Below, piece by piece: positions 1 to 64,000 of a stretch of 64,000 bases of DNA. The notes below the pieces were generated by a model that saw only the letters and a program-made list of their open reading frames with translations, was not told the origin of the DNA and did no database searches. The stretch spans positions 62,001 to 126,000 of the forward strand of contig JAFLBZ010000007.1 of the NCBI GenBank assembly GCA_017303715.1. Reading direction: 5' to 3'. Each line of letters opens with the position of its first letter. Position 1 is the stretch's first letter. The stretch comes from Rhodothermia bacterium (lineage in GTDB: Bacteria > Bacteroidota > Rhodothermia > Rhodothermales > UBA2364). The translations under genes and the position numbers were made by a program.

Positions 1-83
1 CTGCCAGTGGTCTGAAGAAAAACCTATTGCCCTATAAAAAAGCGCCGAGTTATGATCAACCTTGTCGCTTCATATTAAGTTTC

Positions 84-500
84 TCATTGCCCTTGTCTCA
101 CGGGAATCGGAACCTCTGAGGATTTTGGCAACACCTCACCTTTGACGGTAACAATTACCTCTTGTCCATCCGTGCTTACAATCTTGATGGCTTTTGAGAA
201 TTTCCCTAAACGCTGGGTATCATAACGCAATTTTATGATGCCGATATTGCCGGGAGAAATTGCGGCCTCTCCATACATTGGAACAAGACACCCACATGTG
301 CTGGTTACCTTTTGTAACACTAAGGGTGCATTCCCAACATTTTTAAACTCAATGGATCGGTATGGATTAGCGCCTTGCAAAATAGATCCATAGTCTAACA
401 CATTGCTTATCAAGACTAAGTTTGAACTTGGCTCATTTTGGGCTTGGAGTGCTGTTGTATTGCCGAATAATGCAATCACCATAAACAGAAATTTCCTCAT
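84..500 (-). CDS. Secreted DUF1573 domain protein
   Basis: A 138-residue protein with a clear N-terminal signal peptide (hydrophobic run after MRKF, likely cleavage after LQA). The rest is one DUF1573 domain: the pattern LDYGSILQG, then a 'FKNVGNAPLVL' strand, the diagnostic TSTCGCLVP motif, and a 'KIVSTDG' strand near the end. DUF1573 folds as an immunoglobulin-like (ASH/MSP-type) beta-sandwich and is abundant in secreted Bacteroidota proteins, but its biochemical role is not established. It stands alone on the minus strand; the next gene downstream lies beyond the window. The family call is secure, the function unknown. Confidence 0.85.
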   Translation of the reverse strand: MRKFLFMVIALFGNTTALQAQNEPSSNLVLISNVLDYGSILQGANPYRSIEFKNVGNAPLVLQKVTSTCGCLVPMYGEAAISPGNIGIIKLRYDTQRLGKFSKAIKIVSTDGQEVIVTVKGEVLPKSSEVPIPVRQGQ

Positions 501-804
501 AATGGTCTGGGGTTAATGTTTATTAAGGATTTTAAATTATTGTTATTAAAGGAGTTATCTCCATATTATTGGTCTATTTTCCCATCGGAAATCCATTGCT
601 AAGTACCATCCCATCTGGGTTTGTTTACACCTCTACGAGGAAGAACCACGACAAATGATCTATTCAAGGCATGTAATCTATAATGGCGGCATGATTGAAT
701 AATCTGGTATTTGGTATGCAGTGCCTATAATATAGCATACGATGTAAAAAACAAAGGCCGGACTACAGATAAATCGGCCTTTATTATACCTTCTGGTAAC
801 GCCA
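501..804. other. Intergenic region upstream of the DUF1573 gene
   Basis: No credible coding frame is visible in this 304-base stretch. It holds the pntB terminator at its right end and presumably the DUF1573 promoter, which I could not place with confidence. Confidence 0.6.
745..782 (-). terminator. Rho-independent terminator of the pnt operon
   Basis: Read on the minus strand, an 8-bp perfect stem AAAGGCCG / CGGCCTTT with a loop of 14 bases is followed by a T-rich run. It begins about 20 bases after the pntB stop codon, the expected place for the operon terminator. Confidence 0.85.
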
Positions 805-2226
805 TTAGACAGCTTTCACTTCGGTAATAAGCGCACTTAGCATAGCTTTTGCATCGCCAAAAAGCATGGCATTTTTCGGAGAGAAGAAGAGTTCGTTTTC
901 GATTCCTGCATATCCCGCCTTCATGGAGCGCTTCATGACAATGGTATTTTTGGCTTTATCCACATCTAAAATAGGCATCCCATAAATTGGGCTACTTGGG
1001 TCGTTTTTCGCAGCTGGATTCACCACATCGTTTGCCCCAACGATCAGCACCACATCCGTTTGTTCAAATTCGGGATTGATGTCGTCCATATCCACCAATA
1101 AATCATAGGAAACATTTGCTTCGGCCAAAAGCACGTTCATGTGTCCAGGCATCCGTCCAGCAACTGGATGAATGGCAAACTTCACTTCCACACCTTTTTC
1201 CTGAAGGAGATCGGACAGTTCGCGTACTTGGTGCTGCGCCTGCGAGACCGCCAAGCCATAGCCCGGAACCACGATTACCTTTTGGGCATAGCTCATCAGA
1301 ATGGCTGCATCATCTGCGGTAGTTTGCTTTACGGTTGCCTGCGAGAAGTCACGGCTACCCGTTGCAGCACTATCCCCTCCAAACCCCCCGAGCAGAACAT
1401 TCAGCCAAGAGCGGTTCATGGCATCACACATGACTTTGGTCAGGATGATCCCAGAGGCCCCCACCAGCGCACCCGCCACAATGAGCGCATCGTTCTTGAT
1501 CAAAAAGCCCGAAGCCGCACCCGCCAAACCAGAATAGGAGTTAAAAAGTGCGATTACAACAGGCATATCCGCACCACCAATCGGGATTACCAATAAAATT
1601 CCTAAGATGAACGCAAAAACATTGGCCATTATAGCTCCATACAAAACAGGTGTTTGATCAACCGTAAAGGTAGCCATGTTTTGGTACATAAACACCAACG
1701 AGCCAATCACTCCCAGAAACATAATCAACGTCAGAACACGAATCCCCGGAAACAGAATCGGATTTCCAGTCAGCTTTGTGCTTAACTTGCCCCATGCAAT
1801 AATACTGCCAGAGAAGGTCACCGTGCCGATTAGAATTGTTAGCACAACAATAAATGTATCCAAATCTGGAATTTGCTGTCCAAGAGCGGCGTAGCGTTCC
1901 ACCTCGGCAACGGCAACCAAGGAAGAGGCAACCCCACCAAAGGCATTGAGCATAGCCACCATTTCCGGCATTCCGGTCATTTTTACCGTTTTGGCAATAT
2001 AGACCCCAATTGCCGACCCAATGAGCAGGCCAACAAGCATTTCCATCGGATTCAGGATCTGTTGGTAGAACAAGGTCGCTACAATTGCAATCAACATGCC
2101 AATAGCAGAGAGTTGATTCCCTCCTCTTGCCGTAGCGGGGCTACTAAGTCGCTTTAGCCCCATGATAAACAGCGAGGCCGCAAGGAGATATGCAAGATTA
2201 ATGAGGGCCAGTTTTAAATCTGCCAT
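805..2226 (-). CDS. pntB: NAD(P) transhydrogenase subunit beta
   Basis: 473 residues, normal for PntB. The first 270 or so residues are a bundle of membrane helices (domain II, proton channel; e.g. the GGADMPVVIALFNSYSG segment). The last 160 are the soluble NADP(H)-binding domain III, with PGYGLAVSQAQ near residue 320 and VGANDVVNPAA further on. With PntAA and PntAB it couples hydride transfer between NADH and NADP+ to proton movement across the inner membrane, supplying NADPH. It is last in the operon, 45 bases after pntAB, and is followed by a strong terminator. Identification is secure. Confidence 0.97.
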   Translation of the reverse strand: MADLKLALINLAYLLAASLFIMGLKRLSSPATARGGNQLSAIGMLIAIVATLFYQQILNPMEMLVGLLIGSAIGVYIAKTVKMTGMPEMVAMLNAFGGVASSLVAVAEVERYAALGQQIPDLDTFIVVLTILIGTVTFSGSIIAWGKLSTKLTGNPILFPGIRVLTLIMFLGVIGSLVFMYQNMATFTVDQTPVLYGAIMANVFAFILGILLVIPIGGADMPVVIALFNSYSGLAGAASGFLIKNDALIVAGALVGASGIILTKVMCDAMNRSWLNVLLGGFGGDSAATGSRDFSQATVKQTTADDAAILMSYAQKVIVVPGYGLAVSQAQHQVRELSDLLQEKGVEVKFAIHPVAGRMPGHMNVLLAEANVSYDLLVDMDDINPEFEQTDVVLIVGANDVVNPAAKNDPSSPIYGMPILDVDKAKNTIVMKRSMKAGYAGIENELFFSPKNAMLFGDAKAMLSALITEVKAV

Positions 2227-2271
2227 ATATTTTATTTTTTCAATATTTTAAACAAAAAAAAGAAGAAACAT

Positions 2272-2574
2272 CTATGAATCTTCCTTTTTCTTAAACATCT
2301 CCAACATACGGTCGGTCACCATGTACCCACCAACCACATTGATCATGGCAAAGATTAGAGCAGCAAAACCAATCCATTTAGTAAGGGGGCTTTCAACCAT
2401 TCCTGTCGCAATCAATGCACCAATAACGGTAATACCAGAAACCGCATTTGCGCCCGACGTAAGTGGCGTATGTAACATGGTCGGTACTTTTCCGATGAGT
2501 TCTTTCCCTACAAATGAGGCCAAGGTAAACACCACAATTAGGGTGACAAGTCCGTTAAGTTCCATATTAATCAT
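2272..2574 (-). CDS. pntAB: NAD(P) transhydrogenase subunit alpha part 2
   Basis: A 100-residue membrane protein with three to four hydrophobic helices (e.g. TLIVVFTLASFVG, VSGITVIGALIATG, IGFAALIFAMINVVGGYM). It matches the short alpha-2 subunit found where the transhydrogenase alpha chain is split in two, as in the Rhodospirillum rubrum type. It supplies alpha-chain helices of membrane domain II. It lies between pntAA (15-base gap) and pntB (45-base gap), so the three are co-transcribed. Confidence 0.95.
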   Translation of the reverse strand: MINMELNGLVTLIVVFTLASFVGKELIGKVPTMLHTPLTSGANAVSGITVIGALIATGMVESPLTKWIGFAALIFAMINVVGGYMVTDRMLEMFKKKEDS

Positions 2575-2589
2575 CCGTTAAAGAGAGGT

Positions 2590-3711
2590 TCAGAGAATAC
2601 TTTTAACCCGTTCGTGTACCACTTCACCTTGGTGGGTTACACAACAGCCCTTAACAATTTCATCCTCAAAATCGAGGCGGAATGTACCCTCTTTAACCAA
2701 TTCGCCAATTCCGGCCAGAATGGTACGGGCATAGAGTTGGCTTGCATGGAAGGGCATTCCCGCTGGTAGGTTCATAGCACCAACAATAGTGACCTCGTGA
2801 CGTACTACGGTTTCTCCGGGAACGGTAAGGGCGCAATTCCCGCCATTAGGTGCTGCAATATCTATGATGACCGATCCAGGCGCCATTGCCTTTACGGCGT
2901 CTTCGGAGATTAGCAATGGCGCTTTCCTGCCCGGAATAAGTGCCGTAGAAATAACGACATCCATTTTAGCGATATGTGTAGCGAGGAGTTGTACCTGACG
3001 TTCTGCGCGGTCTGTGCTTAAGGCCGCAGCATAGCCACCAGATGCAGATGCATCGGAGGTATCTAAATCCAATTCAATAAATTTGGCACCAAGCGATTTT
3101 GCCTCCTCAGCGGCAGCGGCACGTACATCATATGCAGATGTTACCGCACCCAAGCGCCTTGCTGTGGCCAATGCTTGAAGTCCGGCTACACCAGCCCCCA
3201 AAACAAGCACACTTGCCGGCTTAATGGTTCCCGCAGCCGTGGTAAGGAGTGGAAAAAAGCGTGGAAAGATTTCCGCTGCCAACAACACGGCCTTGTACCC
3301 GGCAATAGAAGCCATTGCGGAAAGGGCGTCCATTTTTTGGGCTTTCGTGGAGCGAGGAACCAACTCCATAGCATAGGAGGTGATGCCTTTGTGTGCCAAT
3401 TGTCGAATGACATCGAGGTCGTCCAGCGGGCGAAGGAACGAAATCAGCCCTGCTCCTTGCTTCATTTTGGCCAATTCATCTGCAATTGGAGCAGCCACTT
3501 TGGTCACAAAATCTGCACCGAGGGCTTGTTCTGCACTTCCAAGCGTGGCTCCGGCGGCTTGATAGGCTTCATCGGAGAAGTAGCTTCGAGCACCTGCACC
3601 ATACTCAACGACAACTTCAAAACCTTGCTTCGTTAGTTTTGCGACCGTCTCTGGGGTTTGTGCAACCCGTGCTTCACCGAGAACGGTTTCTTTGGGGACA
3701 CCAATGACCAT
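2590..3711 (-). CDS. pntAA: NAD(P) transhydrogenase subunit alpha part 1
   Basis: 373 residues, the soluble NAD(H)-binding domain I of proton-translocating transhydrogenase. The N-terminus has the alanine dehydrogenase/transhydrogenase pattern (MVIGVPKET...EARVAQTP). The Rossmann motif VLVLGAGVAGLQALATARR lies at about 168-186, and FPLLTTAAGTIKPA just before it is typical of the family. It contacts PntB domain III to pass hydride. It is first in the operon. About 100 bases upstream is a set of alternating GAACA/TTGTTC half-sites that may be an operator. Confidence 0.96.
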   Translation of the reverse strand: MVIGVPKETVLGEARVAQTPETVAKLTKQGFEVVVEYGAGARSYFSDEAYQAAGATLGSAEQALGADFVTKVAAPIADELAKMKQGAGLISFLRPLDDLDVIRQLAHKGITSYAMELVPRSTKAQKMDALSAMASIAGYKAVLLAAEIFPRFFPLLTTAAGTIKPASVLVLGAGVAGLQALATARRLGAVTSAYDVRAAAAEEAKSLGAKFIELDLDTSDASASGGYAAALSTDRAERQVQLLATHIAKMDVVISTALIPGRKAPLLISEDAVKAMAPGSVIIDIAAPNGGNCALTVPGETVVRHEVTIVGAMNLPAGMPFHASQLYARTILAGIGELVKEGTFRLDFEDEIVKGCCVTHQGEVVHERVKSIL

Positions 3712-3813
3712 ATAATTATTCGGTAGGGATCAATAAATTACACTCATTAAGGTATTGCAAAACACAAAATCATGCAAGCCTTTTCACCCACAACAAACAA
3801 GGTCTTAACAAGA

Positions 3814-3840
3814 AGAACAATCTTTGTTCATGAGAACAAA
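3814..3840. promoter_or_regulatory. Alternating GAACAA/TTGTTC half-sites upstream of pntAA
   Basis: Three half-sites alternate in orientation: GAACAA, TTGTTC, GAACAA. The right pair forms a 7-bp perfect stem (TTTGTTC / GAACAAA, 4-base loop). The motif sits about 103 bases before the pntAA start and about 75 bases past the end of the Gfo/Idh gene. It is not followed by a T-run on either strand, so it is more like a protein-binding site than a terminator. The regulator is unknown. Confidence 0.3.
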
Positions 3841-3913
3841 AAAGAGGTCGTGTAAAAAGCCGTTCTAAAGGAGAAATTTGCTATAACACTTTTTACCTAA
3901 CCTCAGCGCACGT

Positions 3914-5065
3914 TTAAAGCGTCACCCAAGTCCGAGTTTTTCCAGATTCCACGGCACGATGGATGAAGCGCACGCCTCTTAGACCATCCTCCACCTTCGG
4001 GAAGTCCATATCTTTCGGATCTGGCTCGCGGCCTTCGAGCATTGCCCGAATACAGCGCCCAAACGAGCGGTAGAGGTTTGCGAATGCCTCGATAAATGCT
4101 TCTGGATGCCCTGATGGAATGCGGGTAAAATAGGCTGCATGTTCGCCGATATACCCATTTCCCCGTCGCAACAGCTCGGAGGGTCGGTTGGGGTATTTCA
4201 CCCATAGTTTATTCGGTTCTTCTTGATGCCATTCTAAGGCCGCCTCCGTACCATACACCCGAATACGCAGGTTATTTTCTTCACCAACGCTCACTTGCGA
4301 GGCATATAAAATCCCTTTTGCACCATTTTCGAACTGTACCAGCATATTGGCGTCATCCTCCAATAGGCGTCCTTCCACAAAAGTGGTCAAATCCGCCAAG
4401 AGCGAGACTATTTTTAGTCCAGTAATGTATTCCGCAAGGTTTTCTGCATGGGTTCCGATGTCTCCAATACAAGAGGAAATGCCCGCCTGCTTGGGATCCG
4501 TCCGCCATCCGGCCTGTTTGGAGCCAGTGGCTTCTACCAACGTTGCAAGCCATCCTTGCGGGTACTCTACAACCACTTTCCGTACTGCTCCCAGTTTACC
4601 TTCCCTCACCAAGTCGCGGGCTTGCTTCACCATCGGATAGCCCGTATAATTGTGCGTAAGCCCAAAAAGCAACTTTTTTGAAGACACTAACCGCACCAAT
4701 TCTTCAGCCTCTTCTTCGGTGTTTACCATAGGTTTATCACACATCACATGGAATTCAGCTTCCAAAAAAGTTTTGGCGATGTCATAATGGGTATGATTGG
4801 GCGTAACGATGGCAACAAAATCTATTCTTTCCCCAAGCGGCAAAGCAGCTTCTTTTTCCGCCATTTCTTGATACGAGCCATAGACACGAGACGGATGCAG
4901 GAACCATTCTTCTCCACGTTGCCGAGACTTTTCGGGGTTGGACGAGAATGCGCCAGCGACCAATTCTATCTCGCCATCCAACGCTGCTGCCATTTTATGG
5001 ACGTTTCCAATAAAGGCTCCCGGCCCACCGCCCACCATGCCATACCGAATTTTTCTGTTGGTCAT
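3914..5065 (-). CDS. Gfo/Idh/MocA family oxidoreductase
   Basis: 383 residues. The N-terminal Rossmann fold starts with YGMVGGGPGAFIG (residues 8-20) and contains the family's FVAIVTPNHTHYD and CDKPM motifs (the EKP-type lysine is in CDKPM). The C-terminal half is the mixed alpha/beta substrate domain, with GDIGTHAENL supplying the conserved histidine. Members oxidise or epimerise sugars and cyclitols with NAD(P). It lies 17 bases after an MFS transporter on the same strand, so a plausible unit is import plus oxidation of one sugar or inositol-like compound. The substrate cannot be told from sequence. Confidence 0.9.
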   Translation of the reverse strand: MTNRKIRYGMVGGGPGAFIGNVHKMAAALDGEIELVAGAFSSNPEKSRQRGEEWFLHPSRVYGSYQEMAEKEAALPLGERIDFVAIVTPNHTHYDIAKTFLEAEFHVMCDKPMVNTEEEAEELVRLVSSKKLLFGLTHNYTGYPMVKQARDLVREGKLGAVRKVVVEYPQGWLATLVEATGSKQAGWRTDPKQAGISSCIGDIGTHAENLAEYITGLKIVSLLADLTTFVEGRLLEDDANMLVQFENGAKGILYASQVSVGEENNLRIRVYGTEAALEWHQEEPNKLWVKYPNRPSELLRRGNGYIGEHAAYFTRIPSGHPEAFIEAFANLYRSFGRCIRAMLEGREPDPKDMDFPKVEDGLRGVRFIHRAVESGKTRTWVTL

Positions 5066-5082
5066 TTTTTTATCCTTGGTCT

Positions 5083-6723
5083 TTATGCTGTAGGCGTAAG
5101 TTTTTCCACTTTATAGCCTCCTCTTTGCCGGTCTTGCCAATACAAAAAGCCAAAGACAAGAATTAGCAGTGCCGTAAAGGGGACAATGGCTCGGAATGCC
5201 ATACGTCCTCCATAGTTATCGGCTGGATTTAGAACCGCTTTGGCCTTATTTGCGGCATCGCTTGTCCCGCCCTGCGCAATGACCTCACGCAAAGCTCCAG
5301 CCGTATCGCCCTCCGGCAATTTACCCGCGGCCTGATATGCTTTTTCAACGGCTTCTGCATCCGAAAGTGCCTTGCGGACTTCCTCTTTAATGGGGCCTTG
5401 TGCTTGATCTATCAGCGCCGGGAAAGTGGCCTTTGCCTCATTCACCACCGCAATCACCTCGGTTGGGGCAAGTTTTTCATGCAGGTATTTATCGGCGATA
5501 GCACCCATTTGCGGCGCGGTAAACAATCCGGTAACGGCCATCCCAACAGCGCCCATGAGTCCTAATCCAAATGCACCAGACTTGGGAACCCGTTCAGACA
5601 CAAAACCGAGCATGGTTGGCCAGAAGAAACATACCCCCAGTGCAAATACGGTAGCTGCCGGCAAAACCATGACGAGTGACTCCGCCGCACTCAGCCAATA
5701 TAAACCAATCACGGTTAGTACGGCAGAAATCAGCAGCGTCCCAGTGGGCGAAAAACGATGCACAAATGCACCGGCATTGTACCGTAAAATGGCCATAAGA
5801 CCATTAATCCATGCGAGAACCAAAATTCCGTGCATTCCACCAGACTCCAGCACCGCCGGAACCCAGCGCCCAGGCCCTAATTCCGAAGAAGCGGTTATGG
5901 CCATTGCCATCAGCATCACCAACATCAATACTTCCAACTTGCGTCCTGCCATCCAAGCCATAATCCCCATCACGATTGAAACCACCAACGAGCCAAGGAA
6001 CAACCAATTCACTACATCCGAGCCAACCTGCAAAACACCCATGTTATTCAACATCATGATAATCATACCGATCATCAATAAGCCGACACTGACCACTGGG
6101 GCTTGCAGGGTTTCCCGAAATGCTTGTGCAAGTGAGACGCCGGCTGCCGAGGCTTCGGTCTTCGGGAACGTTTCGCGGAACATCAAAAAGGCATAAATGA
6201 CGGTCGGAATCAAGATCAAGGCAATTTTCACTTGCCACGCCGTAATGCCGATTTGATCCAACAAGAACGACAAAACCCCGCCAATCACAATCCCGCCGGG
6301 GAACCATACGTGAAATTGGTTTAGCTTTACAGATTTGTTATCGGGATACAAGGCCACAACCAATGGGTTACAAGCGGCTTCCACTAAGCCATTTCCCATG
6401 GAGATCAGGAGCGCACCGGTATATAAGAGGCCAAAACCTCCGGCAAAAATCATGCTTAAAGCCCCCAGTAAATGGCCAACAAAGGCCAACTGAAGCAAAC
6501 GCTTCATCCCAAGGGTATCGCATAGTGGAGAGAAGATAAGTTGTGTGATGGCAAATCCGTACAGGTTTGCGCCACCAATCATCCCAATTTGTAGGTTAGA
6601 AAGCATAAATTGGGTTTTCAGAGGCCCCATGCTTGCACCAATAACGGCAAAGGATACGGACGTAGCTACCAGAGACAAGCAGGCGCCAAGGAAAAGACGC
6701 TGCTTATGGGTTTCGTTTTGCAT
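5083..6723 (-). CDS. MFS transporter, sugar type, with late hydrophilic insertion
   Basis: 546 residues, longer than the usual 400-450 for MFS. Typical helices start at residue 10 and the first cytoplasmic loop carries SPLCDTLGMKRLLQ, the MFS motif-A region. Between about 415 and 505, just before the last hydrophobic segment, is a charged, helix-prone insertion rich in Glu, Ala and Lys (EVRKALSDAEAVEKAY). It heads a two-gene unit with the Gfo/Idh dehydrogenase, suggesting uptake of that enzyme's substrate. The insertion is a domain I do not recognise. Confidence 0.85.
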   Translation of the reverse strand: MQNETHKQRLFLGACLSLVATSVSFAVIGASMGPLKTQFMLSNLQIGMIGGANLYGFAITQLIFSPLCDTLGMKRLLQLAFVGHLLGALSMIFAGGFGLLYTGALLISMGNGLVEAACNPLVVALYPDNKSVKLNQFHVWFPGGIVIGGVLSFLLDQIGITAWQVKIALILIPTVIYAFLMFRETFPKTEASAAGVSLAQAFRETLQAPVVSVGLLMIGMIIMMLNNMGVLQVGSDVVNWLFLGSLVVSIVMGIMAWMAGRKLEVLMLVMLMAMAITASSELGPGRWVPAVLESGGMHGILVLAWINGLMAILRYNAGAFVHRFSPTGTLLISAVLTVIGLYWLSAAESLVMVLPAATVFALGVCFFWPTMLGFVSERVPKSGAFGLGLMGAVGMAVTGLFTAPQMGAIADKYLHEKLAPTEVIAVVNEAKATFPALIDQAQGPIKEEVRKALSDAEAVEKAYQAAGKLPEGDTAGALREVIAQGGTSDAANKAKAVLNPADNYGGRMAFRAIVPFTALLILVFGFLYWQDRQRGGYKVEKLTPTA

Positions 6724-6874
6724 AGAAATATTGACTTAGGGGTTCAATGCTTTTGGGAATGTTTTTACGCAGGGTAAAAGCGTTTTCAAGGTACGACACC
6801 AAACCCAAAATTTCAAGAAGGAAATCGCATATAGTACAACACCCTCTAATTCTTATGACAGGTACTAAAAAAAA

Positions 6875-8281
6875 TCATTGCCCTTTCCCCAAGATGGCCG
6901 TCCGAATGGTTTGGAATAAGATAGAGATGTCCTGTTTTAGGCTCATGTTCTCAATATAGAAAAGGTCGTATTTTACCTTTTGGCGCACATCCTCTACGGT
7001 CTCGTCATACTTCCATTTTACCTGCGCCAATCCGGTAATGCCGGGTTTAACCCGGTGGCGTCGCCCGTAAAGCGGGATTTCTTGCGCCAATTTTTCCACA
7101 AAAAAGGGTCGTTCGGGTCGTGGTCCCACCAACGACATTTGCCCCATGAGGACATTCCAGAGTTGGGGTAATTCGTCGAGACGTAATTTTCGCAGCCACC
7201 GTCCAATGGGGGTATAACGTTCATCGAATGCACTTGCCCAAACGGGCCCGGTTTTGGCCTCGGCGTCTGCACGCATGGTTCGGAACTTGAGCATCGTAAA
7301 CTCTCGCCCATGTTGCCCAACCCTTTTTTGGCGATAGATGGCTGGGCCATGAGATGTAAGTTTGATGACAATGCCAATCAAAATTAGGAAAGGTATGAGT
7401 ACAACCAAACCCACCAACGAGACAAAAAAATCTATCAACCTCTTGGTGCTTTCTTCCCATGCCGCCATCGGTTCGGGATAGACCTCAATCAAAGGTAGTC
7501 CATACATGTGTTCTGTCCGTGCCATACCACCAATCACACTGTAAAAATCGGGAACCAATTTGAGGGTAACGGGCTGGCGGTCGCAAATTCTAAGCACATT
7601 ATTCAGCACCGTATGGTCTTGCGAGCTTAGGGCCAAAACCACATCTTGCACCTTTAGTCGAGCAATAATTTCCGGAAGTGCCGCGATTGGATCTGCCATA
7701 TGCCCCTGCAATGGTTCTTTCAACTGTAAAACGGCCTCACCTTGAGCACCCACCCGGATTTCTCCGACCAACTTAAAACCCGCTTGTGGATATTTCCCCA
7801 ATTCTTCAGTAAACTCCACCAACAACGAGTCTCGCCCCACCAATAGGGTATTATGCGTCCCATACCCACGCAAAAGGAGAATTTTTTGTACAGTTCTAAC
7901 GATCATGCGCCCCAGAATCACCAAGCCCACCATCGAAAACCAATAGACCATGATAGGCAACCGACCGCTTCGCGCATCAAATTGGTCAATGAAGATCACA
8001 AAGAACAAGACCAAAATCCCAAATGAGACCACCTTAAACACCGAAATAATTTCATCGAAGCGAGAAGCCGCAAATCGTGAACGGTACAACCCAGCAAAGG
8101 TAAATAACAGCAACCAAAACAGGGTAAAGACAATGGTTGGGGCCACAAGATCCGGCGGGCGTTGTACTGGCCGATCAACCAAACCCCACTCAAATCGCGC
8201 ATGATAATACAAAAACACCGCCCCCATGCAAGCGATGGTGTCTATGAATAGGACAAAGATTAATTCTGTTTTACGGCTCAC
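6875..8281 (-). CDS. Undecaprenyl-phosphate sugar phosphotransferase (WcaJ/WbaP type)
   Basis: 468 residues. The N-terminal half has about five membrane helices and a nucleotide-binding-like region (residues 140-270). The C-terminal 190 residues are a bacterial sugar transferase domain: a membrane helix after KRLIDF, then YRQKRVG, FTMLKFRTM, LRLDELPQLWNVL and SLVGPRPERP, ending with PGITGLAQV. It would transfer a sugar-1-phosphate from a nucleotide sugar to the lipid carrier, starting an exopolysaccharide or capsule repeat unit. It diverges from a Wzi-like gene, supporting a capsule role. No glycosyltransferases flank it here. Confidence 0.92.
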   Translation of the reverse strand: MSRKTELIFVLFIDTIACMGAVFLYYHARFEWGLVDRPVQRPPDLVAPTIVFTLFWLLLFTFAGLYRSRFAASRFDEIISVFKVVSFGILVLFFVIFIDQFDARSGRLPIMVYWFSMVGLVILGRMIVRTVQKILLLRGYGTHNTLLVGRDSLLVEFTEELGKYPQAGFKLVGEIRVGAQGEAVLQLKEPLQGHMADPIAALPEIIARLKVQDVVLALSSQDHTVLNNVLRICDRQPVTLKLVPDFYSVIGGMARTEHMYGLPLIEVYPEPMAAWEESTKRLIDFFVSLVGLVVLIPFLILIGIVIKLTSHGPAIYRQKRVGQHGREFTMLKFRTMRADAEAKTGPVWASAFDERYTPIGRWLRKLRLDELPQLWNVLMGQMSLVGPRPERPFFVEKLAQEIPLYGRRHRVKPGITGLAQVKWKYDETVEDVRQKVKYDLFYIENMSLKQDISILFQTIRTAILGKGQ

Positions 8282-8427
8282 AATCTGCTAAACATGCAAA
8301 ATAATGGGGGAAAAACAACAAGTACGGATCGGAAACCCGTATCTTTTCACCAAATGATTGGACTTGTATTTTCCGGCATTAACTAACAAAAAAACAACGT
8401 AAACACAACGAACCACACCGATTCTAC

Positions 8428-10116
8428 ATGAAGTCTTTATTCTTTTTGGGGTTAGCCCTCCTTTGTTTAACCAATACGGTCTTGGCACAGCCAGAAATTG
8501 TACCCGCAGAGCACGAGGTTTATGATTTTCTACACCTTCAGCGAGTACATGGCCTGCTCCCCAAGTACCTACACGAATCGCGCCCCATAGCCCGTGACGA
8601 GGTTATCCAGCATTTAGAAACCCTTCAAAACGACCGAAACCGTTTGGGAAAGACGGCTTGGGAATGGTTACAAACCTTTCGACAAGAGTTCTTAGAACCG
8701 GAAGCGGCCATAGAAACCATGATTGTACCAAAAAGTGGGAACAAGTCTGGCAAATTTGGCCTCCATTTTCCATTGGGCAAAGATACCGAGAAATTTCTAT
8801 TTTACAAAAAGACGGCAGATTGGCGAACAGCAGTTCAAGGCCATGCAAGTGCCCAACTTCGTGGTGCGAATCCCGATGGAGAGGCAATGGGCGGCTTTGC
8901 CTTGGTTCCAGAATTGATTATCGAAGGGCATTATAAAGATTGGCTAGGTTTCTATTCGGGCACTTATGATGGCGTACAGTTGCTCGGAAACACCCGCGTA
9001 CAAAAATATGATCCACAAATAAATAACCTATACTATATATTATACTATGATCCACCCATTGGTAGTTACGACAGAAGCAGCACCTCCATCCGATTGGCCA
9101 AAAAGCCCTTCTTCATTGAATTGGCTAACGAACGATTGATACAAGGCGCATCTTTTACGGAGCCAATTGTGCTTGGCGGTGTAAATGACTACTATTCTTT
9201 TGTACGATTCGGCTTTAGAACCAAGACTTTTCAGTACCAAATGATCCATGCCAATTTATCTGATTTGGCGCAGTGGGCGCATGATCCAGATAAGCCCGAT
9301 TTTGGCCGTTTGGTGTCTCCACAGCGGTATATGGCCTTGCACCGGCTTAATATCCAGCCTTCTTCACGGTTCAATTTTTCTTTTTATGAAATGGTTGTGT
9401 ATGGCCTTAGAAGTCCGGAATTGGCCTATTTAAACCCCTTTAATCCCGTCGTCACCTCGGAACATGCGTTGGGAGATCGCGACAACAGCCTCTTTGCGAT
9501 GGAGTCGGTTGTCCGGCCTATACCCAAAATCGAAGCCTTTGCCTCACTTTTGGTGGACGATATGATTCTGACCAAAATCGGAAAACATTCTTATAACGTG
9601 AAATGGGCTTTTCAGACGGGTATCGGGGCACATGTTTCCGATCATATTTTGGCCTCGATGACCTATACCCGCGTTGATCCCTTTACTTATACCCACCGCT
9701 TCCCATACAATGGTAGCTTTTATAATGCTTATCAACATAACCAGACGACACTCGGGCACCCCATCGGCCCAAATGCCGACCAATGGAAACTCGCGGCCAA
9801 AATGTGGTTCCCAAAACGCATCCGCGCCGAGGCTTCTCTAGCATACACCCGACAAGGCGAAAATTTTACAGATGACGCTGGAAACTTGGTGAATGTGGGT
9901 GGAGACCCGAACAATGGCTTACAAACAGGCGCTGATCTCGAATTTGGGAAAAAACAGTTCTTGGCCGGACAACGAGACGATGGCTTCTCGGTGGCGGCGC
10001 TCATCGCTTATGAACCTATTCGCAATATTTCGGTGCGTTTTCAGGCACGCCACAACAGCCATAAAATCTCGCCCAATGTAGGCTTTTTCAGAACAGAATT
10101 GGTCTTCGGTTTCTAA
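8428..10116 (+). CDS. Wzi-like capsule assembly / outer-membrane beta-barrel protein
   Basis: 562 residues with a signal peptide (cleavage after VLA, before QPEIV). After an alpha-rich N-terminal stretch of about 100 residues, the protein is dominated by alternating amphipathic strands such as SIRLAKKPFFIELANERLI and FQYQMIHANL, and ends in an aromatic strand FFRTELVFGF that fits an outer-membrane barrel. The layout resembles the Wzi capsule-assembly family, whose E. coli member binds group 1 capsule at the surface. It diverges from a sugar-phosphate transferase and is contiguous with a SpoIID-like gene. Barrel is likely; the Wzi family name is a motif-level judgement. Confidence 0.75.
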   Translation: MKSLFFLGLALLCLTNTVLAQPEIVPAEHEVYDFLHLQRVHGLLPKYLHESRPIARDEVIQHLETLQNDRNRLGKTAWEWLQTFRQEFLEPEAAIETMIVPKSGNKSGKFGLHFPLGKDTEKFLFYKKTADWRTAVQGHASAQLRGANPDGEAMGGFALVPELIIEGHYKDWLGFYSGTYDGVQLLGNTRVQKYDPQINNLYYILYYDPPIGSYDRSSTSIRLAKKPFFIELANERLIQGASFTEPIVLGGVNDYYSFVRFGFRTKTFQYQMIHANLSDLAQWAHDPDKPDFGRLVSPQRYMALHRLNIQPSSRFNFSFYEMVVYGLRSPELAYLNPFNPVVTSEHALGDRDNSLFAMESVVRPIPKIEAFASLLVDDMILTKIGKHSYNVKWAFQTGIGAHVSDHILASMTYTRVDPFTYTHRFPYNGSFYNAYQHNQTTLGHPIGPNADQWKLAAKMWFPKRIRAEASLAYTRQGENFTDDAGNLVNVGGDPNNGLQTGADLEFGKKQFLAGQRDDGFSVAALIAYEPIRNISVRFQARHNSHKISPNVGFFRTELVFGF

Positions 10117-11307
10117 ATGGAAAGCTACATGAACCATTTTATGCGCAATCTGATGTGCGTTTCGGCACTTCTCATTTACATAGCACCCATAAAAGAATCC
10201 ATACCAGATTTCGCCCACGTTCGCAAGGGCATCTCCATTCGGCTATTTTCAGACCGATTTCTCCGCTCTGTCGAAATTTTGGGATCCTCTAAAGGTTTTC
10301 TTCTAACGGACGAGGCGGGTTTTCAGTGCAAAATCAATGGCTCCGCACGAATCCGAGTGGAATTGTACCAAACCGCTTTAAGTGTTTTTACGGATGTCGG
10401 TTTCTTCACCTTAGATAAATTAACTATATTGCCCTTGCCCTTGCCCAATGGCCAATTGGAGATAAAAGCAGCCGATGAGCAGATTCCTGTTTCGGGTGAA
10501 CTTTTCATCACGCCCGAACGCAAGAAGTTACACCTTGTACTCCGAACCTCCCCAACTCAGTACTTGGCGGGTGTCGTATCTGCCGAAATGCCTTTTTCCA
10601 ACAAAGAGGCATTAAAAGCCCAAGCCGTTCTCGCACGCACTTATGCCTATCGTCATTTTTCCAAAGCCGATGAACAAGGCATTACGGACACCGAGTTCAA
10701 ACAGGTTTTTCGCATCCATCCAGAAAACTATCAAACAGCACTCGAAGCCGTACAAGAGACCGAAAATGAGATGCTTTTTTGGAACAACAAACCCGTTGAG
10801 GCGCTTTTTTCCGCCTCCAATGGCGGTTATATAGCGTCTAACAATACACTTTGGCACAGCGATCCACTCCCCTATTTTGTTTCACGTCCCGACACCTTCG
10901 ACCGCAAGAATGCTTTTAGCGGCTGGTCGGTTCAGGCAGATGCGCATCTGCTAAATACACACCTAAGCCAAATTTATGACACTTCCGCAAACTCGCTCAC
11001 ATGGACAGACCGAGACGCAAGCGGGCGTTGGAAATATGCCCGAATTGGAAGCAAATCCTTTCCAGCGAATCAAGTTCGGGCACAAATCAGCCGTTTATTC
11101 CGTTTCGGTGGCCTCAGAAGCCTGCGTTTTGACATGGTCCTCGAAAAAGGATTTTATGTTGCCACAGGCCAGGGTGCTGGTCACGGCGTTGGGTTATCGC
11201 AACTGGGTGCAAAACGGATGGCCGAATACGGAAAAAACTATCGTGCAATTTTGGTTTATTATTTCCCCGGAACTACCCTCATTAAGTACCCGTTTGATCA
11301 AGATTAA
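10117..11307 (+). CDS. SpoIID/LytB domain protein
   Basis: Up to 396 residues. The ATG at 10117 directly abuts the stop of the Wzi-like gene; an ATG at 10129 preceded by GGAAAG is equally plausible and gives a better signal peptide (MNHFMRNLMCV...). SpoIID signatures are clear: YLAGVVSAEMPFSNKEALKAQ at about 148 (with the catalytic-type glutamate of SAEMP), the ALFSASNGG region, and GAGHGVGLSQLGA near 350. SpoIID of Bacillus is a lytic transglycosylase acting on peptide-free glycan strands; non-sporulating bacteria carry many homologues of unknown role. Coupling to a Wzi-like gene suggests cell-envelope remodelling for polymer export. Confidence 0.9.
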   Translation: MESYMNHFMRNLMCVSALLIYIAPIKESIPDFAHVRKGISIRLFSDRFLRSVEILGSSKGFLLTDEAGFQCKINGSARIRVELYQTALSVFTDVGFFTLDKLTILPLPLPNGQLEIKAADEQIPVSGELFITPERKKLHLVLRTSPTQYLAGVVSAEMPFSNKEALKAQAVLARTYAYRHFSKADEQGITDTEFKQVFRIHPENYQTALEAVQETENEMLFWNNKPVEALFSASNGGYIASNNTLWHSDPLPYFVSRPDTFDRKNAFSGWSVQADAHLLNTHLSQIYDTSANSLTWTDRDASGRWKYARIGSKSFPANQVRAQISRLFRFGGLRSLRFDMVLEKGFYVATGQGAGHGVGLSQLGAKRMAEYGKNYRAILVYYFPGTTLIKYPFDQD

Positions 11308-11319
11308 ACGTTCATTGGC

Positions 11320-12405
11320 CTATTTCGACTTAAGCAACTCTGGAAAGTACTGGATCGCTCGGCGATAACGAGGAATGGAAACGTGGATGACATAGGGCGT
11401 TTCTGGATGATTTTTTACGTAGTCCTGATGATAACTTTCTGCAAGATAAAAAGGCAATTGGGGCAGCAACTGAACCGAAAGCGGCTTTGTAAACCTCCCA
11501 GATGCGCTTAATTCCTGCATATAAGCTTCAATTTGGTTCTTTTGTTGGGCGTCTTTGTAAAAAATAATGGAACGATATTGGGTTCCGTGATCCGGCCCTT
11601 GGCCATTTACTTGTGTTGGATCGCCAGCATTAAAAAACACCTTCAACAATTGTTGATATGTAATGACACTTGGATCATACGTGACCTCCACCGCTTCGGC
11701 ATGATCGGTTGACCCTCTTCCCACCTCTTCATATGTTGGGTTTACCTCCTTCCCCCCTGCATAACCCGAAACCACCGCTTTCACCCCTTTAAGACTTTCA
11801 AAGATTTCCTCCACACACCAAAAACAACCTTGTGCAAATATGGCTTTTTCCAACTTGGTTGTGATCAACTCTTTTTGGAATTTAAGGGACAAGCCATTCA
11901 TACAATACCGCAAACCCGTGGGCGCAGGCCCATCATCAAAAACATGCCCCAAATGTGCCCCACATCGCGCACATGAAACCTCGTTGCGGATCATACCAAA
12001 GGACCGATCTTCTGTCAACTTCACGCTCCGGCTATGGTAGGGCTTCCAAAAACTCGGCCAGCCAGTCCCGGAATCAAATTTGGTGTTTGACGCAAAAAGC
12101 GGGTTCTGGCAGTCCGCACAATAAAAGATCCCTTTTTCATGGAGGTTGTTGTATGGATGAGAAAAGGGAGGTTCCGTGCCGTGTTCTCTTGTGATTTGAT
12201 ATTGATTTTCTGAAATCAACGCCTTCCAAGACTCCTTGCTTCGGCGTATGATTTCTACCCAAGTAGTATCATGCACCACCAACATCGCTTCGGAGACATT
12301 CCTTTTTTCCTGAAAAGTTGACTTAGACTCTACAGAGTGGGTACAAGAACCCATTAATAAAGATGTATATAACATCAATATTAACTTAACGACATTTAAA
12401 CGCAT
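11320..12405 (-). CDS. msrBA: Bifunctional methionine sulfoxide reductase MsrB-MsrA lipoprotein
   Basis: 361 residues. The N-terminus is a lipoprotein signal (LLMGSC, Cys21). Residues about 50-180 are MsrB: two zinc CxxC pairs (CADC, CARC), the GTGWPSF and HLGHVFDDGP motifs, and the catalytic RYCMNGLSL (commonly RYCINSASL). From about 188 comes MsrA with the catalytic GCFWCVEE, YRSIIFYKD and the AESYHQDY end motif. Together they repair both stereoisomers of methionine sulfoxide, here outside the cytoplasm. The B-then-A order is the reverse of the PilB-type A-B fusion. It converges on the SpoIID-like gene with only 12 bases between. The reductant that recharges it is not encoded nearby. Confidence 0.95.
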   Translation of the reverse strand: MRLNVVKLILMLYTSLLMGSCTHSVESKSTFQEKRNVSEAMLVVHDTTWVEIIRRSKESWKALISENQYQITREHGTEPPFSHPYNNLHEKGIFYCADCQNPLFASNTKFDSGTGWPSFWKPYHSRSVKLTEDRSFGMIRNEVSCARCGAHLGHVFDDGPAPTGLRYCMNGLSLKFQKELITTKLEKAIFAQGCFWCVEEIFESLKGVKAVVSGYAGGKEVNPTYEEVGRGSTDHAEAVEVTYDPSVITYQQLLKVFFNAGDPTQVNGQGPDHGTQYRSIIFYKDAQQKNQIEAYMQELSASGRFTKPLSVQLLPQLPFYLAESYHQDYVKNHPETPYVIHVSIPRYRRAIQYFPELLKSK

Positions 12406-12936
12406 AATTTTAGAAGTAAAAAATACCTAAAGTTTATTCATATCAGAAGAGGCTCGAACAAATACAAGATGGTCTTGAAAAATCTACTTTACCCGTAGGG
12501 CTTCAAGCTAACCGTTCCTTGCATTTCCTTAACCTCTATTTCACGCTTAAGGCAAACGCTTATAAGCGGCTTTTCCTTACAAAAGTTCCTTACAATCGTT
12601 CAAAGGCAATGTTCAAGCGACCACCGGAACGGCATCATTAAAAAATTAAACTTTTCCAGAAGCTATTTGATTTAAGTAACTATTTTATTTAACTATACAT
12701 AAAATTTTATCGCGATTATAAATTCTAAATATTTCGCATTGAATGACCATTTCTTCAAAATCAATAGCAGAAACCACCTTTAGCTTTTTGCCATGTACGC
12801 AAATTCCCTACACACATTGTACTGAACAACCCTACACATCACATCAACCATTCCGTTCTTTTTGGATAACCGTCATGCCGGATTTTTGGTACTAAGGTAT
12901 ATGCCTTCCTGTTTCACCAAACTGGCAATAACGATA
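12406..12936. other. Long leader region upstream of ccoN
   Basis: 531 bases with no credible gene. It shows a perfect 12-bp palindrome CGCTTATAAGCG at 12557-12568, a direct repeat TTCCTTACAA twice at about 12571-12594, and an AT-rich stretch at 12640-12740. It must hold the promoters of ccoN (rightward) and msrBA (leftward). I found no convincing FNR box (TTGAT-N4-ATCAA). Confidence 0.5.
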
Positions 12937-14433
12937 ATGCAATCAAAAGAAACGCCAAACGCATCTGTCACCGTCGCGGAGAGTAGCGCGGCTGAGCAGT
13001 TCACGGGGCGTACGGTCACGTTTTCTTACGACGACCAAATTGTACGCTATTTTTTATGGGCAACCGCCATTTGGGGGGTTGTAGGGATGTTGGTTGGGGT
13101 CATCATTGCCCTTCAAATGCCCTTCTACCAAGCTAATTTAGGCCCCTACTTAACCTTCGGACGTTTAAGACCACTGCACACGAACGCGGTGATTTTTGCT
13201 TTTGGGGGAAATGGTATTTTTGCGGCCATCTATTACTCTACCCAACGTCTTTGTAAGGCTCGTTTGTTTAACGACCTTCTCAGTAAAATTCACTTCTGGG
13301 GCTGGCAGTTAATCATCGTAGCTGCAGCCATTACCCTGCCCATGGGGATCACTTCCAGTAAAGAATACGCAGAATTAGAATGGCCAATAGACATTGCCAT
13401 CACTGTCGTCTGGGTGGTTTTTGCCGTCAACTTCTTCGGAACCTTAGCCGTTCGTCGTGAGAAACACATGTATGTGGCCTTGTGGTTCTATATTGCAACG
13501 ATTTTGACCGTTGCAGTTCTTCATCTTGGAAATAGTATGGCTCTTCCCGTAGGTATGTTTAAAAGTTATTCCTTGTATGCTGGAGTTCAAGACGCACTTA
13601 TGCAGTGGTGGTACGGACACAATGCTGTTGCGTTCTTCCTTACTACGCCGTTCTTAGGGCTTATGTACTACTTTATGCCTAAAGCAGCTGAACGGCCTGT
13701 CTTCTCGTACCGCCTTTCTATTGTTCACTTTTGGACATTGGTCTTCATTTATATTTGGGCTGGCCCTCACCACTTGAACTATACCGCTCTCCCAGAATGG
13801 GCTGCTACATTAGGGATGACCTTCTCGGTGATGCTGTGGATGCCCAGTTGGGGTGGTATGATCAATGGTCTCTTCACCCTACGTGGTGCTTGGCACAAAT
13901 TACGCGACAGTGTTGTACTCAAGATGTATGTTTTGGGGATTACCTTCTACGGTATGTCCACCTTTGAAGGCCCCATGCTTTCGGTAAAATCTGTCAATGC
14001 CTTGGCACACTATACGGACTGGATTATAGGTCACGTTCATGCGGGTGCATTGGGTTGGAACGGTTTCATGCTCTTCGGTATGATCTATTGGCTCTTACCA
14101 AGGTTGTGGAAAACGGAAATCTGGAGCCAAAAACTTGCCACCACCCATTTCTGGATCGGTACGATTGGCATGTTGCTCTATGTATTTGCGATGTATGCTT
14201 CGGGCGTTACGCAGGGTCTGATGTGGCGTGCTTTCGATGAAACTGGCCGCTTAATGTATCCAGACTTTATGGAAACAGTCGTACAAATCGTTCCGATGTA
14301 TTGGGCACGTTTCATTGGCGGAACCTTGTACCTTACAGGAGCCATCCTGATGCTCGTCAACATGTTCATGACGGTTCGTAATGCCCCGAAAGAACTACCA
14401 GACACTGAAGTCACCCTCGCGGTAGCTTCTTAA
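12937..14433 (+). CDS. ccoN: cbb3-type cytochrome c oxidase subunit I
   Basis: 498 residues from the ATG at 12937; the frame is open back to 12862 but those extra 25 residues are not family-like. About 12 membrane helices are present. Heme and copper ligands are visible: RPLHTNAVIF (low-spin heme histidine), WWYGHNAVAFF, AGPHHLNYT (paired CuB histidines) and IGHVHAGALGWN. This is the catalytic subunit that reduces oxygen to water with high affinity and pumps protons. It starts the cluster ccoNOQPGH. A long hairpin separates it from ccoO. Confidence 0.97.
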   Translation: MQSKETPNASVTVAESSAAEQFTGRTVTFSYDDQIVRYFLWATAIWGVVGMLVGVIIALQMPFYQANLGPYLTFGRLRPLHTNAVIFAFGGNGIFAAIYYSTQRLCKARLFNDLLSKIHFWGWQLIIVAAAITLPMGITSSKEYAELEWPIDIAITVVWVVFAVNFFGTLAVRREKHMYVALWFYIATILTVAVLHLGNSMALPVGMFKSYSLYAGVQDALMQWWYGHNAVAFFLTTPFLGLMYYFMPKAAERPVFSYRLSIVHFWTLVFIYIWAGPHHLNYTALPEWAATLGMTFSVMLWMPSWGGMINGLFTLRGAWHKLRDSVVLKMYVLGITFYGMSTFEGPMLSVKSVNALAHYTDWIIGHVHAGALGWNGFMLFGMIYWLLPRLWKTEIWSQKLATTHFWIGTIGMLLYVFAMYASGVTQGLMWRAFDETGRLMYPDFMETVVQIVPMYWARFIGGTLYLTGAILMLVNMFMTVRNAPKELPDTEVTLAVAS

Positions 14434-14472
14434 GCTGCTCTTCTAAACATACAATAACGATTTTCAAAAAAA

Positions 14473-14533
14473 CGTCGGAATTGGGAGGGGGTGAAATTTA
14501 GGGGTAAGGGACACCCCTTCCCGCCATCCGACG
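14473..14533 (+). promoter_or_regulatory. Intercistronic stem-loop between ccoN and ccoO
   Basis: Outer stem CGTCGGA (14473-14479) / TCCGACG (14527-14533) and inner stem GGGAGGGGGT (14483-14492) / ACCCCTTCCC (14513-14522, one G-U) form a long RNA hairpin. A competing inner pairing AGGGGT (14500-14505) / ACCCCT (14513-14518) uses the same 3' arm. No T-run follows, so it looks like a processing or mRNA-stability element rather than a terminator. The ccoO start lies 19 bases further on. Confidence 0.6.
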
Positions 14534-14552
14534 CATAAAATTACAAACCATT

Positions 14553-15278
14553 ATGAGTACGCAAAAAGAAACATTTCACCGTAAGATAGAAGGTGCTTGG
14601 GTATTGTTCACGGTACTCACCTTGCTTTCGGTTCTGGTGGGAACGGTTATAGAGATTGCTCCCATGTTCTTGGTCAAAAGCAACATTCCCACCATCAGTA
14701 CGGTTAAACCCTTAACACCACTTGAGTTGGCAGGCCGCGATATTTACCAGCGCGAGGGTTGCGTAAACTGCCATTCGCAAATGGTTCGTCCATTCCGTGA
14801 CGAGTTAGAACGTTACGGGGAATACGGAAAGCCGGGCGAATCCATCTATGACCATCCTTTCCTTTGGGGATCGAAGCGGACAGGCCCAGACTTATCACGT
14901 GTGGGTGGGAAGTATCCAAACCTCTGGCACGTCCGCCACATGGAAAACCCACGCTCTACAAGCCCGCGATCCCTGATGCCAAACTATTATTGGCTCTTGG
15001 AATATGATTTAGACCTCACCAACCTGTCGTCCCACCTTTCTGGTCTCCGCACGCTTGGCGTACCCTATACCGATAGGGAGGTGAGCAATGCAGCTTCTCT
15101 TGCACAGGAGCAAGCAAAGGTTATTGCAGACGATGTAGCAGCAAATGGAGGGCCTAAAAACCTGCAGAACAAAGAAATTATAGCGATTGTGGCTTATTTA
15201 CAACGTTTGGGTAAAGACCTAAAAGCGGCTCCAACAGCAAATGTAAACCAAGGTACATCTACAAATGGAGGATCATAA
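14553..15278 (+). CDS. ccoO: cbb3-type cytochrome c oxidase subunit II (mono-heme)
   Basis: 241 residues. One N-terminal membrane anchor (VLFTVLTLLSVLVGTVIEI) is followed by a periplasmic cytochrome c domain with a single CVNCH heme site and the family motifs HSQMVRPF, GSKRTGPDLSRVGGKYP and SLMPNYYWL (methionine ligand). It passes electrons from CcoP or a soluble cytochrome to CcoN. The C-terminal tail, low in order and rich in Asn and Thr, is longer than needed for the fold. Identification is secure. Confidence 0.97.
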   Translation: MSTQKETFHRKIEGAWVLFTVLTLLSVLVGTVIEIAPMFLVKSNIPTISTVKPLTPLELAGRDIYQREGCVNCHSQMVRPFRDELERYGEYGKPGESIYDHPFLWGSKRTGPDLSRVGGKYPNLWHVRHMENPRSTSPRSLMPNYYWLLEYDLDLTNLSSHLSGLRTLGVPYTDREVSNAASLAQEQAKVIADDVAANGGPKNLQNKEIIAIVAYLQRLGKDLKAAPTANVNQGTSTNGGS

Positions 15279-15281
15279 GCC

Positions 15282-15479
15282 ATGATGAAAGAAGTAATCC
15301 GTGCCCTCGAAACAGGCGTGTTAGCAGAAGTGGCACTCGTCGCATTTATCGTCGCCTTTGTTAGTGCAACCATCCTCATGGCCGCCTATACCAAAGCCCA
15401 AAGAACATCGGCAAAAAACCTGCCTTTGGATGACGGCCTAAGTACCAATGCTTATCAGCCTCAGACACCCGGTACTTGA
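15282..15479 (+). CDS. ccoQ: CcoQ-like small membrane subunit of cbb3 oxidase
   Basis: 65 residues starting 3 bases after the ccoO stop. It has one membrane helix (VALVAFIVAFVSATILMAAY) followed by a polar tail, and sits between ccoO and ccoP, the standard place of ccoQ. CcoQ helps stabilise the oxidase complex in proteobacteria. Sequence similarity at this size is weak, so the name rests mainly on position, length and topology. Confidence 0.75.
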   Translation: MMKEVIRALETGVLAEVALVAFIVAFVSATILMAAYTKAQRTSAKNLPLDDGLSTNAYQPQTPGT

Positions 15480-15527
15480 TGCTTCATTCTATTTAACAGC
15501 CAACTTGAATTATTAAATCCTTTCAAC

Positions 15528-16148
15528 ATGAGTACGCCAAATACCGATAAGTCCAAAAAAAATGTGGACGTGGTCATCCACACCTATGATGGCATTCAGG
15601 AGTATGACAACATGATGCCCGGTTGGTGGGCACTAATTTTTGTCATTACCATTTTCTGGTCTGCGATCTATGTCATCATCTACTATGATCGCGATACCTA
15701 TCAAGAGGACTTAACCGCCAGTTTAGAAGAAGTGAATGCCCTACGAGCAAAAGCAGATCAAGCTGGTTTTGGGAAAGATGTTACAGAAGAAAAACTGATA
15801 GGCTTCACACAAGACAAAGCCCAAGCTGCAAAAGGAAAAACCGTCTATACCACGAACTGCGTGGCCTGTCATGGTGCTAACGGTGAAGGCGGTATTGGGG
15901 CCAACCTTACAGACGAATATTGGCTGCATGGTGGAGACCGCGTTTCTGTCTTTAACACCATTACCAAAGGTTTTGTAGATAAGGGAATGCCCGGATGGGA
16001 AGCCTCGATCTCTAGCACCGATCGTGCAGCATTGGTCGCCTATGTGTATAGTTTGGCCGGAACCAATCCGCCCAATGCTAAAGCCCCTCAAGGCGAAAAA
16101 TTTGCCCCTCCTGCAGCTGATGCTCCAGCCGCTCCACCGAAGCAATAA
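15528..16148 (+). CDS. ccoP: cbb3-type cytochrome c oxidase subunit III, one heme
   Basis: 206 residues. The N-terminus has the CcoP motif YDGIQEYDNMMPGWW and one membrane helix. The periplasmic part has only one heme c site, CVACHGANGEGG, with the likely Met ligand in DKGMPGW. Proteobacterial CcoP has two CxxCH sites in about 290-300 residues; here the protein is about 90 residues shorter and one heme is absent, as in several Bacteroidota oxidases. The tail is rich in Ala and Pro. It shuttles electrons toward CcoO and CcoN. Confidence 0.94.
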   Translation: MSTPNTDKSKKNVDVVIHTYDGIQEYDNMMPGWWALIFVITIFWSAIYVIIYYDRDTYQEDLTASLEEVNALRAKADQAGFGKDVTEEKLIGFTQDKAQAAKGKTVYTTNCVACHGANGEGGIGANLTDEYWLHGGDRVSVFNTITKGFVDKGMPGWEASISSTDRAALVAYVYSLAGTNPPNAKAPQGEKFAPPAADAPAAPPKQ

Positions 16149-16180
16149 CGCTTTATTTTCCGGTGGATAAAGGGTGCGAC

Positions 16181-16210
16181 TTGGCCTAGCTATCCCGCAA
16201 GGCCAAATTT
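16181..16210 (+). terminator. Possible attenuator between ccoP and ccoG
   Basis: Stem TTGGCC (16181-16186) / GGCCAA (16201-16206) followed by ATTTTAAA. It is short and weak, so partial termination is more likely than a full stop, which would lower ccoG relative to ccoNOQP. Confidence 0.4.
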
Positions 16211-16226
16211 TAAACAACACATTAAA

Positions 16227-17675
16227 ATGTCTAAGTTTCTCATTGAAAACATTGAAATACTGCCCGCCGATGAAGAGGTAATCAGTATTATGACCAAAGA
16301 TGGCCATCGGAAATGGATGTATCCCATTAAGTCCTCTGGTCGGTTTTACAATGCCCGTTTGATAGTGGGCTGGTTGTTGATCGCGTTCTTTGTCTCATTA
16401 CCTATGATCAAGATCAATGGCCAACCTGCTGTTTTAGTTGATTTCATCCACCGGAAATTTGCATTATTCGGTCAAACGTTCTACCCGACGGATACGTTCC
16501 TTCTCCTACTCTTTATGGTGGGGACGATTCTCTCCGTCATCATTGGAACGGCTTTTCTTGGGCGCGTTTGGTGTGGGTGGGGTTGCCCACAAACGGTTTA
16601 TTTAGAATTTGTGTATCGCCCCATAGAACGATGGCTTGAAGGCCCAGAACATGTGCGCCGCCGCCGTGATATGAGTCCTATGAGCTTTGACGCATTCTGG
16701 CGAAAAGCAGTTAAGTTTGTTCTGTACTTAATGATTAGTTTTGCATTGGCGAATGTTTTTGTGTCCTATTTCGTAGGGTGGGATCACCTCCTTGATTGGA
16801 TGCAAGGCTCGCCTTTTGACAATCTTGGCTTCTTCATTTTAATGGCAGGGACAACAGCCCTCATGCTCTTTGATTTCGGCTACTTCCGTGAACAAATGTG
16901 CTGCATTGCTTGCCCTTATGCTCGGATGCAATCTGTCTTATTAGACAAAGACTCGATGATTGTATCCTACGACCCCAGTCGTGGAGAACCTCGTGCCAAA
17001 CGGGGTAAAAAAGTCCTTCAACAAGAAGCAGAAGGTCTTATTGAAGCCAAAGGGGATTGTATAGATTGTGGCGCTTGTGTGAGAACGTGTCCTACGGGAA
17101 TAGACATCCGCAATGGCCTGCAATTGGAATGTATTGCGTGTACACAATGCATTGATGCTTGCGATCACATCATGGATGGTATCGGCAAACCCAGAGGTTT
17201 GGTACGCTACACTTCCGAGCACGAGGTCGAAGGTACGCCTACCAAAATTGTTCGACCAAGAACCATTATATATTCGACCTTGATTTTAGCCATTTTTGTG
17301 GCCTTGTTCTCCTTACTGGCGATGCGTGAACCGATAAATGTGAACGTAGGCCGGAGTGTAGGCGCGCCTTACATCCAAATGACACCGCAGGAAATTGCCA
17401 ACCGAATCCGATTCCGCGTTCAAAACCAAGGTGGGCAGGAAATTAGTTTCACAATTAAAGCCTTATCCCCCGCGAGTGCGAAAGTCATTGTAGCTGGCCC
17501 CCCAGTTACTAAACTTGCACGTGGCGAAATGAAACGGGTGGATACCTTCGTTACGGTTCCAAATGGAGTGTTTTCAGGATCGGATCAAGTACCTGCTAAG
17601 TTTGAGGTGACGTTCTCTAATGGCTACAAAGTGGAGTCGGACTTCACGCTCTTGGGACCTACCGTAAGAAAATAA
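16227..17675 (+). CDS. ccoG: Cytochrome c oxidase accessory protein CcoG
   Basis: 482 residues, normal for CcoG/FixG/RdxA. The N-terminal half has membrane helices and a CGWGCPQTVY motif. The middle has two ferredoxin-type 4Fe-4S motifs (CIDCGACVRTCP and CIACTQCIDACD). The C-terminal 120 residues form an immunoglobulin-like periplasmic domain. CcoG is needed for cbb3 assembly and in Rhodobacter acts as a cupric reductase delivering Cu(I). It lies within the oxidase cluster. The identification is firm. Confidence 0.97.
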   Translation: MSKFLIENIEILPADEEVISIMTKDGHRKWMYPIKSSGRFYNARLIVGWLLIAFFVSLPMIKINGQPAVLVDFIHRKFALFGQTFYPTDTFLLLLFMVGTILSVIIGTAFLGRVWCGWGCPQTVYLEFVYRPIERWLEGPEHVRRRRDMSPMSFDAFWRKAVKFVLYLMISFALANVFVSYFVGWDHLLDWMQGSPFDNLGFFILMAGTTALMLFDFGYFREQMCCIACPYARMQSVLLDKDSMIVSYDPSRGEPRAKRGKKVLQQEAEGLIEAKGDCIDCGACVRTCPTGIDIRNGLQLECIACTQCIDACDHIMDGIGKPRGLVRYTSEHEVEGTPTKIVRPRTIIYSTLILAIFVALFSLLAMREPINVNVGRSVGAPYIQMTPQEIANRIRFRVQNQGGQEISFTIKALSPASAKVIVAGPPVTKLARGEMKRVDTFVTVPNGVFSGSDQVPAKFEVTFSNGYKVESDFTLLGPTVRK

Positions 17676-17718
17676 CGTTCAAGCGTCCATTTGGCATTTA
17701 CTTTAATTAAAACTATGG

Positions 17719-17752
17719 GAACGGGGTATTTGATTATGCCTCGTTCTCTTTA
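17719..17752 (+). terminator. Attenuator-like hairpin between ccoG and ccoH
   Basis: GAACGGGG (17719-17726) pairs with CCTCGTTC (17739-17746) with one G-U, then TCTTTATT. It lies mid-way in the 97-base gap. It may be a partial terminator. Confidence 0.5.
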
Positions 17753-17772
17753 TTAACCTACCAAGTATTCCC

Positions 17773-18264
17773 ATGCACACTCAAAAAGACATAGGCTACT
17801 ACCGTTGGCCAGTATTCATTATTGCGCTTCTGGTGATCACGATGATTGGGAGCATTAGTGTTTTGTTCATTGCCAATTATGATGGCGGCGCTAAAGTAGT
17901 GGACAATTATTACAAAAAGGCATTGGATTTTGACAAAAACACGGCACTCTTGCATGAAAGTCAGAAATTGGGCTGGAAGGCTACTATTGAAAAGGCAGTA
18001 CAGGATGACACCAAATTGGTGAACATCACCTTTTCTGTTGTAGATCGAGAAGGCAAGCCGTTATCCAATTTAACCGGAAAGATGAGTGCGGAACGTGTCG
18101 GTACAACAATCACCACAAAAACAGATCTTACCGCCATTGCTGGTCAACCAGGCAAATTTATGGCACAGGCTAATTTTGCCACTAACGGACTTTGGGACAT
18201 CACCGTTTTATTTTCTGATGGTCAAAAGGTGTTCAAACAAATTCTACGCCAAGAAATCCTTTAA
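17773..18264 (+). CDS. ccoH: FixH/CcoH family protein
   Basis: 163 residues with a single N-terminal membrane helix (WPVFIIALLVITMIGSISVLF), then the typical FixH stretch ANYDGGAKVVDNYYKKALDFDKN and a beta-sandwich domain. In Rhodobacter, CcoH binds and stabilises the cbb3 complex. It directly follows ccoG. No ccoS or ccoI (copper ATPase) follows, unlike in many proteobacterial clusters. Confidence 0.9.
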   Translation: MHTQKDIGYYRWPVFIIALLVITMIGSISVLFIANYDGGAKVVDNYYKKALDFDKNTALLHESQKLGWKATIEKAVQDDTKLVNITFSVVDREGKPLSNLTGKMSAERVGTTITTKTDLTAIAGQPGKFMAQANFATNGLWDITVLFSDGQKVFKQILRQEIL

Positions 18265-18276
18265 AACACCACGATC

Positions 18277-18717
18277 ATGAAAAGCACTTTCTCCGTCTTG
18301 CTCCTATTGATTTGTATTTGGAGCCAAGTACATGCTCAAACTTGCGCACCTACTGCCGTAAAAACCATTCGTGCCTCCACTTCTCCAAAGCATGAGCGTT
18401 TGGTTTTTGAGTTTTACGGCCAATCCGTGCCCGAGATTGTGTCTTTATCATATGCCAAGCCGCCTTTTATTGGCCCATCCGGCGAGCCGGAAAAAATAAA
18501 CGGCAAGTTTTTTGTGGAAGCTTTTTGGCATACACCAATGGAAGATTGCAACGTCTTGAAGAAACAGCTAAATTTTCCTGTGCTCCGAGGTGTTTTAGCG
18601 TATGATGTTTTTGAAGGGGACATCCGCTACATCATCAGCCTCAACAAAAAAGTAACGTATTCAATCATGAAACTTACCAATCCGGGAAGATTGGTGATTG
18701 ACTTTGAAAAAAAATAA
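18277..18717 (+). CDS. Secreted AMIN-like domain protein
   Basis: 146 residues with a signal peptide (cleavage after VHA, before QTCAP). The mature part shows an AMIN-like beta-sandwich pattern: HERLVFEFYG, YAKPPFIGPSGE, and a closing strand LTNPGRLVIDF. AMIN-type domains in other proteins bind peptidoglycan or envelope components. It begins 12 bases after ccoH, so it is probably co-transcribed, though a link to the oxidase is not evident. The family call is by pattern only. Confidence 0.6.
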   Translation: MKSTFSVLLLLICIWSQVHAQTCAPTAVKTIRASTSPKHERLVFEFYGQSVPEIVSLSYAKPPFIGPSGEPEKINGKFFVEAFWHTPMEDCNVLKKQLNFPVLRGVLAYDVFEGDIRYIISLNKKVTYSIMKLTNPGRLVIDFEKK

Positions 18718-18747
18718 GAACACCTCTCATTACTGAAAGGAGTTCTT
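18716..18747. terminator. Bidirectional hairpin between convergent genes
   Basis: AAGAACACCT (18716-18725) and AGGAGTTCTT (18738-18747) pair at 9 of 10 positions. The hairpin starts inside the stop codon of the AMIN-like gene and lies just downstream of the GHL10 lipoprotein stop on the other strand. Confidence 0.65.
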
Positions 18748-18766
18748 GTTAAACGTCCTCCCGACC

Positions 18767-19957
18767 TCAATTCCAAGGAAATGGGGTCGGTTTTTTGTAA
18801 AACCTTGCCCGAAGGCTATCGGCAAGGTTTTGATTTTGCTCAAAAAGTCCTTCGTAGAAGAAAAAGACTTCGCCCTGTAACCCCTTTTCGCGGTTATAGT
18901 GCAAGGCTTCCATAACATAGGTGTGATCGTTAAACCGAGGACCGGCTTTAATCAGAATACCGGGAGCAAGAACGACTTTTCCGGCTTTCAGGTCTAAGCC
19001 CGATTCTCGGAGCATTTCATCTATAGTGGCTTTATATCGCTCAATTTCGTAACGATACGCTTGCGGATGGAGCATATCTACCTGGCCGCGCCTAATCCAC
19101 TCCGGCCAATCTTGTAGGTATTCTTCCAAAGACCAAGGGTAAACACTTGGTGAAAGTGAAACGATTAATTTGGGGTTTTTGGCCTTCACCATTCGGTACA
19201 ATCGCCCGCCAAAGTCGGATAACTTATCCGCTCGCCACTTCAGCCATGCCGGATCTTTATAATTTTGAGGGGGATTTTGGCCATTGTGCTCTTTACGATA
19301 TTCGCTTACGGTGTAATTGTCGTACCCACCCGAAGAAGGAAGCGCCGGCAGTCGGTCGTCTCCTTGGATGCCATCAACCTCATAACGGTCTATGACCTCC
19401 TTGACCAACGCCATCACAAATTCTTGTACATCCGGATGGAAGGCATTTAACCATGTAAAGCCATTCTTTTTCAGGATGTTGCCCTCTCGGTCGCGGCCAG
19501 CCCATTGTGGGTACTTGGCAAGTATATTATCGGGCGGATTATAAGAACTGGAAAAACCAAACTCGAACCAAGGGATAACCTTGATGTTGTATTTCTTGGC
19601 CTCAAAGATGATCTCGGCAAGCGGATCTATCTTATTGGCAATAAAAACGGAATCCTGCCGATTGTCATTCCCAAAATACTTAGCCATTACCTCGCTCGGA
19701 TACATCGTATAACCATCATTATAAACGACCGGGTAAACCACATTGAAGCCGGACTCGGCCAAGCGCCTCATACCATCTTGGATGTTTTTTCGGGTAAACA
19801 TCACATCCGAATCAATATTTGTCAGCCAAACCCCACGGATTTCGCCCATTGCTGGTTTTTGATTGTTCAGTAGCGGTTTATTGGGGGGGCTACATCCCAA
19901 CAAGCCCAATAAAATGGCGAAGTAGCACCCGTGAAATTTTCTCATTTTGTTCATCAT
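18767..19957 (-). CDS. GHL10 (DUF187, DigH/YngK-like) glycoside hydrolase lipoprotein
   Basis: 396 residues with a lipoprotein signal ending in LLGLLGC (Cys22). The body is a TIM-barrel hydrolase of the GHL10 family: EIRGVWLTNIDSD, GFNVVYPVVYNDGY, IPWFEFGF, the acidic motif VDGIQGDDRLPA and HPQAYRYE. E. coli DigH (YddW) of this family cuts peptide-stripped peptidoglycan glycans. It diverges from a paralogue 82 bases away that is secreted rather than lipidated. The two share most motifs, implying a duplication with different cell locations. Confidence 0.92.
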   Translation of the reverse strand: MMNKMRKFHGCYFAILLGLLGCSPPNKPLLNNQKPAMGEIRGVWLTNIDSDVMFTRKNIQDGMRRLAESGFNVVYPVVYNDGYTMYPSEVMAKYFGNDNRQDSVFIANKIDPLAEIIFEAKKYNIKVIPWFEFGFSSSYNPPDNILAKYPQWAGRDREGNILKKNGFTWLNAFHPDVQEFVMALVKEVIDRYEVDGIQGDDRLPALPSSGGYDNYTVSEYRKEHNGQNPPQNYKDPAWLKWRADKLSDFGGRLYRMVKAKNPKLIVSLSPSVYPWSLEEYLQDWPEWIRRGQVDMLHPQAYRYEIERYKATIDEMLRESGLDLKAGKVVLAPGILIKAGPRFNDHTYVMEALHYNREKGLQGEVFFFYEGLFEQNQNLADSLRARFYKKPTPFPWN

Positions 19958-20039
19958 GTTAACATTTTAGTTTGCACGAAAGCGGTTTCATGCTTATTCT
20001 TCTTTTAGTTAATCTCTTAAACTAAATCTAAAATACGTC

Positions 20040-21965
20040 ATGAAAAAGCTTCTTCTTTGCACAGAAACTTTTTTTGCACTCCTTTTTTTTACATTTGGGT
20101 TGAAGGTGGCAAATGCGCAAGGTCTTCCGGTTTATAAGAAAGAAGTGCGTGGAGTTTGGGTCACAAATGTGGCTTCCGATATTCTAAATTCCCGCGAGAA
20201 CATTGCACGTGGTGTGGATTATTTAGCAAAAAATGGCTTTAACGTAATTTTTCCAGTGGTTTGGAACAAAGACTACACCCTACACCCCAGCAATGTGATG
20301 GTACGTCATTTTGGCACTACCCGCAAACAAGACCCCTATTTTTCTGCTCAGAACAGAGACCCCTTGGCCGAACTTATTGTGGAAGCACATAGCCGAGGCA
20401 TAGAGGTAATTCCGTGGTTTGAATATGGCTTTGCCTCAAATGGCTTTTTAGTCAATGCCAAACCCGATTGGGCCACCAAAGGAGTAGATGGGAAAGTCGT
20501 GAACAAAAATGGTTTCTTTTGGATGGCCGCCATCAACCCTGATGTTCAGCAATTCATGCTCGACCTGATGAAGGAGGTGATTGAAAACTATGACGTGGAC
20601 GGCATTCAGGGCGACGACCGCCTGCCCGCAATGGCCGTAGAGGGCGGATACGATGAATATACGGTGCAACTGTATAAGCGGGAACATAATGGGGCGGCTC
20701 CCCCTACATACCAAAAAGACCCAGATTGGGTACAGTGGCGTGCAGATAAACTTACTTCGTTCCTTGGAAAGCTCTATCGAATGACCAAGAAACAAGACCC
20801 AAATCTTACCGTTTCTATGTCACCCTCCATTTTAGATTTCGCAAAATATGAGTACTTACAAGACTGGACACGCTGGTTAGACTCTACCTATGTGGACTTG
20901 GTGCATCCACAAGCCTACCGCTACGACCTCTTTGGCTATCAATCCATAGTAGGGCAAATGGTTGGCTCTACCCCAACCTCCTCCGGCTATGTTAAACAAA
21001 AGTATAAACACCTCATTTCTCCCGGAATTGTTACCAAAGCCTCTCAACTCAATGGACCGAACCTTGTTCGGCAGATGGTGAACTACCACCGCAATCTCGG
21101 CGTAATGGGCGAGGTCTTCTTTTATTATGAAGGGATGGGGGCGCAAAACCAATTTGTGGCAGATTCACTCCGGAAGTATTTCTACAAGGAACCCGCTGTA
21201 ATGCCCAACCGAAATTCCGTTTGGCGGCCCATTCCTACCATTTTAAACGAAAGCGACGCAACGGTGATCAAGTCCGGAACATGGGAAGCCAATTCCGGAA
21301 CGGGGTATGCAGGCACGGTACTTCGTGGCAAGGCCGGAACCAACCCCGTAATGACGTACCGCTTCAGTCCTCCCTACTCTGGGTTCTTTGATCTTTTTGT
21401 TTGGGTTCCTGCCGGAAGAACAGATGCAACACAAGTGGCTCCTTTTTTAATTAAAAACAATAACGGCTTACAATACACGGAATTTCTCAACCAACAGTCG
21501 TCCGATAGCCGATGGGTAAAGCTCACAGGCATTCCAGCCACTTTTGGCAAAGATGTAGAAATTACCATATTTGCAGATGACGTAGCAGATGGGGGCGCTG
21601 TTTATTTGGACGCCATCATGTTTAAACTGAACCGAAAACGATCCCCAGAAGTTCAAATACAGTTCCGCACTCCCATTAGCCGCGAGACCGAACTCCCAGA
21701 TCAAATATCCTTAGACCAGAACTACCCCAACCCCTTTAACCCTACAACCACCATACAGTTTAGGTTAGAAAAATCAGCCTACGTAAAACTCACGCTCTAC
21801 GACATGCTCGGACGTCAAGTCCGCACCTTAGTGGAGAATCGCCTTCTTTCCGCTGGAGAACATCACGTTAGGGTAGATGCACACGGCTTACCCAGTGGAC
21901 TTTACCACTATCGCCTTGAAACCCCAACTGGAACGGTGGTTAAACAAATGACCGTTCTCAAATAA
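20040..21965 (+). CDS. GHL10 glycoside hydrolase with carbohydrate-binding-like and T9SS sorting domains
   Basis: 641 residues. Signal peptide (cleavage after ANA). The GHL10 barrel spans about 35-380 (VRGVWVTNVASD, IPWFEYGFAS, VDGIQGDDRLPA). Residues about 395-540 form a beta-rich domain like the golvesin/xanthan-lyase binding module (ESDATVIKSGTWEANSGTGY). The C-terminal 85 residues are a type A T9SS sorting domain (LDQNYPNPFNPTTTI, LTLYDMLGRQVRTLV, GLYHYRLET). It is exported by T9SS and probably attached to or released from the surface. It heads an operon with a symporter and a FAD oxidoreductase, suggesting glycan cutting outside and uptake of a product. Confidence 0.93.
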   Translation: MKKLLLCTETFFALLFFTFGLKVANAQGLPVYKKEVRGVWVTNVASDILNSRENIARGVDYLAKNGFNVIFPVVWNKDYTLHPSNVMVRHFGTTRKQDPYFSAQNRDPLAELIVEAHSRGIEVIPWFEYGFASNGFLVNAKPDWATKGVDGKVVNKNGFFWMAAINPDVQQFMLDLMKEVIENYDVDGIQGDDRLPAMAVEGGYDEYTVQLYKREHNGAAPPTYQKDPDWVQWRADKLTSFLGKLYRMTKKQDPNLTVSMSPSILDFAKYEYLQDWTRWLDSTYVDLVHPQAYRYDLFGYQSIVGQMVGSTPTSSGYVKQKYKHLISPGIVTKASQLNGPNLVRQMVNYHRNLGVMGEVFFYYEGMGAQNQFVADSLRKYFYKEPAVMPNRNSVWRPIPTILNESDATVIKSGTWEANSGTGYAGTVLRGKAGTNPVMTYRFSPPYSGFFDLFVWVPAGRTDATQVAPFLIKNNNGLQYTEFLNQQSSDSRWVKLTGIPATFGKDVEITIFADDVADGGAVYLDAIMFKLNRKRSPEVQIQFRTPISRETELPDQISLDQNYPNPFNPTTTIQFRLEKSAYVKLTLYDMLGRQVRTLVENRLLSAGEHHVRVDAHGLPSGLYHYRLETPTGTVVKQMTVLK

Positions 21966-21998
21966 CAGATAGCCTCCTTAACCATTACCCACAGACCA

Positions 21999-23786
21999 AT
22001 GCACTGGATAGATTATAGTATTGTTGGCGTTTACCTTGCCATTCTGATTGCGATCAGCTATTATTTTCAACGGCTTGCTACCCGAAACACAAATAGCTTT
22101 TTCTTGGGAGACAACAACCTCCCATGGTGGGCCTTGGGCGCTTCGGGCATGGCTTCCAATCTTGACGTAAGTGGAACCATGATCATCGCTGCAATGGTTT
22201 ATGCGCTTGGCGTTCAAGGGATTTACATTGGGATCCGCGGGGATGTCGTACTCATTCTTGCCTTTCTCATGATCTTTACAGGCAAATGGAACCGACGGAG
22301 CAATGTAATGACCGTTGCCGAATGGATGGAGTTCCGCTTTGGAACCGGACGAGAAGGACAGTTGGCACGCTTGCTCTCTGCAATATCCGCCTTGGTCTTC
22401 ACGGTATGGGCTTTGTCCTATTTTAATACCGGGAGTGGAATTTTCTTCAAGGAGATGCTTGGTATTGATCCTTTCTATGGCATGTTAATCATGATTTCAA
22501 TTTCCTTGCTTTATTCCGTTCTTAGTGGCTTATATGGCGTAGTTTATACCGAAGTTTTCCAAGGGGTACTCATCTTGATCACCATCATTTATGTTGTGAT
22601 ACGGGTTATGGTAACTTATACCTTGCCAGAAACCTTCATGGTCTCGGTTCCGGTTGAGGGCGGCGGTTTCAAACAAATTGAAACTACCCTAAGTTCATGG
22701 ACACAAATGCTCCCCAGTTGGTCTCTAAACCTTCCGGCAGGGCCTTATGCACAATACAATATTCTTGGCTTGGCCACACTTTATTACCTTTTCAGAACCG
22801 TATTAGACGGTGCAAGTGGTGCTGGTGGCTACATTGCCCAACGCTTTTACGCCGCAAAAAACGAACGCGAAGTGGGTCTCTTAAGCCTATTCTGGGTGTT
22901 TCTGCTCGCCTTTCGTTGGCCATTCGTGATTAGCATTGCTATTTTGGGGATTTTCTGGGGTATTGAAGGTAATGTGATCGAAAATCCCGAAGCGGTTTTG
23001 CCAGTGGTAATGATGAACCTTTTTCCAGTAGGTATGAAAGGCTTGGTCGTGGCCGGATTGATGGCTGCGGCCATGAGTACCTTTGTAGCCTTGGTCAATT
23101 CTGGCGCAGCCTATTGGGTAAACGACCTATACGTCCGGTTTATGAACCCTCAAGCTACAGACAAAACCCAAATCTTGCACAGCCGTGGCGCATCGGTGGT
23201 AGTGGTGATCTTAGGGCTTGCAACCACGTACCTCTTCACCAGTCTGAACGATGTTTGGGACTGGCTCTTGATGGGTTTTGGCGTTGGTATGATTATTCCG
23301 GGCGTGTTTCGTTGGTATTGGTGGCGCTTTAATGGCTATGGCTATGCTGCGGGCGTCGTCACTGGGCTACTCTTTTCCACGGGACAACGCCTCTTCGAGT
23401 TTCAATTAGACGCATTTACCACTTTTTTCCTTACTGCAAGCATTACGACCATCGCCTGTATCCTAGCGACCCTGCTCACTCCACCTACGGAAATGGATAC
23501 CTTGGTCAACTTTTACCGTAAAACCCGCCCCTTTGGCTTCTGGAAACCCGTAAAAGCCATTGTCGCACCCGAAGAAGTAGCGAGTATCCGTACTGAAAAC
23601 AGAAAAGACTTGATCGCGACCCCCTTCGCTATGGGTTGGCAAATGTCTTTGTTTATTATGATGATGGTCCTCCCCACAAAACAATGGACTCAATTTGGCA
23701 TCGCCTTCCTTGTATTTGTTTTTTTCTCTGCCGGCCTATACCTCACTTGGTTCCGTAACCTGAGTAAAAAATCAACCTTAACGTAA
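21999..23786 (+). CDS. Sodium:solute symporter (SSS family)
   Basis: 595 residues with about 13-14 membrane helices. Family features: WIDYSIVGVYLAILIAISYYF, the motif ATRNTNSFFLGDNNLPWWALGASGMASNLD, YGVVYTEVFQGVL and GLVVAGLMAAAMSTF. SSS proteins couple sodium flow to uptake of sugars, sialic acid, amino acids or vitamins. The substrate is not readable from sequence. Position between a secreted GHL10 hydrolase (33-base gap) and a FAD oxidoreductase (11-base gap) favours a sugar. The tail after about residue 480 has a charged loop and two further helices. Confidence 0.92.
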   Translation: MHWIDYSIVGVYLAILIAISYYFQRLATRNTNSFFLGDNNLPWWALGASGMASNLDVSGTMIIAAMVYALGVQGIYIGIRGDVVLILAFLMIFTGKWNRRSNVMTVAEWMEFRFGTGREGQLARLLSAISALVFTVWALSYFNTGSGIFFKEMLGIDPFYGMLIMISISLLYSVLSGLYGVVYTEVFQGVLILITIIYVVIRVMVTYTLPETFMVSVPVEGGGFKQIETTLSSWTQMLPSWSLNLPAGPYAQYNILGLATLYYLFRTVLDGASGAGGYIAQRFYAAKNEREVGLLSLFWVFLLAFRWPFVISIAILGIFWGIEGNVIENPEAVLPVVMMNLFPVGMKGLVVAGLMAAAMSTFVALVNSGAAYWVNDLYVRFMNPQATDKTQILHSRGASVVVVILGLATTYLFTSLNDVWDWLLMGFGVGMIIPGVFRWYWWRFNGYGYAAGVVTGLLFSTGQRLFEFQLDAFTTFFLTASITTIACILATLLTPPTEMDTLVNFYRKTRPFGFWKPVKAIVAPEEVASIRTENRKDLIATPFAMGWQMSLFIMMMVLPTKQWTQFGIAFLVFVFFSAGLYLTWFRNLSKKSTLT

Positions 23787-23797
23787 ACCTAAACTTT

Positions 23798-25606
23798 ATG
23801 AACCGTCGGAGTTTTCTTCAATCTTCCTCTCTTGCGCTTGCAGGACTGCCCTTTGTGAGCGGCCCCTTTTTCGTAGGAACCCCGCGTGCCGAAACCGAGA
23901 TTCTGATCTATGGTGCTGGGGCTTCCGGTATATCTGCCGCAATACAAGCAGCACGAATGGGCGCACAAGTAACGGTTATTGAGCCGACTTCTTGGATTGG
24001 CGGAATGCTTACAAGTGCCGGCGTAAGCGCACTTGATGGCAACAAGCACGGCGCAGGTGGCGGGCTTGTTAAAGAATTCCGAGACTATCTTATTCAATAC
24101 TACGGTGGGGAAAAACAAACCTTCAGTGGCTGGATTAGCCTTTATTGTTACGAACCTAAAATTGGACACGAAGCCCTACAACGGCTGGCGAATCCATTGC
24201 CAAACCTAAACATCATTTATGAAGCGAATGTGGTTAAATATGACCGCTTAAGTGGACGAGACCGGAAAGTCACCATCAAAACTAAAGACGGACGAAAAAC
24301 GGAAGTCGTCTGTCAAATCTTTATGGACTGTACCGAGTACGGAGATGGGATGAAACTGGCCGGTGTGAAATACCGCTTAGGACGCGAGGCAAAACATGAG
24401 TATGACGAAAGTGCCGCTCCAGAAAAGGCAGACATGGAAATGCAAGACCTAACCTATGCGGCTACCTTAGTTAATATACCCGATGGCAAACCAATGCCCT
24501 TTACACCACTCGAAGCCTCCTATTGGGACAAGATGTTTAGGTGTAGTACCCAAATTGATTGCTATCTCCCCGACCTAAACGACAAAAAAACCCTTAACCA
24601 TACCGTCCATACGTGGAATAGCTTCATTACCTATGCGGCCTTGCCCAACAACAAATACCTCTTAAATTGGCCGCACCACTCCAATGATTATGCCATTGCG
24701 GAAGCCTTCTTTGAGGACTTGTACTACCGAAACTATGTGCTTCAATCTGCAAAACTCCATACTTTGCAATTTGTGAAGTATATGCAGAACCGCTTAGGAC
24801 ATCCAGAGTGGCAATTGGCGACGGATGAATACCCAACCCAAGACCACCTCCCAATGATTCCTTATATGCGGGAAAGCCGCCGTATGGTCAACAGCCATGT
24901 TTTGCGTATGCAAGACCTGATTCCACAAAATGGCCATAAACGTGCCCCTTTCAGGCCAGACGCGATTGCCGTAGGCGATTACTTTATTGACCATCACCAC
25001 GCAAAAGCGAATTTGCCCATCGAAGAACGGCTCCTTGAAGATTATCCTGATAATGGCCCATTCCAAATCCCACCTTCGGTATTTTTTCCCGAAAATGGCG
25101 ACGATAGCTTTATGGTGGGGGAAAAAAGCATTGCAGTATCACATATTGTCAATGGCTCTACAAGGCTCCAACCAGCGGTGATGCTTATGGGGCAAGCTAT
25201 GGGGGTGATTGCGGCCTCGGCTTTGCAAAAAAACGTTGCTCCGGCCAGTGTGCCACTTCCAGAAACCCAAGAAAAACTCATCAAAGCCGGATGCCAGCTA
25301 TACATTCTGTATGACATCCCCGCAGGACATGCCCTGTTCGATACCACCCAAAAACTAGCCTTACAGGGCGTTTTACACGAGGACGATGCATTGGTTTTAG
25401 AGCCAGAAAAACCGATTTCCGTAGATCTGGCAAAAAAATGGAGCGACCGGGCCAAGTTAAAGGTCTTACGTGAGGGCCTCACCACCCAAGAGTTAAAAAC
25501 CCAAGACTTGACCCCCACTTACCGTAAAATGCTTCCGAAATCGCAAAAACCCATCACAAAAGGTGATTTTATAGGTATGCTGGGCAAAGCCGTACATCTG
25601 GGATAA
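23798..25606 (+). CDS. Tat-exported FAD-dependent oxidoreductase
   Basis: 602 residues. The N-terminus MNRRSFLQSSSLALAG is a twin-arginine type signal, so a folded FAD enzyme in the periplasm is expected. The Rossmann motif ILIYGAGASGISAAIQAARMG follows at about 36-56, then WIGGMLTSAGVSALDG as in FAD_oxidored (PF12831) proteins, which are often annotated as xanthan-lyase-like. Later motifs SRRMVNSH, DSFMVGEKSIAVSH and RLQPAVMLMGQAMG fit the same family. It ends the GHL10-symporter operon. A role in oxidising the released sugar is inference. Confidence 0.88.
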   Translation: MNRRSFLQSSSLALAGLPFVSGPFFVGTPRAETEILIYGAGASGISAAIQAARMGAQVTVIEPTSWIGGMLTSAGVSALDGNKHGAGGGLVKEFRDYLIQYYGGEKQTFSGWISLYCYEPKIGHEALQRLANPLPNLNIIYEANVVKYDRLSGRDRKVTIKTKDGRKTEVVCQIFMDCTEYGDGMKLAGVKYRLGREAKHEYDESAAPEKADMEMQDLTYAATLVNIPDGKPMPFTPLEASYWDKMFRCSTQIDCYLPDLNDKKTLNHTVHTWNSFITYAALPNNKYLLNWPHHSNDYAIAEAFFEDLYYRNYVLQSAKLHTLQFVKYMQNRLGHPEWQLATDEYPTQDHLPMIPYMRESRRMVNSHVLRMQDLIPQNGHKRAPFRPDAIAVGDYFIDHHHAKANLPIEERLLEDYPDNGPFQIPPSVFFPENGDDSFMVGEKSIAVSHIVNGSTRLQPAVMLMGQAMGVIAASALQKNVAPASVPLPETQEKLIKAGCQLYILYDIPAGHALFDTTQKLALQGVLHEDDALVLEPEKPISVDLAKKWSDRAKLKVLREGLTTQELKTQDLTPTYRKMLPKSQKPITKGDFIGMLGKAVHLG

Positions 25607-25961
25607 ATGGCATAGCAGTTACCCTTTGGGTGTACCTTTCCAGAAATCATTGGTGGAGAAAAGCACCCAAAGGGTAAAGGTTTGCATAATATTTTAGAAC
25701 TTTTTTAACGCAACTTACCTTGCTTTAAACAACTGTTATTAAATGAATTAACTCAATTAGAAATCAGAAATTTCTTACAACTATTTCTTAGCTACCGAAC
25801 TAATGTCTAAATCAAATTCGTCATAAATCGTTTTATCGCCAAGCCCTTCAAAAATGAACCATAGCCATATGGCCGTCATGTCAGTAGTGAACCATTACAA
25901 ACGAGGCGGGCAAATATTCGGGTAGTTCGGTCATTACAACACCTCTTTGGCCAATAGATTA
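25607..25961. other. Intergenic region after the GHL10 operon
   Basis: 355 bases without a credible gene. It starts with the 14-bp inverted repeat of the operon end; the rest is AT-rich and shows no other clear element. Confidence 0.6.
25619..25677 (+). terminator. 14-bp perfect inverted repeat after the FAD oxidoreductase
   Basis: TTACCCTTTGGGTG (25619-25632) and CACCCAAAGGGTAA (25664-25677) are exact reverse complements separated by 31 bases. It begins 12 bases after the stop codon. No T-run follows directly, so it may act as an mRNA 3'-end stabiliser or a factor-assisted terminator. Confidence 0.55.
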
Positions 25962-26578
25962 TTATTTGCAGGCCAGCCAATACCCCGCCATCGAAACCGT
26001 CTCTGGAAGAATGGCAGAGAAACGTGGATAAAGGTCTTCCGGGTAAGATTTTAGGACAGTGCCAGATGCGTCGTAATAGACCATCGAGCCAGTAGCTATT
26101 GTTCGGTCTGCACACTGGAAGATCCATTGTACCTTGGTGTATGCAGCCTTTTTCATGCCATTTGGTAAATCCGCCCGCCAATCTCGAACGTTGACTGGTT
26201 TTGGAAGAGATTTCACCCAAAGGGTGCGTTTGTCCCCCTTGTTTTCTAGCAGGGGGGCATAATACGCATGGCGACTCGTATTAGATTCTGCAAACCACAC
26301 CCAATCTGGTGCTGGTTCTTCGGCTGATTCGTCAATAATTTCCAAATACCGCGCATGTACCCAGCATTTGAGGGCAGGATATTCTACAAAGCACCAATCG
26401 TCCACGCAGATGCTGACGAATACAGTATAACCGTATGGTAGGATCTTTAGGATTTCGCCATTTTTAGGAACGCCCTAAGGTTGACCGTAGTAGTGGTGCT
26501 ATAATGGCCGCTAATTTGGGCCTTTGCTGTTGTGGGAAGCAACCAAACCAGCCAGATCAATTTCCAAAGGATACGCAT
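25962..26578 (-). pseudogene. Frameshifted secreted SH3 / surface-adhesin E-like protein
   Basis: The intact 3' part (codons below 26405) shows an SH3-like end (DDWCFVEYP, WVHARYLEI) and an adhesin-E-like domain (WVWFAESNT, IFQCADRTIATGSMVYYD, SMAGYWLAC). Upstream the frame continues to about 26469 as VPKNGEILKILPYGYTVFV. The signal peptide and first SH3 strand (ATG at 26578, MRILWKLIWLVWLLPTT, then TTTTVNLRA) are in another frame and run into a stop. A single missing base near 26472 explains the break. It could be a real mutation or an assembly error. It lies downstream of the CARF gene, same strand, 71 bases away. Confidence 0.75.
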
Positions 26579-26649
26579 TTTCTTGGGGATTTATGAATCA
26601 AACATCCCAAGTTACCGCCCAAGTCCGTCACTAAGACCAAACATTGAAT

Positions 26650-27882
26650 TCAGTATTTTGTCGCCTCGGAGGCTGACCAGAGGTTGGGCAATAAACGCTT
26701 TGCATCTTCCTCCAAGAAGCCCACAAGCCGAACCGTCGGCAGATGGTTAGCGGAAAGTTTGTAGGCCATGCCTTTTTTCTGGGTTTGGTATTCAAATCCC
26801 AATGTGGCAAGCAGTAGCGGGCGCTCCATTAAGAGTTTTTTATAGTCAGAGATGCGTTGTTGAATATCTTTCCTCAAGCTTTTCTCATGGTCAAAAACTG
26901 TTTTGTCCTCCTTCAAATAATGTTCTTCCAAAAAAAGTGTCCAGATCTCATGGTAAGAGACAACAAATGCTTTTAAAGCAGTTTTATCTTGCAGAACAAA
27001 TTGGTTGTTATTCTTTTTTGCAGCAGGGTGATAAATTTCATTCATCATACACAAAAACAAAGCGCCCAAACGAGGCTGTTTAAGCTCAACCTCGGAGATA
27101 AAAACTTGTTTAGAGGTCTTTTTCTCCAAGACTTTAGCGCCTTTTATCCAAATATGCTTACGGTCTAAAGCAATCTCGATGTGCCGGATTGGGGCATGTG
27201 CATATGCTGGAATGCCCAAAAGATAAAACAATTCCAAAATATGGCCCTCAAACGTGCTGGGATTGATTTTCTTCTTCTGTAACAAACCACTTAACCGAGG
27301 CGATATCATCTCCACCAATTCAATTTCTCCGGGCGTCTCGGTCGTGGGGAAGAAAAAATTCCGGTTTCGCTCTGCGGCTTCATTGACCAAAACATGGAAT
27401 AATTTGTCCTCTTTCTCCGCAAAAACACTCATGGCCGTCATCATGTGTGCGCTCATGGTCTTGCGGCCTCCTGCAAGCGAGGCATAAACCGGAAGCCCAT
27501 TGTCCTTTTGGTCTCGTTCCCTAAAAACGTTTGAGAAAACCCGAAAACATTCTTGTGCAAACGAATCGTCTTCTTCGCCCGTTCTAATGTCAAAATGGTT
27601 CTCCGGACTCCCTTTAGGCACATAAATTCTCGGCATGGGTAGTGCCCTTTTGGTCTGACCGCCGTTCAGAACCTCTTCCAAACGCTTCCATTGGTTTTCT
27701 GCGCCTATTGCATCCCCTTTACCCAAAAGTTTATGGTTTATCGCCGCCTTCCCATTTGTGGTCGTGAGTAAAAACACCTTCTTGGGCCACATGGCTGCGG
27801 GTTGAGTCGCCAAAGCATAGACCAACTCCGTCACCACTTGCGGCGACATCCCAACAAGAGCGATTAGGTAATAGGCGGACAT
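26650..27882 (-). CDS. Orphan CRISPR-associated CARF protein (NE0113 / Csm6-type ring nuclease family)
   Basis: 410 residues. The first 180 match the CRISPR-associated NE0113 pattern: YYLIALVGMSPQVVTELVYAL at 4-24, KVFLLTTTNGKAA at 35-47 and SLAGGRKTM at 135-143. This is the CARF fold that binds cyclic oligoadenylates made by type III CRISPR complexes. Residues 180-410 are a helical C-terminal region without any R-x4-6-H HEPN RNase motif that I could find, so it may degrade or merely sense the messenger rather than cut RNA. No CRISPR array or other cas gene is in the window. It lies right after tRNA-Asn, on the same strand, with only 29 bases between terminator and start. Confidence 0.8.
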   Translation of the reverse strand: MSAYYLIALVGMSPQVVTELVYALATQPAAMWPKKVFLLTTTNGKAAINHKLLGKGDAIGAENQWKRLEEVLNGGQTKRALPMPRIYVPKGSPENHFDIRTGEEDDSFAQECFRVFSNVFRERDQKDNGLPVYASLAGGRKTMSAHMMTAMSVFAEKEDKLFHVLVNEAAERNRNFFFPTTETPGEIELVEMISPRLSGLLQKKKINPSTFEGHILELFYLLGIPAYAHAPIRHIEIALDRKHIWIKGAKVLEKKTSKQVFISEVELKQPRLGALFLCMMNEIYHPAAKKNNNQFVLQDKTALKAFVVSYHEIWTLFLEEHYLKEDKTVFDHEKSLRKDIQQRISDYKKLLMERPLLLATLGFEYQTQKKGMAYKLSANHLPTVRLVGFLEEDAKRLLPNLWSASEATKY

Positions 27883-27911
27883 ATGATTGGGGCTTAGGGG
27901 ATCATTACCAT

Positions 27912-27943
27912 AAAAAAAGCCTGCTGATCTTCAACAGGCTTTT
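27912..27943 (-). terminator. Terminator of tRNA-Asn
   Basis: On the minus strand AAAAGCCTG pairs with CAGGCTTTT around an 11-base loop, ending in a run of seven T. It lies five bases past the tRNA 3' end and 29 bases before the CARF start codon. Confidence 0.88.
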
Positions 27944-27947
27944 AAAG

Positions 27948-28019
27948 CTCCCCGGGTAGGACTCGAACCTACAACCCTGCGGTTAACAGCCGCATGCTCT
28001 GCCATTGAGCTACCGAGGA
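27948..28019 (-). tRNA. tRNA-Asn (GTT)
   Basis: A 72-base cloverleaf on the minus strand. Acceptor arms TCCTCGG / CCGGGGA with one G-U, D-arm AGCTCAATGGCAGAGC, anticodon stem TGCGG / CCGCA with loop CTGTTAA giving anticodon GTT, and T-arm GTAGG TTCGAGT CCTAC. The discriminator base is G, as usual for Asn. CCA is not encoded. Its 3' end faces the orphan CARF gene. Confidence 0.97.
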
Positions 28020-28045
28020 ATATTGTGCTTTTGGCTTAGGAAGGC

Positions 28046-28075
28046 AATATACGTATCTTTTTTTGTGTTGCGCAA
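28046..28075 (-). promoter_or_regulatory. Promoter of tRNA-Asn
   Basis: Minus strand: TTGCGC (28070-28075), 18-base spacer, TATATT (28046-28051), about 26 bases before the mature tRNA 5' end. It resembles a housekeeping -35/-10 promoter. Confidence 0.5.
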
Positions 28076-28187
28076 GTCCTTACACTGAAAAATTTTCCTC
28101 TTCAAGAGAATCTTAAAAAATCAATGGAACACCGCAAGCGCTTTAGGTATATTATAGAACTAAATCCCATACCGAAATCCCTACATT

Positions 28188-29993
28188 ATGTCTTACGACC
28201 AAAAGAAGGTTCGCAATTTTTGCATTATCGCACACATTGACCACGGAAAAAGCACCTTGGCCGACCGCTTGTTGGAGATCACCGCAACAGTTTCCAAACG
28301 TGACATGCACTCACAGGTCTTGGACTCCATGGATCTTGAGCAAGAACGTGGCATCACCATCAAGAGCCATGCCATTCGCATGACCTATAAAGCCAAGAAT
28401 GGCGAAGAATACATTCTCAACTTGATTGACACACCGGGCCATGTGGATTTTACGTATGAGGTTTCCCGTGCGCTGAAGGCTTGCGAAGGCGCCATCTTGG
28501 TGGTAGATGCCGCGCAAGGAATTGAGGCCCAAACCATCTCGAACCTATACTTGGCACTTGAGCACGATTTGGAAATTATTCCAGTGATGAACAAGGTGGA
28601 TTTGCCCAGCGCAAATCCCGACATCGTTGCGCAAAGTATTGTAGATTTGATTGGCGGAAAGGCCGAGGATGTTATGGGGGTAAGTGCCAAAACAGGTGTA
28701 GGTGTGCCAGAGGTTTTGGAAGCCATCATCCAACGGATTCCTCCCCCAAAAGGCGATGAAGATGCGCCATTACGCGCCCTGATTTTCGACTCGGTGTTCA
28801 ACCAATTCCGAGGCTCTATCGTGTATTGCCGATTAATGGAAGGTACGCTCAACAAAGGCGATCAAATTGTCTTTATGTCTAATGGAAAGCGGTATTTTGC
28901 GGAGGAAATAGGCACACTTCGCTTGGGGAACCAGCCCACACAAACGCTTCGAGCCGGAGAAGTGGGTTATATCATTGGATCGGTAAAAGATGTTTTGGAT
29001 ACAAAAGTGGGAGATACCGTCACCCATTTGCGGCATGGGGCAACAGAACCCATTCCTGGCTTCCGAGACGTCAAACCTATGGTCTTCAGTGGAGTTTATC
29101 CAACAGCAGCAGAAGACTTTGAAGAGTTACGAACCTCATTAGAAAAACTTCAGTTAAACGACGCTTCGCTTACGTTTGTACCAGAGACATCCGTGGCCTT
29201 GGGCTTTGGCTTTCGGGTGGGATTCTTGGGGATGCTGCACATGGAGATTGTCCAAGAACGGCTTGCCCGCGAGTTCAATATGGACATTGTGACAACGGTT
29301 CCTAACGTAGAGTACCTCGTTACCCTGAAAAGTGGCGAAGTCATCACGGTGGATAATCCCAGTGACATGCCCGAACGCGGAAAAATTGAATACATCGAAG
29401 AGCCATATGTACGTGCCCAGATCATTACGCCCACGGAATACATCGGAAATTTAATGCAATTGTGCCAAGAAAGACGGGGTTTATATAAAAATACGCAATA
29501 CCTAACAACCGATCGGGTAGATTTGCAATACGAGCTTCCGCTTGCGGAAATTGTGTTCGACTTCTACGACAAGCTAAAATCGGTTAGCCGTGGTTATGCC
29601 AGTTTTGATTACGAATTGATTGATACCCGTTCCAGTGAGTTGGTTAAATTAGATGTGATGCTGAATGGAGATCCGGTGGATGCCCTTTCGACGATTGTAC
29701 ACAAGGACAAAGCCTATGACATGGGGCGTAAACTGACCAATAAACTTCGGGAACTGATCCCGCGTCAAATGTTTGAAATTGCTATTCAGGCTTCGATTGG
29801 AACAAAAGTCATTGCACGGGAAACGGTTCGTGCCTTCCGGAAAGACGTAACCGCAAAGTGTTATGGCGGAGATATTAGTCGTAAGCGTAAGTTATTGGAA
29901 AAACAGAAAGAAGGAAAAAAACGAATGAAACAAGTAGGCCGCGTAGAGGTTCCACAAGAGGCTTTCTTGGCCGTACTTTCTATGACCGATTAA
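28188..29993 (+). CDS. lepA: Elongation factor 4 (LepA)
   Basis: 601 residues, full length. GTPase motifs [16 protein letters not shown] (G1), [10 protein letters not shown] (G2 region), [11 protein letters not shown] (G3) and NKVDLPSA (G4) are all present. The EF4-specific end is intact, with [26 protein letters not shown]. LepA is a ribosome-associated GTPase that affects translation initiation and ribosome assembly under stress. The start [16 protein letters not shown] is normal. A secreted hypothetical follows 18 bases later. Confidence 0.98.
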
Positions 29994-30011
29994 CGTGGTT
30001 AAAGACCCACC

Positions 30012-30839
30012 ATGTACCGCACCTTCGGAATTATAAGTTGTTTCTTCTACGCCTTGTGCTTTTCGGCTGTACAGGCACAAGCCAACCAAGACACCTCGCC
30101 ACCAAATCAGGAAGAGGTGTATGCTACTCTGCGTTTACAAGCACTTAAAAAACAAGACCCTACGCTATTCTACCGTAAAAAAGCATATTGGAACAAATTG
30201 GCCGAGCGTGCGAAAGTCATTAAACCGATCAATTTAGACGATGTAGGGCTTGGGGGCTGGTTTCCTGCCACTGAAAAGACGGGGCCGTCGCCTTTTTTTG
30301 TGGGAAGCATCCAACACATGCCCCGCCCAAAACGGAAATGGTTCTTAGAAACCTATCGTGATGCTGACTGGACAGGCGCTCCCCTGTCTAAGCCCTCTGC
30401 CTTAGACACCATGAAGACGGCAGAAATTCGTGCCTTGCTGCAATCACTCTTTGGCTCCCCCTCTTCTACCATTTTCGATATTCCGCCTGAACGCAGAAAA
30501 AGCGATTTGGAACACATTCAGTTTGAGTATTACTTGGTGGTGAACGATACCATCCCCATCATGATTATGGATGGTATAGGGCCGAAAGGAAAAGGGGTGA
30601 TTTTTGCCGGAGACTGGGCGGATGAGCAGGTTCTCCCGCTGATAAAACATGAATTGGTTCGGCGCTTGCTTCATGCAGTTGATCCGAAACCCTTTGTAGA
30701 TTTCTACTTTGATCCAGAAAGAGACCTTTGGTATAGAACGGGGTTTGACGGGAGCCTGTATTTTACGGTTCAAATAAAAAAGCCCAAACAAGTATATGAA
30801 AGACCCTTTTTTGAAGATTCTCCGCCAGAAGTGCCGTAA
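30012..30839 (+). CDS. Secreted hypothetical protein downstream of lepA
   Basis: 275 residues with a signal peptide (FGIISCFFYALCFSAVQAQA). I do not recognise a family. The mature part has Trp- and Pro-rich segments (GLGGWFPATEKTG, RKWFLETYRDADW), a central EYYLVVNDTIPIMIMDG strand pair and a C-terminal beta-rich end (WYRTGFDGSLYFTVQI). No cysteine pairs or lipobox are obvious. It begins 18 bases after lepA, so it may be read from the lepA promoter. Confidence 0.75.
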   Translation: MYRTFGIISCFFYALCFSAVQAQANQDTSPPNQEEVYATLRLQALKKQDPTLFYRKKAYWNKLAERAKVIKPINLDDVGLGGWFPATEKTGPSPFFVGSIQHMPRPKRKWFLETYRDADWTGAPLSKPSALDTMKTAEIRALLQSLFGSPSSTIFDIPPERRKSDLEHIQFEYYLVVNDTIPIMIMDGIGPKGKGVIFAGDWADEQVLPLIKHELVRRLLHAVDPKPFVDFYFDPERDLWYRTGFDGSLYFTVQIKKPKQVYERPFFEDSPPEVP

Positions 30840-30969
30840 GTGGTCTTGACCCTCGGTAGATTATCGTAGCCAAAGCCAACATGCCTTTCCACTAAAGACT
30901 AAAAAAATCAAACAAAACGGGGTATTTAATGCCATTTCGGACTTTCCTAAACCATTAAAAATCAAGAAA

Positions 30970-31299
30970 ATGGGTTTGATACAAATGCCACCGGAGGTAT
31001 CAACTTATATCCAATCGGAAATCACAGCTTTGACGCCAGATAAGTTTAAGTCATGGCCTTCATACGATTTCAAGCACAATCACAACGCCCTTGTTCTTCA
31101 TTATGACGCCGATTATCTCTGGGCGATTACACCAAAAGGAACAATTCTTTGCCGCGATTTATTGGCCTTGGATGGTTTGGAGGAAGAAACCAATGCGGTG
31201 CAAATCCGTGAGGTTTTGGAAAACGGAGCCCAAAATCACCCCATCTTACAAGTTCTCTTGTTGCCGTTTTCGTCCAGTACGTCATCAACCGATTTTTAA
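30970..31299 (+). CDS. Small hypothetical protein
   Basis: 109 residues, no signal peptide, acidic. It has no motif I recognise; the middle YLWAITPKGTILCRDLLALDG looks like a small alpha/beta domain. It overlaps the 3' end of the convergent bcp gene by 4 bases. The start is preceded by an AT-rich stretch with no clear ribosome site. Reality of the gene is likely but not certain. Confidence 0.6.
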   Translation: MGLIQMPPEVSTYIQSEITALTPDKFKSWPSYDFKHNHNALVLHYDADYLWAITPKGTILCRDLLALDGLEEETNAVQIREVLENGAQNHPILQVLLLPFSSSTSSTDF

Positions 31300-31769
31300 G
31301 CAAAGCCAAACTTTTTCAGAATTTCTTCGGCGTGTTGGTTTACCCTTGGCTTACGAAAAATGTGCCGGATGATACCGACTTCATCAATCAAAAACGTATA
31401 GCGCAGAACGCCTTGAACAATATTGCCATACATATTCTTCTCCCCGAAAGTGCCGTATGCGTTTAGAATTTGGTGGTTTGGGTCAGGTAGAAGGGCAAAG
31501 GGCAGTCCAAATTTTTGGGCAAAGGCCGCATGAGACGGGTTTTCATCTGGCGAGACGCCAATCACAACAATGCCTTTTTCACGGAGCAAATGGTGGTTAT
31601 CCCGTAGGTTACACGCCTGACGGGTACAGACCTCGGTATCATCTTCGGGATAAAAATAGAGCGCTACTTTTTGGCCTCTTAGCGATTCGAGGGAAAAGGC
31701 TTCTCCGGTGTGTGCGGTTCCGGAAAAGAGCGGTGCAGGATCACCTACTTTAAGAATAAAAGTACTCAT
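31296..31769 (-). CDS. bcp: Thioredoxin-dependent peroxiredoxin (Bcp/PrxQ)
   Basis: 157 residues. The peroxidatic and resolving cysteines are in EVCTRQAC, spaced by four residues as in E. coli Bcp. Other family motifs: KVALYFYPEDDTEVC, GIVVIGVSPD, FGLPFALLPDPNHQI and YTFLIDEVGIIRHIF. It reduces hydroperoxides using thioredoxin in the cytoplasm. It is last in a four-gene minus-strand run panB-surE-DUF547-bcp, 3 bases after the DUF547 stop. Confidence 0.96.
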   Translation of the reverse strand: MSTFILKVGDPAPLFSGTAHTGEAFSLESLRGQKVALYFYPEDDTEVCTRQACNLRDNHHLLREKGIVVIGVSPDENPSHAAFAQKFGLPFALLPDPNHQILNAYGTFGEKNMYGNIVQGVLRYTFLIDEVGIIRHIFRKPRVNQHAEEILKKFGFA

Positions 31770-31772
31770 ATC

Positions 31773-32579
31773 TTATCGTTTTCGGTTCAGGCCCCAATCA
31801 TAATTGGTATAAGATACCTTAAAAGCGTTCTTCTCCAATTTGGTGCGGAGGGCGTCTTCATATGGAAAAAAACGGCTCAAGTATTGTTGTACCGTTTGGC
31901 CATGCTTCTCGAAATCGGTGGCAAACCACGAGAAGATTTTTGAAAGCCGGATGGTGTCGGACTTGGGGTCAAGGTTGTTTTTATGTTTTTCATTTAGAAA
32001 GACGCGGGCTTGGTCATCTAATTGTTCTTCCAAGCGGATGCCCTCGTAGGCTTCACGGCGAAGTTTGGGGCAACTCATAGCGGCACAAACCAAGGCGAAA
32101 TGGATACGTGGCTCTTTAAATTCCTTGCGAATGATCTCGTGTTCAACTGCCGTGAGCGTATAAGATTTCCCCCCGACCGTTACACTTTTCAGGTCCCAAG
32201 CACTTGTTTTGCCCGGAATAGGCAGTGGCGTGATGCGTAGAATACTTCTTACGGGATAATTCTCAATCACCAATTTCAGGGTATAGGCATTATAGGTATT
32301 GATCCAAAAGGCCAATCGTTCCAATTCTGGTAAACGGTCGGGATCGTTTTGGGCTAATTTTATGAGGTAAGCATCCAATTTTCCTCGATCGGTTTTGAGC
32401 AAGGCATAATCTACCATCCCCTCTTCATCCACAAACTTTTGGAGCACCTCGGTAAACACGGTGTGTTCAAAGTGCATGGGTTTTTGGATGGGATGACGGA
32501 CGGGAATTTGGGGCACATTGGCGCATCCGGCCCATGTTACAAGACCCAACAAAAGTGCTGAAATACGTTTGGATGGCAT
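31773..32579 (-). CDS. DUF547 lipoprotein
   Basis: 268 residues. Lipoprotein signal ending in TWAGC (Cys19). The DUF547 core is clear: FWINTYNAYTLKLVIENYPV, then HFALVCAAMSCPKLRREAY, and RLSKIFSWFATDFEKHG. DUF547 proteins have a cysteine-histidine-type active region of the transglutaminase/papain-like class, but no activity is established. It lies between surE and bcp. Confidence 0.88.
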   Translation of the reverse strand: MPSKRISALLLGLVTWAGCANVPQIPVRHPIQKPMHFEHTVFTEVLQKFVDEEGMVDYALLKTDRGKLDAYLIKLAQNDPDRLPELERLAFWINTYNAYTLKLVIENYPVRSILRITPLPIPGKTSAWDLKSVTVGGKSYTLTAVEHEIIRKEFKEPRIHFALVCAAMSCPKLRREAYEGIRLEEQLDDQARVFLNEKHKNNLDPKSDTIRLSKIFSWFATDFEKHGQTVQQYLSRFFPYEDALRTKLEKNAFKVSYTNYDWGLNRKR

Positions 32580-32603
32580 GGTTTAGTGTTTAACCTAAAA
32601 AAA

Positions 32604-33368
32604 TCACCAAGCCCAATCTTGCATGGTGCGGGCAAAAGCGTGGTCGGTTCGGTCTAATTGTAATGGCGTCACGGAGACATAGCCTTCTTCCAATGCGGCT
32701 AAATCCGTATCTGCACCCATATCTAAACTGACATGATAGCCTGCCAACCAATAATAAGGACGCCCGATGGGGTCTTTTCGTTCCGTAAAAGCCTCGTCCC
32801 AACGGCTCCGGGCTTGTCGGGCAATACGAAAGCCCTTAATTTGGTCTTCCGCCAGATAGGGCACGTTTACATTAAGTGCGATTCCATCCGGTAAGCCCTG
32901 CTCCAAGACTTGGCGGGCCACTTTTTGTGCCATTTTACCGGCGGCGGAATAATCAGCGTGTTTGTCAAAACTGTCTAAGGAAATAGCAATAGACGGAATA
33001 CCCGCCACACAGCCTTCCAAAGCCCCCCCTACGGTTCCGGAATGTAGCAGGTTTACGGCGGCATTTGGCCCTTGATTGATGCCGGAAACCACCAAGTCGG
33101 GCTTTCTCCCCAGCCAAGTTCCAATCCCAAATTTTATACAATCTGCTGGTGTTCCGGTAAGGGCACAAGCCGTGATCCCCTCGCCAAGATCCCAATTAAA
33201 AAAGCGTAACGGATCTCGGATGGTGACCATATAGCTTACTGCACTTTGTTCGGTACGGGGCGCTACCACAAAGACCTCGCCTAAGTCCTTCATGGCATGT
33301 GCCAAAACCATAAGGCCATCGGCCTCGATGCCATCATCGTTGGTCATTAAAATAGTTGGTTTCTGCAT
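32604..33368 (-). CDS. surE: 5'/3'-nucleotidase SurE
   Basis: 254 residues, full length. Metal-binding ILMTNDDGIEADG at the N-terminus, APRTEQSAVSY, and the signature DLVVSGINQGPNAAVNLLHSG. SurE removes phosphate from nucleoside monophosphates and some polyphosphates. The second gene of the panB operon, 67 bases after panB and 24 before the DUF547 gene. Confidence 0.97.
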   Translation of the reverse strand: MQKPTILMTNDDGIEADGLMVLAHAMKDLGEVFVVAPRTEQSAVSYMVTIRDPLRFFNWDLGEGITACALTGTPADCIKFGIGTWLGRKPDLVVSGINQGPNAAVNLLHSGTVGGALEGCVAGIPSIAISLDSFDKHADYSAAGKMAQKVARQVLEQGLPDGIALNVNVPYLAEDQIKGFRIARQARSRWDEAFTERKDPIGRPYYWLAGYHVSLDMGADTDLAALEEGYVSVTPLQLDRTDHAFARTMQDWAW

Positions 33369-33435
33369 CTCTTCGTGTTTTCTCCGTTCTTAAGGTTCTG
33401 TTCGCACATAGGGTACGTTTTGTGTGTTGAGTGCA

Positions 33436-34269
33436 TCAGTAGCTTTCATTTTCGTTCGGGAAGTCACGGCTACGGACATCGGCGATGTATTGTTTTACAG
33501 CCGACTTAATTACCTCTTCTAAGTTCGCGTATTTTCGGACAAAACGCGGGTTGAAATCGTTGTTCAGGCCCAGCATGTCGTGCATGACGAGAACTTGTCC
33601 GTCGCAACCGTTCCCTGCACCAATCCCAATGATAGGGATAGTGAGTTTGGAGGCGATTTCTCGTGCCAATGTACTTGGGATTTTCTCCAGTACCATCGCA
33701 AAACAACCGATCCGTTCGAGCCGCACAGCATCTTTCCGGAGTTGATCGGCTTCTTCGGCTTCTTGTGCCCGCACCTTGTACGAGCCAAATTGGTTGATGC
33801 TTTGTGGCGTGAGGCCGAGATGCCCCATGACTGGGATTCCAGCGGAAAGGATGCGTTTGATCGTATCTTCTTCGACTTTCCCCCCTTCTAATTTCACAGC
33901 ATGTGCGCCGGTTTCCTTCATAATGCGGATGGCGGAGGCCAAGGCTTTCTTAGAATTTCCTTGATAGCTGCCAAAGGGCAAGTCCACGACCACAAAAGCC
34001 CGTTGCGTACCCCGAACTACACATTGTGCATGGTAAATCATGTGATCTAGGGTAATGGGCAGGGTGGTTTCATGTCCGGCGATCACATTAGAGGCCGAGT
34101 CTCCCACCAGCAACACATCCACACCCGCACTATCCAAGAGTTGGGCACTGGTAAAATCGTATGCTGTTAACATCGAAATGGGCGTTCCGGCAGCTTTCAT
34201 ATTGCGAAGGCTTTGGGTGGTTACACGTCGGATTGGTTTATTTTCAGGTTTTACCGTTTGGGTGCTCAT
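33436..34269 (-). CDS. panB: 3-methyl-2-oxobutanoate hydroxymethyltransferase
   Basis: 277 residues, close to the usual 265. Family motifs: [62 protein letters not shown] and [20 protein letters not shown]. It makes ketopantoate from 2-oxoisovalerate and methylene-tetrahydrofolate, the first committed step to pantothenate and CoA. panC and panD are not in the window. It heads the minus-strand operon. Confidence 0.97.
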
Positions 34270-34450
34270 GGGTTTATGCTCTTTTTGTTACCGTTGGCGG
34301 GCTAAACTACGGACGCCGCAAAGGGTTTTCATAAATGAATGGAGAATTATACATCTTTTTCCCAATGACTGGAAACGCAAGTCATGCGCCTTGTGTAATG
34401 ATTCTTTTGTAAACCGCAAAAAAACGACTTGTTTACATTATATTCCGAGG

Positions 34451-35740
34451 ATGGCTTTCAATCCTTTAATGCTTATGACCTTGTCTATCGAAACGCTCAA
34501 CAACGTTCAACTGGCTTTTTTCCTTGCTGGTGGTTATTTGGTCTCGCGGCTGATGATCAAGTCGCAGTTGCCGGAAGCCTTGGTTTTTTGGATGATTGGA
34601 CGGAAGCACCTTTCGGTTTCGCGGCTGTTGTTTTATTTATTGGCCATCAATGCCATCTTAGGTATTTTTATTCATCATGCCATTGTGGTACTGACGCTTA
34701 TCCCACTTGCCTTATTGATGCAAGAAGCCATCAGTGATTCCAATCCCAAGTTTGATCGGTTGGTTCCCACCATGTTGGCCGCCTGTTTAATGTACGGCGC
34801 AAACATTGGCGGTATTGGGGCCATCACCAGTTCTGCCGCCAATGGCATATTGATTGCAGGAGCCAATGGGATTTTGCCCGGTTTGGGTGGTGCGGTTTAT
34901 GGCGCTGAAAAACTCACTTTTTTCTTGTGGATGGTTTGGGGTGTTCCTTTGGTTTTGGTTTATACGGTATTGGCATGGGGCGTTCTGGTGCTATTTTTCC
35001 AGCCCTACAAACATTTTAAGACCCATCTTAGGTTTGAACCAAAAGAAAGCCTTGAGAATGTTTTTCGGAAACCGGCCATTATCGCCGCTATTTTCACGTT
35101 TGGTGCGGCCTTCCTCTTTTCGATGGCTTCCAATGTCTGGCCGTCGCATATTCTTCCGATCACCATTGCCACAGTTGTGTATTTTCTTGCCATCATCTTG
35201 TCTTTATTCTTCTTCAAGATCGAAAAAGAGGGGACGTGGGCTCCACTCCTCACCCTAAGCGATTGTGTGAGCAATTTGCCCAAACGCGGACTAACTTTGG
35301 TTGTGATTACGGTTGTGATTGCATTTTTCTTGGGACTCGGCATAAATTACTTCCGAGATGGACTTACGGGCTTGATTTCGGCAGTGGTGGACGAACACAC
35401 GAGTGTGCTTACCCTGATGGTTATTGTGGCCATTTTCGCAACCTTCACTACCGAGCTTTTGAGCAATACTGTGATCCAATACGCCCTTTTCGCGTTAATG
35501 CCCTCATTGGCCTCCGTTGTGGATTTTCCCATCCTGCTGGGTATGATTGTGGCCACCCTGGCCTCCAGTTCTGCTTTTATGAGTCCACTTTCCACCGGAG
35601 TGAATAGTCTTGCTTTTGGGGAAATGCGGGGGGCTTCTTTGCGAATGTTGTTGTTTGCCGGCTTTTTTATGAACCTTGTCGGTAGCCTTTTGGTTGCCGT
35701 TTGGACACTCACGGTAACACGGTGGGTTTTGGGCATTTGA
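34451..35740 (+). CDS. SLC13-like / ion-transporter superfamily permease
   Basis: 429 residues from the ATG at 34451 (or 34469). The frame is open upstream to 34055, but that part is antisense to panB and not membrane-like, so I reject it. About 11 hydrophobic segments are present, including AILGIFIHHAIVVLTLIPLALLM and the small-residue stretch MYGANIGGIGAITSSAANG, which is like the SNT-type motif of SLC13/DASS and ArsB-type carriers. It probably carries a dicarboxylate, sulfate or similar anion. It diverges from panB. Confidence 0.75.
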   Translation: MAFNPLMLMTLSIETLNNVQLAFFLAGGYLVSRLMIKSQLPEALVFWMIGRKHLSVSRLLFYLLAINAILGIFIHHAIVVLTLIPLALLMQEAISDSNPKFDRLVPTMLAACLMYGANIGGIGAITSSAANGILIAGANGILPGLGGAVYGAEKLTFFLWMVWGVPLVLVYTVLAWGVLVLFFQPYKHFKTHLRFEPKESLENVFRKPAIIAAIFTFGAAFLFSMASNVWPSHILPITIATVVYFLAIILSLFFFKIEKEGTWAPLLTLSDCVSNLPKRGLTLVVITVVIAFFLGLGINYFRDGLTGLISAVVDEHTSVLTLMVIVAIFATFTTELLSNTVIQYALFALMPSLASVVDFPILLGMIVATLASSSAFMSPLSTGVNSLAFGEMRGASLRMLLFAGFFMNLVGSLLVAVWTLTVTRWVLGI

Positions 35741-35903
35741 TGTTTTTAATGCAAAATCTCTTTCTTTTGCAGTGTACACCGGTCTTTCTGGATCCCCTTA
35801 ACCATTCCTCTTGAGAAAACTTTTCAATTAAAGGATTTTAGCTTATCTTGCTTAAACGGCACTTTTGCCTAATTCCCCGTTATTCTTACAAACCGTTTTT
35901 TCT

Positions 35904-37388
35904 ATGAGTACTACCCAAGATACGTCGTTCTACGGACACCCACGAGGTCTGGCGACGTTGTTTTTCACTGAAATGTGGGAGCGTTTTAGCTACTATGGTG
36001 GCCGTGCCTTGCTGATTTTATATATGACCGATCAGTTGGTGAATGGTGGTCTTGGCTTTACGGTTGCCGATGCTGGCGCAATTTATGGCCTCTATACGGC
36101 ATCGGTTTATCTGACCAATTTGCCCGGCGGTTGGGTTTCCGATAAATTTTTAGGCGCTCGCAATGCCGTTTTTTATGGCGGAATTATTATTGCTATTGGC
36201 AACGTGTTGCTCGCCTTCCCCGGAATTGGTTTTTTTTATGGCGGCTTGGCGCTGATTGCCGTCGGTACGGGCTTGCTTAAGCCAAATGTGAGTACGATGG
36301 TGGGTTCTTTGTACGACAAAACCGATAACCGCCGCGATGCTGGCTTTTCAATTTTCTACATGGGAATCAACTTAGGTGCTTTTTTAGCGCCTCTGATCGC
36401 GGGATATATAGGTGAAACCATCAACTGGCGTTATGGATTTTTAGCGGTGGCGGTTGGGATGTGTATTGGCTTGGTACAATACAAAATGGGTGATAAACAC
36501 TTAGGGACTGTCGGACGCTTTGTGCCTCCGGCTACCGACGCAGAGGCCGCACAACAACGCAAATCCCTGTTTATTGCGCTTGGCTCGCTCGCTGCCGCCT
36601 TTTTGATTCCTTACCTCTTGCATGTTGCCGGATCCATCCAGATCACGATTGACTGGATTAAAACGGCCATGACATACGTTTTCATCGCCATTCCGATTGT
36701 TTATTTTGGGTTTTTATTCCTACGTGGTGGGTTCACTGCCGATGAAAAAAAGCGATTGGCGGCCATTTTTGTCTTCTTTATAGCAGCCGCATTGTTCTGG
36801 GGATCCTTCGAACAAGCAGGTTCTACCCTCACCCTATTTGCTGATCGCCATACCAATAACCAAGTATTTGGCCTACCCTTCCCAACCACTTGGTGGCAGT
36901 CGGTGAACTCTATCTGGATTATTTCACTCGCGCCTGTTTTTGCGGCTCTTTGGATGTATTTAAACAAAAAAAATATGGAGCCTTCCACCCCCGTAAAGTT
37001 TGGGCTGGGGCTTTTGTTTGTTGGGTTAAGTTTCCTCTTGTTGGTGATTCCGGCCAATGCCATTGTTGCCGTTCCAGACGCAAAAGTAGGTGTGATTTGG
37101 CTCTTAACCGTTTATTTCCTTCAAACGGTTGGTGAACTCTGCTTGAGTCCGGTTGGCTTGAGTACAATGACAAAATTGGCTCCAGAACGTGTTGTAGGAC
37201 AAATGATGGGCGTTTGGTTCTTGGGTGCAGCCGTTGGGAATTTTATTGGCGGAAACGTCGGCGGCTTGTTTGAGACCTACCCGCTCAATGGCTTATTCTT
37301 GGCAGTGGCCGGAACCTCTATTGCGGTCTCCTTGGTCATGTTTGTCTTGGTTCCTTGGGTTAAAAACCTTATGGGAGACATTAAATAG
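35904..37388 (+). CDS. POT/PTR family peptide MFS transporter
   Basis: 494 residues from the ATG at 35904 (MSTTQDTSF); the upstream in-frame start at 35865 adds 13 unlikely residues. Motifs: FFTEMWERFSYYG (ExxER proton-coupling site), LTNLPGGWVSDKFLGARNAVF, and the PTR2 signature FYMGINLGAFLAPLIAGYIGE. It has two extra helices in the middle, usual for bacterial POTs. It imports di- and tripeptides with protons. Confidence 0.95.
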   Translation: MSTTQDTSFYGHPRGLATLFFTEMWERFSYYGGRALLILYMTDQLVNGGLGFTVADAGAIYGLYTASVYLTNLPGGWVSDKFLGARNAVFYGGIIIAIGNVLLAFPGIGFFYGGLALIAVGTGLLKPNVSTMVGSLYDKTDNRRDAGFSIFYMGINLGAFLAPLIAGYIGETINWRYGFLAVAVGMCIGLVQYKMGDKHLGTVGRFVPPATDAEAAQQRKSLFIALGSLAAAFLIPYLLHVAGSIQITIDWIKTAMTYVFIAIPIVYFGFLFLRGGFTADEKKRLAAIFVFFIAAALFWGSFEQAGSTLTLFADRHTNNQVFGLPFPTTWWQSVNSIWIISLAPVFAALWMYLNKKNMEPSTPVKFGLGLLFVGLSFLLLVIPANAIVAVPDAKVGVIWLLTVYFLQTVGELCLSPVGLSTMTKLAPERVVGQMMGVWFLGAAVGNFIGGNVGGLFETYPLNGLFLAVAGTSIAVSLVMFVLVPWVKNLMGDIK

Positions 37389-37496
37389 GCTCACCAAGAT
37401 TATATGGGGCTTAACCGGATTGCAACATCTTGGCGTAACTTCTGTTTTTGGGGGTTGCGCCATTTGCTTGTTTGAAACCTCGAAACATAATCCAAT

Positions 37497-37943
37497 ATGC
37501 AAATACCAATAGAATTCCTCGGCCATGCGATAGGGCTTAAGTTGCCGGAATATGCAACACCCCACAGTGCCGGATTAGACTTAATGGCCGCGTGTCCAGA
37601 AGAAGAACCCATTATTCTGAAACCCAGTGAACGTGGACTCGTCCCAACAGGTCTTAAAATAGCCTTGCCAGACGGATACGAAGCCCAAATCCGGCCCAGA
37701 AGCGGCTTGGCCTTCCGCTATGGCCTCACCGTTTTGAATGCCCCCGGAACCATAGACGCCGATTATCGTGGTGAGGTCAAGGTTTTATTGGTCAATCTGG
37801 GGAAAGAATCCTATACCATCTATCGTGGCGACAGAGTCGCACAAATGGTGGTCGCACCGTATGTGCGTGTAGATTGGCAATTGGTTCCACAATTAGAAGA
37901 GACCCTCCGAGGCGAGGGCGGATTTGGCCATACAGGTCTCTAA
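37497..37943 (+). CDS. dut: dUTP diphosphatase
   Basis: 148 residues, full length. The five trimeric dUTPase motifs are present: [44 protein letters not shown] and the C-terminal [10 protein letters not shown] arm. It cleaves dUTP to dUMP and so keeps uracil out of DNA. It lies 108 bases after the POT gene and just before a phosphatidyltransferase. Confidence 0.98.
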
Positions 37944-37962
37944 ATCATTATCCAACAACAAC

Positions 37963-38940
37963 ATGGAAGGCTCCGTAAAGAAATTGGATCTGGGTCGGTT
38001 TTGGACGGCTTCAAATATACTCAGCATCAGCCGTGCCATCGTCGTAATCCCGATTATGTACCTCATCATGACACAAGGATCGGTGGTGTGGCTGGCGGGT
38101 TTTGTGCTGTGGGGCATTGCGTCGGATTGGTTAGACGGGCAAGTGGCACGCTGGACCAATACGGTTTCGGGCTGGGGCAAGGTCTTGGATCCTTTGGCGG
38201 ACAAAGTGGCGGCCATCGGCATTGTATTTGCATTGGTTTGGGTTAAGGCCATCCCGCTCTGGCTGATCTTCATTGTGGCCGGTCGGGATATTTTGATTGT
38301 TTTGGGTGGCATTTTGCTCTCGCGTAAAATTGGCGAGGTGACAATGAGTATTTGGACGGGCAAAGTGGCCGTTACGCTGCTTTCGATCATGGTCTTGTCC
38401 GCCATCTTAAAGGTACATCCCGACATCACCCAGATTTACACCAATACCACTGCAGTTCTTTTTATCTATTCGTTCTTTTTATATGCCCTTCGGGTCTGGG
38501 GCTTTGTTCGTACCGGAAAAGACGCCACCTTTGGCCAACTTTTGGATGCCTATGCGAATGAAATAACGGTTGCCTTGGTCGCCACCTTTTTGTTCCTCAG
38601 TTCCTCCACCTTGTTCGATGCCGTTTTTCCCGCTTTTATGTGGCTCTCGTGGGCTTGTGTGATGACGTGCATTTTGTTTGGTTGGAATGCCTTTAAAAGA
38701 CGCCATCGCATTTTTTACCCCAAAATTTTGCACCTTCCTGTTGCCGCTACCTTTTTGTTTGCTCTTTATTTGATGTTAGAGCCAGACGCAGAGCTTATCC
38801 GATATGGCCAATGGATCATTATTGGTTTTATGGCCTATACCTATTTTCTTTTTATCATTGCTTCTTTTTGGCGATACAAGCCGATAGAGTATATTCAGCA
38901 AACGCCATCACCCCCACAAGAAATTAACGACAAAAAATGA
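37963..38940 (+). CDS. CDP-alcohol phosphatidyltransferase
   Basis: 325 residues from the ATG at 37963; an earlier in-frame start (37924) would overlap dut by 20 bases. The catalytic pattern D-x2-D-G-x2-A-R-x8-G-x3-D-x3-D is intact, starting at SDWLDGQVARW and ending in LDPLADK. Helices continue for about 120 residues after the usual domain of 180-200 residues, so this is a longer member. It makes a phospholipid head-group, most like PgsA-type phosphatidylglycerophosphate synthesis, though substrate is not settled. Its stop overlaps the MscS start by 4 bases. Confidence 0.9.
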   Translation: MEGSVKKLDLGRFWTASNILSISRAIVVIPIMYLIMTQGSVVWLAGFVLWGIASDWLDGQVARWTNTVSGWGKVLDPLADKVAAIGIVFALVWVKAIPLWLIFIVAGRDILIVLGGILLSRKIGEVTMSIWTGKVAVTLLSIMVLSAILKVHPDITQIYTNTTAVLFIYSFFLYALRVWGFVRTGKDATFGQLLDAYANEITVALVATFLFLSSSTLFDAVFPAFMWLSWACVMTCILFGWNAFKRRHRIFYPKILHLPVAATFLFALYLMLEPDAELIRYGQWIIIGFMAYTYFLFIIASFWRYKPIEYIQQTPSPPQEINDKK

Positions 38941-39788
38941 TTGAGTGGTTTCGTTTAAATATTTCTGGAGACCATGCCGAGGAATTGCTAATTTCGCTGG
39001 CCATCTTAGCCCTTGGCTGGTTGGTACGGAAGGTCACAGGCGAGGTCTTGATCAGGCGAATTGAAGACCCGCATCACCGCTTCACCATCAATCGCCGTGT
39101 GGGAAGAACCTCCGCCCTCCTCACCATGGTTTTAGTGGTGGCCATTTGGTTTCCAAACCTCAAAGAAATCGTTGCAATTCTATCCCTCTTTGGTGCGGGT
39201 CTGGCGATTGTGAACCGCGAGGTGATTCTCAGTATGGTGGCTTGGCTGCACATCATTACCCGACAGCCCTACTCGGTGGGTGATCGAATTGACGTCAATG
39301 GCGTTTCGGGCGATGTGATAGACATTAGCTTGCTCGTAACCACCATGATGGAAACCCGCGAATGGGTGCAGGGAGACCAAAGTACTGGCCGTATTATGCG
39401 TATTCCCAACAACTGGGTCTTCCAATTTGCCGTCAAAAACTATACGCAAGGATTTGAATACATCTGGAACGAACTCTTTGTAACGGTGTCTGAAAAAAGT
39501 GATTGGAATTTGGCACGAGAAATTATGATGACCTTGGCCCAAGAATCATCGTTTATCGTAGAACATCAAGTAAAATCCCAATTAAAAACCATGACCCAAG
39601 AGTATTTGGTTTATTACAGCACCCTAACCCCATTTGTTTATGTTTCTACAAACGAACGCGGGATACAACTAACACTCCGCTACCTTTGCAAGGTTCGAAA
39701 CCGCCGTGGCAGCGAACATGCCATTATGCTTAGAATCTTGGAAGAATTTGCCAAGAACCCATCCATCGAGATGGTATTTTTTAAATAA
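38937..39788 (+). CDS. MscS-family small mechanosensitive channel
   Basis: 283 residues with two to three N-terminal helices (LLISLAILALGWLVRKV, TSALLTMVLVVAIWFP) and a pore-lining helix rich in Gly/Ala (LSLFGAGLAIVNREVILSMVAWLHIIT). The following beta domain shows the family's YSVGDRIDVNGVSGDVIDISLL and IMRIPNNWVFQFAVKNYT. It would open under membrane tension to release solutes. It overlaps the preceding phosphatidyltransferase by ATGA, suggesting translational coupling. Confidence 0.93.
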   Translation: MIEWFRLNISGDHAEELLISLAILALGWLVRKVTGEVLIRRIEDPHHRFTINRRVGRTSALLTMVLVVAIWFPNLKEIVAILSLFGAGLAIVNREVILSMVAWLHIITRQPYSVGDRIDVNGVSGDVIDISLLVTTMMETREWVQGDQSTGRIMRIPNNWVFQFAVKNYTQGFEYIWNELFVTVSEKSDWNLAREIMMTLAQESSFIVEHQVKSQLKTMTQEYLVYYSTLTPFVYVSTNERGIQLTLRYLCKVRNRRGSEHAIMLRILEEFAKNPSIEMVFFK

Positions 39789-39812
39789 TCAAAACCCTTA
39801 AACCACACACAT

Positions 39813-40763
39813 ATGGGATTTTTTGATCGCTTCAAAAAACGGGACAACGACAACTTAGAACAAGGTTTAGAAAAAACCAGAACCTCCTTCCTTGGCAAAC
39901 TGAACACCATGATTCGTGGTAAAGACAAGGTGGACGAAGAGGTATTAGACGAATTGGAAGGGATTCTCGTGACCAGCGACGTTGGTGTAAAAACCACGAT
40001 CGAGATTATTCAAAAAATTGAAGAACGGGTGGCGCGTGACAAATACGTTAATACCGCCGACCTGAACGGCATTATCCGTTCCGAGGTGGCCAATCTCTTA
40101 CTTGGCTCCTCCGCAAATCGCCCTGCCGAGTTCGGAGCGCCACTTCCCAACAAACCACATGTGATTATGGTGGTGGGTGTAAATGGTGTTGGCAAAACCA
40201 CCTCCATCGGAAAAATGGCCTATCGGTACAAAGAAGCCGGAAAACAAGTGGTCTTGGGCGCAGCAGATACCTTTCGCGCAGCCGCAACCGAGCAACTTGC
40301 CATTTGGGCAGACCGCGTGGGCGTTCCGATCATCAAGCAAGGGCAAGGCGCTGATCCCGCAGCAGTGGCCTTCGATACCTTAGCCGCAGCAAAAAAACTC
40401 GGTGCAGACGTGGTTTTGATTGATACTGCTGGACGACTCCACAACAAAGGCGGACTTATGGACGAGCTTGCCAAAGTGAAGCGGGTGATGGATCGGCAAA
40501 TTCTGGGCGCTCCACACGAAGTCTTGCTGGTTCTGGATGCTTCCGTTGGGCAAAATGCCTTACGTCAGGCAGAGGAATTCACCAAAAGTGTGGATGTAAC
40601 AGGGCTGGTACTCACCAAATTGGACGGAACTGCAAAAGGTGGAATTGTCATTTGCATTTCAAATGAGTTTAATGTACCCGTAAAGTACATCGGTGTCGGA
40701 GAGAAAATGGAAGACCTACAGGTATTTGATAAAAGCAGTTTTGTCGAAAAGATTTTTGTCTAA
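39813..40763 (+). CDS. ftsY: Signal recognition particle receptor FtsY
   Basis: 316 residues. It has the NG GTPase domain: GVNGVGKTTSIGKMAYRYK (G1) near 122, DTFRAAATEQL, DTAGRLHNKGGLMDEL (G3), TKLDGTAKGG (G4) and GVGEKMEDLQVFD at the end. The long acidic A domain of E. coli FtsY is absent; only about 30 residues (FFDRFKKRDND) precede the N domain, as in many bacteria. It docks SRP-bound ribosomes to SecYEG. Confidence 0.97.
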   Translation: MGFFDRFKKRDNDNLEQGLEKTRTSFLGKLNTMIRGKDKVDEEVLDELEGILVTSDVGVKTTIEIIQKIEERVARDKYVNTADLNGIIRSEVANLLLGSSANRPAEFGAPLPNKPHVIMVVGVNGVGKTTSIGKMAYRYKEAGKQVVLGAADTFRAAATEQLAIWADRVGVPIIKQGQGADPAAVAFDTLAAAKKLGADVVLIDTAGRLHNKGGLMDELAKVKRVMDRQILGAPHEVLLVLDASVGQNALRQAEEFTKSVDVTGLVLTKLDGTAKGGIVICISNEFNVPVKYIGVGEKMEDLQVFDKSSFVEKIFV

Positions 40764-40911
40764 AAACCTAAAGGCCCATTCAGTAGGTTAAATTGACGGC
40801 TCGTCTTTCGGTAAAAACCGTTCTGCCACAGAAAGGATACAATCCGCGAAAAAAATTGTATTTTCCATATAGTTACCAATCAGTGCCTTCCGAATCTTTT
40901 TTGGTGGAATC

Positions 40912-42264
40912 ATGAACAGAAATTTTTTGATCCGTAACACAGTTTTGTTGGTGCTTCTCAAGGTTGCACTCAGCGCATCTGTTTATGCCCAAAGTGTTCC
41001 AGAATTTGACGTGGACTATGTGAGTACCCGCAATAGCCGCAATAACGACCGTACCCGCGTGGATTTTTTTACCAAAATTGCGCTTAACCAACTAAAATTT
41101 ATTAGCCGAGGTGGGCAATTTATTGCCTTTTATGAGGTGACAACCGAAGTTTTTGAAACTAATGGCAAAGGCCAAGCCTCTCGAAAAGTTCTGAGCGCCA
41201 ACTGGGAACGCACCGTCTCCATTAAAAACTACTCAGAAACGCAAAGTGACCAGATCTTTGACCTCGCCACCAACTCGGTCGAAATCCAGCCTGGAAATTT
41301 AATAGGTCAAGTAACCATCGAAGACAAAAATTCCGGAAAAACCTTTACTCGGGAGTTTTCCTTATTGGTTCGTAGTTTTACGAATGAGAACAAGCCCATC
41401 ACCATGAGCGACTTATCCTTGGTGGATGACTATAGCCCAAACCGAACCTCTTTTACACCTAACATTTCCAATACCCTTGGCAGCGACCGTACCGAAGCTG
41501 TTTTCTATTTTGACGTTTTTGCCAAAGAAGCGGCTTCATTAACCGTATCGTATAGCGTACAACAACTCAAAAACTCAACCAAGCGTCCCTCGGTACGAAA
41601 CCTTTTGAATTTCCGTCCAGATGGATCTAATTTAGAAACCGTTGGGATCGCAAATTGGAGTTCCAAGCCTCTCCGCGTTAAGACCGGAGAAAATGCAGGT
41701 GTGGTTTCCATCCCCCTAAAAGACCTAAAAGCAGGTGGTTATCAAGTAAATATTTTGTTGAAAAACGAAAAAGGGGAGACCTACGATGCAGCCGCTAAAG
41801 TCTTTAATATTCAATGGATGGGCTTAGACCAACAAGTCAATGATATCGAACGGGCCATCTCCCAACTTCGCTACATCGCCAAAGAAAATGAGATTGCTCA
41901 AATCCGTGGACAAGCCAACCAAGCCAAACGAGCAGAAATGTTTGCGGAATTTTGGCGTAAGCGTGACCCAACCCCCGGAACCAAGCGGAACGAGGCAATG
42001 GAAGAATATTATTATCGCATTTTCCATGTAAACCGAAACTTCGGACGCTTTAGCGACGGTTGGCAAACAGACCAAGGTGAAGTCTATATCCGATTTGGAG
42101 AACCCACCTTTGTTCAAAAACACCCCTACAATTTCGGAACCACCCAAGCCTATGAAGTCTGGTATTACGAGAATATAGGAAAAAAATTTATTTTTATAGA
42201 CAAAACTGGTTTGGGTGACTACAAACTACTAAGACCTATCTGGGATGAGCGAAACCGAATGTAA
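40912..42264 (+). CDS. Secreted GWxTD domain protein
   Basis: 450 residues with a signal peptide (cleavage after VYA, before QSVPE). The C-terminal domain carries the diagnostic SDGWQTDQGEVYIRFGEP, followed by PTFVQKHPYNF and YEVWYYENIGKKFIFIDK. GWxTD proteins occur mainly in the FCB group and some Acidobacteria; function is unknown. The N-terminal half is beta-rich (DVDYVSTRNS, FYEVTTEVFE). It is a useful taxonomic marker for this window. Confidence 0.94.
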   Translation: MNRNFLIRNTVLLVLLKVALSASVYAQSVPEFDVDYVSTRNSRNNDRTRVDFFTKIALNQLKFISRGGQFIAFYEVTTEVFETNGKGQASRKVLSANWERTVSIKNYSETQSDQIFDLATNSVEIQPGNLIGQVTIEDKNSGKTFTREFSLLVRSFTNENKPITMSDLSLVDDYSPNRTSFTPNISNTLGSDRTEAVFYFDVFAKEAASLTVSYSVQQLKNSTKRPSVRNLLNFRPDGSNLETVGIANWSSKPLRVKTGENAGVVSIPLKDLKAGGYQVNILLKNEKGETYDAAAKVFNIQWMGLDQQVNDIERAISQLRYIAKENEIAQIRGQANQAKRAEMFAEFWRKRDPTPGTKRNEAMEEYYYRIFHVNRNFGRFSDGWQTDQGEVYIRFGEPTFVQKHPYNFGTTQAYEVWYYENIGKKFIFIDKTGLGDYKLLRPIWDERNRM

Positions 42265-42310
42265 TAATGGCTGAGTTGCATTTCTGTTTTGTTTTTGCCC
42301 ATTTCGGAAT

Positions 42311-42353
42311 AAGGGTGCTGGTGTTCCTGTTGAACACGAGTGCCCTTTTTAAT
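42311..42353 (+). terminator. Rho-independent terminator after the GWxTD gene
   Basis: AAGGGTGCT (42311-42319) pairs with AGTGCCCTT (two G-U), extended by an inner perfect stem GTGTTC / GAACAC. A T-run follows (TTTTTAATTTT). It lies about 50 bases after the stop. It also shows that the long upstream extension of the nucleotidase frame is not the true start. Confidence 0.88.
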
Positions 42354-42547
42354 TTTCTGTGATGCGTAATAACGTCCCTAAAAACAGCACATTAAACGCC
42401 CAACAGCGATCAAACGAAAAGAAGTTAGAACACATCAAAAAAGAAACAAAAGCGAACATCCTTTTATCCTTGTCAACAAAAGATTATCTTCTGTTGAAGT
42501 TTTCAAGTTGTTCCTTCATTAACTTACCTCAACTAATCCTTTATTAT

Positions 42548-44059
42548 ATGTTACGTGTAAAACTTATGCGGAGCATGGTGGTTTTTTCCGTCATGGCCAT
42601 CTTTTTTACAACTCCGATTTCCTTTGCCCAAAACGCTCCCAAACCGATTGACAAAAACACCATTAGACTGAATATCCTACAAATTAATGATGTTTATGAA
42701 TTGGCTCCGATTAGTGGGTTTGGCGGTTTGGCGCGCGTTTCTGGTTTAAAAAAGCAGCTCCGCTCCTTAAATGGCAATACCCTGCTTATGATTGCCGGGG
42801 ATTTCTTCAGCCCTTCGGCCCTCGGCACAGCGAAAGTGAACGACGAACGTTTGATGGGTAAACAAATTGTGGCCACTTTTAACACCATTGGTTTGGATTA
42901 TGCCACCTTTGGAAACCATGAGTTTGACATCACAGAAGAACAATTCAAAGCCCGAATGTCTGAATCTAAATTCAACTGGGTTTCCTCTAATGTGACCGAT
43001 AAAAACATGCAACCCTTCCCCAAAGTGCCCACCTCACAAATTGTTCGGATACAAAATCAGTACGGACGTGTAATGAAATTGGGCATTTTGGGTGTCACCA
43101 TTGATAGTAACAAAAAGCCCTATGTGGCCTATCAAGACTATATGGAAAAGGCACGCGAACAAGTTGAATTATTACGCCCACAAGTGGATGTTTTGGTTGC
43201 ACTTACCCACCTTGACATTTCGGATGACATTCGGCTTGCAGAGGCGCTCCCAGAAATTGACCTCATCATGGGCGGCCACGAACACGAGAACATTCTTGTG
43301 CGTCGTGGTGCAGACCTCACCCCCATTGCCAAAGCCGATGCCAATGCCCGCTCCGCTTATATCCACCGCATTACCTTTAATCGGGCAACCAAAAAACTCT
43401 CGCTCAGCCATGAACTAAGAATCTTAGACGGCACGGTTCCGAGTGATCCCGCAACCGAAAGAGAAGTGAACAAGTGGATTGAAGCAGGTTTTGCTGGTTT
43501 TAGGGCGGAAGGGTTTGAACCACAACGCACCGTGGTCACAACAACCGAAGCCTTAGACGGAAGAGAGGTTGCTGTTCGTAATTATCCAGGACTAATGGGA
43601 ACCCGCATTGCAGATGCCATGCGTGCCGTCGTGCCTAATGCAGATTGCGCTCTGCTAAACGGTGGTTCTATCCGTATTGATGATGTGGTGAATCCGGGGC
43701 CATTGGTAGAATATGACATCATTCGGATCCTGCCCTTTGGTGGCCAAGTACACTCCAACACCATGAAAGGCAGCTTATTGAAAAAGGTCTTACTCCAAGG
43801 CGTGGCCAATAAAGGAAAGGGGGGATTCTTGCACCACAGTGGTATCACGATGAATGGCGATCAATGGATGATCAATGGTAGTCCGCTTGATGAGAACAAA
43901 ACATACACCGTCGCTATGTCCGACTTTTTGGTATCTGGCCGCGAAACTGGGTTAGATTATTTAAAAGAGGGAAATCCTGATCTCAAAATTGGCTCCAAAC
44001 ATGGTGATATCCGTTTAGCATTAATTGCCGAGCTAAAGCGGATTTATGGCACTAAGTAA
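42548..44059 (+). CDS. UshA-like secreted 5'-nucleotidase / metallophosphatase
   Basis: 503 residues from the ATG at 42548 (MLRVKLMRSMVVFS); the open frame back to 42359 starts just after a terminator and is not a signal peptide. Cleavage is likely after SFA. Metal sites LQINDVYEL, GNHEFD and GGHEHE mark the calcineurin-like phosphatase domain; the C-terminal domain has LLNGGSIRIDD and KGKGGFLHHSG, as in 5'-nucleotidases. Substrates may be nucleotides or 2',3'-cyclic phosphates in the periplasm. Confidence 0.93.
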   Translation: MLRVKLMRSMVVFSVMAIFFTTPISFAQNAPKPIDKNTIRLNILQINDVYELAPISGFGGLARVSGLKKQLRSLNGNTLLMIAGDFFSPSALGTAKVNDERLMGKQIVATFNTIGLDYATFGNHEFDITEEQFKARMSESKFNWVSSNVTDKNMQPFPKVPTSQIVRIQNQYGRVMKLGILGVTIDSNKKPYVAYQDYMEKAREQVELLRPQVDVLVALTHLDISDDIRLAEALPEIDLIMGGHEHENILVRRGADLTPIAKADANARSAYIHRITFNRATKKLSLSHELRILDGTVPSDPATEREVNKWIEAGFAGFRAEGFEPQRTVVTTTEALDGREVAVRNYPGLMGTRIADAMRAVVPNADCALLNGGSIRIDDVVNPGPLVEYDIIRILPFGGQVHSNTMKGSLLKKVLLQGVANKGKGGFLHHSGITMNGDQWMINGSPLDENKTYTVAMSDFLVSGRETGLDYLKEGNPDLKIGSKHGDIRLALIAELKRIYGTK

Positions 44060-44632
44060 TCAGACGTAAATTACTAAAAACAGTAGAGGCTGTCTCACCG
44101 ATTGTGTGACAGCCTTTTCTTGCTCAGAACTTAACTGATATACGATAATAGTGGGTTAACGTGGTTTTCGCCGTTTGAAGTGGTGGTTGGTTTGGGTATT
44201 GAGGGCGAGATATATTCGTGACGACTTTCGCCAATCAGAAATAATATCTGGATACAATTTGCTCAAAAACGCGCCATACCGCACATTTTCTTCGATCAAA
44301 CCTTTATTTTTTTCGACCAAACGGCTTTTCCCTCCGATAAAACTTTCGTTTGAATACAAAAATCTCGCTGTTTTCACCAACCATTATCCCGTTTTGCCGC
44401 AATCACATATTCATCAGTCATAAAATTTATCGTTGTCCCATTTGGCGGGATTATTCACGATTAAAACCGACGACGCAAAAGAAAAATCGCCCGAAGGCTT
44501 CACAAAATGGGAAATTGGTTCGCCTTTGGAAAATGTAGATTGGTTTCAGAGCATCATCCGTAACCCGATGGTGATTCCTGGACTCACAATGGTGGAGCGC
44601 ACAACGCATGTTTGTTAGTCATACGCAAACAT
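44060..44632. other. Gene-poor region before the giant cadherin gene
   Basis: 573 bases. A terminator occupies the left end. Several short frames on both strands (for instance minus 44156-44380 and plus 44433-44618) look protein-like in pieces (EYVIAAKRDNGW, EGFTKWEIGSP) but switch frame or strand. They may be a decayed gene; I found no intact one. Confidence 0.45.
44087..44119 (+). terminator. Rho-independent terminator of the 5'-nucleotidase gene
   Basis: AGGCTGTC (44087-44094) pairs perfectly with GACAGCCT (44108-44115), 13-base loop, followed by TTTTCTT. About 28 bases after the stop codon. Confidence 0.9.
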
Positions 44633-47600
44633 CTAACGGTTAATGATCACACGAAGCGACTTTGCATAGTGTCCAGCTTCCATTCGTACAAAATACACCC
44701 CGTTTGGAATAGCAGTGTTATTAAGCACGACATGGTGTTCGCCCGCAACAAATTGGGTGTTTGACCGAATGGATTGCACTTTCCTCCCCAGTAGATCAAA
44801 GAGTGTCAAATTGACGATTTGCGGATTGGCGAGCCGGAAGACAATTTCGGCTTGGTAAGTGGCCGGATTTGGATACACCGCCAAAAGGTTGGTTTCGACG
44901 GGTATTGACTCGCCCTCGTTTGCAACACTCGTACCCGAAACCACAACATCTGCATAGTGGGTTCCTCCCACGCCATCGCCTACAACATAGGTAAATCCAT
45001 CAGCACCTTTAAAACTTGAGTTTGGTACATAACGCACCTGGCCATTTGCCTGCCATTCAACCACACCATGTTTTGCCCCAAAAACGCCGAGAATTTGCAA
45101 ACGGTCTGCATCTGGGTCAAGGTCATTGTCCAAGACATTGATCTGTGCAGAAGCATGATGATTCACCGCCAAACCATCTTGTATTGCAATAGGCGCGGTA
45201 TTGGTAGCGGGATTAAGTAGAAAAGCACGGGTCTTTCCGTTCAGTAGGCCATATCCCACAATTTGCCCATTCCGGTTTACATCTCTGGCTTCTTTCAACA
45301 CCCAACCAGTACCTGGTGGGATCAGAGCGTTTAAGTCAAAGGTTTTGTCATCCAACCAAAGCACCGCCCTTGTGCTTAAGGCGGCTGTGGTATAAACACG
45401 TTCCATCCTTGCCGAAAAAGCGGCCTTATGGGCCTGAATTTCGGGACCAATACGGTCGTTTTCTTGTTTATAAAGAGCGGCTCCGCTTAACGTTCCGGCG
45501 CCAACAATCCATCCCATATCGCTGATGCCATACGCCTCCGCAAATGTACCGGAAAGGGAGGTCAATGTGGTGGCTGTGGTTCCATTCCAACGCACGGCTT
45601 CCACCACTTCACCCGATTGTCGGCTCCCCACAATGACATCCAAATTATTGATCCGGTACGCCCGACTATCGCCCGCCAAGACCGTTTGGTTACGGAAGGC
45701 TTGTGCCGCTCCCGTCCCATCATAGATGAGACCCGTAACCACTCCGGCAAGGTTAATGTCGAATGCCTCGCTTTGTGGTTTTTCGCCGAAGGTATGGAGG
45801 TTTTCCATTTTGCCAGCAAACGAAAAGGCCTGCATCCGATTGTTGTTATCAAACGAAGCGCCAATCACTTTGCCGCTATTCGAGACCGCATTACCAATGC
45901 TAAAGCCGCCGCCAAGGTGACCCAGAAACTGTACGGGCGCCAATGGCTCGGCAGCACGCCAAAGAAATGCCTCATCAGTTCCGGCAGGAGAACGCATATA
46001 ACCCGTAATAATGCCTGTTTCACTTAAACCAAGCGCTTGTCCGACCGTATTTCCGATGGTGATTAAGCCATTGTTATTCCAGAAGAAAGCACGATCCTGC
46101 CCACTGGCATTTTTGGTAACGCCTACAATTTCTCCCGCATCATTAATGCCCCAAGCACGCGCCGCATTACCAAGAGAATTGACTTCCAAGAGACGATAGG
46201 TGATGGCCTGAACCTCCACCTGAACCAATGCCGAGGCTCTTCCACCTTTCCCATCCGAAATGGTGTATTCAAACCGATCTGTACCTAAAAAACCCCGATT
46301 GGGTGCATACGTAATGGTTTGATTGCTGTTGACAGTTGCGGTTCCATTCGAGGCGGCTATCCCTGACAATGTGACCAAGAGACGATCACCGTCCAAATCT
46401 TGGTCATTTTGCAGTACCGTTACGGTGACGGGCAAGTTCATATTGGTGGCGGCGGCATCGTTCAAAGCCACAGGCGCACGGTTGGGGTTTTGTTTTATCG
46501 AGAGTGCCACCGTAACCGTTTCGGAAAACGCCCCTGTTGCATCTTTTGCGCGATAGGTGAAGTTAATATCCCCAAAGAAGCCAGACGCAGGCACAAAAAG
46601 TACGCTTCCATCGGGCGAGAGCGTAAGGGTTCCCGAAGGTACATTGGCTTGCAAAACAGCCGTCAGCGGGTCGCCATCCACATCACGGTCATTGGCCAAT
46701 ACCCCTGGTGCAGGAATATTAATGGGTGTGGCAAATTCGGCCTCATACGCATCCGTTTGTGCAATGGGTGCATCATTCACCGGCGTGACCTCAACCGTAA
46801 CCAATACGGGCAATGAAAACAAATTTCCGGTATCTTGAACACGATAACGGAATTGATCGAAACCATTAAAATCTTTGTTTGGTTTATACTGAACTTGGCT
46901 GTTAAGCACCTCTACCGTACCATGCGTGGGCAATGTATCTAGGAGAATAGTAAGTGCATCCTCGTCTGGATCGCTGTCGTTTTGCAATACCAAAATAGCT
47001 ATGGGTGTATCCTCGGCGGTTTGTGTCCTATCTGCGGTTGCTATGGGCGCACTATTGCTGTTACGAATGTTAAGCGTGACTGTAGCCGTATTGGATTTTG
47101 CGCCAGATGGATCTACCGCAGCATAGGTAAAGGCATCTTCTCCGGTAACATTCCGGTTCGGGGTATAAACCAATTGTCCTTGCGTATTTGAAGAAAGTGT
47201 ACCTTTGGTTGGTTGCAAGATCACGCCAAAGGTTAACTGGTCTCCGTCAATATCGCGGTCATTGGCCAAGACATTGATCATCACCGGAGCGTTTTTATCG
47301 GTTATCGCAGCATCATTGACGGCAATAGGCGGATCGTTGACGGGTGTGACGCTTACATGAACGATGGCCGCGTTTGACGTAAGACCCTTCGGATCTGACG
47401 CCACATAGCCGAAGGTATCCGAACCATTAAAATCCGGCTTTGGCGTATAACGTAATAAGCCATTCTGTGTTTGAACAACACTTCCATTGGTGGGCTGGGT
47501 AATTGAAGTCACCTCCAGAGGATCACCATTAGGATCACGGTCATTGGCCAATACCTTAAAATCGCTCGCTTGGTCTTCTAATGTTGTAAACTGATCGTCC

Positions 47601-50600
47601 AAGGCCACAGGAGCACGGTTTGGATTTTGACCTACGTCTATGGTGACATTTACCGGAGTTGAACTTGCACCAGCCGCATCCCGAACGACATAGCGGAACG
47701 TAATGGCTCCAGAAAAGTCTTTTGCTGGCGTGAAGGTGAACCCCCCACTTTCCTGAAGGACAAAATCGCCACTTTCGGGTTTTTGCTCCAAAATGGCCAC
47801 CAATTTATCGCCTGTATCGGGATCATTATCGTTTTCTAAAACGCCGGGGCTTGCAATGGTTAGCGCTTGGTTAAAGGCCGTTTGGTAGGTGTCTTCCACC
47901 CCCTTTGGCGGATCATTGACAGGACGAACCACAAGGTTCACACGCGCCGTTCCTGACCTTTCACCTGCCGCATCTTGAACAACATACGTAAAGAAGTCCA
48001 GACCATTAAAGTTGCGAACCGGCGTATAGCGTAATGCGCCATTAGGTAATACGATCACCGAACCATTGGGCGGATTGGTAAAACTTGCCACACGTAAAAC
48101 ATCGTTCAAATCCACATCTACATCATTGCCCAAGACCGCAAGGTCTATCGCTACATCTTCATCGGTGGTGGATTCGTCATTTACGGCATTAGGTGGATCG
48201 TTGACGGGTAGGATGGTCATTCGTACCGTTGCAATATTGGAAAGATTGCCCACCCCATCTCGGACTTGGTAGGTAAATTGGTCACTGCCGTTAATGTCCG
48301 TATTTCCCACATAACGTAACGAACCTTCTTGATCAAGTAGGATTCCTCGTTGTGGTTGCGAAAGAACAATAACGGTTAATTCGTCGTTTTCAGGGTCTGT
48401 ATCGTTGGCCAACAAATTGAGCGTTACAAAAGTGTCTTCATTCACCACCACATTGTCATCTACTGCATTTGGTGGACGGTTTTGAGCGGCCTGTACTTGG
48501 AGGGTAACAGTTGCGGAATTGGATCTTGCACCATTCGCATCTTGCGCTTGATAGGTAAAAATAGCTGTACCGGAGAATGAAAGGGGTGTTGTAAAGCTAA
48601 AACCCCCATCGGGACGTAAAACCACATTACCTGTAGTCGAATTGGTGACCAGAACAGCCGTCAATACCGTTTGCTCTACATCTGTATCATTGGCCAAAAC
48701 GCCCGGTGTCAGAATGTCTAAGGTTGTGCCTGCGGTTGCCTGATACACATCGTTGTTTGCTATTGGTGCATCATTTACAGAGACAACCGTTATATCCACC
48801 GCGACCGTTACAGAAGTTGCGCCACTGGTGTCTGTAACACGATAAGTAAATTGGTCAGCCCCAAAGAAGTTCGCATTGGGTTTATACACCCGATTGTTTT
48901 GTTGGTCAAAGCCTAACGTTCCATTGGTGGGTTGTGAGACAACTCCCACCGTTAACACATCCCCATCCACGTCCGAGTCATTGGCCACAAGGTTCAGAAT
49001 AACTTGCGTATCTTCATTTGTCGAGTACCGATCGGGCTGAGCAATCGGTGGATCATTCACGGGTCGAATAGTAAGGGTCACGGTTGCAGCACCCGAAGTC
49101 GCTCCGGCGGGGTCTTTAGCACGATACGTAAAGGTATCTACCCCATTCACGTCTTTATTGGGTGTATAAACCAATTGTCCTTGTTGGTTGGTAGAGAGCA
49201 GCCCCTTGGCGGGCTGGGTCAAGACCTCAATCGTTAGCGGATCTTGGTTGGGATCGGTATCATTGGCCAGCAAGTTTAGGTTTACTGCGGTATCTTCGTC
49301 CGTAGTGATTTCGTCTTTGACAGCAACGGGTGGGCGATTGGGATTTGCCCCGACCGTGATGGTGACTTGTGCTACACCAGAACGCGCACCTGACGGATCT
49401 TTGGCTTGGTACGTAAAACCAACCTCGCCCGTAAAACCAGCTAAGGGCACAAAAGTAAACCCGCCATTTGCAAGCAAGGTAAGGGTTCCCGAACTTACAT
49501 TCGAGATCAACACGGCTTCCAAAACATCGCCATCCACATCCGAGTCATTTGCCAAAATGCCCGGCGCTTGCACATTCAGCGTGGTATTAAAATTGGTTTG
49601 ATAGGTATTTTCCGTAGCGATAGGTGCATCGTTAATCGGGCGAACGGTAATATTCACCTTAACGGCCTCCGAACGTGCGTTGTCTGTATCCTGCACCAAA
49701 TACATAAACTCATCCGACCCATTAAAATCAGGATTGGGCTTATAGATTCGTTGACCTTGTTGGTCAAAGGTAAAGGTTCCATTTTTAGGACTGGAGGCAA
49801 TAACGACCGTCAATGTACCTCCTTCAGCATCGGAGTCGTTTGCCAATAGGTCTAACAAAATGGAAACATCCTCATCGGTGGTATAATTATCGGCAGTTGC
49901 CACAGGCGGGTCATTTACTGGTGTAACTATAATCTTTACCTGTGCGGTATTAGAACCGGCCTGTTGTGGATCTTTTGCTTGATACGTAAAGTCATCTGCC
50001 CCAAAAAAGTCTTTATTGGGCGTATAAATCCAAAGATTATTGACCAACGCCAAGGCTCCATGTTTGGGTTGAGTGATGGGCTGTGCGGTCAGTACATCGC
50101 CATCCGGATCGGAATCATTAACGGTTAAATTGAGGGAGACAGGCACATCTTCGGGCGTCGTCACTTGGTCTTCTTTAGCTGATGGTACATCATTCACCGG
50201 CAGAATGATGATGGTTACGGTGGCATGATTTGACGTTAAGCCTTGTGGATCGGTGATGGAATAGGTAAAGGTATCACTTCCATTAAAGTCACCATTGGGC
50301 GTATAAACCCAAGCGCCTTGTTGATTTTTGGCGACAACACCATTTTTTGGCGTGTTTTCTATGGATACACGTTCGTCGCTTAAGGAAAAATCATTGTCTG
50401 GATCGGCATCATTTGCCGTCAACAAAAGCGTAACAGGGAAGTCTTCATCGGTTTCATAGGCATCATTACTTGCGATGGGCGCATCGTTTATGGGGCTGAT
50501 GGTAATGGTCACCGTAACTGTTTGAGACACTGCTCCAGAGAGGTCTTTTGCCCGATAGGTAAATTGGTCAAGGCCATTGATATTTGTATTGGGGTGGTAA

Positions 50601-53600
50601 AATCGTTGTCCTTGTTGGTTTAAGAAAACCTGTCCTTTTTTGGGTTGATCAACGATTTCCACTGTTATCAGGTCGCCATCCACATCCTTATCATTTCCGA
50701 GCAAATCCAACAGCACTTGGGTATCCTCATTAGTCACATATTGGTCATCGGCGGCAGTTGGGGCGTCATTTATGGGAATAATGGTAATGAAAACCAGCGC
50801 CTCGTTGGAGTTTGCCCCCGATGGATCCTTAGCCACATATACGAAAGCATCGTTCCCATTAAAGTCTTTGTTTGGGGTGTAAACAAGTTGTCCTTGTTGG
50901 TTTAAGGCAAGTGTACCATTTTTGGGAGAAGTAAAAGTGGCAATTGTAATCGGGTCTTGATTAGGGTCGGTATCATTGGCAATAAGATTAAGTACGAGTG
51001 GTGTATCCTCATTTGTGCTTACCCGATCCTCAACAGCAACGGGAGGTTGGTTGGGGTTTTCTCCTACAGTAATGACCACTCGCACAACATCTGAACCTGC
51101 ACCATCTGGGTCACGAGCAAAATACCCAAAGTTCATCTCTCCCGTAAAGTCTTTTGCAGGATCAAAGGTAAAGCCACCGTTAGGAAGTAAGGTTAATATG
51201 CCTGAAGCGGGGCTTCCCTCCAGAACTGCGGTTAGCTGGTCGCCATCCACATCTTCGTCGTTGTCCAAAATACCGGGGGCTGCCACAGTAAGTCGTTGGT
51301 TAAAGCCCGTTTGATATTGGTTTGGCCGTGCAAGTGGCGCATCATTTATAGGGGTAATCTTGACGAATACCGTTGCGAGTACCGAAAGTGCCCCAGTCGG
51401 ATCTTTTGCTTGATAGGTGAATTGGTCTTCACCATAATAATTGGCCTTGGGCGAATAAACATACTGCAACGTTTGTGGCGAAAAAGTAAATGTGCCATTT
51501 TGGGGCTGGCTTACCACCTGAATCGTTATCGGATCGTTGTCTAAATCCGAGTCATTTTTCAACAAATCCATAGTGATAGGGGTATCCTCGCTTGTTCCGA
51601 AGCCATCATCTTTGGCAACGGGTGCATCATTGACCGCCCTTATTGTTATCCGTACCGTTGCAAAACTGGAAACGGCGCCTTGACTGTCTTTAATGCGGTA
51701 GGTAAAGGTATCCGTGCCAAAAAAATTGGCATCGGGCAGATACACAAGTTGTTGTTGTTCGTTCAGGACAAACGTGCCATTTTTAGGGCTTGTTCGGTCG
51801 TCTAAGGAAAAGGTATGTTTGTCTGGGTCGAAATCGTTCGTTAATAACTGCGTCAATGGAAAGTCCGTATCTTCGTCTATCGTAACGTCATCATTTACAG
51901 CAACCGGAGGCTGGTTGGTTGGTGTAGTGGCATCAATACGCAAGAAAACGATTCCGCCTTCACGATTGATGCTCCATTGTTTCCCCTCTCCCAAAGGTGG
52001 CAAGGTGAAAGACGGTTTGTTAAAATTCAGGTTTTCCGCCTCAATAATGTTAAAAACCCGCCCAATCGGTTCATCTGCAACAGAGCCATCCACATCAACC
52101 ACATTCACCGAGCCGGCCAAATCTAAAGTCCCATTTACCTTAAACAAATCTTGTTGGTTGCTTGAAAGATCCATTTGAAGGTCAATATTATTAATGGATG
52201 CTGGATCACCCGACGGAACGATGGTAAGCGTTCCGAAACGGTTATAGCTCTGGTCATTGCCCGGCGAGAAGATACCGCGATTGGTTGTTGCACCAGAGAG
52301 TACGAGGTCTTGAGAACCCGCAAGGGTTGCATCAAATTCGTTTAGAAAAGTACCGGAGATTTCCAAACTTCCGCTAGATACGGTCAATATGCCCTTATTG
52401 GTGTAATCGGAAGCGATTTTACTGGAAGTCTGGGCTGTTCGGCTTGTACTTGATCGTAGTGGCTTCGTCGAGTTATTGGTTAGCAGGACATCCCAATTGC
52501 CTGTATTTTCTATTGCCCCACTTCTTTCTTTAATGGTTAGGATGTTTGCTTCTTCTTGAAAGACTACGCCTTGATTATGGAGGTCGCCATCACTCAAAAT
52601 CACTTCAGATCCCGGATCGAAGCGTGCCGTACCTGTAACCGTCCAATGCGCTTTATTTTCTAACTGTAGGGTTACGTTGCGGCGCACATAAGCGCTTCCT
52701 GTTGTCAAAAATTGGATCCCATTACCGAGATGATTCATGGGACGTGTTTCCCCTGAAAGATCGGCTAAGAAATTAGCATTTTCTCTTACTTCAAGCCGTC
52801 CACCCTGAATTCGACCAGCGTCCACATAAGCCCTTTGTGCGAGCAGGTCTTTTTCGAGAGAGAGTGTAGCATGTGAAACCGACAAATCATTTACAAACGT
52901 ATTTGTTTTTAAAAATACTTGGGCACCCTCATTAATGCTAAGCCTACCGATGTTAACATCAGCAGTCGCCTCAATAGAAGCGGAACCACCCACAAAAAAC
53001 ATCTGCCCTCCCACCCCAATAGAGGTGTTTTGTTTGGCTTCTTTTTTTGGAAGGTTGCTCCCCGCTTGAAAAACCGTAAAATTCCAGTTACCCAGATTAA
53101 AAAAGTAGTCTCCCGCTCCAGAAAAAGCGGCAAAAGACGTGATTTCATGTTTTTCGTGCGCCGCAGTCAAACTAAGAGTCCCTCCTTCAGCGACACTTAC
53201 CCCTGCATTTGTAAACCAATAAAATGGGTTTCCGAGTGTCTCCTGCATTTTCATTTCGAGTGATCCTTTTTCAACAAGGATGTCCCCAAACATGAGTACG
53301 CCAGACAATGTTGCCTTGCCGCCACCGGCTTTGGTCAACTGGCCTGATATATTGATAGAAGTTATAGGCTCCGAGGCCAAGTCAGCTTCAAAATAAACAT
53401 CCTGCTCACCACTGATGTGCATCGAACGGGAACCAAAGTACGTCGAAAGACTCCCACCCTGCATAATCACACTCATCGGGTTGTCTTGAGGAGAGATGAC
53501 ATTAAGATCACTTTGATATAAAAGGTTGCTTTTTATCAAAATGAGTTGATTACCATACATTTCACTTACACCAAAAACACTCATGCTCACCCCATCCAGC

Positions 53601-53962
53601 CGCCCGCCATTCCAAACAAACCCATCATTGACCGAATAAAAACCACCTCGTAATGCGCCATTTTCTAAGTGTAACTTTATCACCTGTACGGAGGGTGCTT
53701 TTAACACAATGGCAGGCGAGGCAACCTTTAAAAGGTTAAGGGAAACAAAATCGTTGGGGCTAACCTCTACCGTTGTGTTTCCGGTAGCCAAGTCCAAGAT
53801 GGCGGAATCTCCCTCCTTTGGAACCCCGATAGGATTCCAGTTTTCAGGATTTCCCCACGAAGACCCAGATTTTCCAGTCCAAGTATAGGTGGTTTGTGCA
53901 AAAAGTGGGGGTGGGATCAAACAGAACAGAAAGCCCAGTACCCAAAAATAGCATGATCGCAT
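44633..53962 (-). CDS. Giant T9SS-secreted cadherin-like repeat protein with HAF block
   Basis: 3109 residues. Signal peptide MRSCYFWVLGFLFCL with cleavage after LFA. Residues about 25-640 are beta-helix-like (TWTGKSGSSWGNPENWNP at the start). From about 680 to 2585 come 20 tandem modules of about 95 residues, each with an 'NDAPVA-x-D...EDT...ND-D-DGD' core (tandem-95/cadherin-like). About 2590-2915 hold seven HAF repeats (GINDAGEIVG, GLSETGIITG and so on). Then one more cadherin module (about 2919-3015) and a T9SS type A sorting domain with YPNPATY and LLGRKVQSIR. Acidic motifs suggest calcium binding. Probably a surface adhesin. It shares a 413-bp divergent control region with the other giant gene. 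Confidence 0.93.
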   Translation of the reverse strand: MRSCYFWVLGFLFCLIPPPLFAQTTYTWTGKSGSSWGNPENWNPIGVPKEGDSAILDLATGNTTVEVSPNDFVSLNLLKVASPAIVLKAPSVQVIKLHLENGALRGGFYSVNDGFVWNGGRLDGVSMSVFGVSEMYGNQLILIKSNLLYQSDLNVISPQDNPMSVIMQGGSLSTYFGSRSMHISGEQDVYFEADLASEPITSINISGQLTKAGGGKATLSGVLMFGDILVEKGSLEMKMQETLGNPFYWFTNAGVSVAEGGTLSLTAAHEKHEITSFAAFSGAGDYFFNLGNWNFTVFQAGSNLPKKEAKQNTSIGVGGQMFFVGGSASIEATADVNIGRLSINEGAQVFLKTNTFVNDLSVSHATLSLEKDLLAQRAYVDAGRIQGGRLEVRENANFLADLSGETRPMNHLGNGIQFLTTGSAYVRRNVTLQLENKAHWTVTGTARFDPGSEVILSDGDLHNQGVVFQEEANILTIKERSGAIENTGNWDVLLTNNSTKPLRSSTSRTAQTSSKIASDYTNKGILTVSSGSLEISGTFLNEFDATLAGSQDLVLSGATTNRGIFSPGNDQSYNRFGTLTIVPSGDPASINNIDLQMDLSSNQQDLFKVNGTLDLAGSVNVVDVDGSVADEPIGRVFNIIEAENLNFNKPSFTLPPLGEGKQWSINREGGIVFLRIDATTPTNQPPVAVNDDVTIDEDTDFPLTQLLTNDFDPDKHTFSLDDRTSPKNGTFVLNEQQQLVYLPDANFFGTDTFTYRIKDSQGAVSSFATVRITIRAVNDAPVAKDDGFGTSEDTPITMDLLKNDSDLDNDPITIQVVSQPQNGTFTFSPQTLQYVYSPKANYYGEDQFTYQAKDPTGALSVLATVFVKITPINDAPLARPNQYQTGFNQRLTVAAPGILDNDEDVDGDQLTAVLEGSPASGILTLLPNGGFTFDPAKDFTGEMNFGYFARDPDGAGSDVVRVVITVGENPNQPPVAVEDRVSTNEDTPLVLNLIANDTDPNQDPITIATFTSPKNGTLALNQQGQLVYTPNKDFNGNDAFVYVAKDPSGANSNEALVFITIIPINDAPTAADDQYVTNEDTQVLLDLLGNDKDVDGDLITVEIVDQPKKGQVFLNQQGQRFYHPNTNINGLDQFTYRAKDLSGAVSQTVTVTITISPINDAPIASNDAYETDEDFPVTLLLTANDADPDNDFSLSDERVSIENTPKNGVVAKNQQGAWVYTPNGDFNGSDTFTYSITDPQGLTSNHATVTIIILPVNDVPSAKEDQVTTPEDVPVSLNLTVNDSDPDGDVLTAQPITQPKHGALALVNNLWIYTPNKDFFGADDFTYQAKDPQQAGSNTAQVKIIVTPVNDPPVATADNYTTDEDVSILLDLLANDSDAEGGTLTVVIASSPKNGTFTFDQQGQRIYKPNPDFNGSDEFMYLVQDTDNARSEAVKVNITVRPINDAPIATENTYQTNFNTTLNVQAPGILANDSDVDGDVLEAVLISNVSSGTLTLLANGGFTFVPLAGFTGEVGFTYQAKDPSGARSGVAQVTITVGANPNRPPVAVKDEITTDEDTAVNLNLLANDTDPNQDPLTIEVLTQPAKGLLSTNQQGQLVYTPNKDVNGVDTFTYRAKDPAGATSGAATVTLTIRPVNDPPIAQPDRYSTNEDTQVILNLVANDSDVDGDVLTVGVVSQPTNGTLGFDQQNNRVYKPNANFFGADQFTYRVTDTSGATSVTVAVDITVVSVNDAPIANNDVYQATAGTTLDILTPGVLANDTDVEQTVLTAVLVTNSTTGNVVLRPDGGFSFTTPLSFSGTAIFTYQAQDANGARSNSATVTLQVQAAQNRPPNAVDDNVVVNEDTFVTLNLLANDTDPENDELTVIVLSQPQRGILLDQEGSLRYVGNTDINGSDQFTYQVRDGVGNLSNIATVRMTILPVNDPPNAVNDESTTDEDVAIDLAVLGNDVDVDLNDVLRVASFTNPPNGSVIVLPNGALRYTPVRNFNGLDFFTYVVQDAAGERSGTARVNLVVRPVNDPPKGVEDTYQTAFNQALTIASPGVLENDNDPDTGDKLVAILEQKPESGDFVLQESGGFTFTPAKDFSGAITFRYVVRDAAGASSTPVNVTIDVGQNPNRAPVALDDQFTTLEDQASDFKVLANDRDPNGDPLEVTSITQPTNGSVVQTQNGLLRYTPKPDFNGSDTFGYVASDPKGLTSNAAIVHVSVTPVNDPPIAVNDAAITDKNAPVMINVLANDRDIDGDQLTFGVILQPTKGTLSSNTQGQLVYTPNRNVTGEDAFTYAAVDPSGAKSNTATVTLNIRNSNSAPIATADRTQTAEDTPIAILVLQNDSDPDEDALTILLDTLPTHGTVEVLNSQVQYKPNKDFNGFDQFRYRVQDTGNLFSLPVLVTVEVTPVNDAPIAQTDAYEAEFATPINIPAPGVLANDRDVDGDPLTAVLQANVPSGTLTLSPDGSVLFVPASGFFGDINFTYRAKDATGAFSETVTVALSIKQNPNRAPVALNDAAATNMNLPVTVTVLQNDQDLDGDRLLVTLSGIAASNGTATVNSNQTITYAPNRGFLGTDRFEYTISDGKGGRASALVQVEVQAITYRLLEVNSLGNAARAWGINDAGEIVGVTKNASGQDRAFFWNNNGLITIGNTVGQALGLSETGIITGYMRSPAGTDEAFLWRAAEPLAPVQFLGHLGGGFSIGNAVSNSGKVIGASFDNNNRMQAFSFAGKMENLHTFGEKPQSEAFDINLAGVVTGLIYDGTGAAQAFRNQTVLAGDSRAYRINNLDVIVGSRQSGEVVEAVRWNGTTATTLTSLSGTFAEAYGISDMGWIVGAGTLSGAALYKQENDRIGPEIQAHKAAFSARMERVYTTAALSTRAVLWLDDKTFDLNALIPPGTGWVLKEARDVNRNGQIVGYGLLNGKTRAFLLNPATNTAPIAIQDGLAVNHHASAQINVLDNDLDPDADRLQILGVFGAKHGVVEWQANGQVRYVPNSSFKGADGFTYVVGDGVGGTHYADVVVSGTSVANEGESIPVETNLLAVYPNPATYQAEIVFRLANPQIVNLTLFDLLGRKVQSIRSNTQFVAGEHHVVLNNTAIPNGVYFVRMEAGHYAKSLRVIINR
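45196..46205 (-). repeat. Seven HAF repeats inserted before the last cadherin module
   Basis: Repeats of about 40-50 residues with the core 'a.giN..G.ivG': GINDAGEIVG, GLSETGIITG, AVSNSGKVIG, DINLAGVVTG, RINNLDVIVG, GISDMGWIVG and DVNRNGQIVG, most followed by an AF.W strand. This matches the extracellular HAF repeat family, likely a beta-propeller. It splits the cadherin array between modules 20 and 21. Confidence 0.85.
46206..51925 (-). repeat. Array of 20 tandem 95-residue cadherin-like modules
   Basis: Period about 285-286 bp (95 residues). Most modules carry the pattern 'NDAP-A-DD...T-EDT' and 'GxLxxxxQGQxVYTPNxDFNGxDxFTY'. Five modules are a second type lacking EDT and instead having PGIL.ND and LTAVL, starting near 51350, 49640, 48785, 47930 and 46790. 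These are spaced 6, 3, 3 and 4 modules apart, and four of the five are followed by a NPN(R/Q)PPVA-type linker. Confidence 0.9.
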
Positions 53963-54375
53963 AGCGAGATTGGTAATAACGGAAGTACAAAGAGCAGCGT
54001 ATATGTGAAACAGGTCTTAAATCACCCTGATATGATTATTAAGTTGAATGGCAGCTAAGTGGAGCGCGTCCTGAAATATAATATAAAAAAAATTTAATGG
54101 TAAGTGTACTTTTGTTCCATTGAGTTTTTAAATTGTGCTTGGTAAATTTGAAAAATTGCTTGAAATATACCGCTAATAAAACCCTTTTTGCTGATCCATT
54201 TATCATCTTTCCTTTAGATAAATCATTGAAAACAAAGTGCTTAAAGCACGATTTCTAATAAATCAGAACCAGTTCTAAACGACAAGTCATTTGCGTTCGG
54301 GTTGGTTTATCTTCCGCTCTTCCGGTTTGTTCGGGTCATTTGTTTTACCTGAACAGGTTTCAAAAATTACTGCAC
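53963..54375. promoter_or_regulatory. Divergent control region of the two giant genes
   Basis: 413 bases between the two start codons, AT-rich, with no gene. It contains the palindrome GTGCTT-A-AAGCAC at 54238-54250 and an imperfect dyad AGAAC-CA-GTTCT at 54265-54276, which could be operator sites for either gene. Promoter boxes could not be placed securely. Confidence 0.4.
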
Positions 54376-57300
54376 ATGGTAAAATTCCCCTTCCGTCATT
54401 GGTCAGGACTTTTATTTTTCTTGCTTACAAGTCTTACCATCGGCATGTCTTCGGCTTTTGGTCAGGGTACAGTTCGTATCACCATTTCGGGTGTTCCGAC
54501 GGTTTTACAAACGCCTTATTTAGCAGAACTTCAACGCGATTACCAGATTGGGCGCTTCCCTGTCCAGTTGGTGTATAGCCATGCTTCGCGACAACCGGGG
54601 ACATTTCGGTTCCAGCTCACATTAACCTTAGATGGCCAAGAAATTGTGTCCGAGACCTCGCCGGATGTCACCATTCGGCCCGGAGTTTACACATATCGTA
54701 CTTTCAAGGATGCGCCGGAGATCATTTTTCCCGATTTAGCCACCCTGATCAACAAACTCCCTGCTGATCTGCAAACACGGATAAACCAAACCGGAACATT
54801 ACCGGAGGGTCGTTATGAACTAACCTTAGAAGCCACCTCGACCGATGAAGAGCAGTTTATCGTCTCCCCGCCCGCCACGATCTCCTTCACCGTTTCGTTC
54901 CCAGAAGCCCCTGTTTTATTGTCTCCTTCGGATGAAGCGGTTGTTTCTCAAGCCCAACCCATTTTTACGTGGTTACCTGTCATTGTTCCAGCCACCCAGA
55001 CCGTAGAATATCAATTTAGGATGGTGGAAATTTTACCCGGCCAAACCACCGACGAAGCCTTTCGCGGAAACAGAACCCAAGTAGAGTCTGCGTTCCAGCG
55101 GGGCACAACGTTTGTGTATGGCCGCGACTTACTGCCTTTGGGAGTAGGCAAGCGATATGCTTGGAACATTAAAGCACGAACGACCTCTGGTTCCCCCATT
55201 GCCCAAGACGGCCAAAGTGAAATCTACACCTTCTCATATGGCGTGGGTCATGCACCGGATGACGTTTTGGCGCAACTCAGGCAAATTGTTTTGGAACAAG
55301 GCTTGGCCACCCTCACTAATTTCTCCGATTTAGTACTGACAGATGAAGGAACGACTTGGTTATTGAATGGCCCGGCCACCCTGAACCTGACCTCGCCAAC
55401 CACCGAGCAAGTAACGGTTAACTTAGAAAATATTCGTCTTCAAAAAGGCTCATTGGACGTACCAGTATTGCTCGATGGCTCGGTTTCTGCGCGTTTACCT
55501 GGAGATTCTAGCTTATTACGTGGTTCTTCTGGTGGATTGTTTGATGTCCGCCTTCTCCGCTGGACGTTTGGGCGCGGCTTCACTGCCGAAGGCGCTATCC
55601 GGCTCCCCAATGGCAACCTAAGTCCGGCAACCGGAAGTTTACGGTTTTCACGGAGTGGTTTCTCCGGAGAACTCATCGCCGAAGGCTCCGGTAGCACTCT
55701 ATTGAGCTTAGGGAGTTCCAATCAGCAACTCATGTTGAACCGGATTCGTGCCCGTTTTCCAGAAAACCAACTGAGTGGCTCCGGACAATTCCGCCTTAAC
55801 AATACAACTTGCGCTTTAGATGATGTGGTTTTTACGAGTGGTGTACAAGACTTGTTGATTAATTGCGCCCTCAACCAATCCATCCAAGCCGTACCTGGAT
55901 CTAATTTGGTGCAATTACAATTAGACCGACTGCAAGGGCGGCTCCGCTTTGATGTGGGTGCTGGCAATATGACGCCCGAACTGTCGGTGAGTGGTCGCTT
56001 GGCGCTTCAGGTGTCGGATGGCTCTTGTGCAGCAAATCTTAATGCGGATATCACCGGAACGGGATGGCAGATCAGAGACCTTTCTCCAATTTGCAACCTG
56101 CCCAAATTGCCGTTGGGGCTTTTTGACCTCAACCTGAGCAATCTGCGTATTCCGCTTTTGGCCTATGATGCCGGACGCAACGAGTGGGATTTTGCGATTG
56201 ATTTAGATGGCCAATTTTCTGGTGGCATTTTGGGCGAGACACGACTGCCGCGCATCCCAAACATCCGTTTAACGCCATCAGGACTTACCTTCCCAAGTTA
56301 TGTCTTGGCTTCGGGTACATTTCCACCGATTCATCTCCCCAATTTAGGCCCATTACGCGGCCAATTAACGGCACTTCGTGTGCCCGTTTTCACCCTGAAT
56401 GCCTTTAGCCTTACCCCAGATGCATGGCAACCAGTGGTAATGGACTTTGCCTTCCGGCTTTCGGAGAGCCTTCCGTTGCCCGCTTGTATGCAAACGCCAC
56501 AATTTACCGTGCGTGATTTCCGTTTTAACGATGGCAATTTCATTATGGATTTAGGAAATCTCACGCCATCGGGCTGCGAATTGCCTTTAGGAATTGCCCA
56601 AATACGTCTGAACCAACTTAGTGGACAGGTGAATGGGCGTTTTGCGGGAGGACGGTTTAGCGCAACACCACAACTTTCTTTGGGCGGAGCTTTACGTTTT
56701 GGCGCACCGTTCACTTGTAGCGGCACCGAGGAAACCTTGCTTCCAGCCAACCTAACATTAGATTCCACAGGAAGACTTGTGGGACAGCTTGAAAACCTTG
56801 CACCTTCTTGCCCACTTAATCTGGGTTTTGGCAGTGGGACTTTAAGATCTGCCAACCTCATTCTGGGTAATACGGGGGGCACGCAAACCGCTCGTTTAGA
56901 GGCAAATGCGGGTTTAAACCTCAATCTCTTTGGTCAAAGTGGTGTAATGGCTGAAGGTTCGCTTAACCTAGACTTAATCACAGGCCGGTTCTCCACTTAT
57001 AACTTCAACCTCACATCGGGATTCACCCTTCCCTTCCCTTCGAGAGAAAGCCCCCTCTTCACCTTCCAGCTAAACAGTGGATTGAATTTGTCGCAAAACG
57101 GGCTTGCCTTATCCGGAAACCATGCCATACAAATTGGAACCGACAACATCCCTGTGCAATTTGATCGTGCAATGTTTGACTTAAACACGCTGCGCTTAAC
57201 ACAAGGACTTGGACAAATTGGCGGACGTGGCGCCGCTTTTCAGCTGGCCTATTTGATGAATGAAGGCCGATTTACCTCCTTCCCTTCTACAATGCCACTC

Positions 57301-60300
57301 CCCGACCAAAACCTATTTGGCATACGGGTAGAATCGGTAAACCTCACCCCAACTGGATTGGCCTTTTCGGGAAATGCAACCGGACAACTCCGGTTTGGAG
57401 GTACGACGTTTGGGACGGATCGGCTTCAACTACGGTTCACCGATTTCACCCTTGCCACGGATCCAATCGCCGTATCAAGGGGCAATACTGGCTTTTTTGT
57501 GGACGGGAGCCGAATTGCAACCTTTGATGCTTCAGGATTTCGCTTAGAACCCAGCGGTATTTTGGCTGCTTTACCATTGCCCACACATCTACCATTGCCC
57601 CGAACTGATTTAGCCTTTTTACGCTTACGAACAACCGAAGCGGGACCATTATTAATCAATACAGAGGATTTGGGTGGCGGTAGGTTACGTCTTTTCACCC
57701 GTTCTGGTTCGCCCATTCAATTGGTTTTAGCGGGATTGGCAAATGGTTCTACCCCACCTTCCATCGGCGCTACCTTCGACTTGGTCGTCAATAATGGTGA
57801 CTTTGCGATTCAAGAAGTCCGCGCCTTCAATGTAACGACTTCGGTAGATGTCAACCGTGCGTTATTCGGAAGTTCACCCTTACAACTTACCCGTTTTATT
57901 CTTTCCGGTGTTGGTTCGGCCCTTGCGCTTCATGCGGATGTACAGATGGCCTTGCCTACCGACCTCTCCCCCGATCCTTTGGTAGTCCGGAACCTCAGGT
58001 TGAGCGAGCGTGGATTTGAAGAAGCCGAGGTTTTGACAACGCTAAACCTGCCCGACCGTACCACCGGAACACTTCGCGGACGGTTATCTGCAAATGGGAC
58101 AGGTCTTAGCGGGTTTTTGGCCTTAGAACGTGCTTTTTCGCTTGGCGCAAGTCCTGTGCAACTTTCCCTTTCTGGACTTAGGTTACAATTTCCTTCCACA
58201 CAACTTACGGGAAGCGGGGTGCTTCGATTTTTCGGTGGAAGACAATCTTGTGCGGTAACAGATTTTGTTCTTGGTGGCACTGCTGGCATGGGGAACATTG
58301 ACTGCCGGATTGACGAAGCCCTCCAATTGGTTCCAAATAGCAACCTCGCCACCCTGAACTTAGGACGGATAACCGGAAGAATCGGATATACAGGCGGACG
58401 ATTTACGCACGATTTACAATTTGCCTCAAGTCTGGGTCTTGACATAATGAATGGTCCACGTTGTGGTGCAAACTTAAACCTACGTTTTACAGACACTTCT
58501 GGACTAAACGCTTCCGATTTCCGGCCAGATTGCTCTGAGACGCCGCGCCTAAATCTGGGCGCATTAGAAGCACTTTTTGCCAATTTGCGCGTACCTTCTT
58601 TGCAGTTTAACAACCTCACTGGACGATTTGATTTTGAGCTACAAACCGATCTTAAGTTGGCGGGTGCCTTCTTAGGTGCGCAAGGACTGCCATCCCTCCC
58701 CGGTATTCGGATTCGGCCAACAGGCATTACATTCCCCGATGTCAATTTTAATGCGACGCAACTTGCAGAGCTAAGACCCTTTGATTTTGGTGGTGTACAA
58801 GCACGGGTAAATGCCTTTTCCATGCGCGGTTTCACGTTCGATTGGTTTGGGCATACGCCCGACTCGCCGGGTAATTGGGATGCACAAGTTGGCCTGAACA
58901 TCAACCTTGGCAATGTTACCGAGATCCCGAGATGCCTCCAGAGTACAGCGTTTCCCTTAAGCCTAAATGTTTCTGGAAGTCGCCTAAATGCTACCTTACC
59001 CGTGCAAACCTTGCGCGACTGTAGCCTCCCACTGGGCCCAGCAGCTTTGGAATTAACCGGCATTGGCGGAAGTATAACCGCCGCTTATGAATCGGGACGT
59101 TACAACCTTGCACCTATATTCTCGCTCAATGGAAACCTGCGGCTCTCAGATACCTTTACGTGTACCACAAGTTCTACCATGCCTCTCGGAACTGCCGCCC
59201 TTAACCTCTTGCCAAATGGCTTGGTTCTCGGCAATGTCACCGCCAACATTCCAGAAACCTGCTCCTTACAATTCGGCCCATTCCGCGCATCTGCGGGACG
59301 CACCACCCTGATCCTTGACCGCTCAGGCGACAACCAGACGGCCACCTTAGACGGTATTGCTCGCTTAGTGATTGGGGATAGTGCCCCTTTTGATGGCACA
59401 TATAACCTTAATTTGTTTACAGGACGACTCAATACTTATCGGTTTGCCCTAAGTGCCCCTTTCGTTCTAATGGTTCCACCAGAAAGTCCGGTATTCAGGT
59501 TTAACATTACCGCTGGCGAACTTTCCGACGCTGGATTCAACATTAATGGCATCAACACTTTAGAGGTTGGTGGATCGCAAATCCGTTCGACCTTCGACAA
59601 TGTGCGGCTCAATCTTTCCACCTTGGCCATTGAGAGCGGGCAAATCCAGATTGCTTCCGGCATGGGCTTAGAAGCGGGCATTGGTTCTGGGGGTGCATTA
59701 CGTTTCAACGCAATACATGAGACCCAACCCGCCTCGGTCAATCCGGGCTTGATCTTGCGGCTTGGCTCCACCATCACGATAGACCGGAGCGGGCTTGGCC
59801 TTGGCGGACGTGGTTCTGCCGCGCTCAACTACCGCCCTGAAGGTGGCAAGGTTTTGAATTTACCACGCTTGGATGTGGATTTTGGGTCTGGTTTTTCGTT
59901 TAATTTTAGCCCCTTCAACGTAGGGACGGGACGGGCAAACCTCTTGGACGGAACCGCCATCATGGGCTATATAGACCGCGCTGGCATACAAATTAATCCG
60001 GGTTATCTCGTGAGCCGCTTATTGCCCGAACGATTGCCGCTTCCATCCGAAACCGTAGCCTATTTGCAATTGCGTAGAGGCGGAACAGCTTTGGTAGAGG
60101 CCACCTCCGAGGCCGGAGGGCGTGTTCGATTAGCCATCAAACGCGGTGAAACGGTAAACTTGGTGTTTCCAGCATTGGCTCAAGGTGGCCGGACACCAGA
60201 GGTTCCTGTAACTTTTACCGACGTTGTGTTCGATCCAGCCCTTTTACAAATAACGGGCGGAAGTATCACGGCGGATGTTTCGGGGCTATCAAGTTTTGTC

Positions 60301-63300
60301 TTGCCCGATCAATTCCCCATGCAACTGCGCAACATCTTATATGGCGAACGCACGGTTGCTGGACGTACCATTCGCGGCTTATTCCTCACTGGTAACCTCC
60401 GCATGTTGGGCCAGAATTGGGATGGCGATTGTCCAGCCGCTTTTCAGGTCTTAGAAACCGGACGACTTTCTGGAAGTTTGACATGCACAGGCATCAATCA
60501 AAATATTCCGCTTCCGGGTGTTGACAATTTTGCCTCGCTACGCATCACAGGGCTAAATGGCGCACTTGACTTAGCCCTGCCCGGCATTTCTGCTGGAGCA
60601 ACCACCGTGAATTTTGGATTAGAAGGCCGAATTAACCTTAACAGCGGCGGAAGCGAAATGGCAAGACTTGGCTTTACCGCTACACTAAACAATGGTATAT
60701 TTACCCTCAATACCACTGCCGAGGGGCGACAACCAGAAGGTTTACCTCGTTTGGATTTTGGGCCATTTGGCATGGGCATTACCCAATTACGCAACCTTAG
60801 CCTAAGCATAAATAGCGGCTCATTGCGGTTCGGTGTAGGTGCAGACTTAAATTTCCGCATTCGGATGCAAGATGGCTCGTTCGTGAACATTCCCGCTCAT
60901 GACGCCTATTTTGGAACGGACGGTTTCCGCCTGCCCTCTATTCAACTAACGGGACGAACCTTGGCCGATCTGGGCATTGCCCCCATCACCTTAGGGCCGA
61001 TTCAGATCCTGCCTACTCAAATTCGCATCCCGTCCCTTAATCTTAGCAGCCTTACCACCTTAAGTGCGGATCTCTTCGCCCAACTTCTTCCAACGTTTGA
61101 CCTAAACTTCAGGATGCCCTCCGTCTCTGGTTTGTCCACCGATCTTGCCACGACCGATATTCCCTTCAATAATGTCACCTTCCGAAATGGTATCTTTTCG
61201 GGAACCTTGGGCAGTTTCGACTTGCCCGGAAGCGGTATTGTGGTTCCTTTTGGAACGGATGCCGGCCTACGGGTGCGGCAAATTATGGCACGGTTCTTCG
61301 AGGATGCTGGACGACAAGGCGTGGATGTACGATTTAATGGCGGGCTTCAGTTCCCGTCTGCTTTTGGAGATACCCGATCTTGTATTGCATCCCTTTCGGC
61401 GGCACTATCAACAACGGGCGATATTTCGGCGACCGCTACGGGCGTTGCCCCTTGTGGGACACTCACTTTTGGCCCCTTAAGTTTACGATTTACCCGCTCG
61501 GACTTGGCGCTCTCGTTGGGCACTTCCACTTCCGCGACTTTAGAAGGTGCTGCCGAGGCAACCCTCAGAACTCCGGATGGTCAAGTACTAACCGCCACCG
61601 GCGATTTGGGTGTAAACCTGTTGAACGCAACGCTTACCCGCTCCAATATCATACTCAATGGCCCATTCGTGTGGCAAATTCCATCCGACCGTGCCTTACT
61701 TTCCTTTACCATCAATAGTGCACGCCTCAACAATACCGGACTTACCTTCGACGGGGCCGGACAATTGGACGTTCCCGGTGCCCCCGTTGGTGTTCGGTTT
61801 AATACCGCACAATTTGGGTTTGATGGCCGGATGAATGGCGGAAGTGTGTCCTTCACTTCTGGTTTTGGGTTTGATATTCCCTTAGGCGAAGGAACCCAAT
61901 GGCGTTTGGTGGCAGCAAGTGCCGCAGATGCCGTCGGAAATTTCTTCCGCCTCAACTTGCCCAGTGGCCTTAGCTTGGATCCAAGTGGGTTATTGGTCAA
62001 TGGAACCGCCTCGGCACGCATTAATTATGGAACGCAGCGATTTAATGAAAGCCAGCTTAGTCTCAATTTTGCAGGATTCCGCATAGGGTTTTCTCCATTT
62101 GGCATTTCAGATGGCCGTGTTGATCTAAATACCCAAGACGCAGGAAGAACCGTCCGAATTGCCTATTTTGACCGTGACGGCTTCCATCCAGACAATCTTT
62201 TGGCCGCACTTCCGCTTCCTATACGGCTTCCCCTTCCAGATGCCCAACTTGCTTATTTGCAACTTCGCGACACTGGTGGAACGCTCCTGATCGAAACCGC
62301 CGACGAAGGTAGTGGGCGCTTGGCCGTCAGAACACGTCCGGGTTCACCGATCAATCTTGTTATTCCAGCACTACGTGGTTCTAACCCCACCGACCCTACC
62401 TTGCCCGTACAGTTCGAGTTTGTCCTTAATACAGGCGATTTCACCGTTCGGGAAGTGCGGAGTTTTGTTGCGAATGGCGCTCCAGCTTTAAATGCCGCCT
62501 TATTTGGTTCAGGGAGTCCGATCAATTTGCAACGGTTTGACCTCACCGGAAATGGGGTTGGATTGGCACTTCTAGCAGATTTAACCGTTACCTTGCCCAA
62601 TGCCGTATCTTCCGATCCCCTTTCCATTCGTGGTATTCGCATTAGTCAACTTGGCTTTGAAGAGGCAAACATTAATGCCACACTGAACATGCCCGGTGGC
62701 GGTGGGCCAGCCAATGTAACTGGATTGTTGCGCGGTGGATCGGGCGGGCTGGTAGGAGAACTTTTGGCCCGTGCAGATGGGGTTCGCCCAATTCTCCGCA
62801 TCGGCACGCAGCCCATCGAAGCCGCCCTGACGGAACTGCGCATCCAATTCCCCGACGTCCGCATTTCCGGAAATGGAGGCGTTTCTTTGATGAATGGAAC
62901 CCCAACTTGCGCCCTTAACAACTTTACGCTTTCCGGCGAAACCAACAACCTAAACTTCTCTTGCTCGCTTGCACAACGCCTCCAATTGGTTCCCGGAAGC
63001 GCTTTGGCCACACTCGGCGTAGCCTCCCTCTCTGGCGACCTCACCTTTAATGCCCGCACCAATGCTTTTGGATACAACCTGAATGCCTCTGGCGATCTGG
63101 CGATGCAAGTCGAGGGAATGGCGGCTTGTGGTGCAACTTTAGACCTAAGCATCTCCCACGTTACGGGATTTGCTGCACGAAACGTCCGCCCAAATTGTAG
63201 TGGAACCCCACAGTTGAACCTTGGCTTTTTGAATATGGGTTTCAGAAACCTGAACCTTTCCACCTTAGCATTCGATCCTGTTTCCCGACGTTTCTCTTTT

Positions 63301-64000
63301 GAACTGGCGATGGATGCCAACCTCACCGTTCCCACGTTCAATAACCTTCAGTTGCCCCAAATACCCATCCGGCTAAGCGAGTCTGGAATCCGGTTTAACC
63401 CTTTTAATTACAATGAAACCGACCTCACGGGATTGGGTGCATTTAATCTTGGGTTTGCTCAAGCAAGGATCACCGGATTGCGTTTGGCGGCTCCATTTAC
63501 CTTTAATTGGTTTACGCACGACGGGACGACCGCCGGAAATTGGGATTTTGCCTTTGATCTACGGATGAACCTCCCCAGCGGCCCTGAATTTCCGGCTTGC
63601 CTCCAAACTTCAGGTATTAACCTAAACAATTTGCGATTCTCCGGTGCAGGTGTCAGTTTCAACTCGGCCATTTCTGCTATTGGAAGTGGTGGATGCAATA
63701 TCCCTATGGGGCCTGCTACCTTGAATGTGAGCGAATTAAGTGCCCAACTCGATGGCTCGTTCAACAACCGTTCCTTCAACCTCGCACCAACCATTCAAAT
63801 TGCGGGCGGCATCAACCTTGGAGCGCCCTTTACTTGCTCTGGCCCACCACGTCCACTCAGTTTAGGGACAACCCGCCTCAATATTGGCCCCGGCGGATTG
63901 ATTCAAGGGCGGATTGAGAACCTCGCGCCCTCGTGCCCCCTTCAATTCGGAACCTATGCGGCTTCGGTTAGCCGTGCGAACCTCATTTTTGGCGTTTTGG
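54376..64000 (+). CDS. Giant secreted Cys-paired super-repeat protein, 3' end beyond window
   Basis: An open frame of 3208 codons without a stop, running off the window end. The ATG at 54376 gives a signal peptide (LLFFLLTSLTIGMSS, cleavage after AFG). Residues about 30-290 are beta-sandwich, with a fibronectin-like segment (APVLLSPSDEAVVSQAQPIF) similar in style to TANFOR-type N-termini. From about residue 440 onward come four large super-repeats, all strand-rich (L-x-L-x-G patterns) and with paired cysteines. The alternating strands recall AsmA/TamB-like or adhesin folds, but I recognise no family. The reading frame is supported by unbroken length and by repeat conservation at the protein level. 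Confidence 0.88.
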   Translation, partial: MVKFPFRHWSGLLFFLLTSLTIGMSSAFGQGTVRITISGVPTVLQTPYLAELQRDYQIGRFPVQLVYSHASRQPGTFRFQLTLTLDGQEIVSETSPDVTIRPGVYTYRTFKDAPEIIFPDLATLINKLPADLQTRINQTGTLPEGRYELTLEATSTDEEQFIVSPPATISFTVSFPEAPVLLSPSDEAVVSQAQPIFTWLPVIVPATQTVEYQFRMVEILPGQTTDEAFRGNRTQVESAFQRGTTFVYGRDLLPLGVGKRYAWNIKARTTSGSPIAQDGQSEIYTFSYGVGHAPDDVLAQLRQIVLEQGLATLTNFSDLVLTDEGTTWLLNGPATLNLTSPTTEQVTVNLENIRLQKGSLDVPVLLDGSVSARLPGDSSLLRGSSGGLFDVRLLRWTFGRGFTAEGAIRLPNGNLSPATGSLRFSRSGFSGELIAEGSGSTLLSLGSSNQQLMLNRIRARFPENQLSGSGQFRLNNTTCALDDVVFTSGVQDLLINCALNQSIQAVPGSNLVQLQLDRLQGRLRFDVGAGNMTPELSVSGRLALQVSDGSCAANLNADITGTGWQIRDLSPICNLPKLPLGLFDLNLSNLRIPLLAYDAGRNEWDFAIDLDGQFSGGILGETRLPRIPNIRLTPSGLTFPSYVLASGTFPPIHLPNLGPLRGQLTALRVPVFTLNAFSLTPDAWQPVVMDFAFRLSESLPLPACMQTPQFTVRDFRFNDGNFIMDLGNLTPSGCELPLGIAQIRLNQLSGQVNGRFAGGRFSATPQLSLGGALRFGAPFTCSGTEETLLPANLTLDSTGRLVGQLENLAPSCPLNLGFGSGTLRSANLILGNTGGTQTARLEANAGLNLNLFGQSGVMAEGSLNLDLITGRFSTYNFNLTSGFTLPFPSRESPLFTFQLNSGLNLSQNGLALSGNHAIQIGTDNIPVQFDRAMFDLNTLRLTQGLGQIGGRGAAFQLAYLMNEGRFTSFPSTMPLPDQNLFGIRVESVNLTPTGLAFSGNATGQLRFGGTTFGTDRLQLRFTDFTLATDPIAVSRGNTGFFVDGSRIATFDASGFRLEPSGILAALPLPTHLPLPRTDLAFLRLRTTEAGPLLINTEDLGGGRLRLFTRSGSPIQLVLAGLANGSTPPSIGATFDLVVNNGDFAIQEVRAFNVTTSVDVNRALFGSSPLQLTRFILSGVGSALALHADVQMALPTDLSPDPLVVRNLRLSERGFEEAEVLTTLNLPDRTTGTLRGRLSANGTGLSGFLALERAFSLGASPVQLSLSGLRLQFPSTQLTGSGVLRFFGGRQSCAVTDFVLGGTAGMGNIDCRIDEALQLVPNSNLATLNLGRITGRIGYTGGRFTHDLQFASSLGLDIMNGPRCGANLNLRFTDTSGLNASDFRPDCSETPRLNLGALEALFANLRVPSLQFNNLTGRFDFELQTDLKLAGAFLGAQGLPSLPGIRIRPTGITFPDVNFNATQLAELRPFDFGGVQARVNAFSMRGFTFDWFGHTPDSPGNWDAQVGLNINLGNVTEIPRCLQSTAFPLSLNVSGSRLNATLPVQTLRDCSLPLGPAALELTGIGGSITAAYESGRYNLAPIFSLNGNLRLSDTFTCTTSSTMPLGTAALNLLPNGLVLGNVTANIPETCSLQFGPFRASAGRTTLILDRSGDNQTATLDGIARLVIGDSAPFDGTYNLNLFTGRLNTYRFALSAPFVLMVPPESPVFRFNITAGELSDAGFNINGINTLEVGGSQIRSTFDNVRLNLSTLAIESGQIQIASGMGLEAGIGSGGALRFNAIHETQPASVNPGLILRLGSTITIDRSGLGLGGRGSAALNYRPEGGKVLNLPRLDVDFGSGFSFNFSPFNVGTGRANLLDGTAIMGYIDRAGIQINPGYLVSRLLPERLPLPSETVAYLQLRRGGTALVEATSEAGGRVRLAIKRGETVNLVFPALAQGGRTPEVPVTFTDVVFDPALLQITGGSITADVSGLSSFVLPDQFPMQLRNILYGERTVAGRTIRGLFLTGNLRMLGQNWDGDCPAAFQVLETGRLSGSLTCTGINQNIPLPGVDNFASLRITGLNGALDLALPGISAGATTVNFGLEGRINLNSGGSEMARLGFTATLNNGIFTLNTTAEGRQPEGLPRLDFGPFGMGITQLRNLSLSINSGSLRFGVGADLNFRIRMQDGSFVNIPAHDAYFGTDGFRLPSIQLTGRTLADLGIAPITLGPIQILPTQIRIPSLNLSSLTTLSADLFAQLLPTFDLNFRMPSVSGLSTDLATTDIPFNNVTFRNGIFSGTLGSFDLPGSGIVVPFGTDAGLRVRQIMARFFEDAGRQGVDVRFNGGLQFPSAFGDTRSCIASLSAALSTTGDISATATGVAPCGTLTFGPLSLRFTRSDLALSLGTSTSATLEGAAEATLRTPDGQVLTATGDLGVNLLNATLTRSNIILNGPFVWQIPSDRALLSFTINSARLNNTGLTFDGAGQLDVPGAPVGVRFNTAQFGFDGRMNGGSVSFTSGFGFDIPLGEGTQWRLVAASAADAVGNFFRLNLPSGLSLDPSGLLVNGTASARINYGTQRFNESQLSLNFAGFRIGFSPFGISDGRVDLNTQDAGRTVRIAYFDRDGFHPDNLLAALPLPIRLPLPDAQLAYLQLRDTGGTLLIETADEGSGRLAVRTRPGSPINLVIPALRGSNPTDPTLPVQFEFVLNTGDFTVREVRSFVANGAPALNAALFGSGSPINLQRFDLTGNGVGLALLADLTVTLPNAVSSDPLSIRGIRISQLGFEEANINATLNMPGGGGPANVTGLLRGGSGGLVGELLARADGVRPILRIGTQPIEAALTELRIQFPDVRISGNGGVSLMNGTPTCALNNFTLSGETNNLNFSCSLAQRLQLVPGSALATLGVASLSGDLTFNARTNAFGYNLNASGDLAMQVEGMAACGATLDLSISHVTGFAARNVRPNCSGTPQLNLGFLNMGFRNLNLSTLAFDPVSRRFSFELAMDANLTVPTFNNLQLPQIPIRLSESGIRFNPFNYNETDLTGLGAFNLGFAQARITGLRLAAPFTFNWFTHDGTTAGNWDFAFDLRMNLPSGPEFPACLQTSGINLNNLRFSGAGVSFNSAISAIGSGGCNIPMGPATLNVSELSAQLDGSFNNRSFNLAPTIQIAGGINLGAPFTCSGPPRPLSLGTTRLNIGPGGLIQGRIENLAPSCPLQFGTYAASVSRANLIFGVL
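55705..58137 (+). repeat. Super-repeat unit A of the giant plus-strand protein
   Basis: About 811 residues. Opens with SLGSSNQQLMLNRIRARFPE. Four cysteine pairs, by codon start: 55810/55864 (17 residues between), 56026/56092, 56485/56575, 56716/56809. The tail has the LAALPLPTHLPLPRTDLAFL block near 57545. Confidence 0.85.
58138..60300 (+). repeat. Super-repeat unit B of the giant plus-strand protein
   Basis: About 721 residues. Opens with SLGASPVQLSLSGLRLQFP. Cysteine pairs at 58249/58303 (17 between), 58462/58531, 58933/59020, 59161/59260. Tail block ERLPLPSETVAYLQL near 60030. Confidence 0.85.
60301..62796 (+). repeat. Super-repeat unit C, lacking cysteine pairs 2 and 3
   Basis: About 832 residues, the most divergent unit. 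Pair 1 at 60430/60484 (17 between) and pair 4 at 61381/61453 are kept. Pairs 2 and 3 are each missing both cysteines (positions near 60661-60730 and 61120-61215). Tail block ALPLPIRLPLPDAQLAYLQL near 62200. Confidence 0.8.
62797..64000 (+). repeat. Super-repeat unit D, cut by the window end
   Basis: At least 401 residues. Opens with RIGTQPIEAALTELRIQFP. All four pairs present: 62908/62962 (17 between), 63127/63196, 63598/63694, 63835/63934. The close likeness to unit A (LAPSCPL in pair 4 of both) suggests A and D are nearer to each other than to C. Confidence 0.85.

Follow-up and report, generated by a model that had tools for sequence, protein, structure and literature searches.

The giant gene G and the adjoining adhesin gene A are co-inherited, physically linked, and gained and lost together in related genomes. 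They lie in the window, the whole 64,000-nucleotide stretch of DNA that was analyzed (G000:C7:62001-126000; Table 1). We put the chance that the A/G pair is part of a co-inherited cell-envelope surface-structure module at roughly even (about 0.5). The gene set concerned has a central protein of 2,000–6,400 aa, occurs in several phyla and has no Pfam or NCBIfam family. Its linkage also lets partners be predicted, among them an unlinked barrel gene that may be the missing partner of the window's giant.

Table 1 Features of the A/G locus, in window coordinates
Feature	Position	Strand	Remarks
Adhesin A (P0001)	44633..53962	-	9,330 bp, 3109 aa; tandem-95/Big_9 cadherin-like repeats, HAF, T9SS type A domain
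T9SS type A C-terminal sorting domain of A (TIGR04183 / PF18962)	44642..44878	-	residues 3029-3107
Best HAF repeat stretch of A (TIGR02913)	46052..46156	-	residues 2603-2637
Cadherin-like / tandem-95 repeat array of A	46211..51661	-	approximate limits; best stretches at residues 768-2584
Divergent intergenic region A/G	53963..54375	.	413 bp; three genomes of the genus share conserved blocks
Bacteroidota-type promoter-like site (TTG-N20-TAAATTTG)	54120..54150	+	towards G; relaxed pattern, presumed consensus
Palindrome GTGCTTWAAGCAC	54237..54249	.	between conserved promoter-like block and G start
Giant gene G, window part	54376..64000	+	continues to window-equivalent of 73533; about 6385 aa from ATG 54376
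Signal-peptide-like start and ~280-aa N-terminal domain of G	54415..55257	+	model A7
~735-aa beta repeat unit U1 of G	55702..57891	+	residues 455-1184
~735-aa beta repeat unit U2 of G	58135..60330	+	residues 1266-1997; modeled as 58078-60369
~735-aa beta repeat unit U3 of G	60376..62529	+	residues 2013-2730
~735-aa beta repeat unit U4 of G	62794..64000, on to 64992 past the window	+	residues 2819-3551
~735-aa beta repeat unit U5 of G	65029-67176, outside the window	+	residues 3564-4279
Conserved C-terminal region of G	67363-70119, outside the window	+	residues 4342-5260

Co-inheritance and linkage of A and G

Among 80 related genomes, the C-terminal region of G occurs in 12, an A-type gene in 11 and both in 10 (hypergeometric probability 4e-10, a value that ignores phylogeny and stems from unequal search thresholds, E 1e-3 for G and E 1e-40 for A). 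The A query, consisting of the last 755 residues of P0001 with cadherin, HAF and sorting-domain sequence, was searched in 10 genomes with a giant and in the 80 relatives, and each A-positive genome has one full-length-type match. Genomes with one gene of the pair belong to family f2: G without A in G003 and G050, which are fragmented assemblies of 490 and 610 contigs, and A without G in G017 (620 contigs). In f12, and likewise in f13, a single genome carries both genes and all other genomes of the family carry neither, a pattern that argues against simple descent. G is missing from 68 of the 80 relatives, and the module is therefore accessory.

The preliminary description of this DNA proposed looking for the two genes side by side in related genomes, and they are indeed found together, since A adjoins the giant cassette in all nine genomes in which its neighborhood can be read. 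Eight of these show A beside the cassette (the window's genome G000, G001, G002, G008, G013, G009, G021 and G060); in G030 the tail of the giant, the FN3 gene F and A lie together on one contig end. The A frame runs off a small contig in G017 and G027, both of which are outside the nine readable cases. One shared divergent control region, also part of that description, is not supported as a general property of the pair. A and G are divergent in five genomes, namely three of one genus together with G008 and G013, there with an intervening barrel gene, and same-strand in four (G009, G021, G030 and G060). Linkage, not a shared promoter, is therefore the constant.

In the window itself the two starts lie back to back, exactly 413 bp apart from the A start to ATG 54376, just as had been described. 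Within the genus this gap is diverged save for three or four blocks, among them a stretch of about 20 identical bases and the palindrome of Table 1. Each of the three ~4.3-Mb genomes has the palindrome at a single site, which always lies in the A/G gap, and a control pattern has 0 sites in the same three genomes. The Bacteroidota-type promoter-like pattern, built on what we take to be the consensus, fits towards G only and, of the three genomes compared, in the window's only. A generic sigma-70 scan of the gap gave 1 site versus 1.6 expected, which is not above chance. A shared A/G promoter was considered and rejected, with the generic scan at chance and the Bacteroidota-type pattern one-directional and confined to the window's genome. 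Read from the sequence, the features of the gap are compatible with locus-specific control and fall short of showing that control is shared.

The adhesin A

A had been called a 9.3-kb cadherin/HAF T9SS cargo, and its reading frame bears out each element of that label, with 21 Big_9/tandem-95 stretches and 2 HAF stretches (Pfam, NCBIfam) and a sorting domain above the cut-offs of both collections (37.7 bits versus 23 in NCBIfam, 38.1 versus 27 in Pfam). The N-terminus is hydrophobic, ends in ..PPPLFAQ and is, as judged by eye, signal-peptide-like. The T9SS translocon SprA (TIGR04189) is encoded in the same genome (1613 bits at G000:C3), as are 81 type A sorting domains over the cut-off, 80 besides that of A. 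By its domain make-up A would be classed as an ordinary though large T9SS type A adhesin; it is like other such adhesins with tandem-95/cadherin repeats in its repeat domains, HAF and TIGR04183, with no difference that matters, and the novelty lies in its constant linkage to the giant cassette. Outside the window, the genome has three further giant frames with T9SS sorting domains, of 11584, 10542 and 7605 aa (G000:C18, G000:C9 and G000:C14).

Anatomy and distribution of the giant

G, of which the preliminary description could see at least 9.6 kb, runs past the window's end to a full 19.2 kb on contig G000:C7, encoding 6397 aa from a TTG at 54340 or about 6385 aa from the more likely ATG start. 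Its counterparts in the two other genomes of the genus have 6383 and 6381 aa. The protein is poor in lysine (0.6%), and leucine, glycine and phenylalanine are abundant. The signal-peptide-like start is of the Sec type, judged by eye, and the N-terminal domain may be of the TANFOR type. Five beta units with mutual identity of mostly 25–45% precede the conserved C-terminal region, after which comes sub-threshold FN3-like sequence. The protein had been called highly repetitive, which stands for these five diverged units and not for the DNA, where Tandem Repeats Finder detected no tandem repeat array in 40000-64000. Of the 14 giants that have a unit of more than 350 profile positions, 3 have five units, 5 have two, and 6 have one or part of one, some of these six being from cut contigs. 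In one genome (G060:C9, L053/L054) a gene of its own, of 406 aa and 3′ of the giant, FN3 and barrel genes, encodes the N-terminal domain; domain and rod can therefore be split.

The first half of G matches no Pfam or NCBIfam family at E 0.001, and at E 1 both halves give sub-threshold matches only. Whether the second protein too ends in a T9SS sorting domain beyond the window had been put forward as a check, and the C-terminal half of G has no such domain, with no match to TIGR04183 or TIGR04131 at E ≤ 1. A profile of the C-terminal region finds 33 loci in named genomes, whose records are labeled Bacteroidetes, Balneolaceae, Ignavibacteria, Melioribacteraceae, Chlorobiota and Calditrichota, as well as Zixibacteria, WOR-3, Latescibacterota, Deferribacteres and one Spirochaete. 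Of 247 genomes sampled from the phylum, 15 have the C-terminal region, 112 the barrel family and 75 the N-terminal domain. The core cassette is found without A in other lineages, and A is therefore an addition, not an essential part. The giant family has no match in Pfam (2025) or NCBIfam (2026), and a description of the cassette of G and its partners was not found in the open-access literature searched. A viral origin of the giant was rejected, as none of the 22 pattern matches in viral_contigs proved to be a relative.

Partners in the giant cassette

The giant cassette has G and F as its core, with B a usual and T a frequent member. F is an FN3 protein of ~670 aa encoded directly 3′ of the giant; in the window's genome, 27 bp lie between the G stop (L002:19533) and F (19561). 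It is the next gene after the giant in 23 of the 24 loci, out of 33, that have at least 500 bp after the giant's stop (the exception is L063). All 13 full-length F matches (at least 413 bits, from 10 genomes) adjoin a giant, and weaker matches (105–160 bits) are mostly F genes of shorter paralogues.

B, present in 17 of the 33 loci, is an outer-membrane-barrel-like protein of ~580 aa with an aromatic, beta-signal-like C-terminal tail (e.g. ..YEHRF). Its matches to OMP families are sub-threshold (PF13505, 12.2 bits versus 28.7; PF14905, 12.0 versus 27). A Pfam search with three barrels at E ≤ 1 gave weak OMP matches or DUF4402 only and none to the PorP/SprF family, and B relatives, one of ~600 aa and two longer, have no NCBIfam match at E ≤ 0.1. 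T, a TPR protein, occurs in 12 of 16 loci examined, in three of the 12 on the opposite strand. Gene order varies between G-F-T-B, G-F-B and B-G-F(-T). The barrel and F of G008 were placed from family matches, and antisense frames overlay both genes.

The barrel also accompanies the N-terminal domain of the giant. An N-domain lies within 12 kb of 70 of 80 strong B matches and within 15.2 kb of two more, and 77 of 101 N-domain matches have a strong B within 12 kb. These counts use 80 of 83 barrel rows, down to E 7.1e-35, with weaker rows excluded from both the B and the N-domain lists; the barrel rows left out are one from G293, the second piece of its gene, and two from G298, both fragments of 228 aa. 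At 20 B loci picked as being without the giant's C-terminal profile, an N-domain neighbor is present in 14 and absent in 6. The well-supported main groups of the B tree are also those of the tree built from the C-terminal region of the giant, with some open forks.

Structural models of G

AlphaFold2 models unit U2 (47 rows) as all-beta, with strands of up to 18 residues and a mean pLDDT of 86.9. The C-terminal region, modeled for the UBA2364 orthologue of G (29 rows; pLDDT 78.8, pTM 0.49), ends in a helical segment, and its last ~400 residues include about 22 regular antiparallel strands, each ~12 residues long. Strands are amphipathic in both models, the observed value being reached by 0 of 1000 shuffles, and in the last 22 strands of the C-terminal model the hydrophobic face is 74% hydrophobic and 3% charged. 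Among known structures, the C-terminal model matches the middle region of ApoB-100 best (Z 13.8, rmsd 9.5 over 316 residues). Porins give Z of about 12–13 with rmsd of about 13–15, to be read against the model's low pTM, and further matches include SlpA, LptD (Foldseek) and ushers. Across all these matches TM-scores are at most 0.27, and rmsd over the aligned region is mostly 8–25 Å. These matches would fit an amphipathic beta sheet, open or closed.

A PDB fold for the unit was sought and rejected, with no match at E 1e-3 or better and VIA as the best hit (Z 7.4, rmsd 28). By sequence, profile A2 gave one chance-level PDB match and profile A3 none. An identity of the C-terminal region with DUF6603 was likewise set aside, as 1 of 29 members only matches (E 0.011) and the term was not found in the open-access literature searched. 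No TamB/AsmA family match (Pfam, E ≤ 0.05) occurs in the 47 unit members or the 29 C-terminal members, and one of the 47 unit members has a weak match to the phospholipid-binding LmeA (E 0.015).

A proposed surface structure and its alternatives

From the gene linkage and co-occurrence, the domain make-up, the T9SS signal, SprA and the amphipathic strands of the models, we infer a localization, a mode of assembly, an adhesive role and all physical contacts of the module as follows. G, F, T and B would leave the cytoplasm via Sec, and the outer membrane would then have B and the C-terminal strand region of G within it or attached to it. With one to five copies of its repeat unit, G would form a long all-beta rod or tape. 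A would be exported by the T9SS, of which SprA is present, and at the surface would join G and F in an adhesive or matrix structure. A giant T9SS adhesin of the P0001 type would have been added to the core module in the window's order. Counting against this reading are the missing B beside the giant in the window's genus, the sub-threshold OMP matches of B, the pTM of 0.49 and large rmsd of the C-terminal model, the core cassettes that have no A and the many relatives that lack G.

The same amphipathic strands allow a different function, which we regard as possible though doubtful. G may be a conduit for lipids or hydrophobic molecules, a repeating beta-groove or belt, hydrophobic on its inner face, like those of TamB/AsmA, LptD-type proteins or ApoB, with B as its outer-membrane port. 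The length of the strands and the apolar face of the last 22 speak for a conduit, as do ApoB-100 as the closest C-terminal match, LptD among the Foldseek matches and the single weak LmeA match. It is weakened by the lack of the TamB/AsmA Pfam family throughout the units and C-terminal regions and of any PDB match for the unit model at the threshold given above; five units would also seem longer than a periplasm needs, and the FN3 partners and the linked adhesin suggest the surface instead. Going further, and in our judgment unlikely, the giant would found a new class of modular amphipathic beta-tape proteins of 1–5 units, in which a groove located at the outer membrane or beyond it carries lipid or other hydrophobic cargo, with G, F, B and T as a multi-gene envelope machine in several phyla that, in the window's order, is coupled to a giant adhesin of the T9SS. 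If either a surface structure or a lipid conduit is true, the cassette would be an envelope machine that is absent from Pfam and NCBIfam, and would help to explain the persistence of some giant genes.

B, F, T and G might together be an export or anchoring apparatus for large surface proteins like A, comparable to SprF/PorP and SprB, an idea made attractive by the outer-membrane-like B next to the giant, by the linked A, and by the frequent genetic linkage of type B cargo and PorP/SprF shuttles in Flavobacterium johnsoniae (available part of PMC12618676). However, A has a type A domain, and PorV handles all type A cargo according to the same part of that source; the genome's 80 other type A domains are set against only four cassettes found, and the cassette also exists without A, which together make such an apparatus decidedly unlikely. 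Still further from our preference is a neighborhood without function, a giant-gene hot spot in which unrelated surface genes come together by chance. The genome does have other giant T9SS frames (the three listed with A above), and with its 81 type A domains a sorting-domain gene near any locus is therefore not rare. Chance assembly nevertheless appears very improbable and is disfavored, as several families have the same cadherin, HAF and sorting-domain architecture next to G, each genome with a single full-length-type copy, and F stands beside G in 13 of 13 cases.

Comparison with known systems

G resembles the TamB/AsmA-like beta-groove proteins in its long, all-beta, amphipathic repeats rich in leucine and glycine. 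It differs from them in having no sequence-family match, in a Sec-type start (by eye) with no evident inner-membrane anchor, and in its sub-threshold FN3-like end and helical segment; it is presumably also several times longer than TamB. With large outer-membrane barrels and the beta belt of ApoB-100 the C-terminal model shares its antiparallel strands, about 22 in number, but the matches have the low TM-scores and large rmsd given above and come from a model with a pTM of 0.49.

Very large surface proteins encoded by consecutive genes are also described for Giant1-5 of Apilactobacillus kunkeei (available part of PMC12863079), a likeness by description only, with a lactic acid bacterium as host. 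A parallel is found in another T9SS organism, F. johnsoniae, where a PorP/SprF barrel is the partner of large type B cargo and, as here, a very large surface protein, SprB, is genetically linked to an outer-membrane barrel, SprF (available parts of PMC9143113 and PMC12618676). Unlike SprB, the giant here has no T9SS domain; unlike SprF, the barrel has no PorP/SprF model match, and the cassette has FN3 and TPR partners and a range beyond Bacteroidota. By analogy, the two systems may follow a similar logic with different proteins.

The missing barrel and related loci

No B gene lies near the window's giant or its G001 and G002 counterparts. All three genomes of the genus nevertheless encode B four times: three of the copies adjoin other giants, and the fourth, at G000:C3, G001:C13 and G002:C50, has no giant nearby (the copy of the window's genome is L088, G000:C3:42750-44345). 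The unlinked B of G000:C3 groups with barrels of Rhodothermia/Balneolia-like loci and not with the three linked paralogues, at a fork that is open. Possibly it is the partner that the window's giant has lost from its side, a reading with which the tree, open fork included, is consistent. The genomes with an unlinked B are exactly those in which the window-type giant has no barrel beside it.

Four cassettes were found in the window's genome. The three paralogous ones, on G000:C1, C2 and C20, encode large proteins 4013, 2117 and 3715 aa in length, and every one of them includes a separate barrel gene and FN3 gene. More distantly, a B relative of ~900 aa that is common in Bacteroidota adjoins a FecR protein and a CHASE2-adenylate cyclase at one locus (L110, G251:C1:690001-705000), and in several other genomes barrels of this ~900-aa type adjoin proteins of ~360–410 aa, nearly all of which is made up by the N-terminal domain known from the giant.

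Follow-up and report, generated by a model that had tools for sequence, protein, structure and literature searches.

Giant proteins and predicted outer-membrane barrels of the Bacteroidota

TANFOR proteins are a polymorphic-toxin class of the Bacteroidota and are probably substrates of the type IX secretion system (T9SS). Their genes have neighbors encoding Fn3, PKD, SprB, and T9SS-tailed proteins, and many, albeit not all, of them carry C-terminal toxins, one of which, BaCT, has been shown to be a DNase (PMC7073777). Their description in 2020 did not settle by what route they pass the outer membrane (Jana et al., PMC7073777). In a second described arrangement, represented by SprB with SprF and by PG1035 with PorP, the type B cargo binds its own outer-membrane barrel (PMC9143113).

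The window analyzed here, a 64,000-nucleotide stretch of DNA from a member of the Rhodothermia (contig C7:62001-126000 of the host genome, G000), ends within the gene for a giant repetitive protein, designated giant A. Its repeats had initially been annotated as a possible new surface- or export-associated architecture. The view of an exported giant is borne out, with a candidate outer-membrane barrel partner and a T9SS-tailed neighbor, but the TANFOR-like N terminus, the existence of two-unit relatives, and a phylum-wide gene cassette mean that this architecture is not an isolated novelty. By sequence comparison, giant A is an expanded member of a TANFOR-like giant family found in a three-gene unit, O-N-F, in which O is a ~580-aa predicted outer-membrane barrel, N is a TANFOR-like or giant protein, and F is a ~680-aa Fn3 protein.

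Organization of giant A and its neighborhood

The plus-strand frame starting at position 54376 remains open, as initially annotated, up to the end of the window (54376..64000) and continues for a further 9.5 kb to C7:135533. The complete gene N (C7:116376-135533) encodes a protein of 6,385 aa (680 kDa) that begins with a leader and an N-terminal module, continues with five repeat units, and closes with three further parts, namely, a beta region that is conserved, a helical one, and a set of Fn3-like domains. The Sec-type leader, recognized by inspection, comprises aa 1 to 29 (MVKFPFRHWSGLLFFLLTSLTIGMSSAFG/Q; 54376..54462, plus strand). The N-terminal module, delineated with hhalign, combines a TANFOR-like half (aa 30 to 177; 54463..54906, plus strand) and an Fn3-like half (aa 178 to 295; 54907..55260, plus strand) with the pattern ..P.F.W.P....YE.R.VE.....

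When the N-terminal module of the giants was compared by hhalign with eleven TANFOR-like proteins of the phylum, which themselves match the TANFOR model TIGR02542 weakly (21 to 37 bits), the whole module gave a probability of 100 (E = 6e-43) and the Fn3-like half alone a probability of 99.9 (E = 2e-37), all E values being those of single comparisons. The TANFOR half alone gave a probability of 97.5 (E = 7e-12), and one of 42 with a smaller comparison set. The N termini of giants A, B, and C did not match TIGR02542 (curated cut-off, 67 bits) at E values up to 10, and no protein scored over that cut-off in genomes G000 to G002. A match of the module to TIGR03769 (20 bits versus a cut-off of 30.9) was below threshold and was discarded. 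As judged from the profile alignments, the N-terminal ~300 residues of giant A are a divergent TANFOR+Fn3-like module; since the protein fails the TIGR02542 cut-off and has no recognizable toxin domain (see below), it is referred to here as TANFOR-like and not as a family member.

The conserved beta region (aa 4295 to 5190), the helical region (aa 5191 to 5710), and the Fn3-like domains (aa 5711 to 6385) are all encoded on the plus strand beyond the window. The first part of the beta region resembles a half unit (probability 60 to 80); only its C-terminal part resembles giants C and D and the L108 protein (probability 90 to 95). A phage Rz-like match in the helical region (17 to 18 bits) was below the cut-off and was taken as a chance coiled-coil match. 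Gene N is directly followed by its gene F, a 696-aa Fn3 open reading frame at about C7:135546-137633. On the other side, the minus strand (44633..53962) encodes a divergent neighbor, a tandem-95 (cadherin/VCBS-like) protein of 3,109 aa that contains HAF repeats and carries a sorting domain of T9SS type A; similarly tailed tandem-95 proteins also adjoin the cassette in genomes G009 and G159. Giant proteins are common in the host genome, in which two more open frames, of 11,584 and 10,542 aa, terminate in T9SS sorting tails (G000:C18:76173-76400 and C9:106796-107020).

The O-N-F cassette

In the host genome, each of the giants B to D has a gene O (~580 aa) in front of it; behind A, B, and C lies the Fn3 gene, F (~660 to 700 aa). 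Giants C (2,099 aa; L012:3561-9857, minus strand) and D (3,708 aa; L013:7794-18917, plus strand) contain the N module, carboxypeptidase-regulatory domains, and a beta C terminus ending in Trp, and represent another body type within the same cassette. Giant A has no adjoining O gene, and an orphan O gene with no giant beside it is found at C3:42729-44345 (L099:10577-12346). O and N genes number four each in this genome, and giant A and the orphan O occupy matching places in the respective trees.

Outside the genus, 23 complete O-N-F cassettes were detected in 21 genomes. The O profile has matches in 134 of the 296 Bacteroidota genomes, the weaker and partial of which may represent other barrels. 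Among 24 O loci that were neither used for the profile nor orthologous to those used, N lies directly downstream in 16, and two more show the order N-F-O. Full-length homology links the O proteins of the giants with those of TANFOR-like genes (E = 6e-61), and the respective F proteins are homologous too (E = 7e-48). The O and N trees are congruent, with a Mantel r of 0.92 that was reached in none of 1,000 permutations (none exceeded 0.42), an agreement that partly reflects species history; the congruence holds also for paralogous pairs inside one genome. By these trees, O and N have co-diverged.

None of the 10 O proteins tested has a Pfam match, Omp85 and POTRA included, and no relative of O was found in the PDB. 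A C-terminal Phe, the usual mark of outer-membrane barrels, is present in 30 of the 31 O proteins. The conserved neighbors O and F point to a dedicated surface-delivery unit, and no description of this three-gene unit was found in the literature searched. Co-diverging with the TANFOR-like proteins next to it, the predicted barrel O offers a concrete, deletable candidate for their outer-membrane crossing.

Relation to type IX secretion

SprA failed as a discriminating test for O: it scored over the cut-off in all 69 genomes tested. Because genomes without O are positive just as those with O, the T9SS link does not discriminate between them. The host genome encodes 81 T9SS tails over the cut-off, and searches of giants A to D revealed neither a type A nor a type B tail. 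The C terminus of giant A matched no CTD family in Pfam or NCBIfam, the last ~180 aa having been scanned with Pfam only. The O proteins did not match the PorP model TIGR03519 even at an E value of 10, and no protein over its cut-off was detected in any of the Rhodothermia genomes tested, including the host; the same test gave 5 to 9 matches per Flavobacteriia-like genome. TIGR03519 barrels are also present in several other O-bearing genomes. Not detected over the cut-off in the Rhodothermia tested yet encoded in O-bearing genomes elsewhere, they indicate that O is a separate family and not a mere substitute for PorP.

The close pairing and co-divergence of O and N, and the lack of T9SS tails on N, would also suit a two-partner style of secretion, in which O alone exports N independently of the T9SS. 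Such export is improbable, given that O shows no similarity to Omp85/POTRA or other Pfam domains and that SprA is encoded in every O-bearing genome tested.

Repeat units and their history

The body of giant A consists of five units of ~740 to 813 aa (typically ~780), one more than the four successive units initially annotated. Units 1 (aa 391 to 1203; 55546..57984), 2 (aa 1204 to 2001; 57985..60378), and 3 (aa 2002 to 2750; 60379..62625) are encoded on the plus strand entirely within the window. Unit 4 (aa 2751 to 3555; 62626..64000, plus strand) is cut by the window end, its true end being at C7:127040, and unit 5 (aa 3556 to 4294) became apparent when the plus-strand frame was followed beyond position 64000. 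The repeat itself is real: all unit pairs align at 38 to 167 standard deviations above shuffled sequence, and unit-versus-unit BLAST E values are as low as 1e-84. The cysteine anchors noted previously at 55810, 58249, 60430, and 62908 are in-frame Cys codons, each starting an exact C-X17-C block, and their spacings of 2439, 2181, and 2478 bp are correct; a fifth such block starts at aa 3572, beyond the window.

The suggestion that every unit contains the same ordered set of blocks proved inexact, because four Cys pairs are seen in units 1, 2, and 4 but just two of them in units 3 and 5. Overall, 36 of the 37 cysteines fall in successive pairs. Likewise, of the LPLP-LPLP tail initially assigned to each unit, units 1 and 3 have an exact version and units 2 (LPERLPLP), 4 (LPDRLPVP), and 5 (IPARLGLP) degraded ones.

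In trees of the first halves of the units and their relatives, two types are separated with support of 100/100, type a (units 1, 2, and 4) and type b (units 3 and 5). Trees of the second halves show a similar but weaker split, with the second half of unit 1 placed unsurely. Units 2 and 4 are sisters in both their first and second halves, as are units 3 and 5 in their second halves. Homologues, for which a search in other Rhodothermota had been suggested initially, were found in other Rhodothermia, the group to which that name refers here. Nearly all unit-bearing relatives, which come from several families, have exactly one a-b pair, i.e., two units (G008, G013, G096, G100, G085, G077, G087, G078, G061, and the same-genome paralogue, giant B). 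The five-unit form was seen in the host genome and its two genus mates, with unit identities of 73 to 90% to one of the mates, and no unit was found in the bodies of the smaller TANFOR-like proteins compared. Since nearly all of the relatives carry a single a-b pair and five units were seen in this genus, the trees indicate that an old two-unit body grew to five units in a single lineage. The half-unit trees thereby show a route by which giant surface proteins grow.

The five units (aa 391 to 4294) contain only 5 Lys versus 259 Arg in 3,904 residues; the other proteins of the window average 4.5% Lys and 4.5% Arg. Lysine makes up 0.10 to 0.15% of the units in the genus mates and 3.35% in giant B. 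Some relatives in other families are lysine-poor as well, which in their case may reflect genome base composition. As the diverged units, 3,900 residues in total, are all lysine-poor, this near absence of lysine appears to be a product of selection.

Predicted fold of the unit

The units have no match in Pfam, NCBIfam, or PDB sequences, in accordance with their initial assignment to no known repeat family, and aa 1 to 3208 matched no Pfam family at E values up to 1, those of the AsmA, TamB, and DUF type included. The AlphaFold2 model of unit 2, built from nine sequences, is an all-beta antiparallel meander with 64% strand (pLDDT 79.8, pTM 0.47); the first half of the unit, modeled alone, gave a pLDDT of 79 and a pTM of 0.59. 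The modeled strands are amphipathic, with an odd/even hydropathy difference of 2.6 versus 1.6 in shuffled sequences (0 of 2,000). Fold searches with the two models returned nothing significant: the best Foldseek E values were 4e-3 and 1.7e-2, and the best VIA Z scores were 6.0 and 6.4, with rmsd above 30 (33 for the Z score of 6.4). The weak neighbors, among them LptD, VDAC, LBP, ushers, OspA, the LPD-3 complex, and the ApoB-100 belt, are just other long meanders, and the unit is therefore assigned to none of the fold families; it can be regarded as a large protein domain without a family in the libraries searched.

With their amphipathic meander, weak structural neighbors such as LptD, LBP, the ApoB-100 belt, and the LPD-3 complex, and the barrel partner O, the units might be thought to form a repeating-beta-groove (AsmA/TamB/VPS13-like) channel, periplasmic or envelope spanning, that hands lipid or polysaccharide to O. 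This is as unlikely as export by O alone: in addition to the lack of an AsmA/TamB/DUF match and of a significant fold match, giant A has a cleavable leader instead of a membrane anchor, and its Fn3 tail and Fn3 partner fit the cell exterior.

Proposed role of giant A

The preferred reading, for which the chances appear evenly balanced, is that giant A, as N, is the cargo of a cassette, O-N-F, for delivery to the surface and is both exported and anchored with the barrel O. Sec would take N to the periplasm, where O would collect and anchor it; passage outward could be provided by the type IX translocon, as SprA is present, or by O itself. Outside the cell, the units would fold into a long disulfide-braced beta stalk by which the helical and Fn3 portion at the C terminus is kept at a distance from the cell; F may serve as an accessory surface protein. 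The partner of giant A, which has no adjoining O gene, might be the orphan O. The five beta-rich units arose via duplication of the ancestral two-unit block. The role of such a protein is likely to be in adhesion or contact, with adhesion judged most likely.

A polymorphic-toxin carrier, in which N is the chassis, the units are a spacer, and the C terminus (helical and Fn3) or F kills other cells, would be in keeping with the homology of the N module to the toxin-bearing TANFOR proteins and with the separate region past the units, but it is the least probable alternative, as Pfam searches of the C-terminal 1,927 and 1,177 residues returned no toxin domain (only weak fn3 and the chance Rz-like coil), F comes next after N with no small immunity-like gene between them, and the ends of giants A and B are alike, not polymorphic.

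Delivery to the surface with O can be tentatively extended to a broader proposal, itself less probable than the role suggested for giant A. O-N-F may be an as yet undescribed delivery system that spans the Bacteroidota, with the O proteins as a new outer-membrane barrel family, distinct from PorV and from PorP/SprF; each barrel would both export and anchor a single TANFOR-like giant, cognate to it and devoid of a T9SS tail, and the cargo in Rhodothermia would be a nearly lysine-free stalk lengthened by two-unit duplication.

Comparison with known systems

Two-partner secretion (TpsA/TpsB) differs in its transporter, as O has no Omp85-type or POTRA match. Repeating-beta-groove and AsmA-TamB-like proteins share with the units the predicted long amphipathic antiparallel beta meander; unlike them, giant A is exported, apparently without an inner-membrane anchor, and its units match them neither in sequence nor significantly in fold.

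Similarly to TANFOR proteins (TIGR02542), giant A has a leader, an N-terminal TANFOR+Fn3-like module, and a large size, and it comes from a member of the Bacteroidota with a T9SS and with Fn3 and T9SS-tailed neighbors. It differs from them in falling below the family cut-off, in having neither a toxin nor an immunity gene, in the body of the giants, made of ~780-aa beta units within proteins of 4,000 to 6,400 aa, and in the O-barrel partner, of which the paper on TANFOR proteins gives no description (PMC7073777). The SprB/SprF and PG1035/PorP pairs differ by the type B tail, which was not found on giant A, and by their barrels, from which O is distinct in sequence (TIGR03519). What they have in common with it is a giant repetitive protein (669 kDa for SprB versus 680 kDa for giant A) and a dedicated outer-membrane barrel encoded nearby, which in the O-N-F cassettes is O, as predicted from its sequence. 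Giant A would be a surface-displayed beta stalk, similar to SprB/SprF in its working but not a member of that system.
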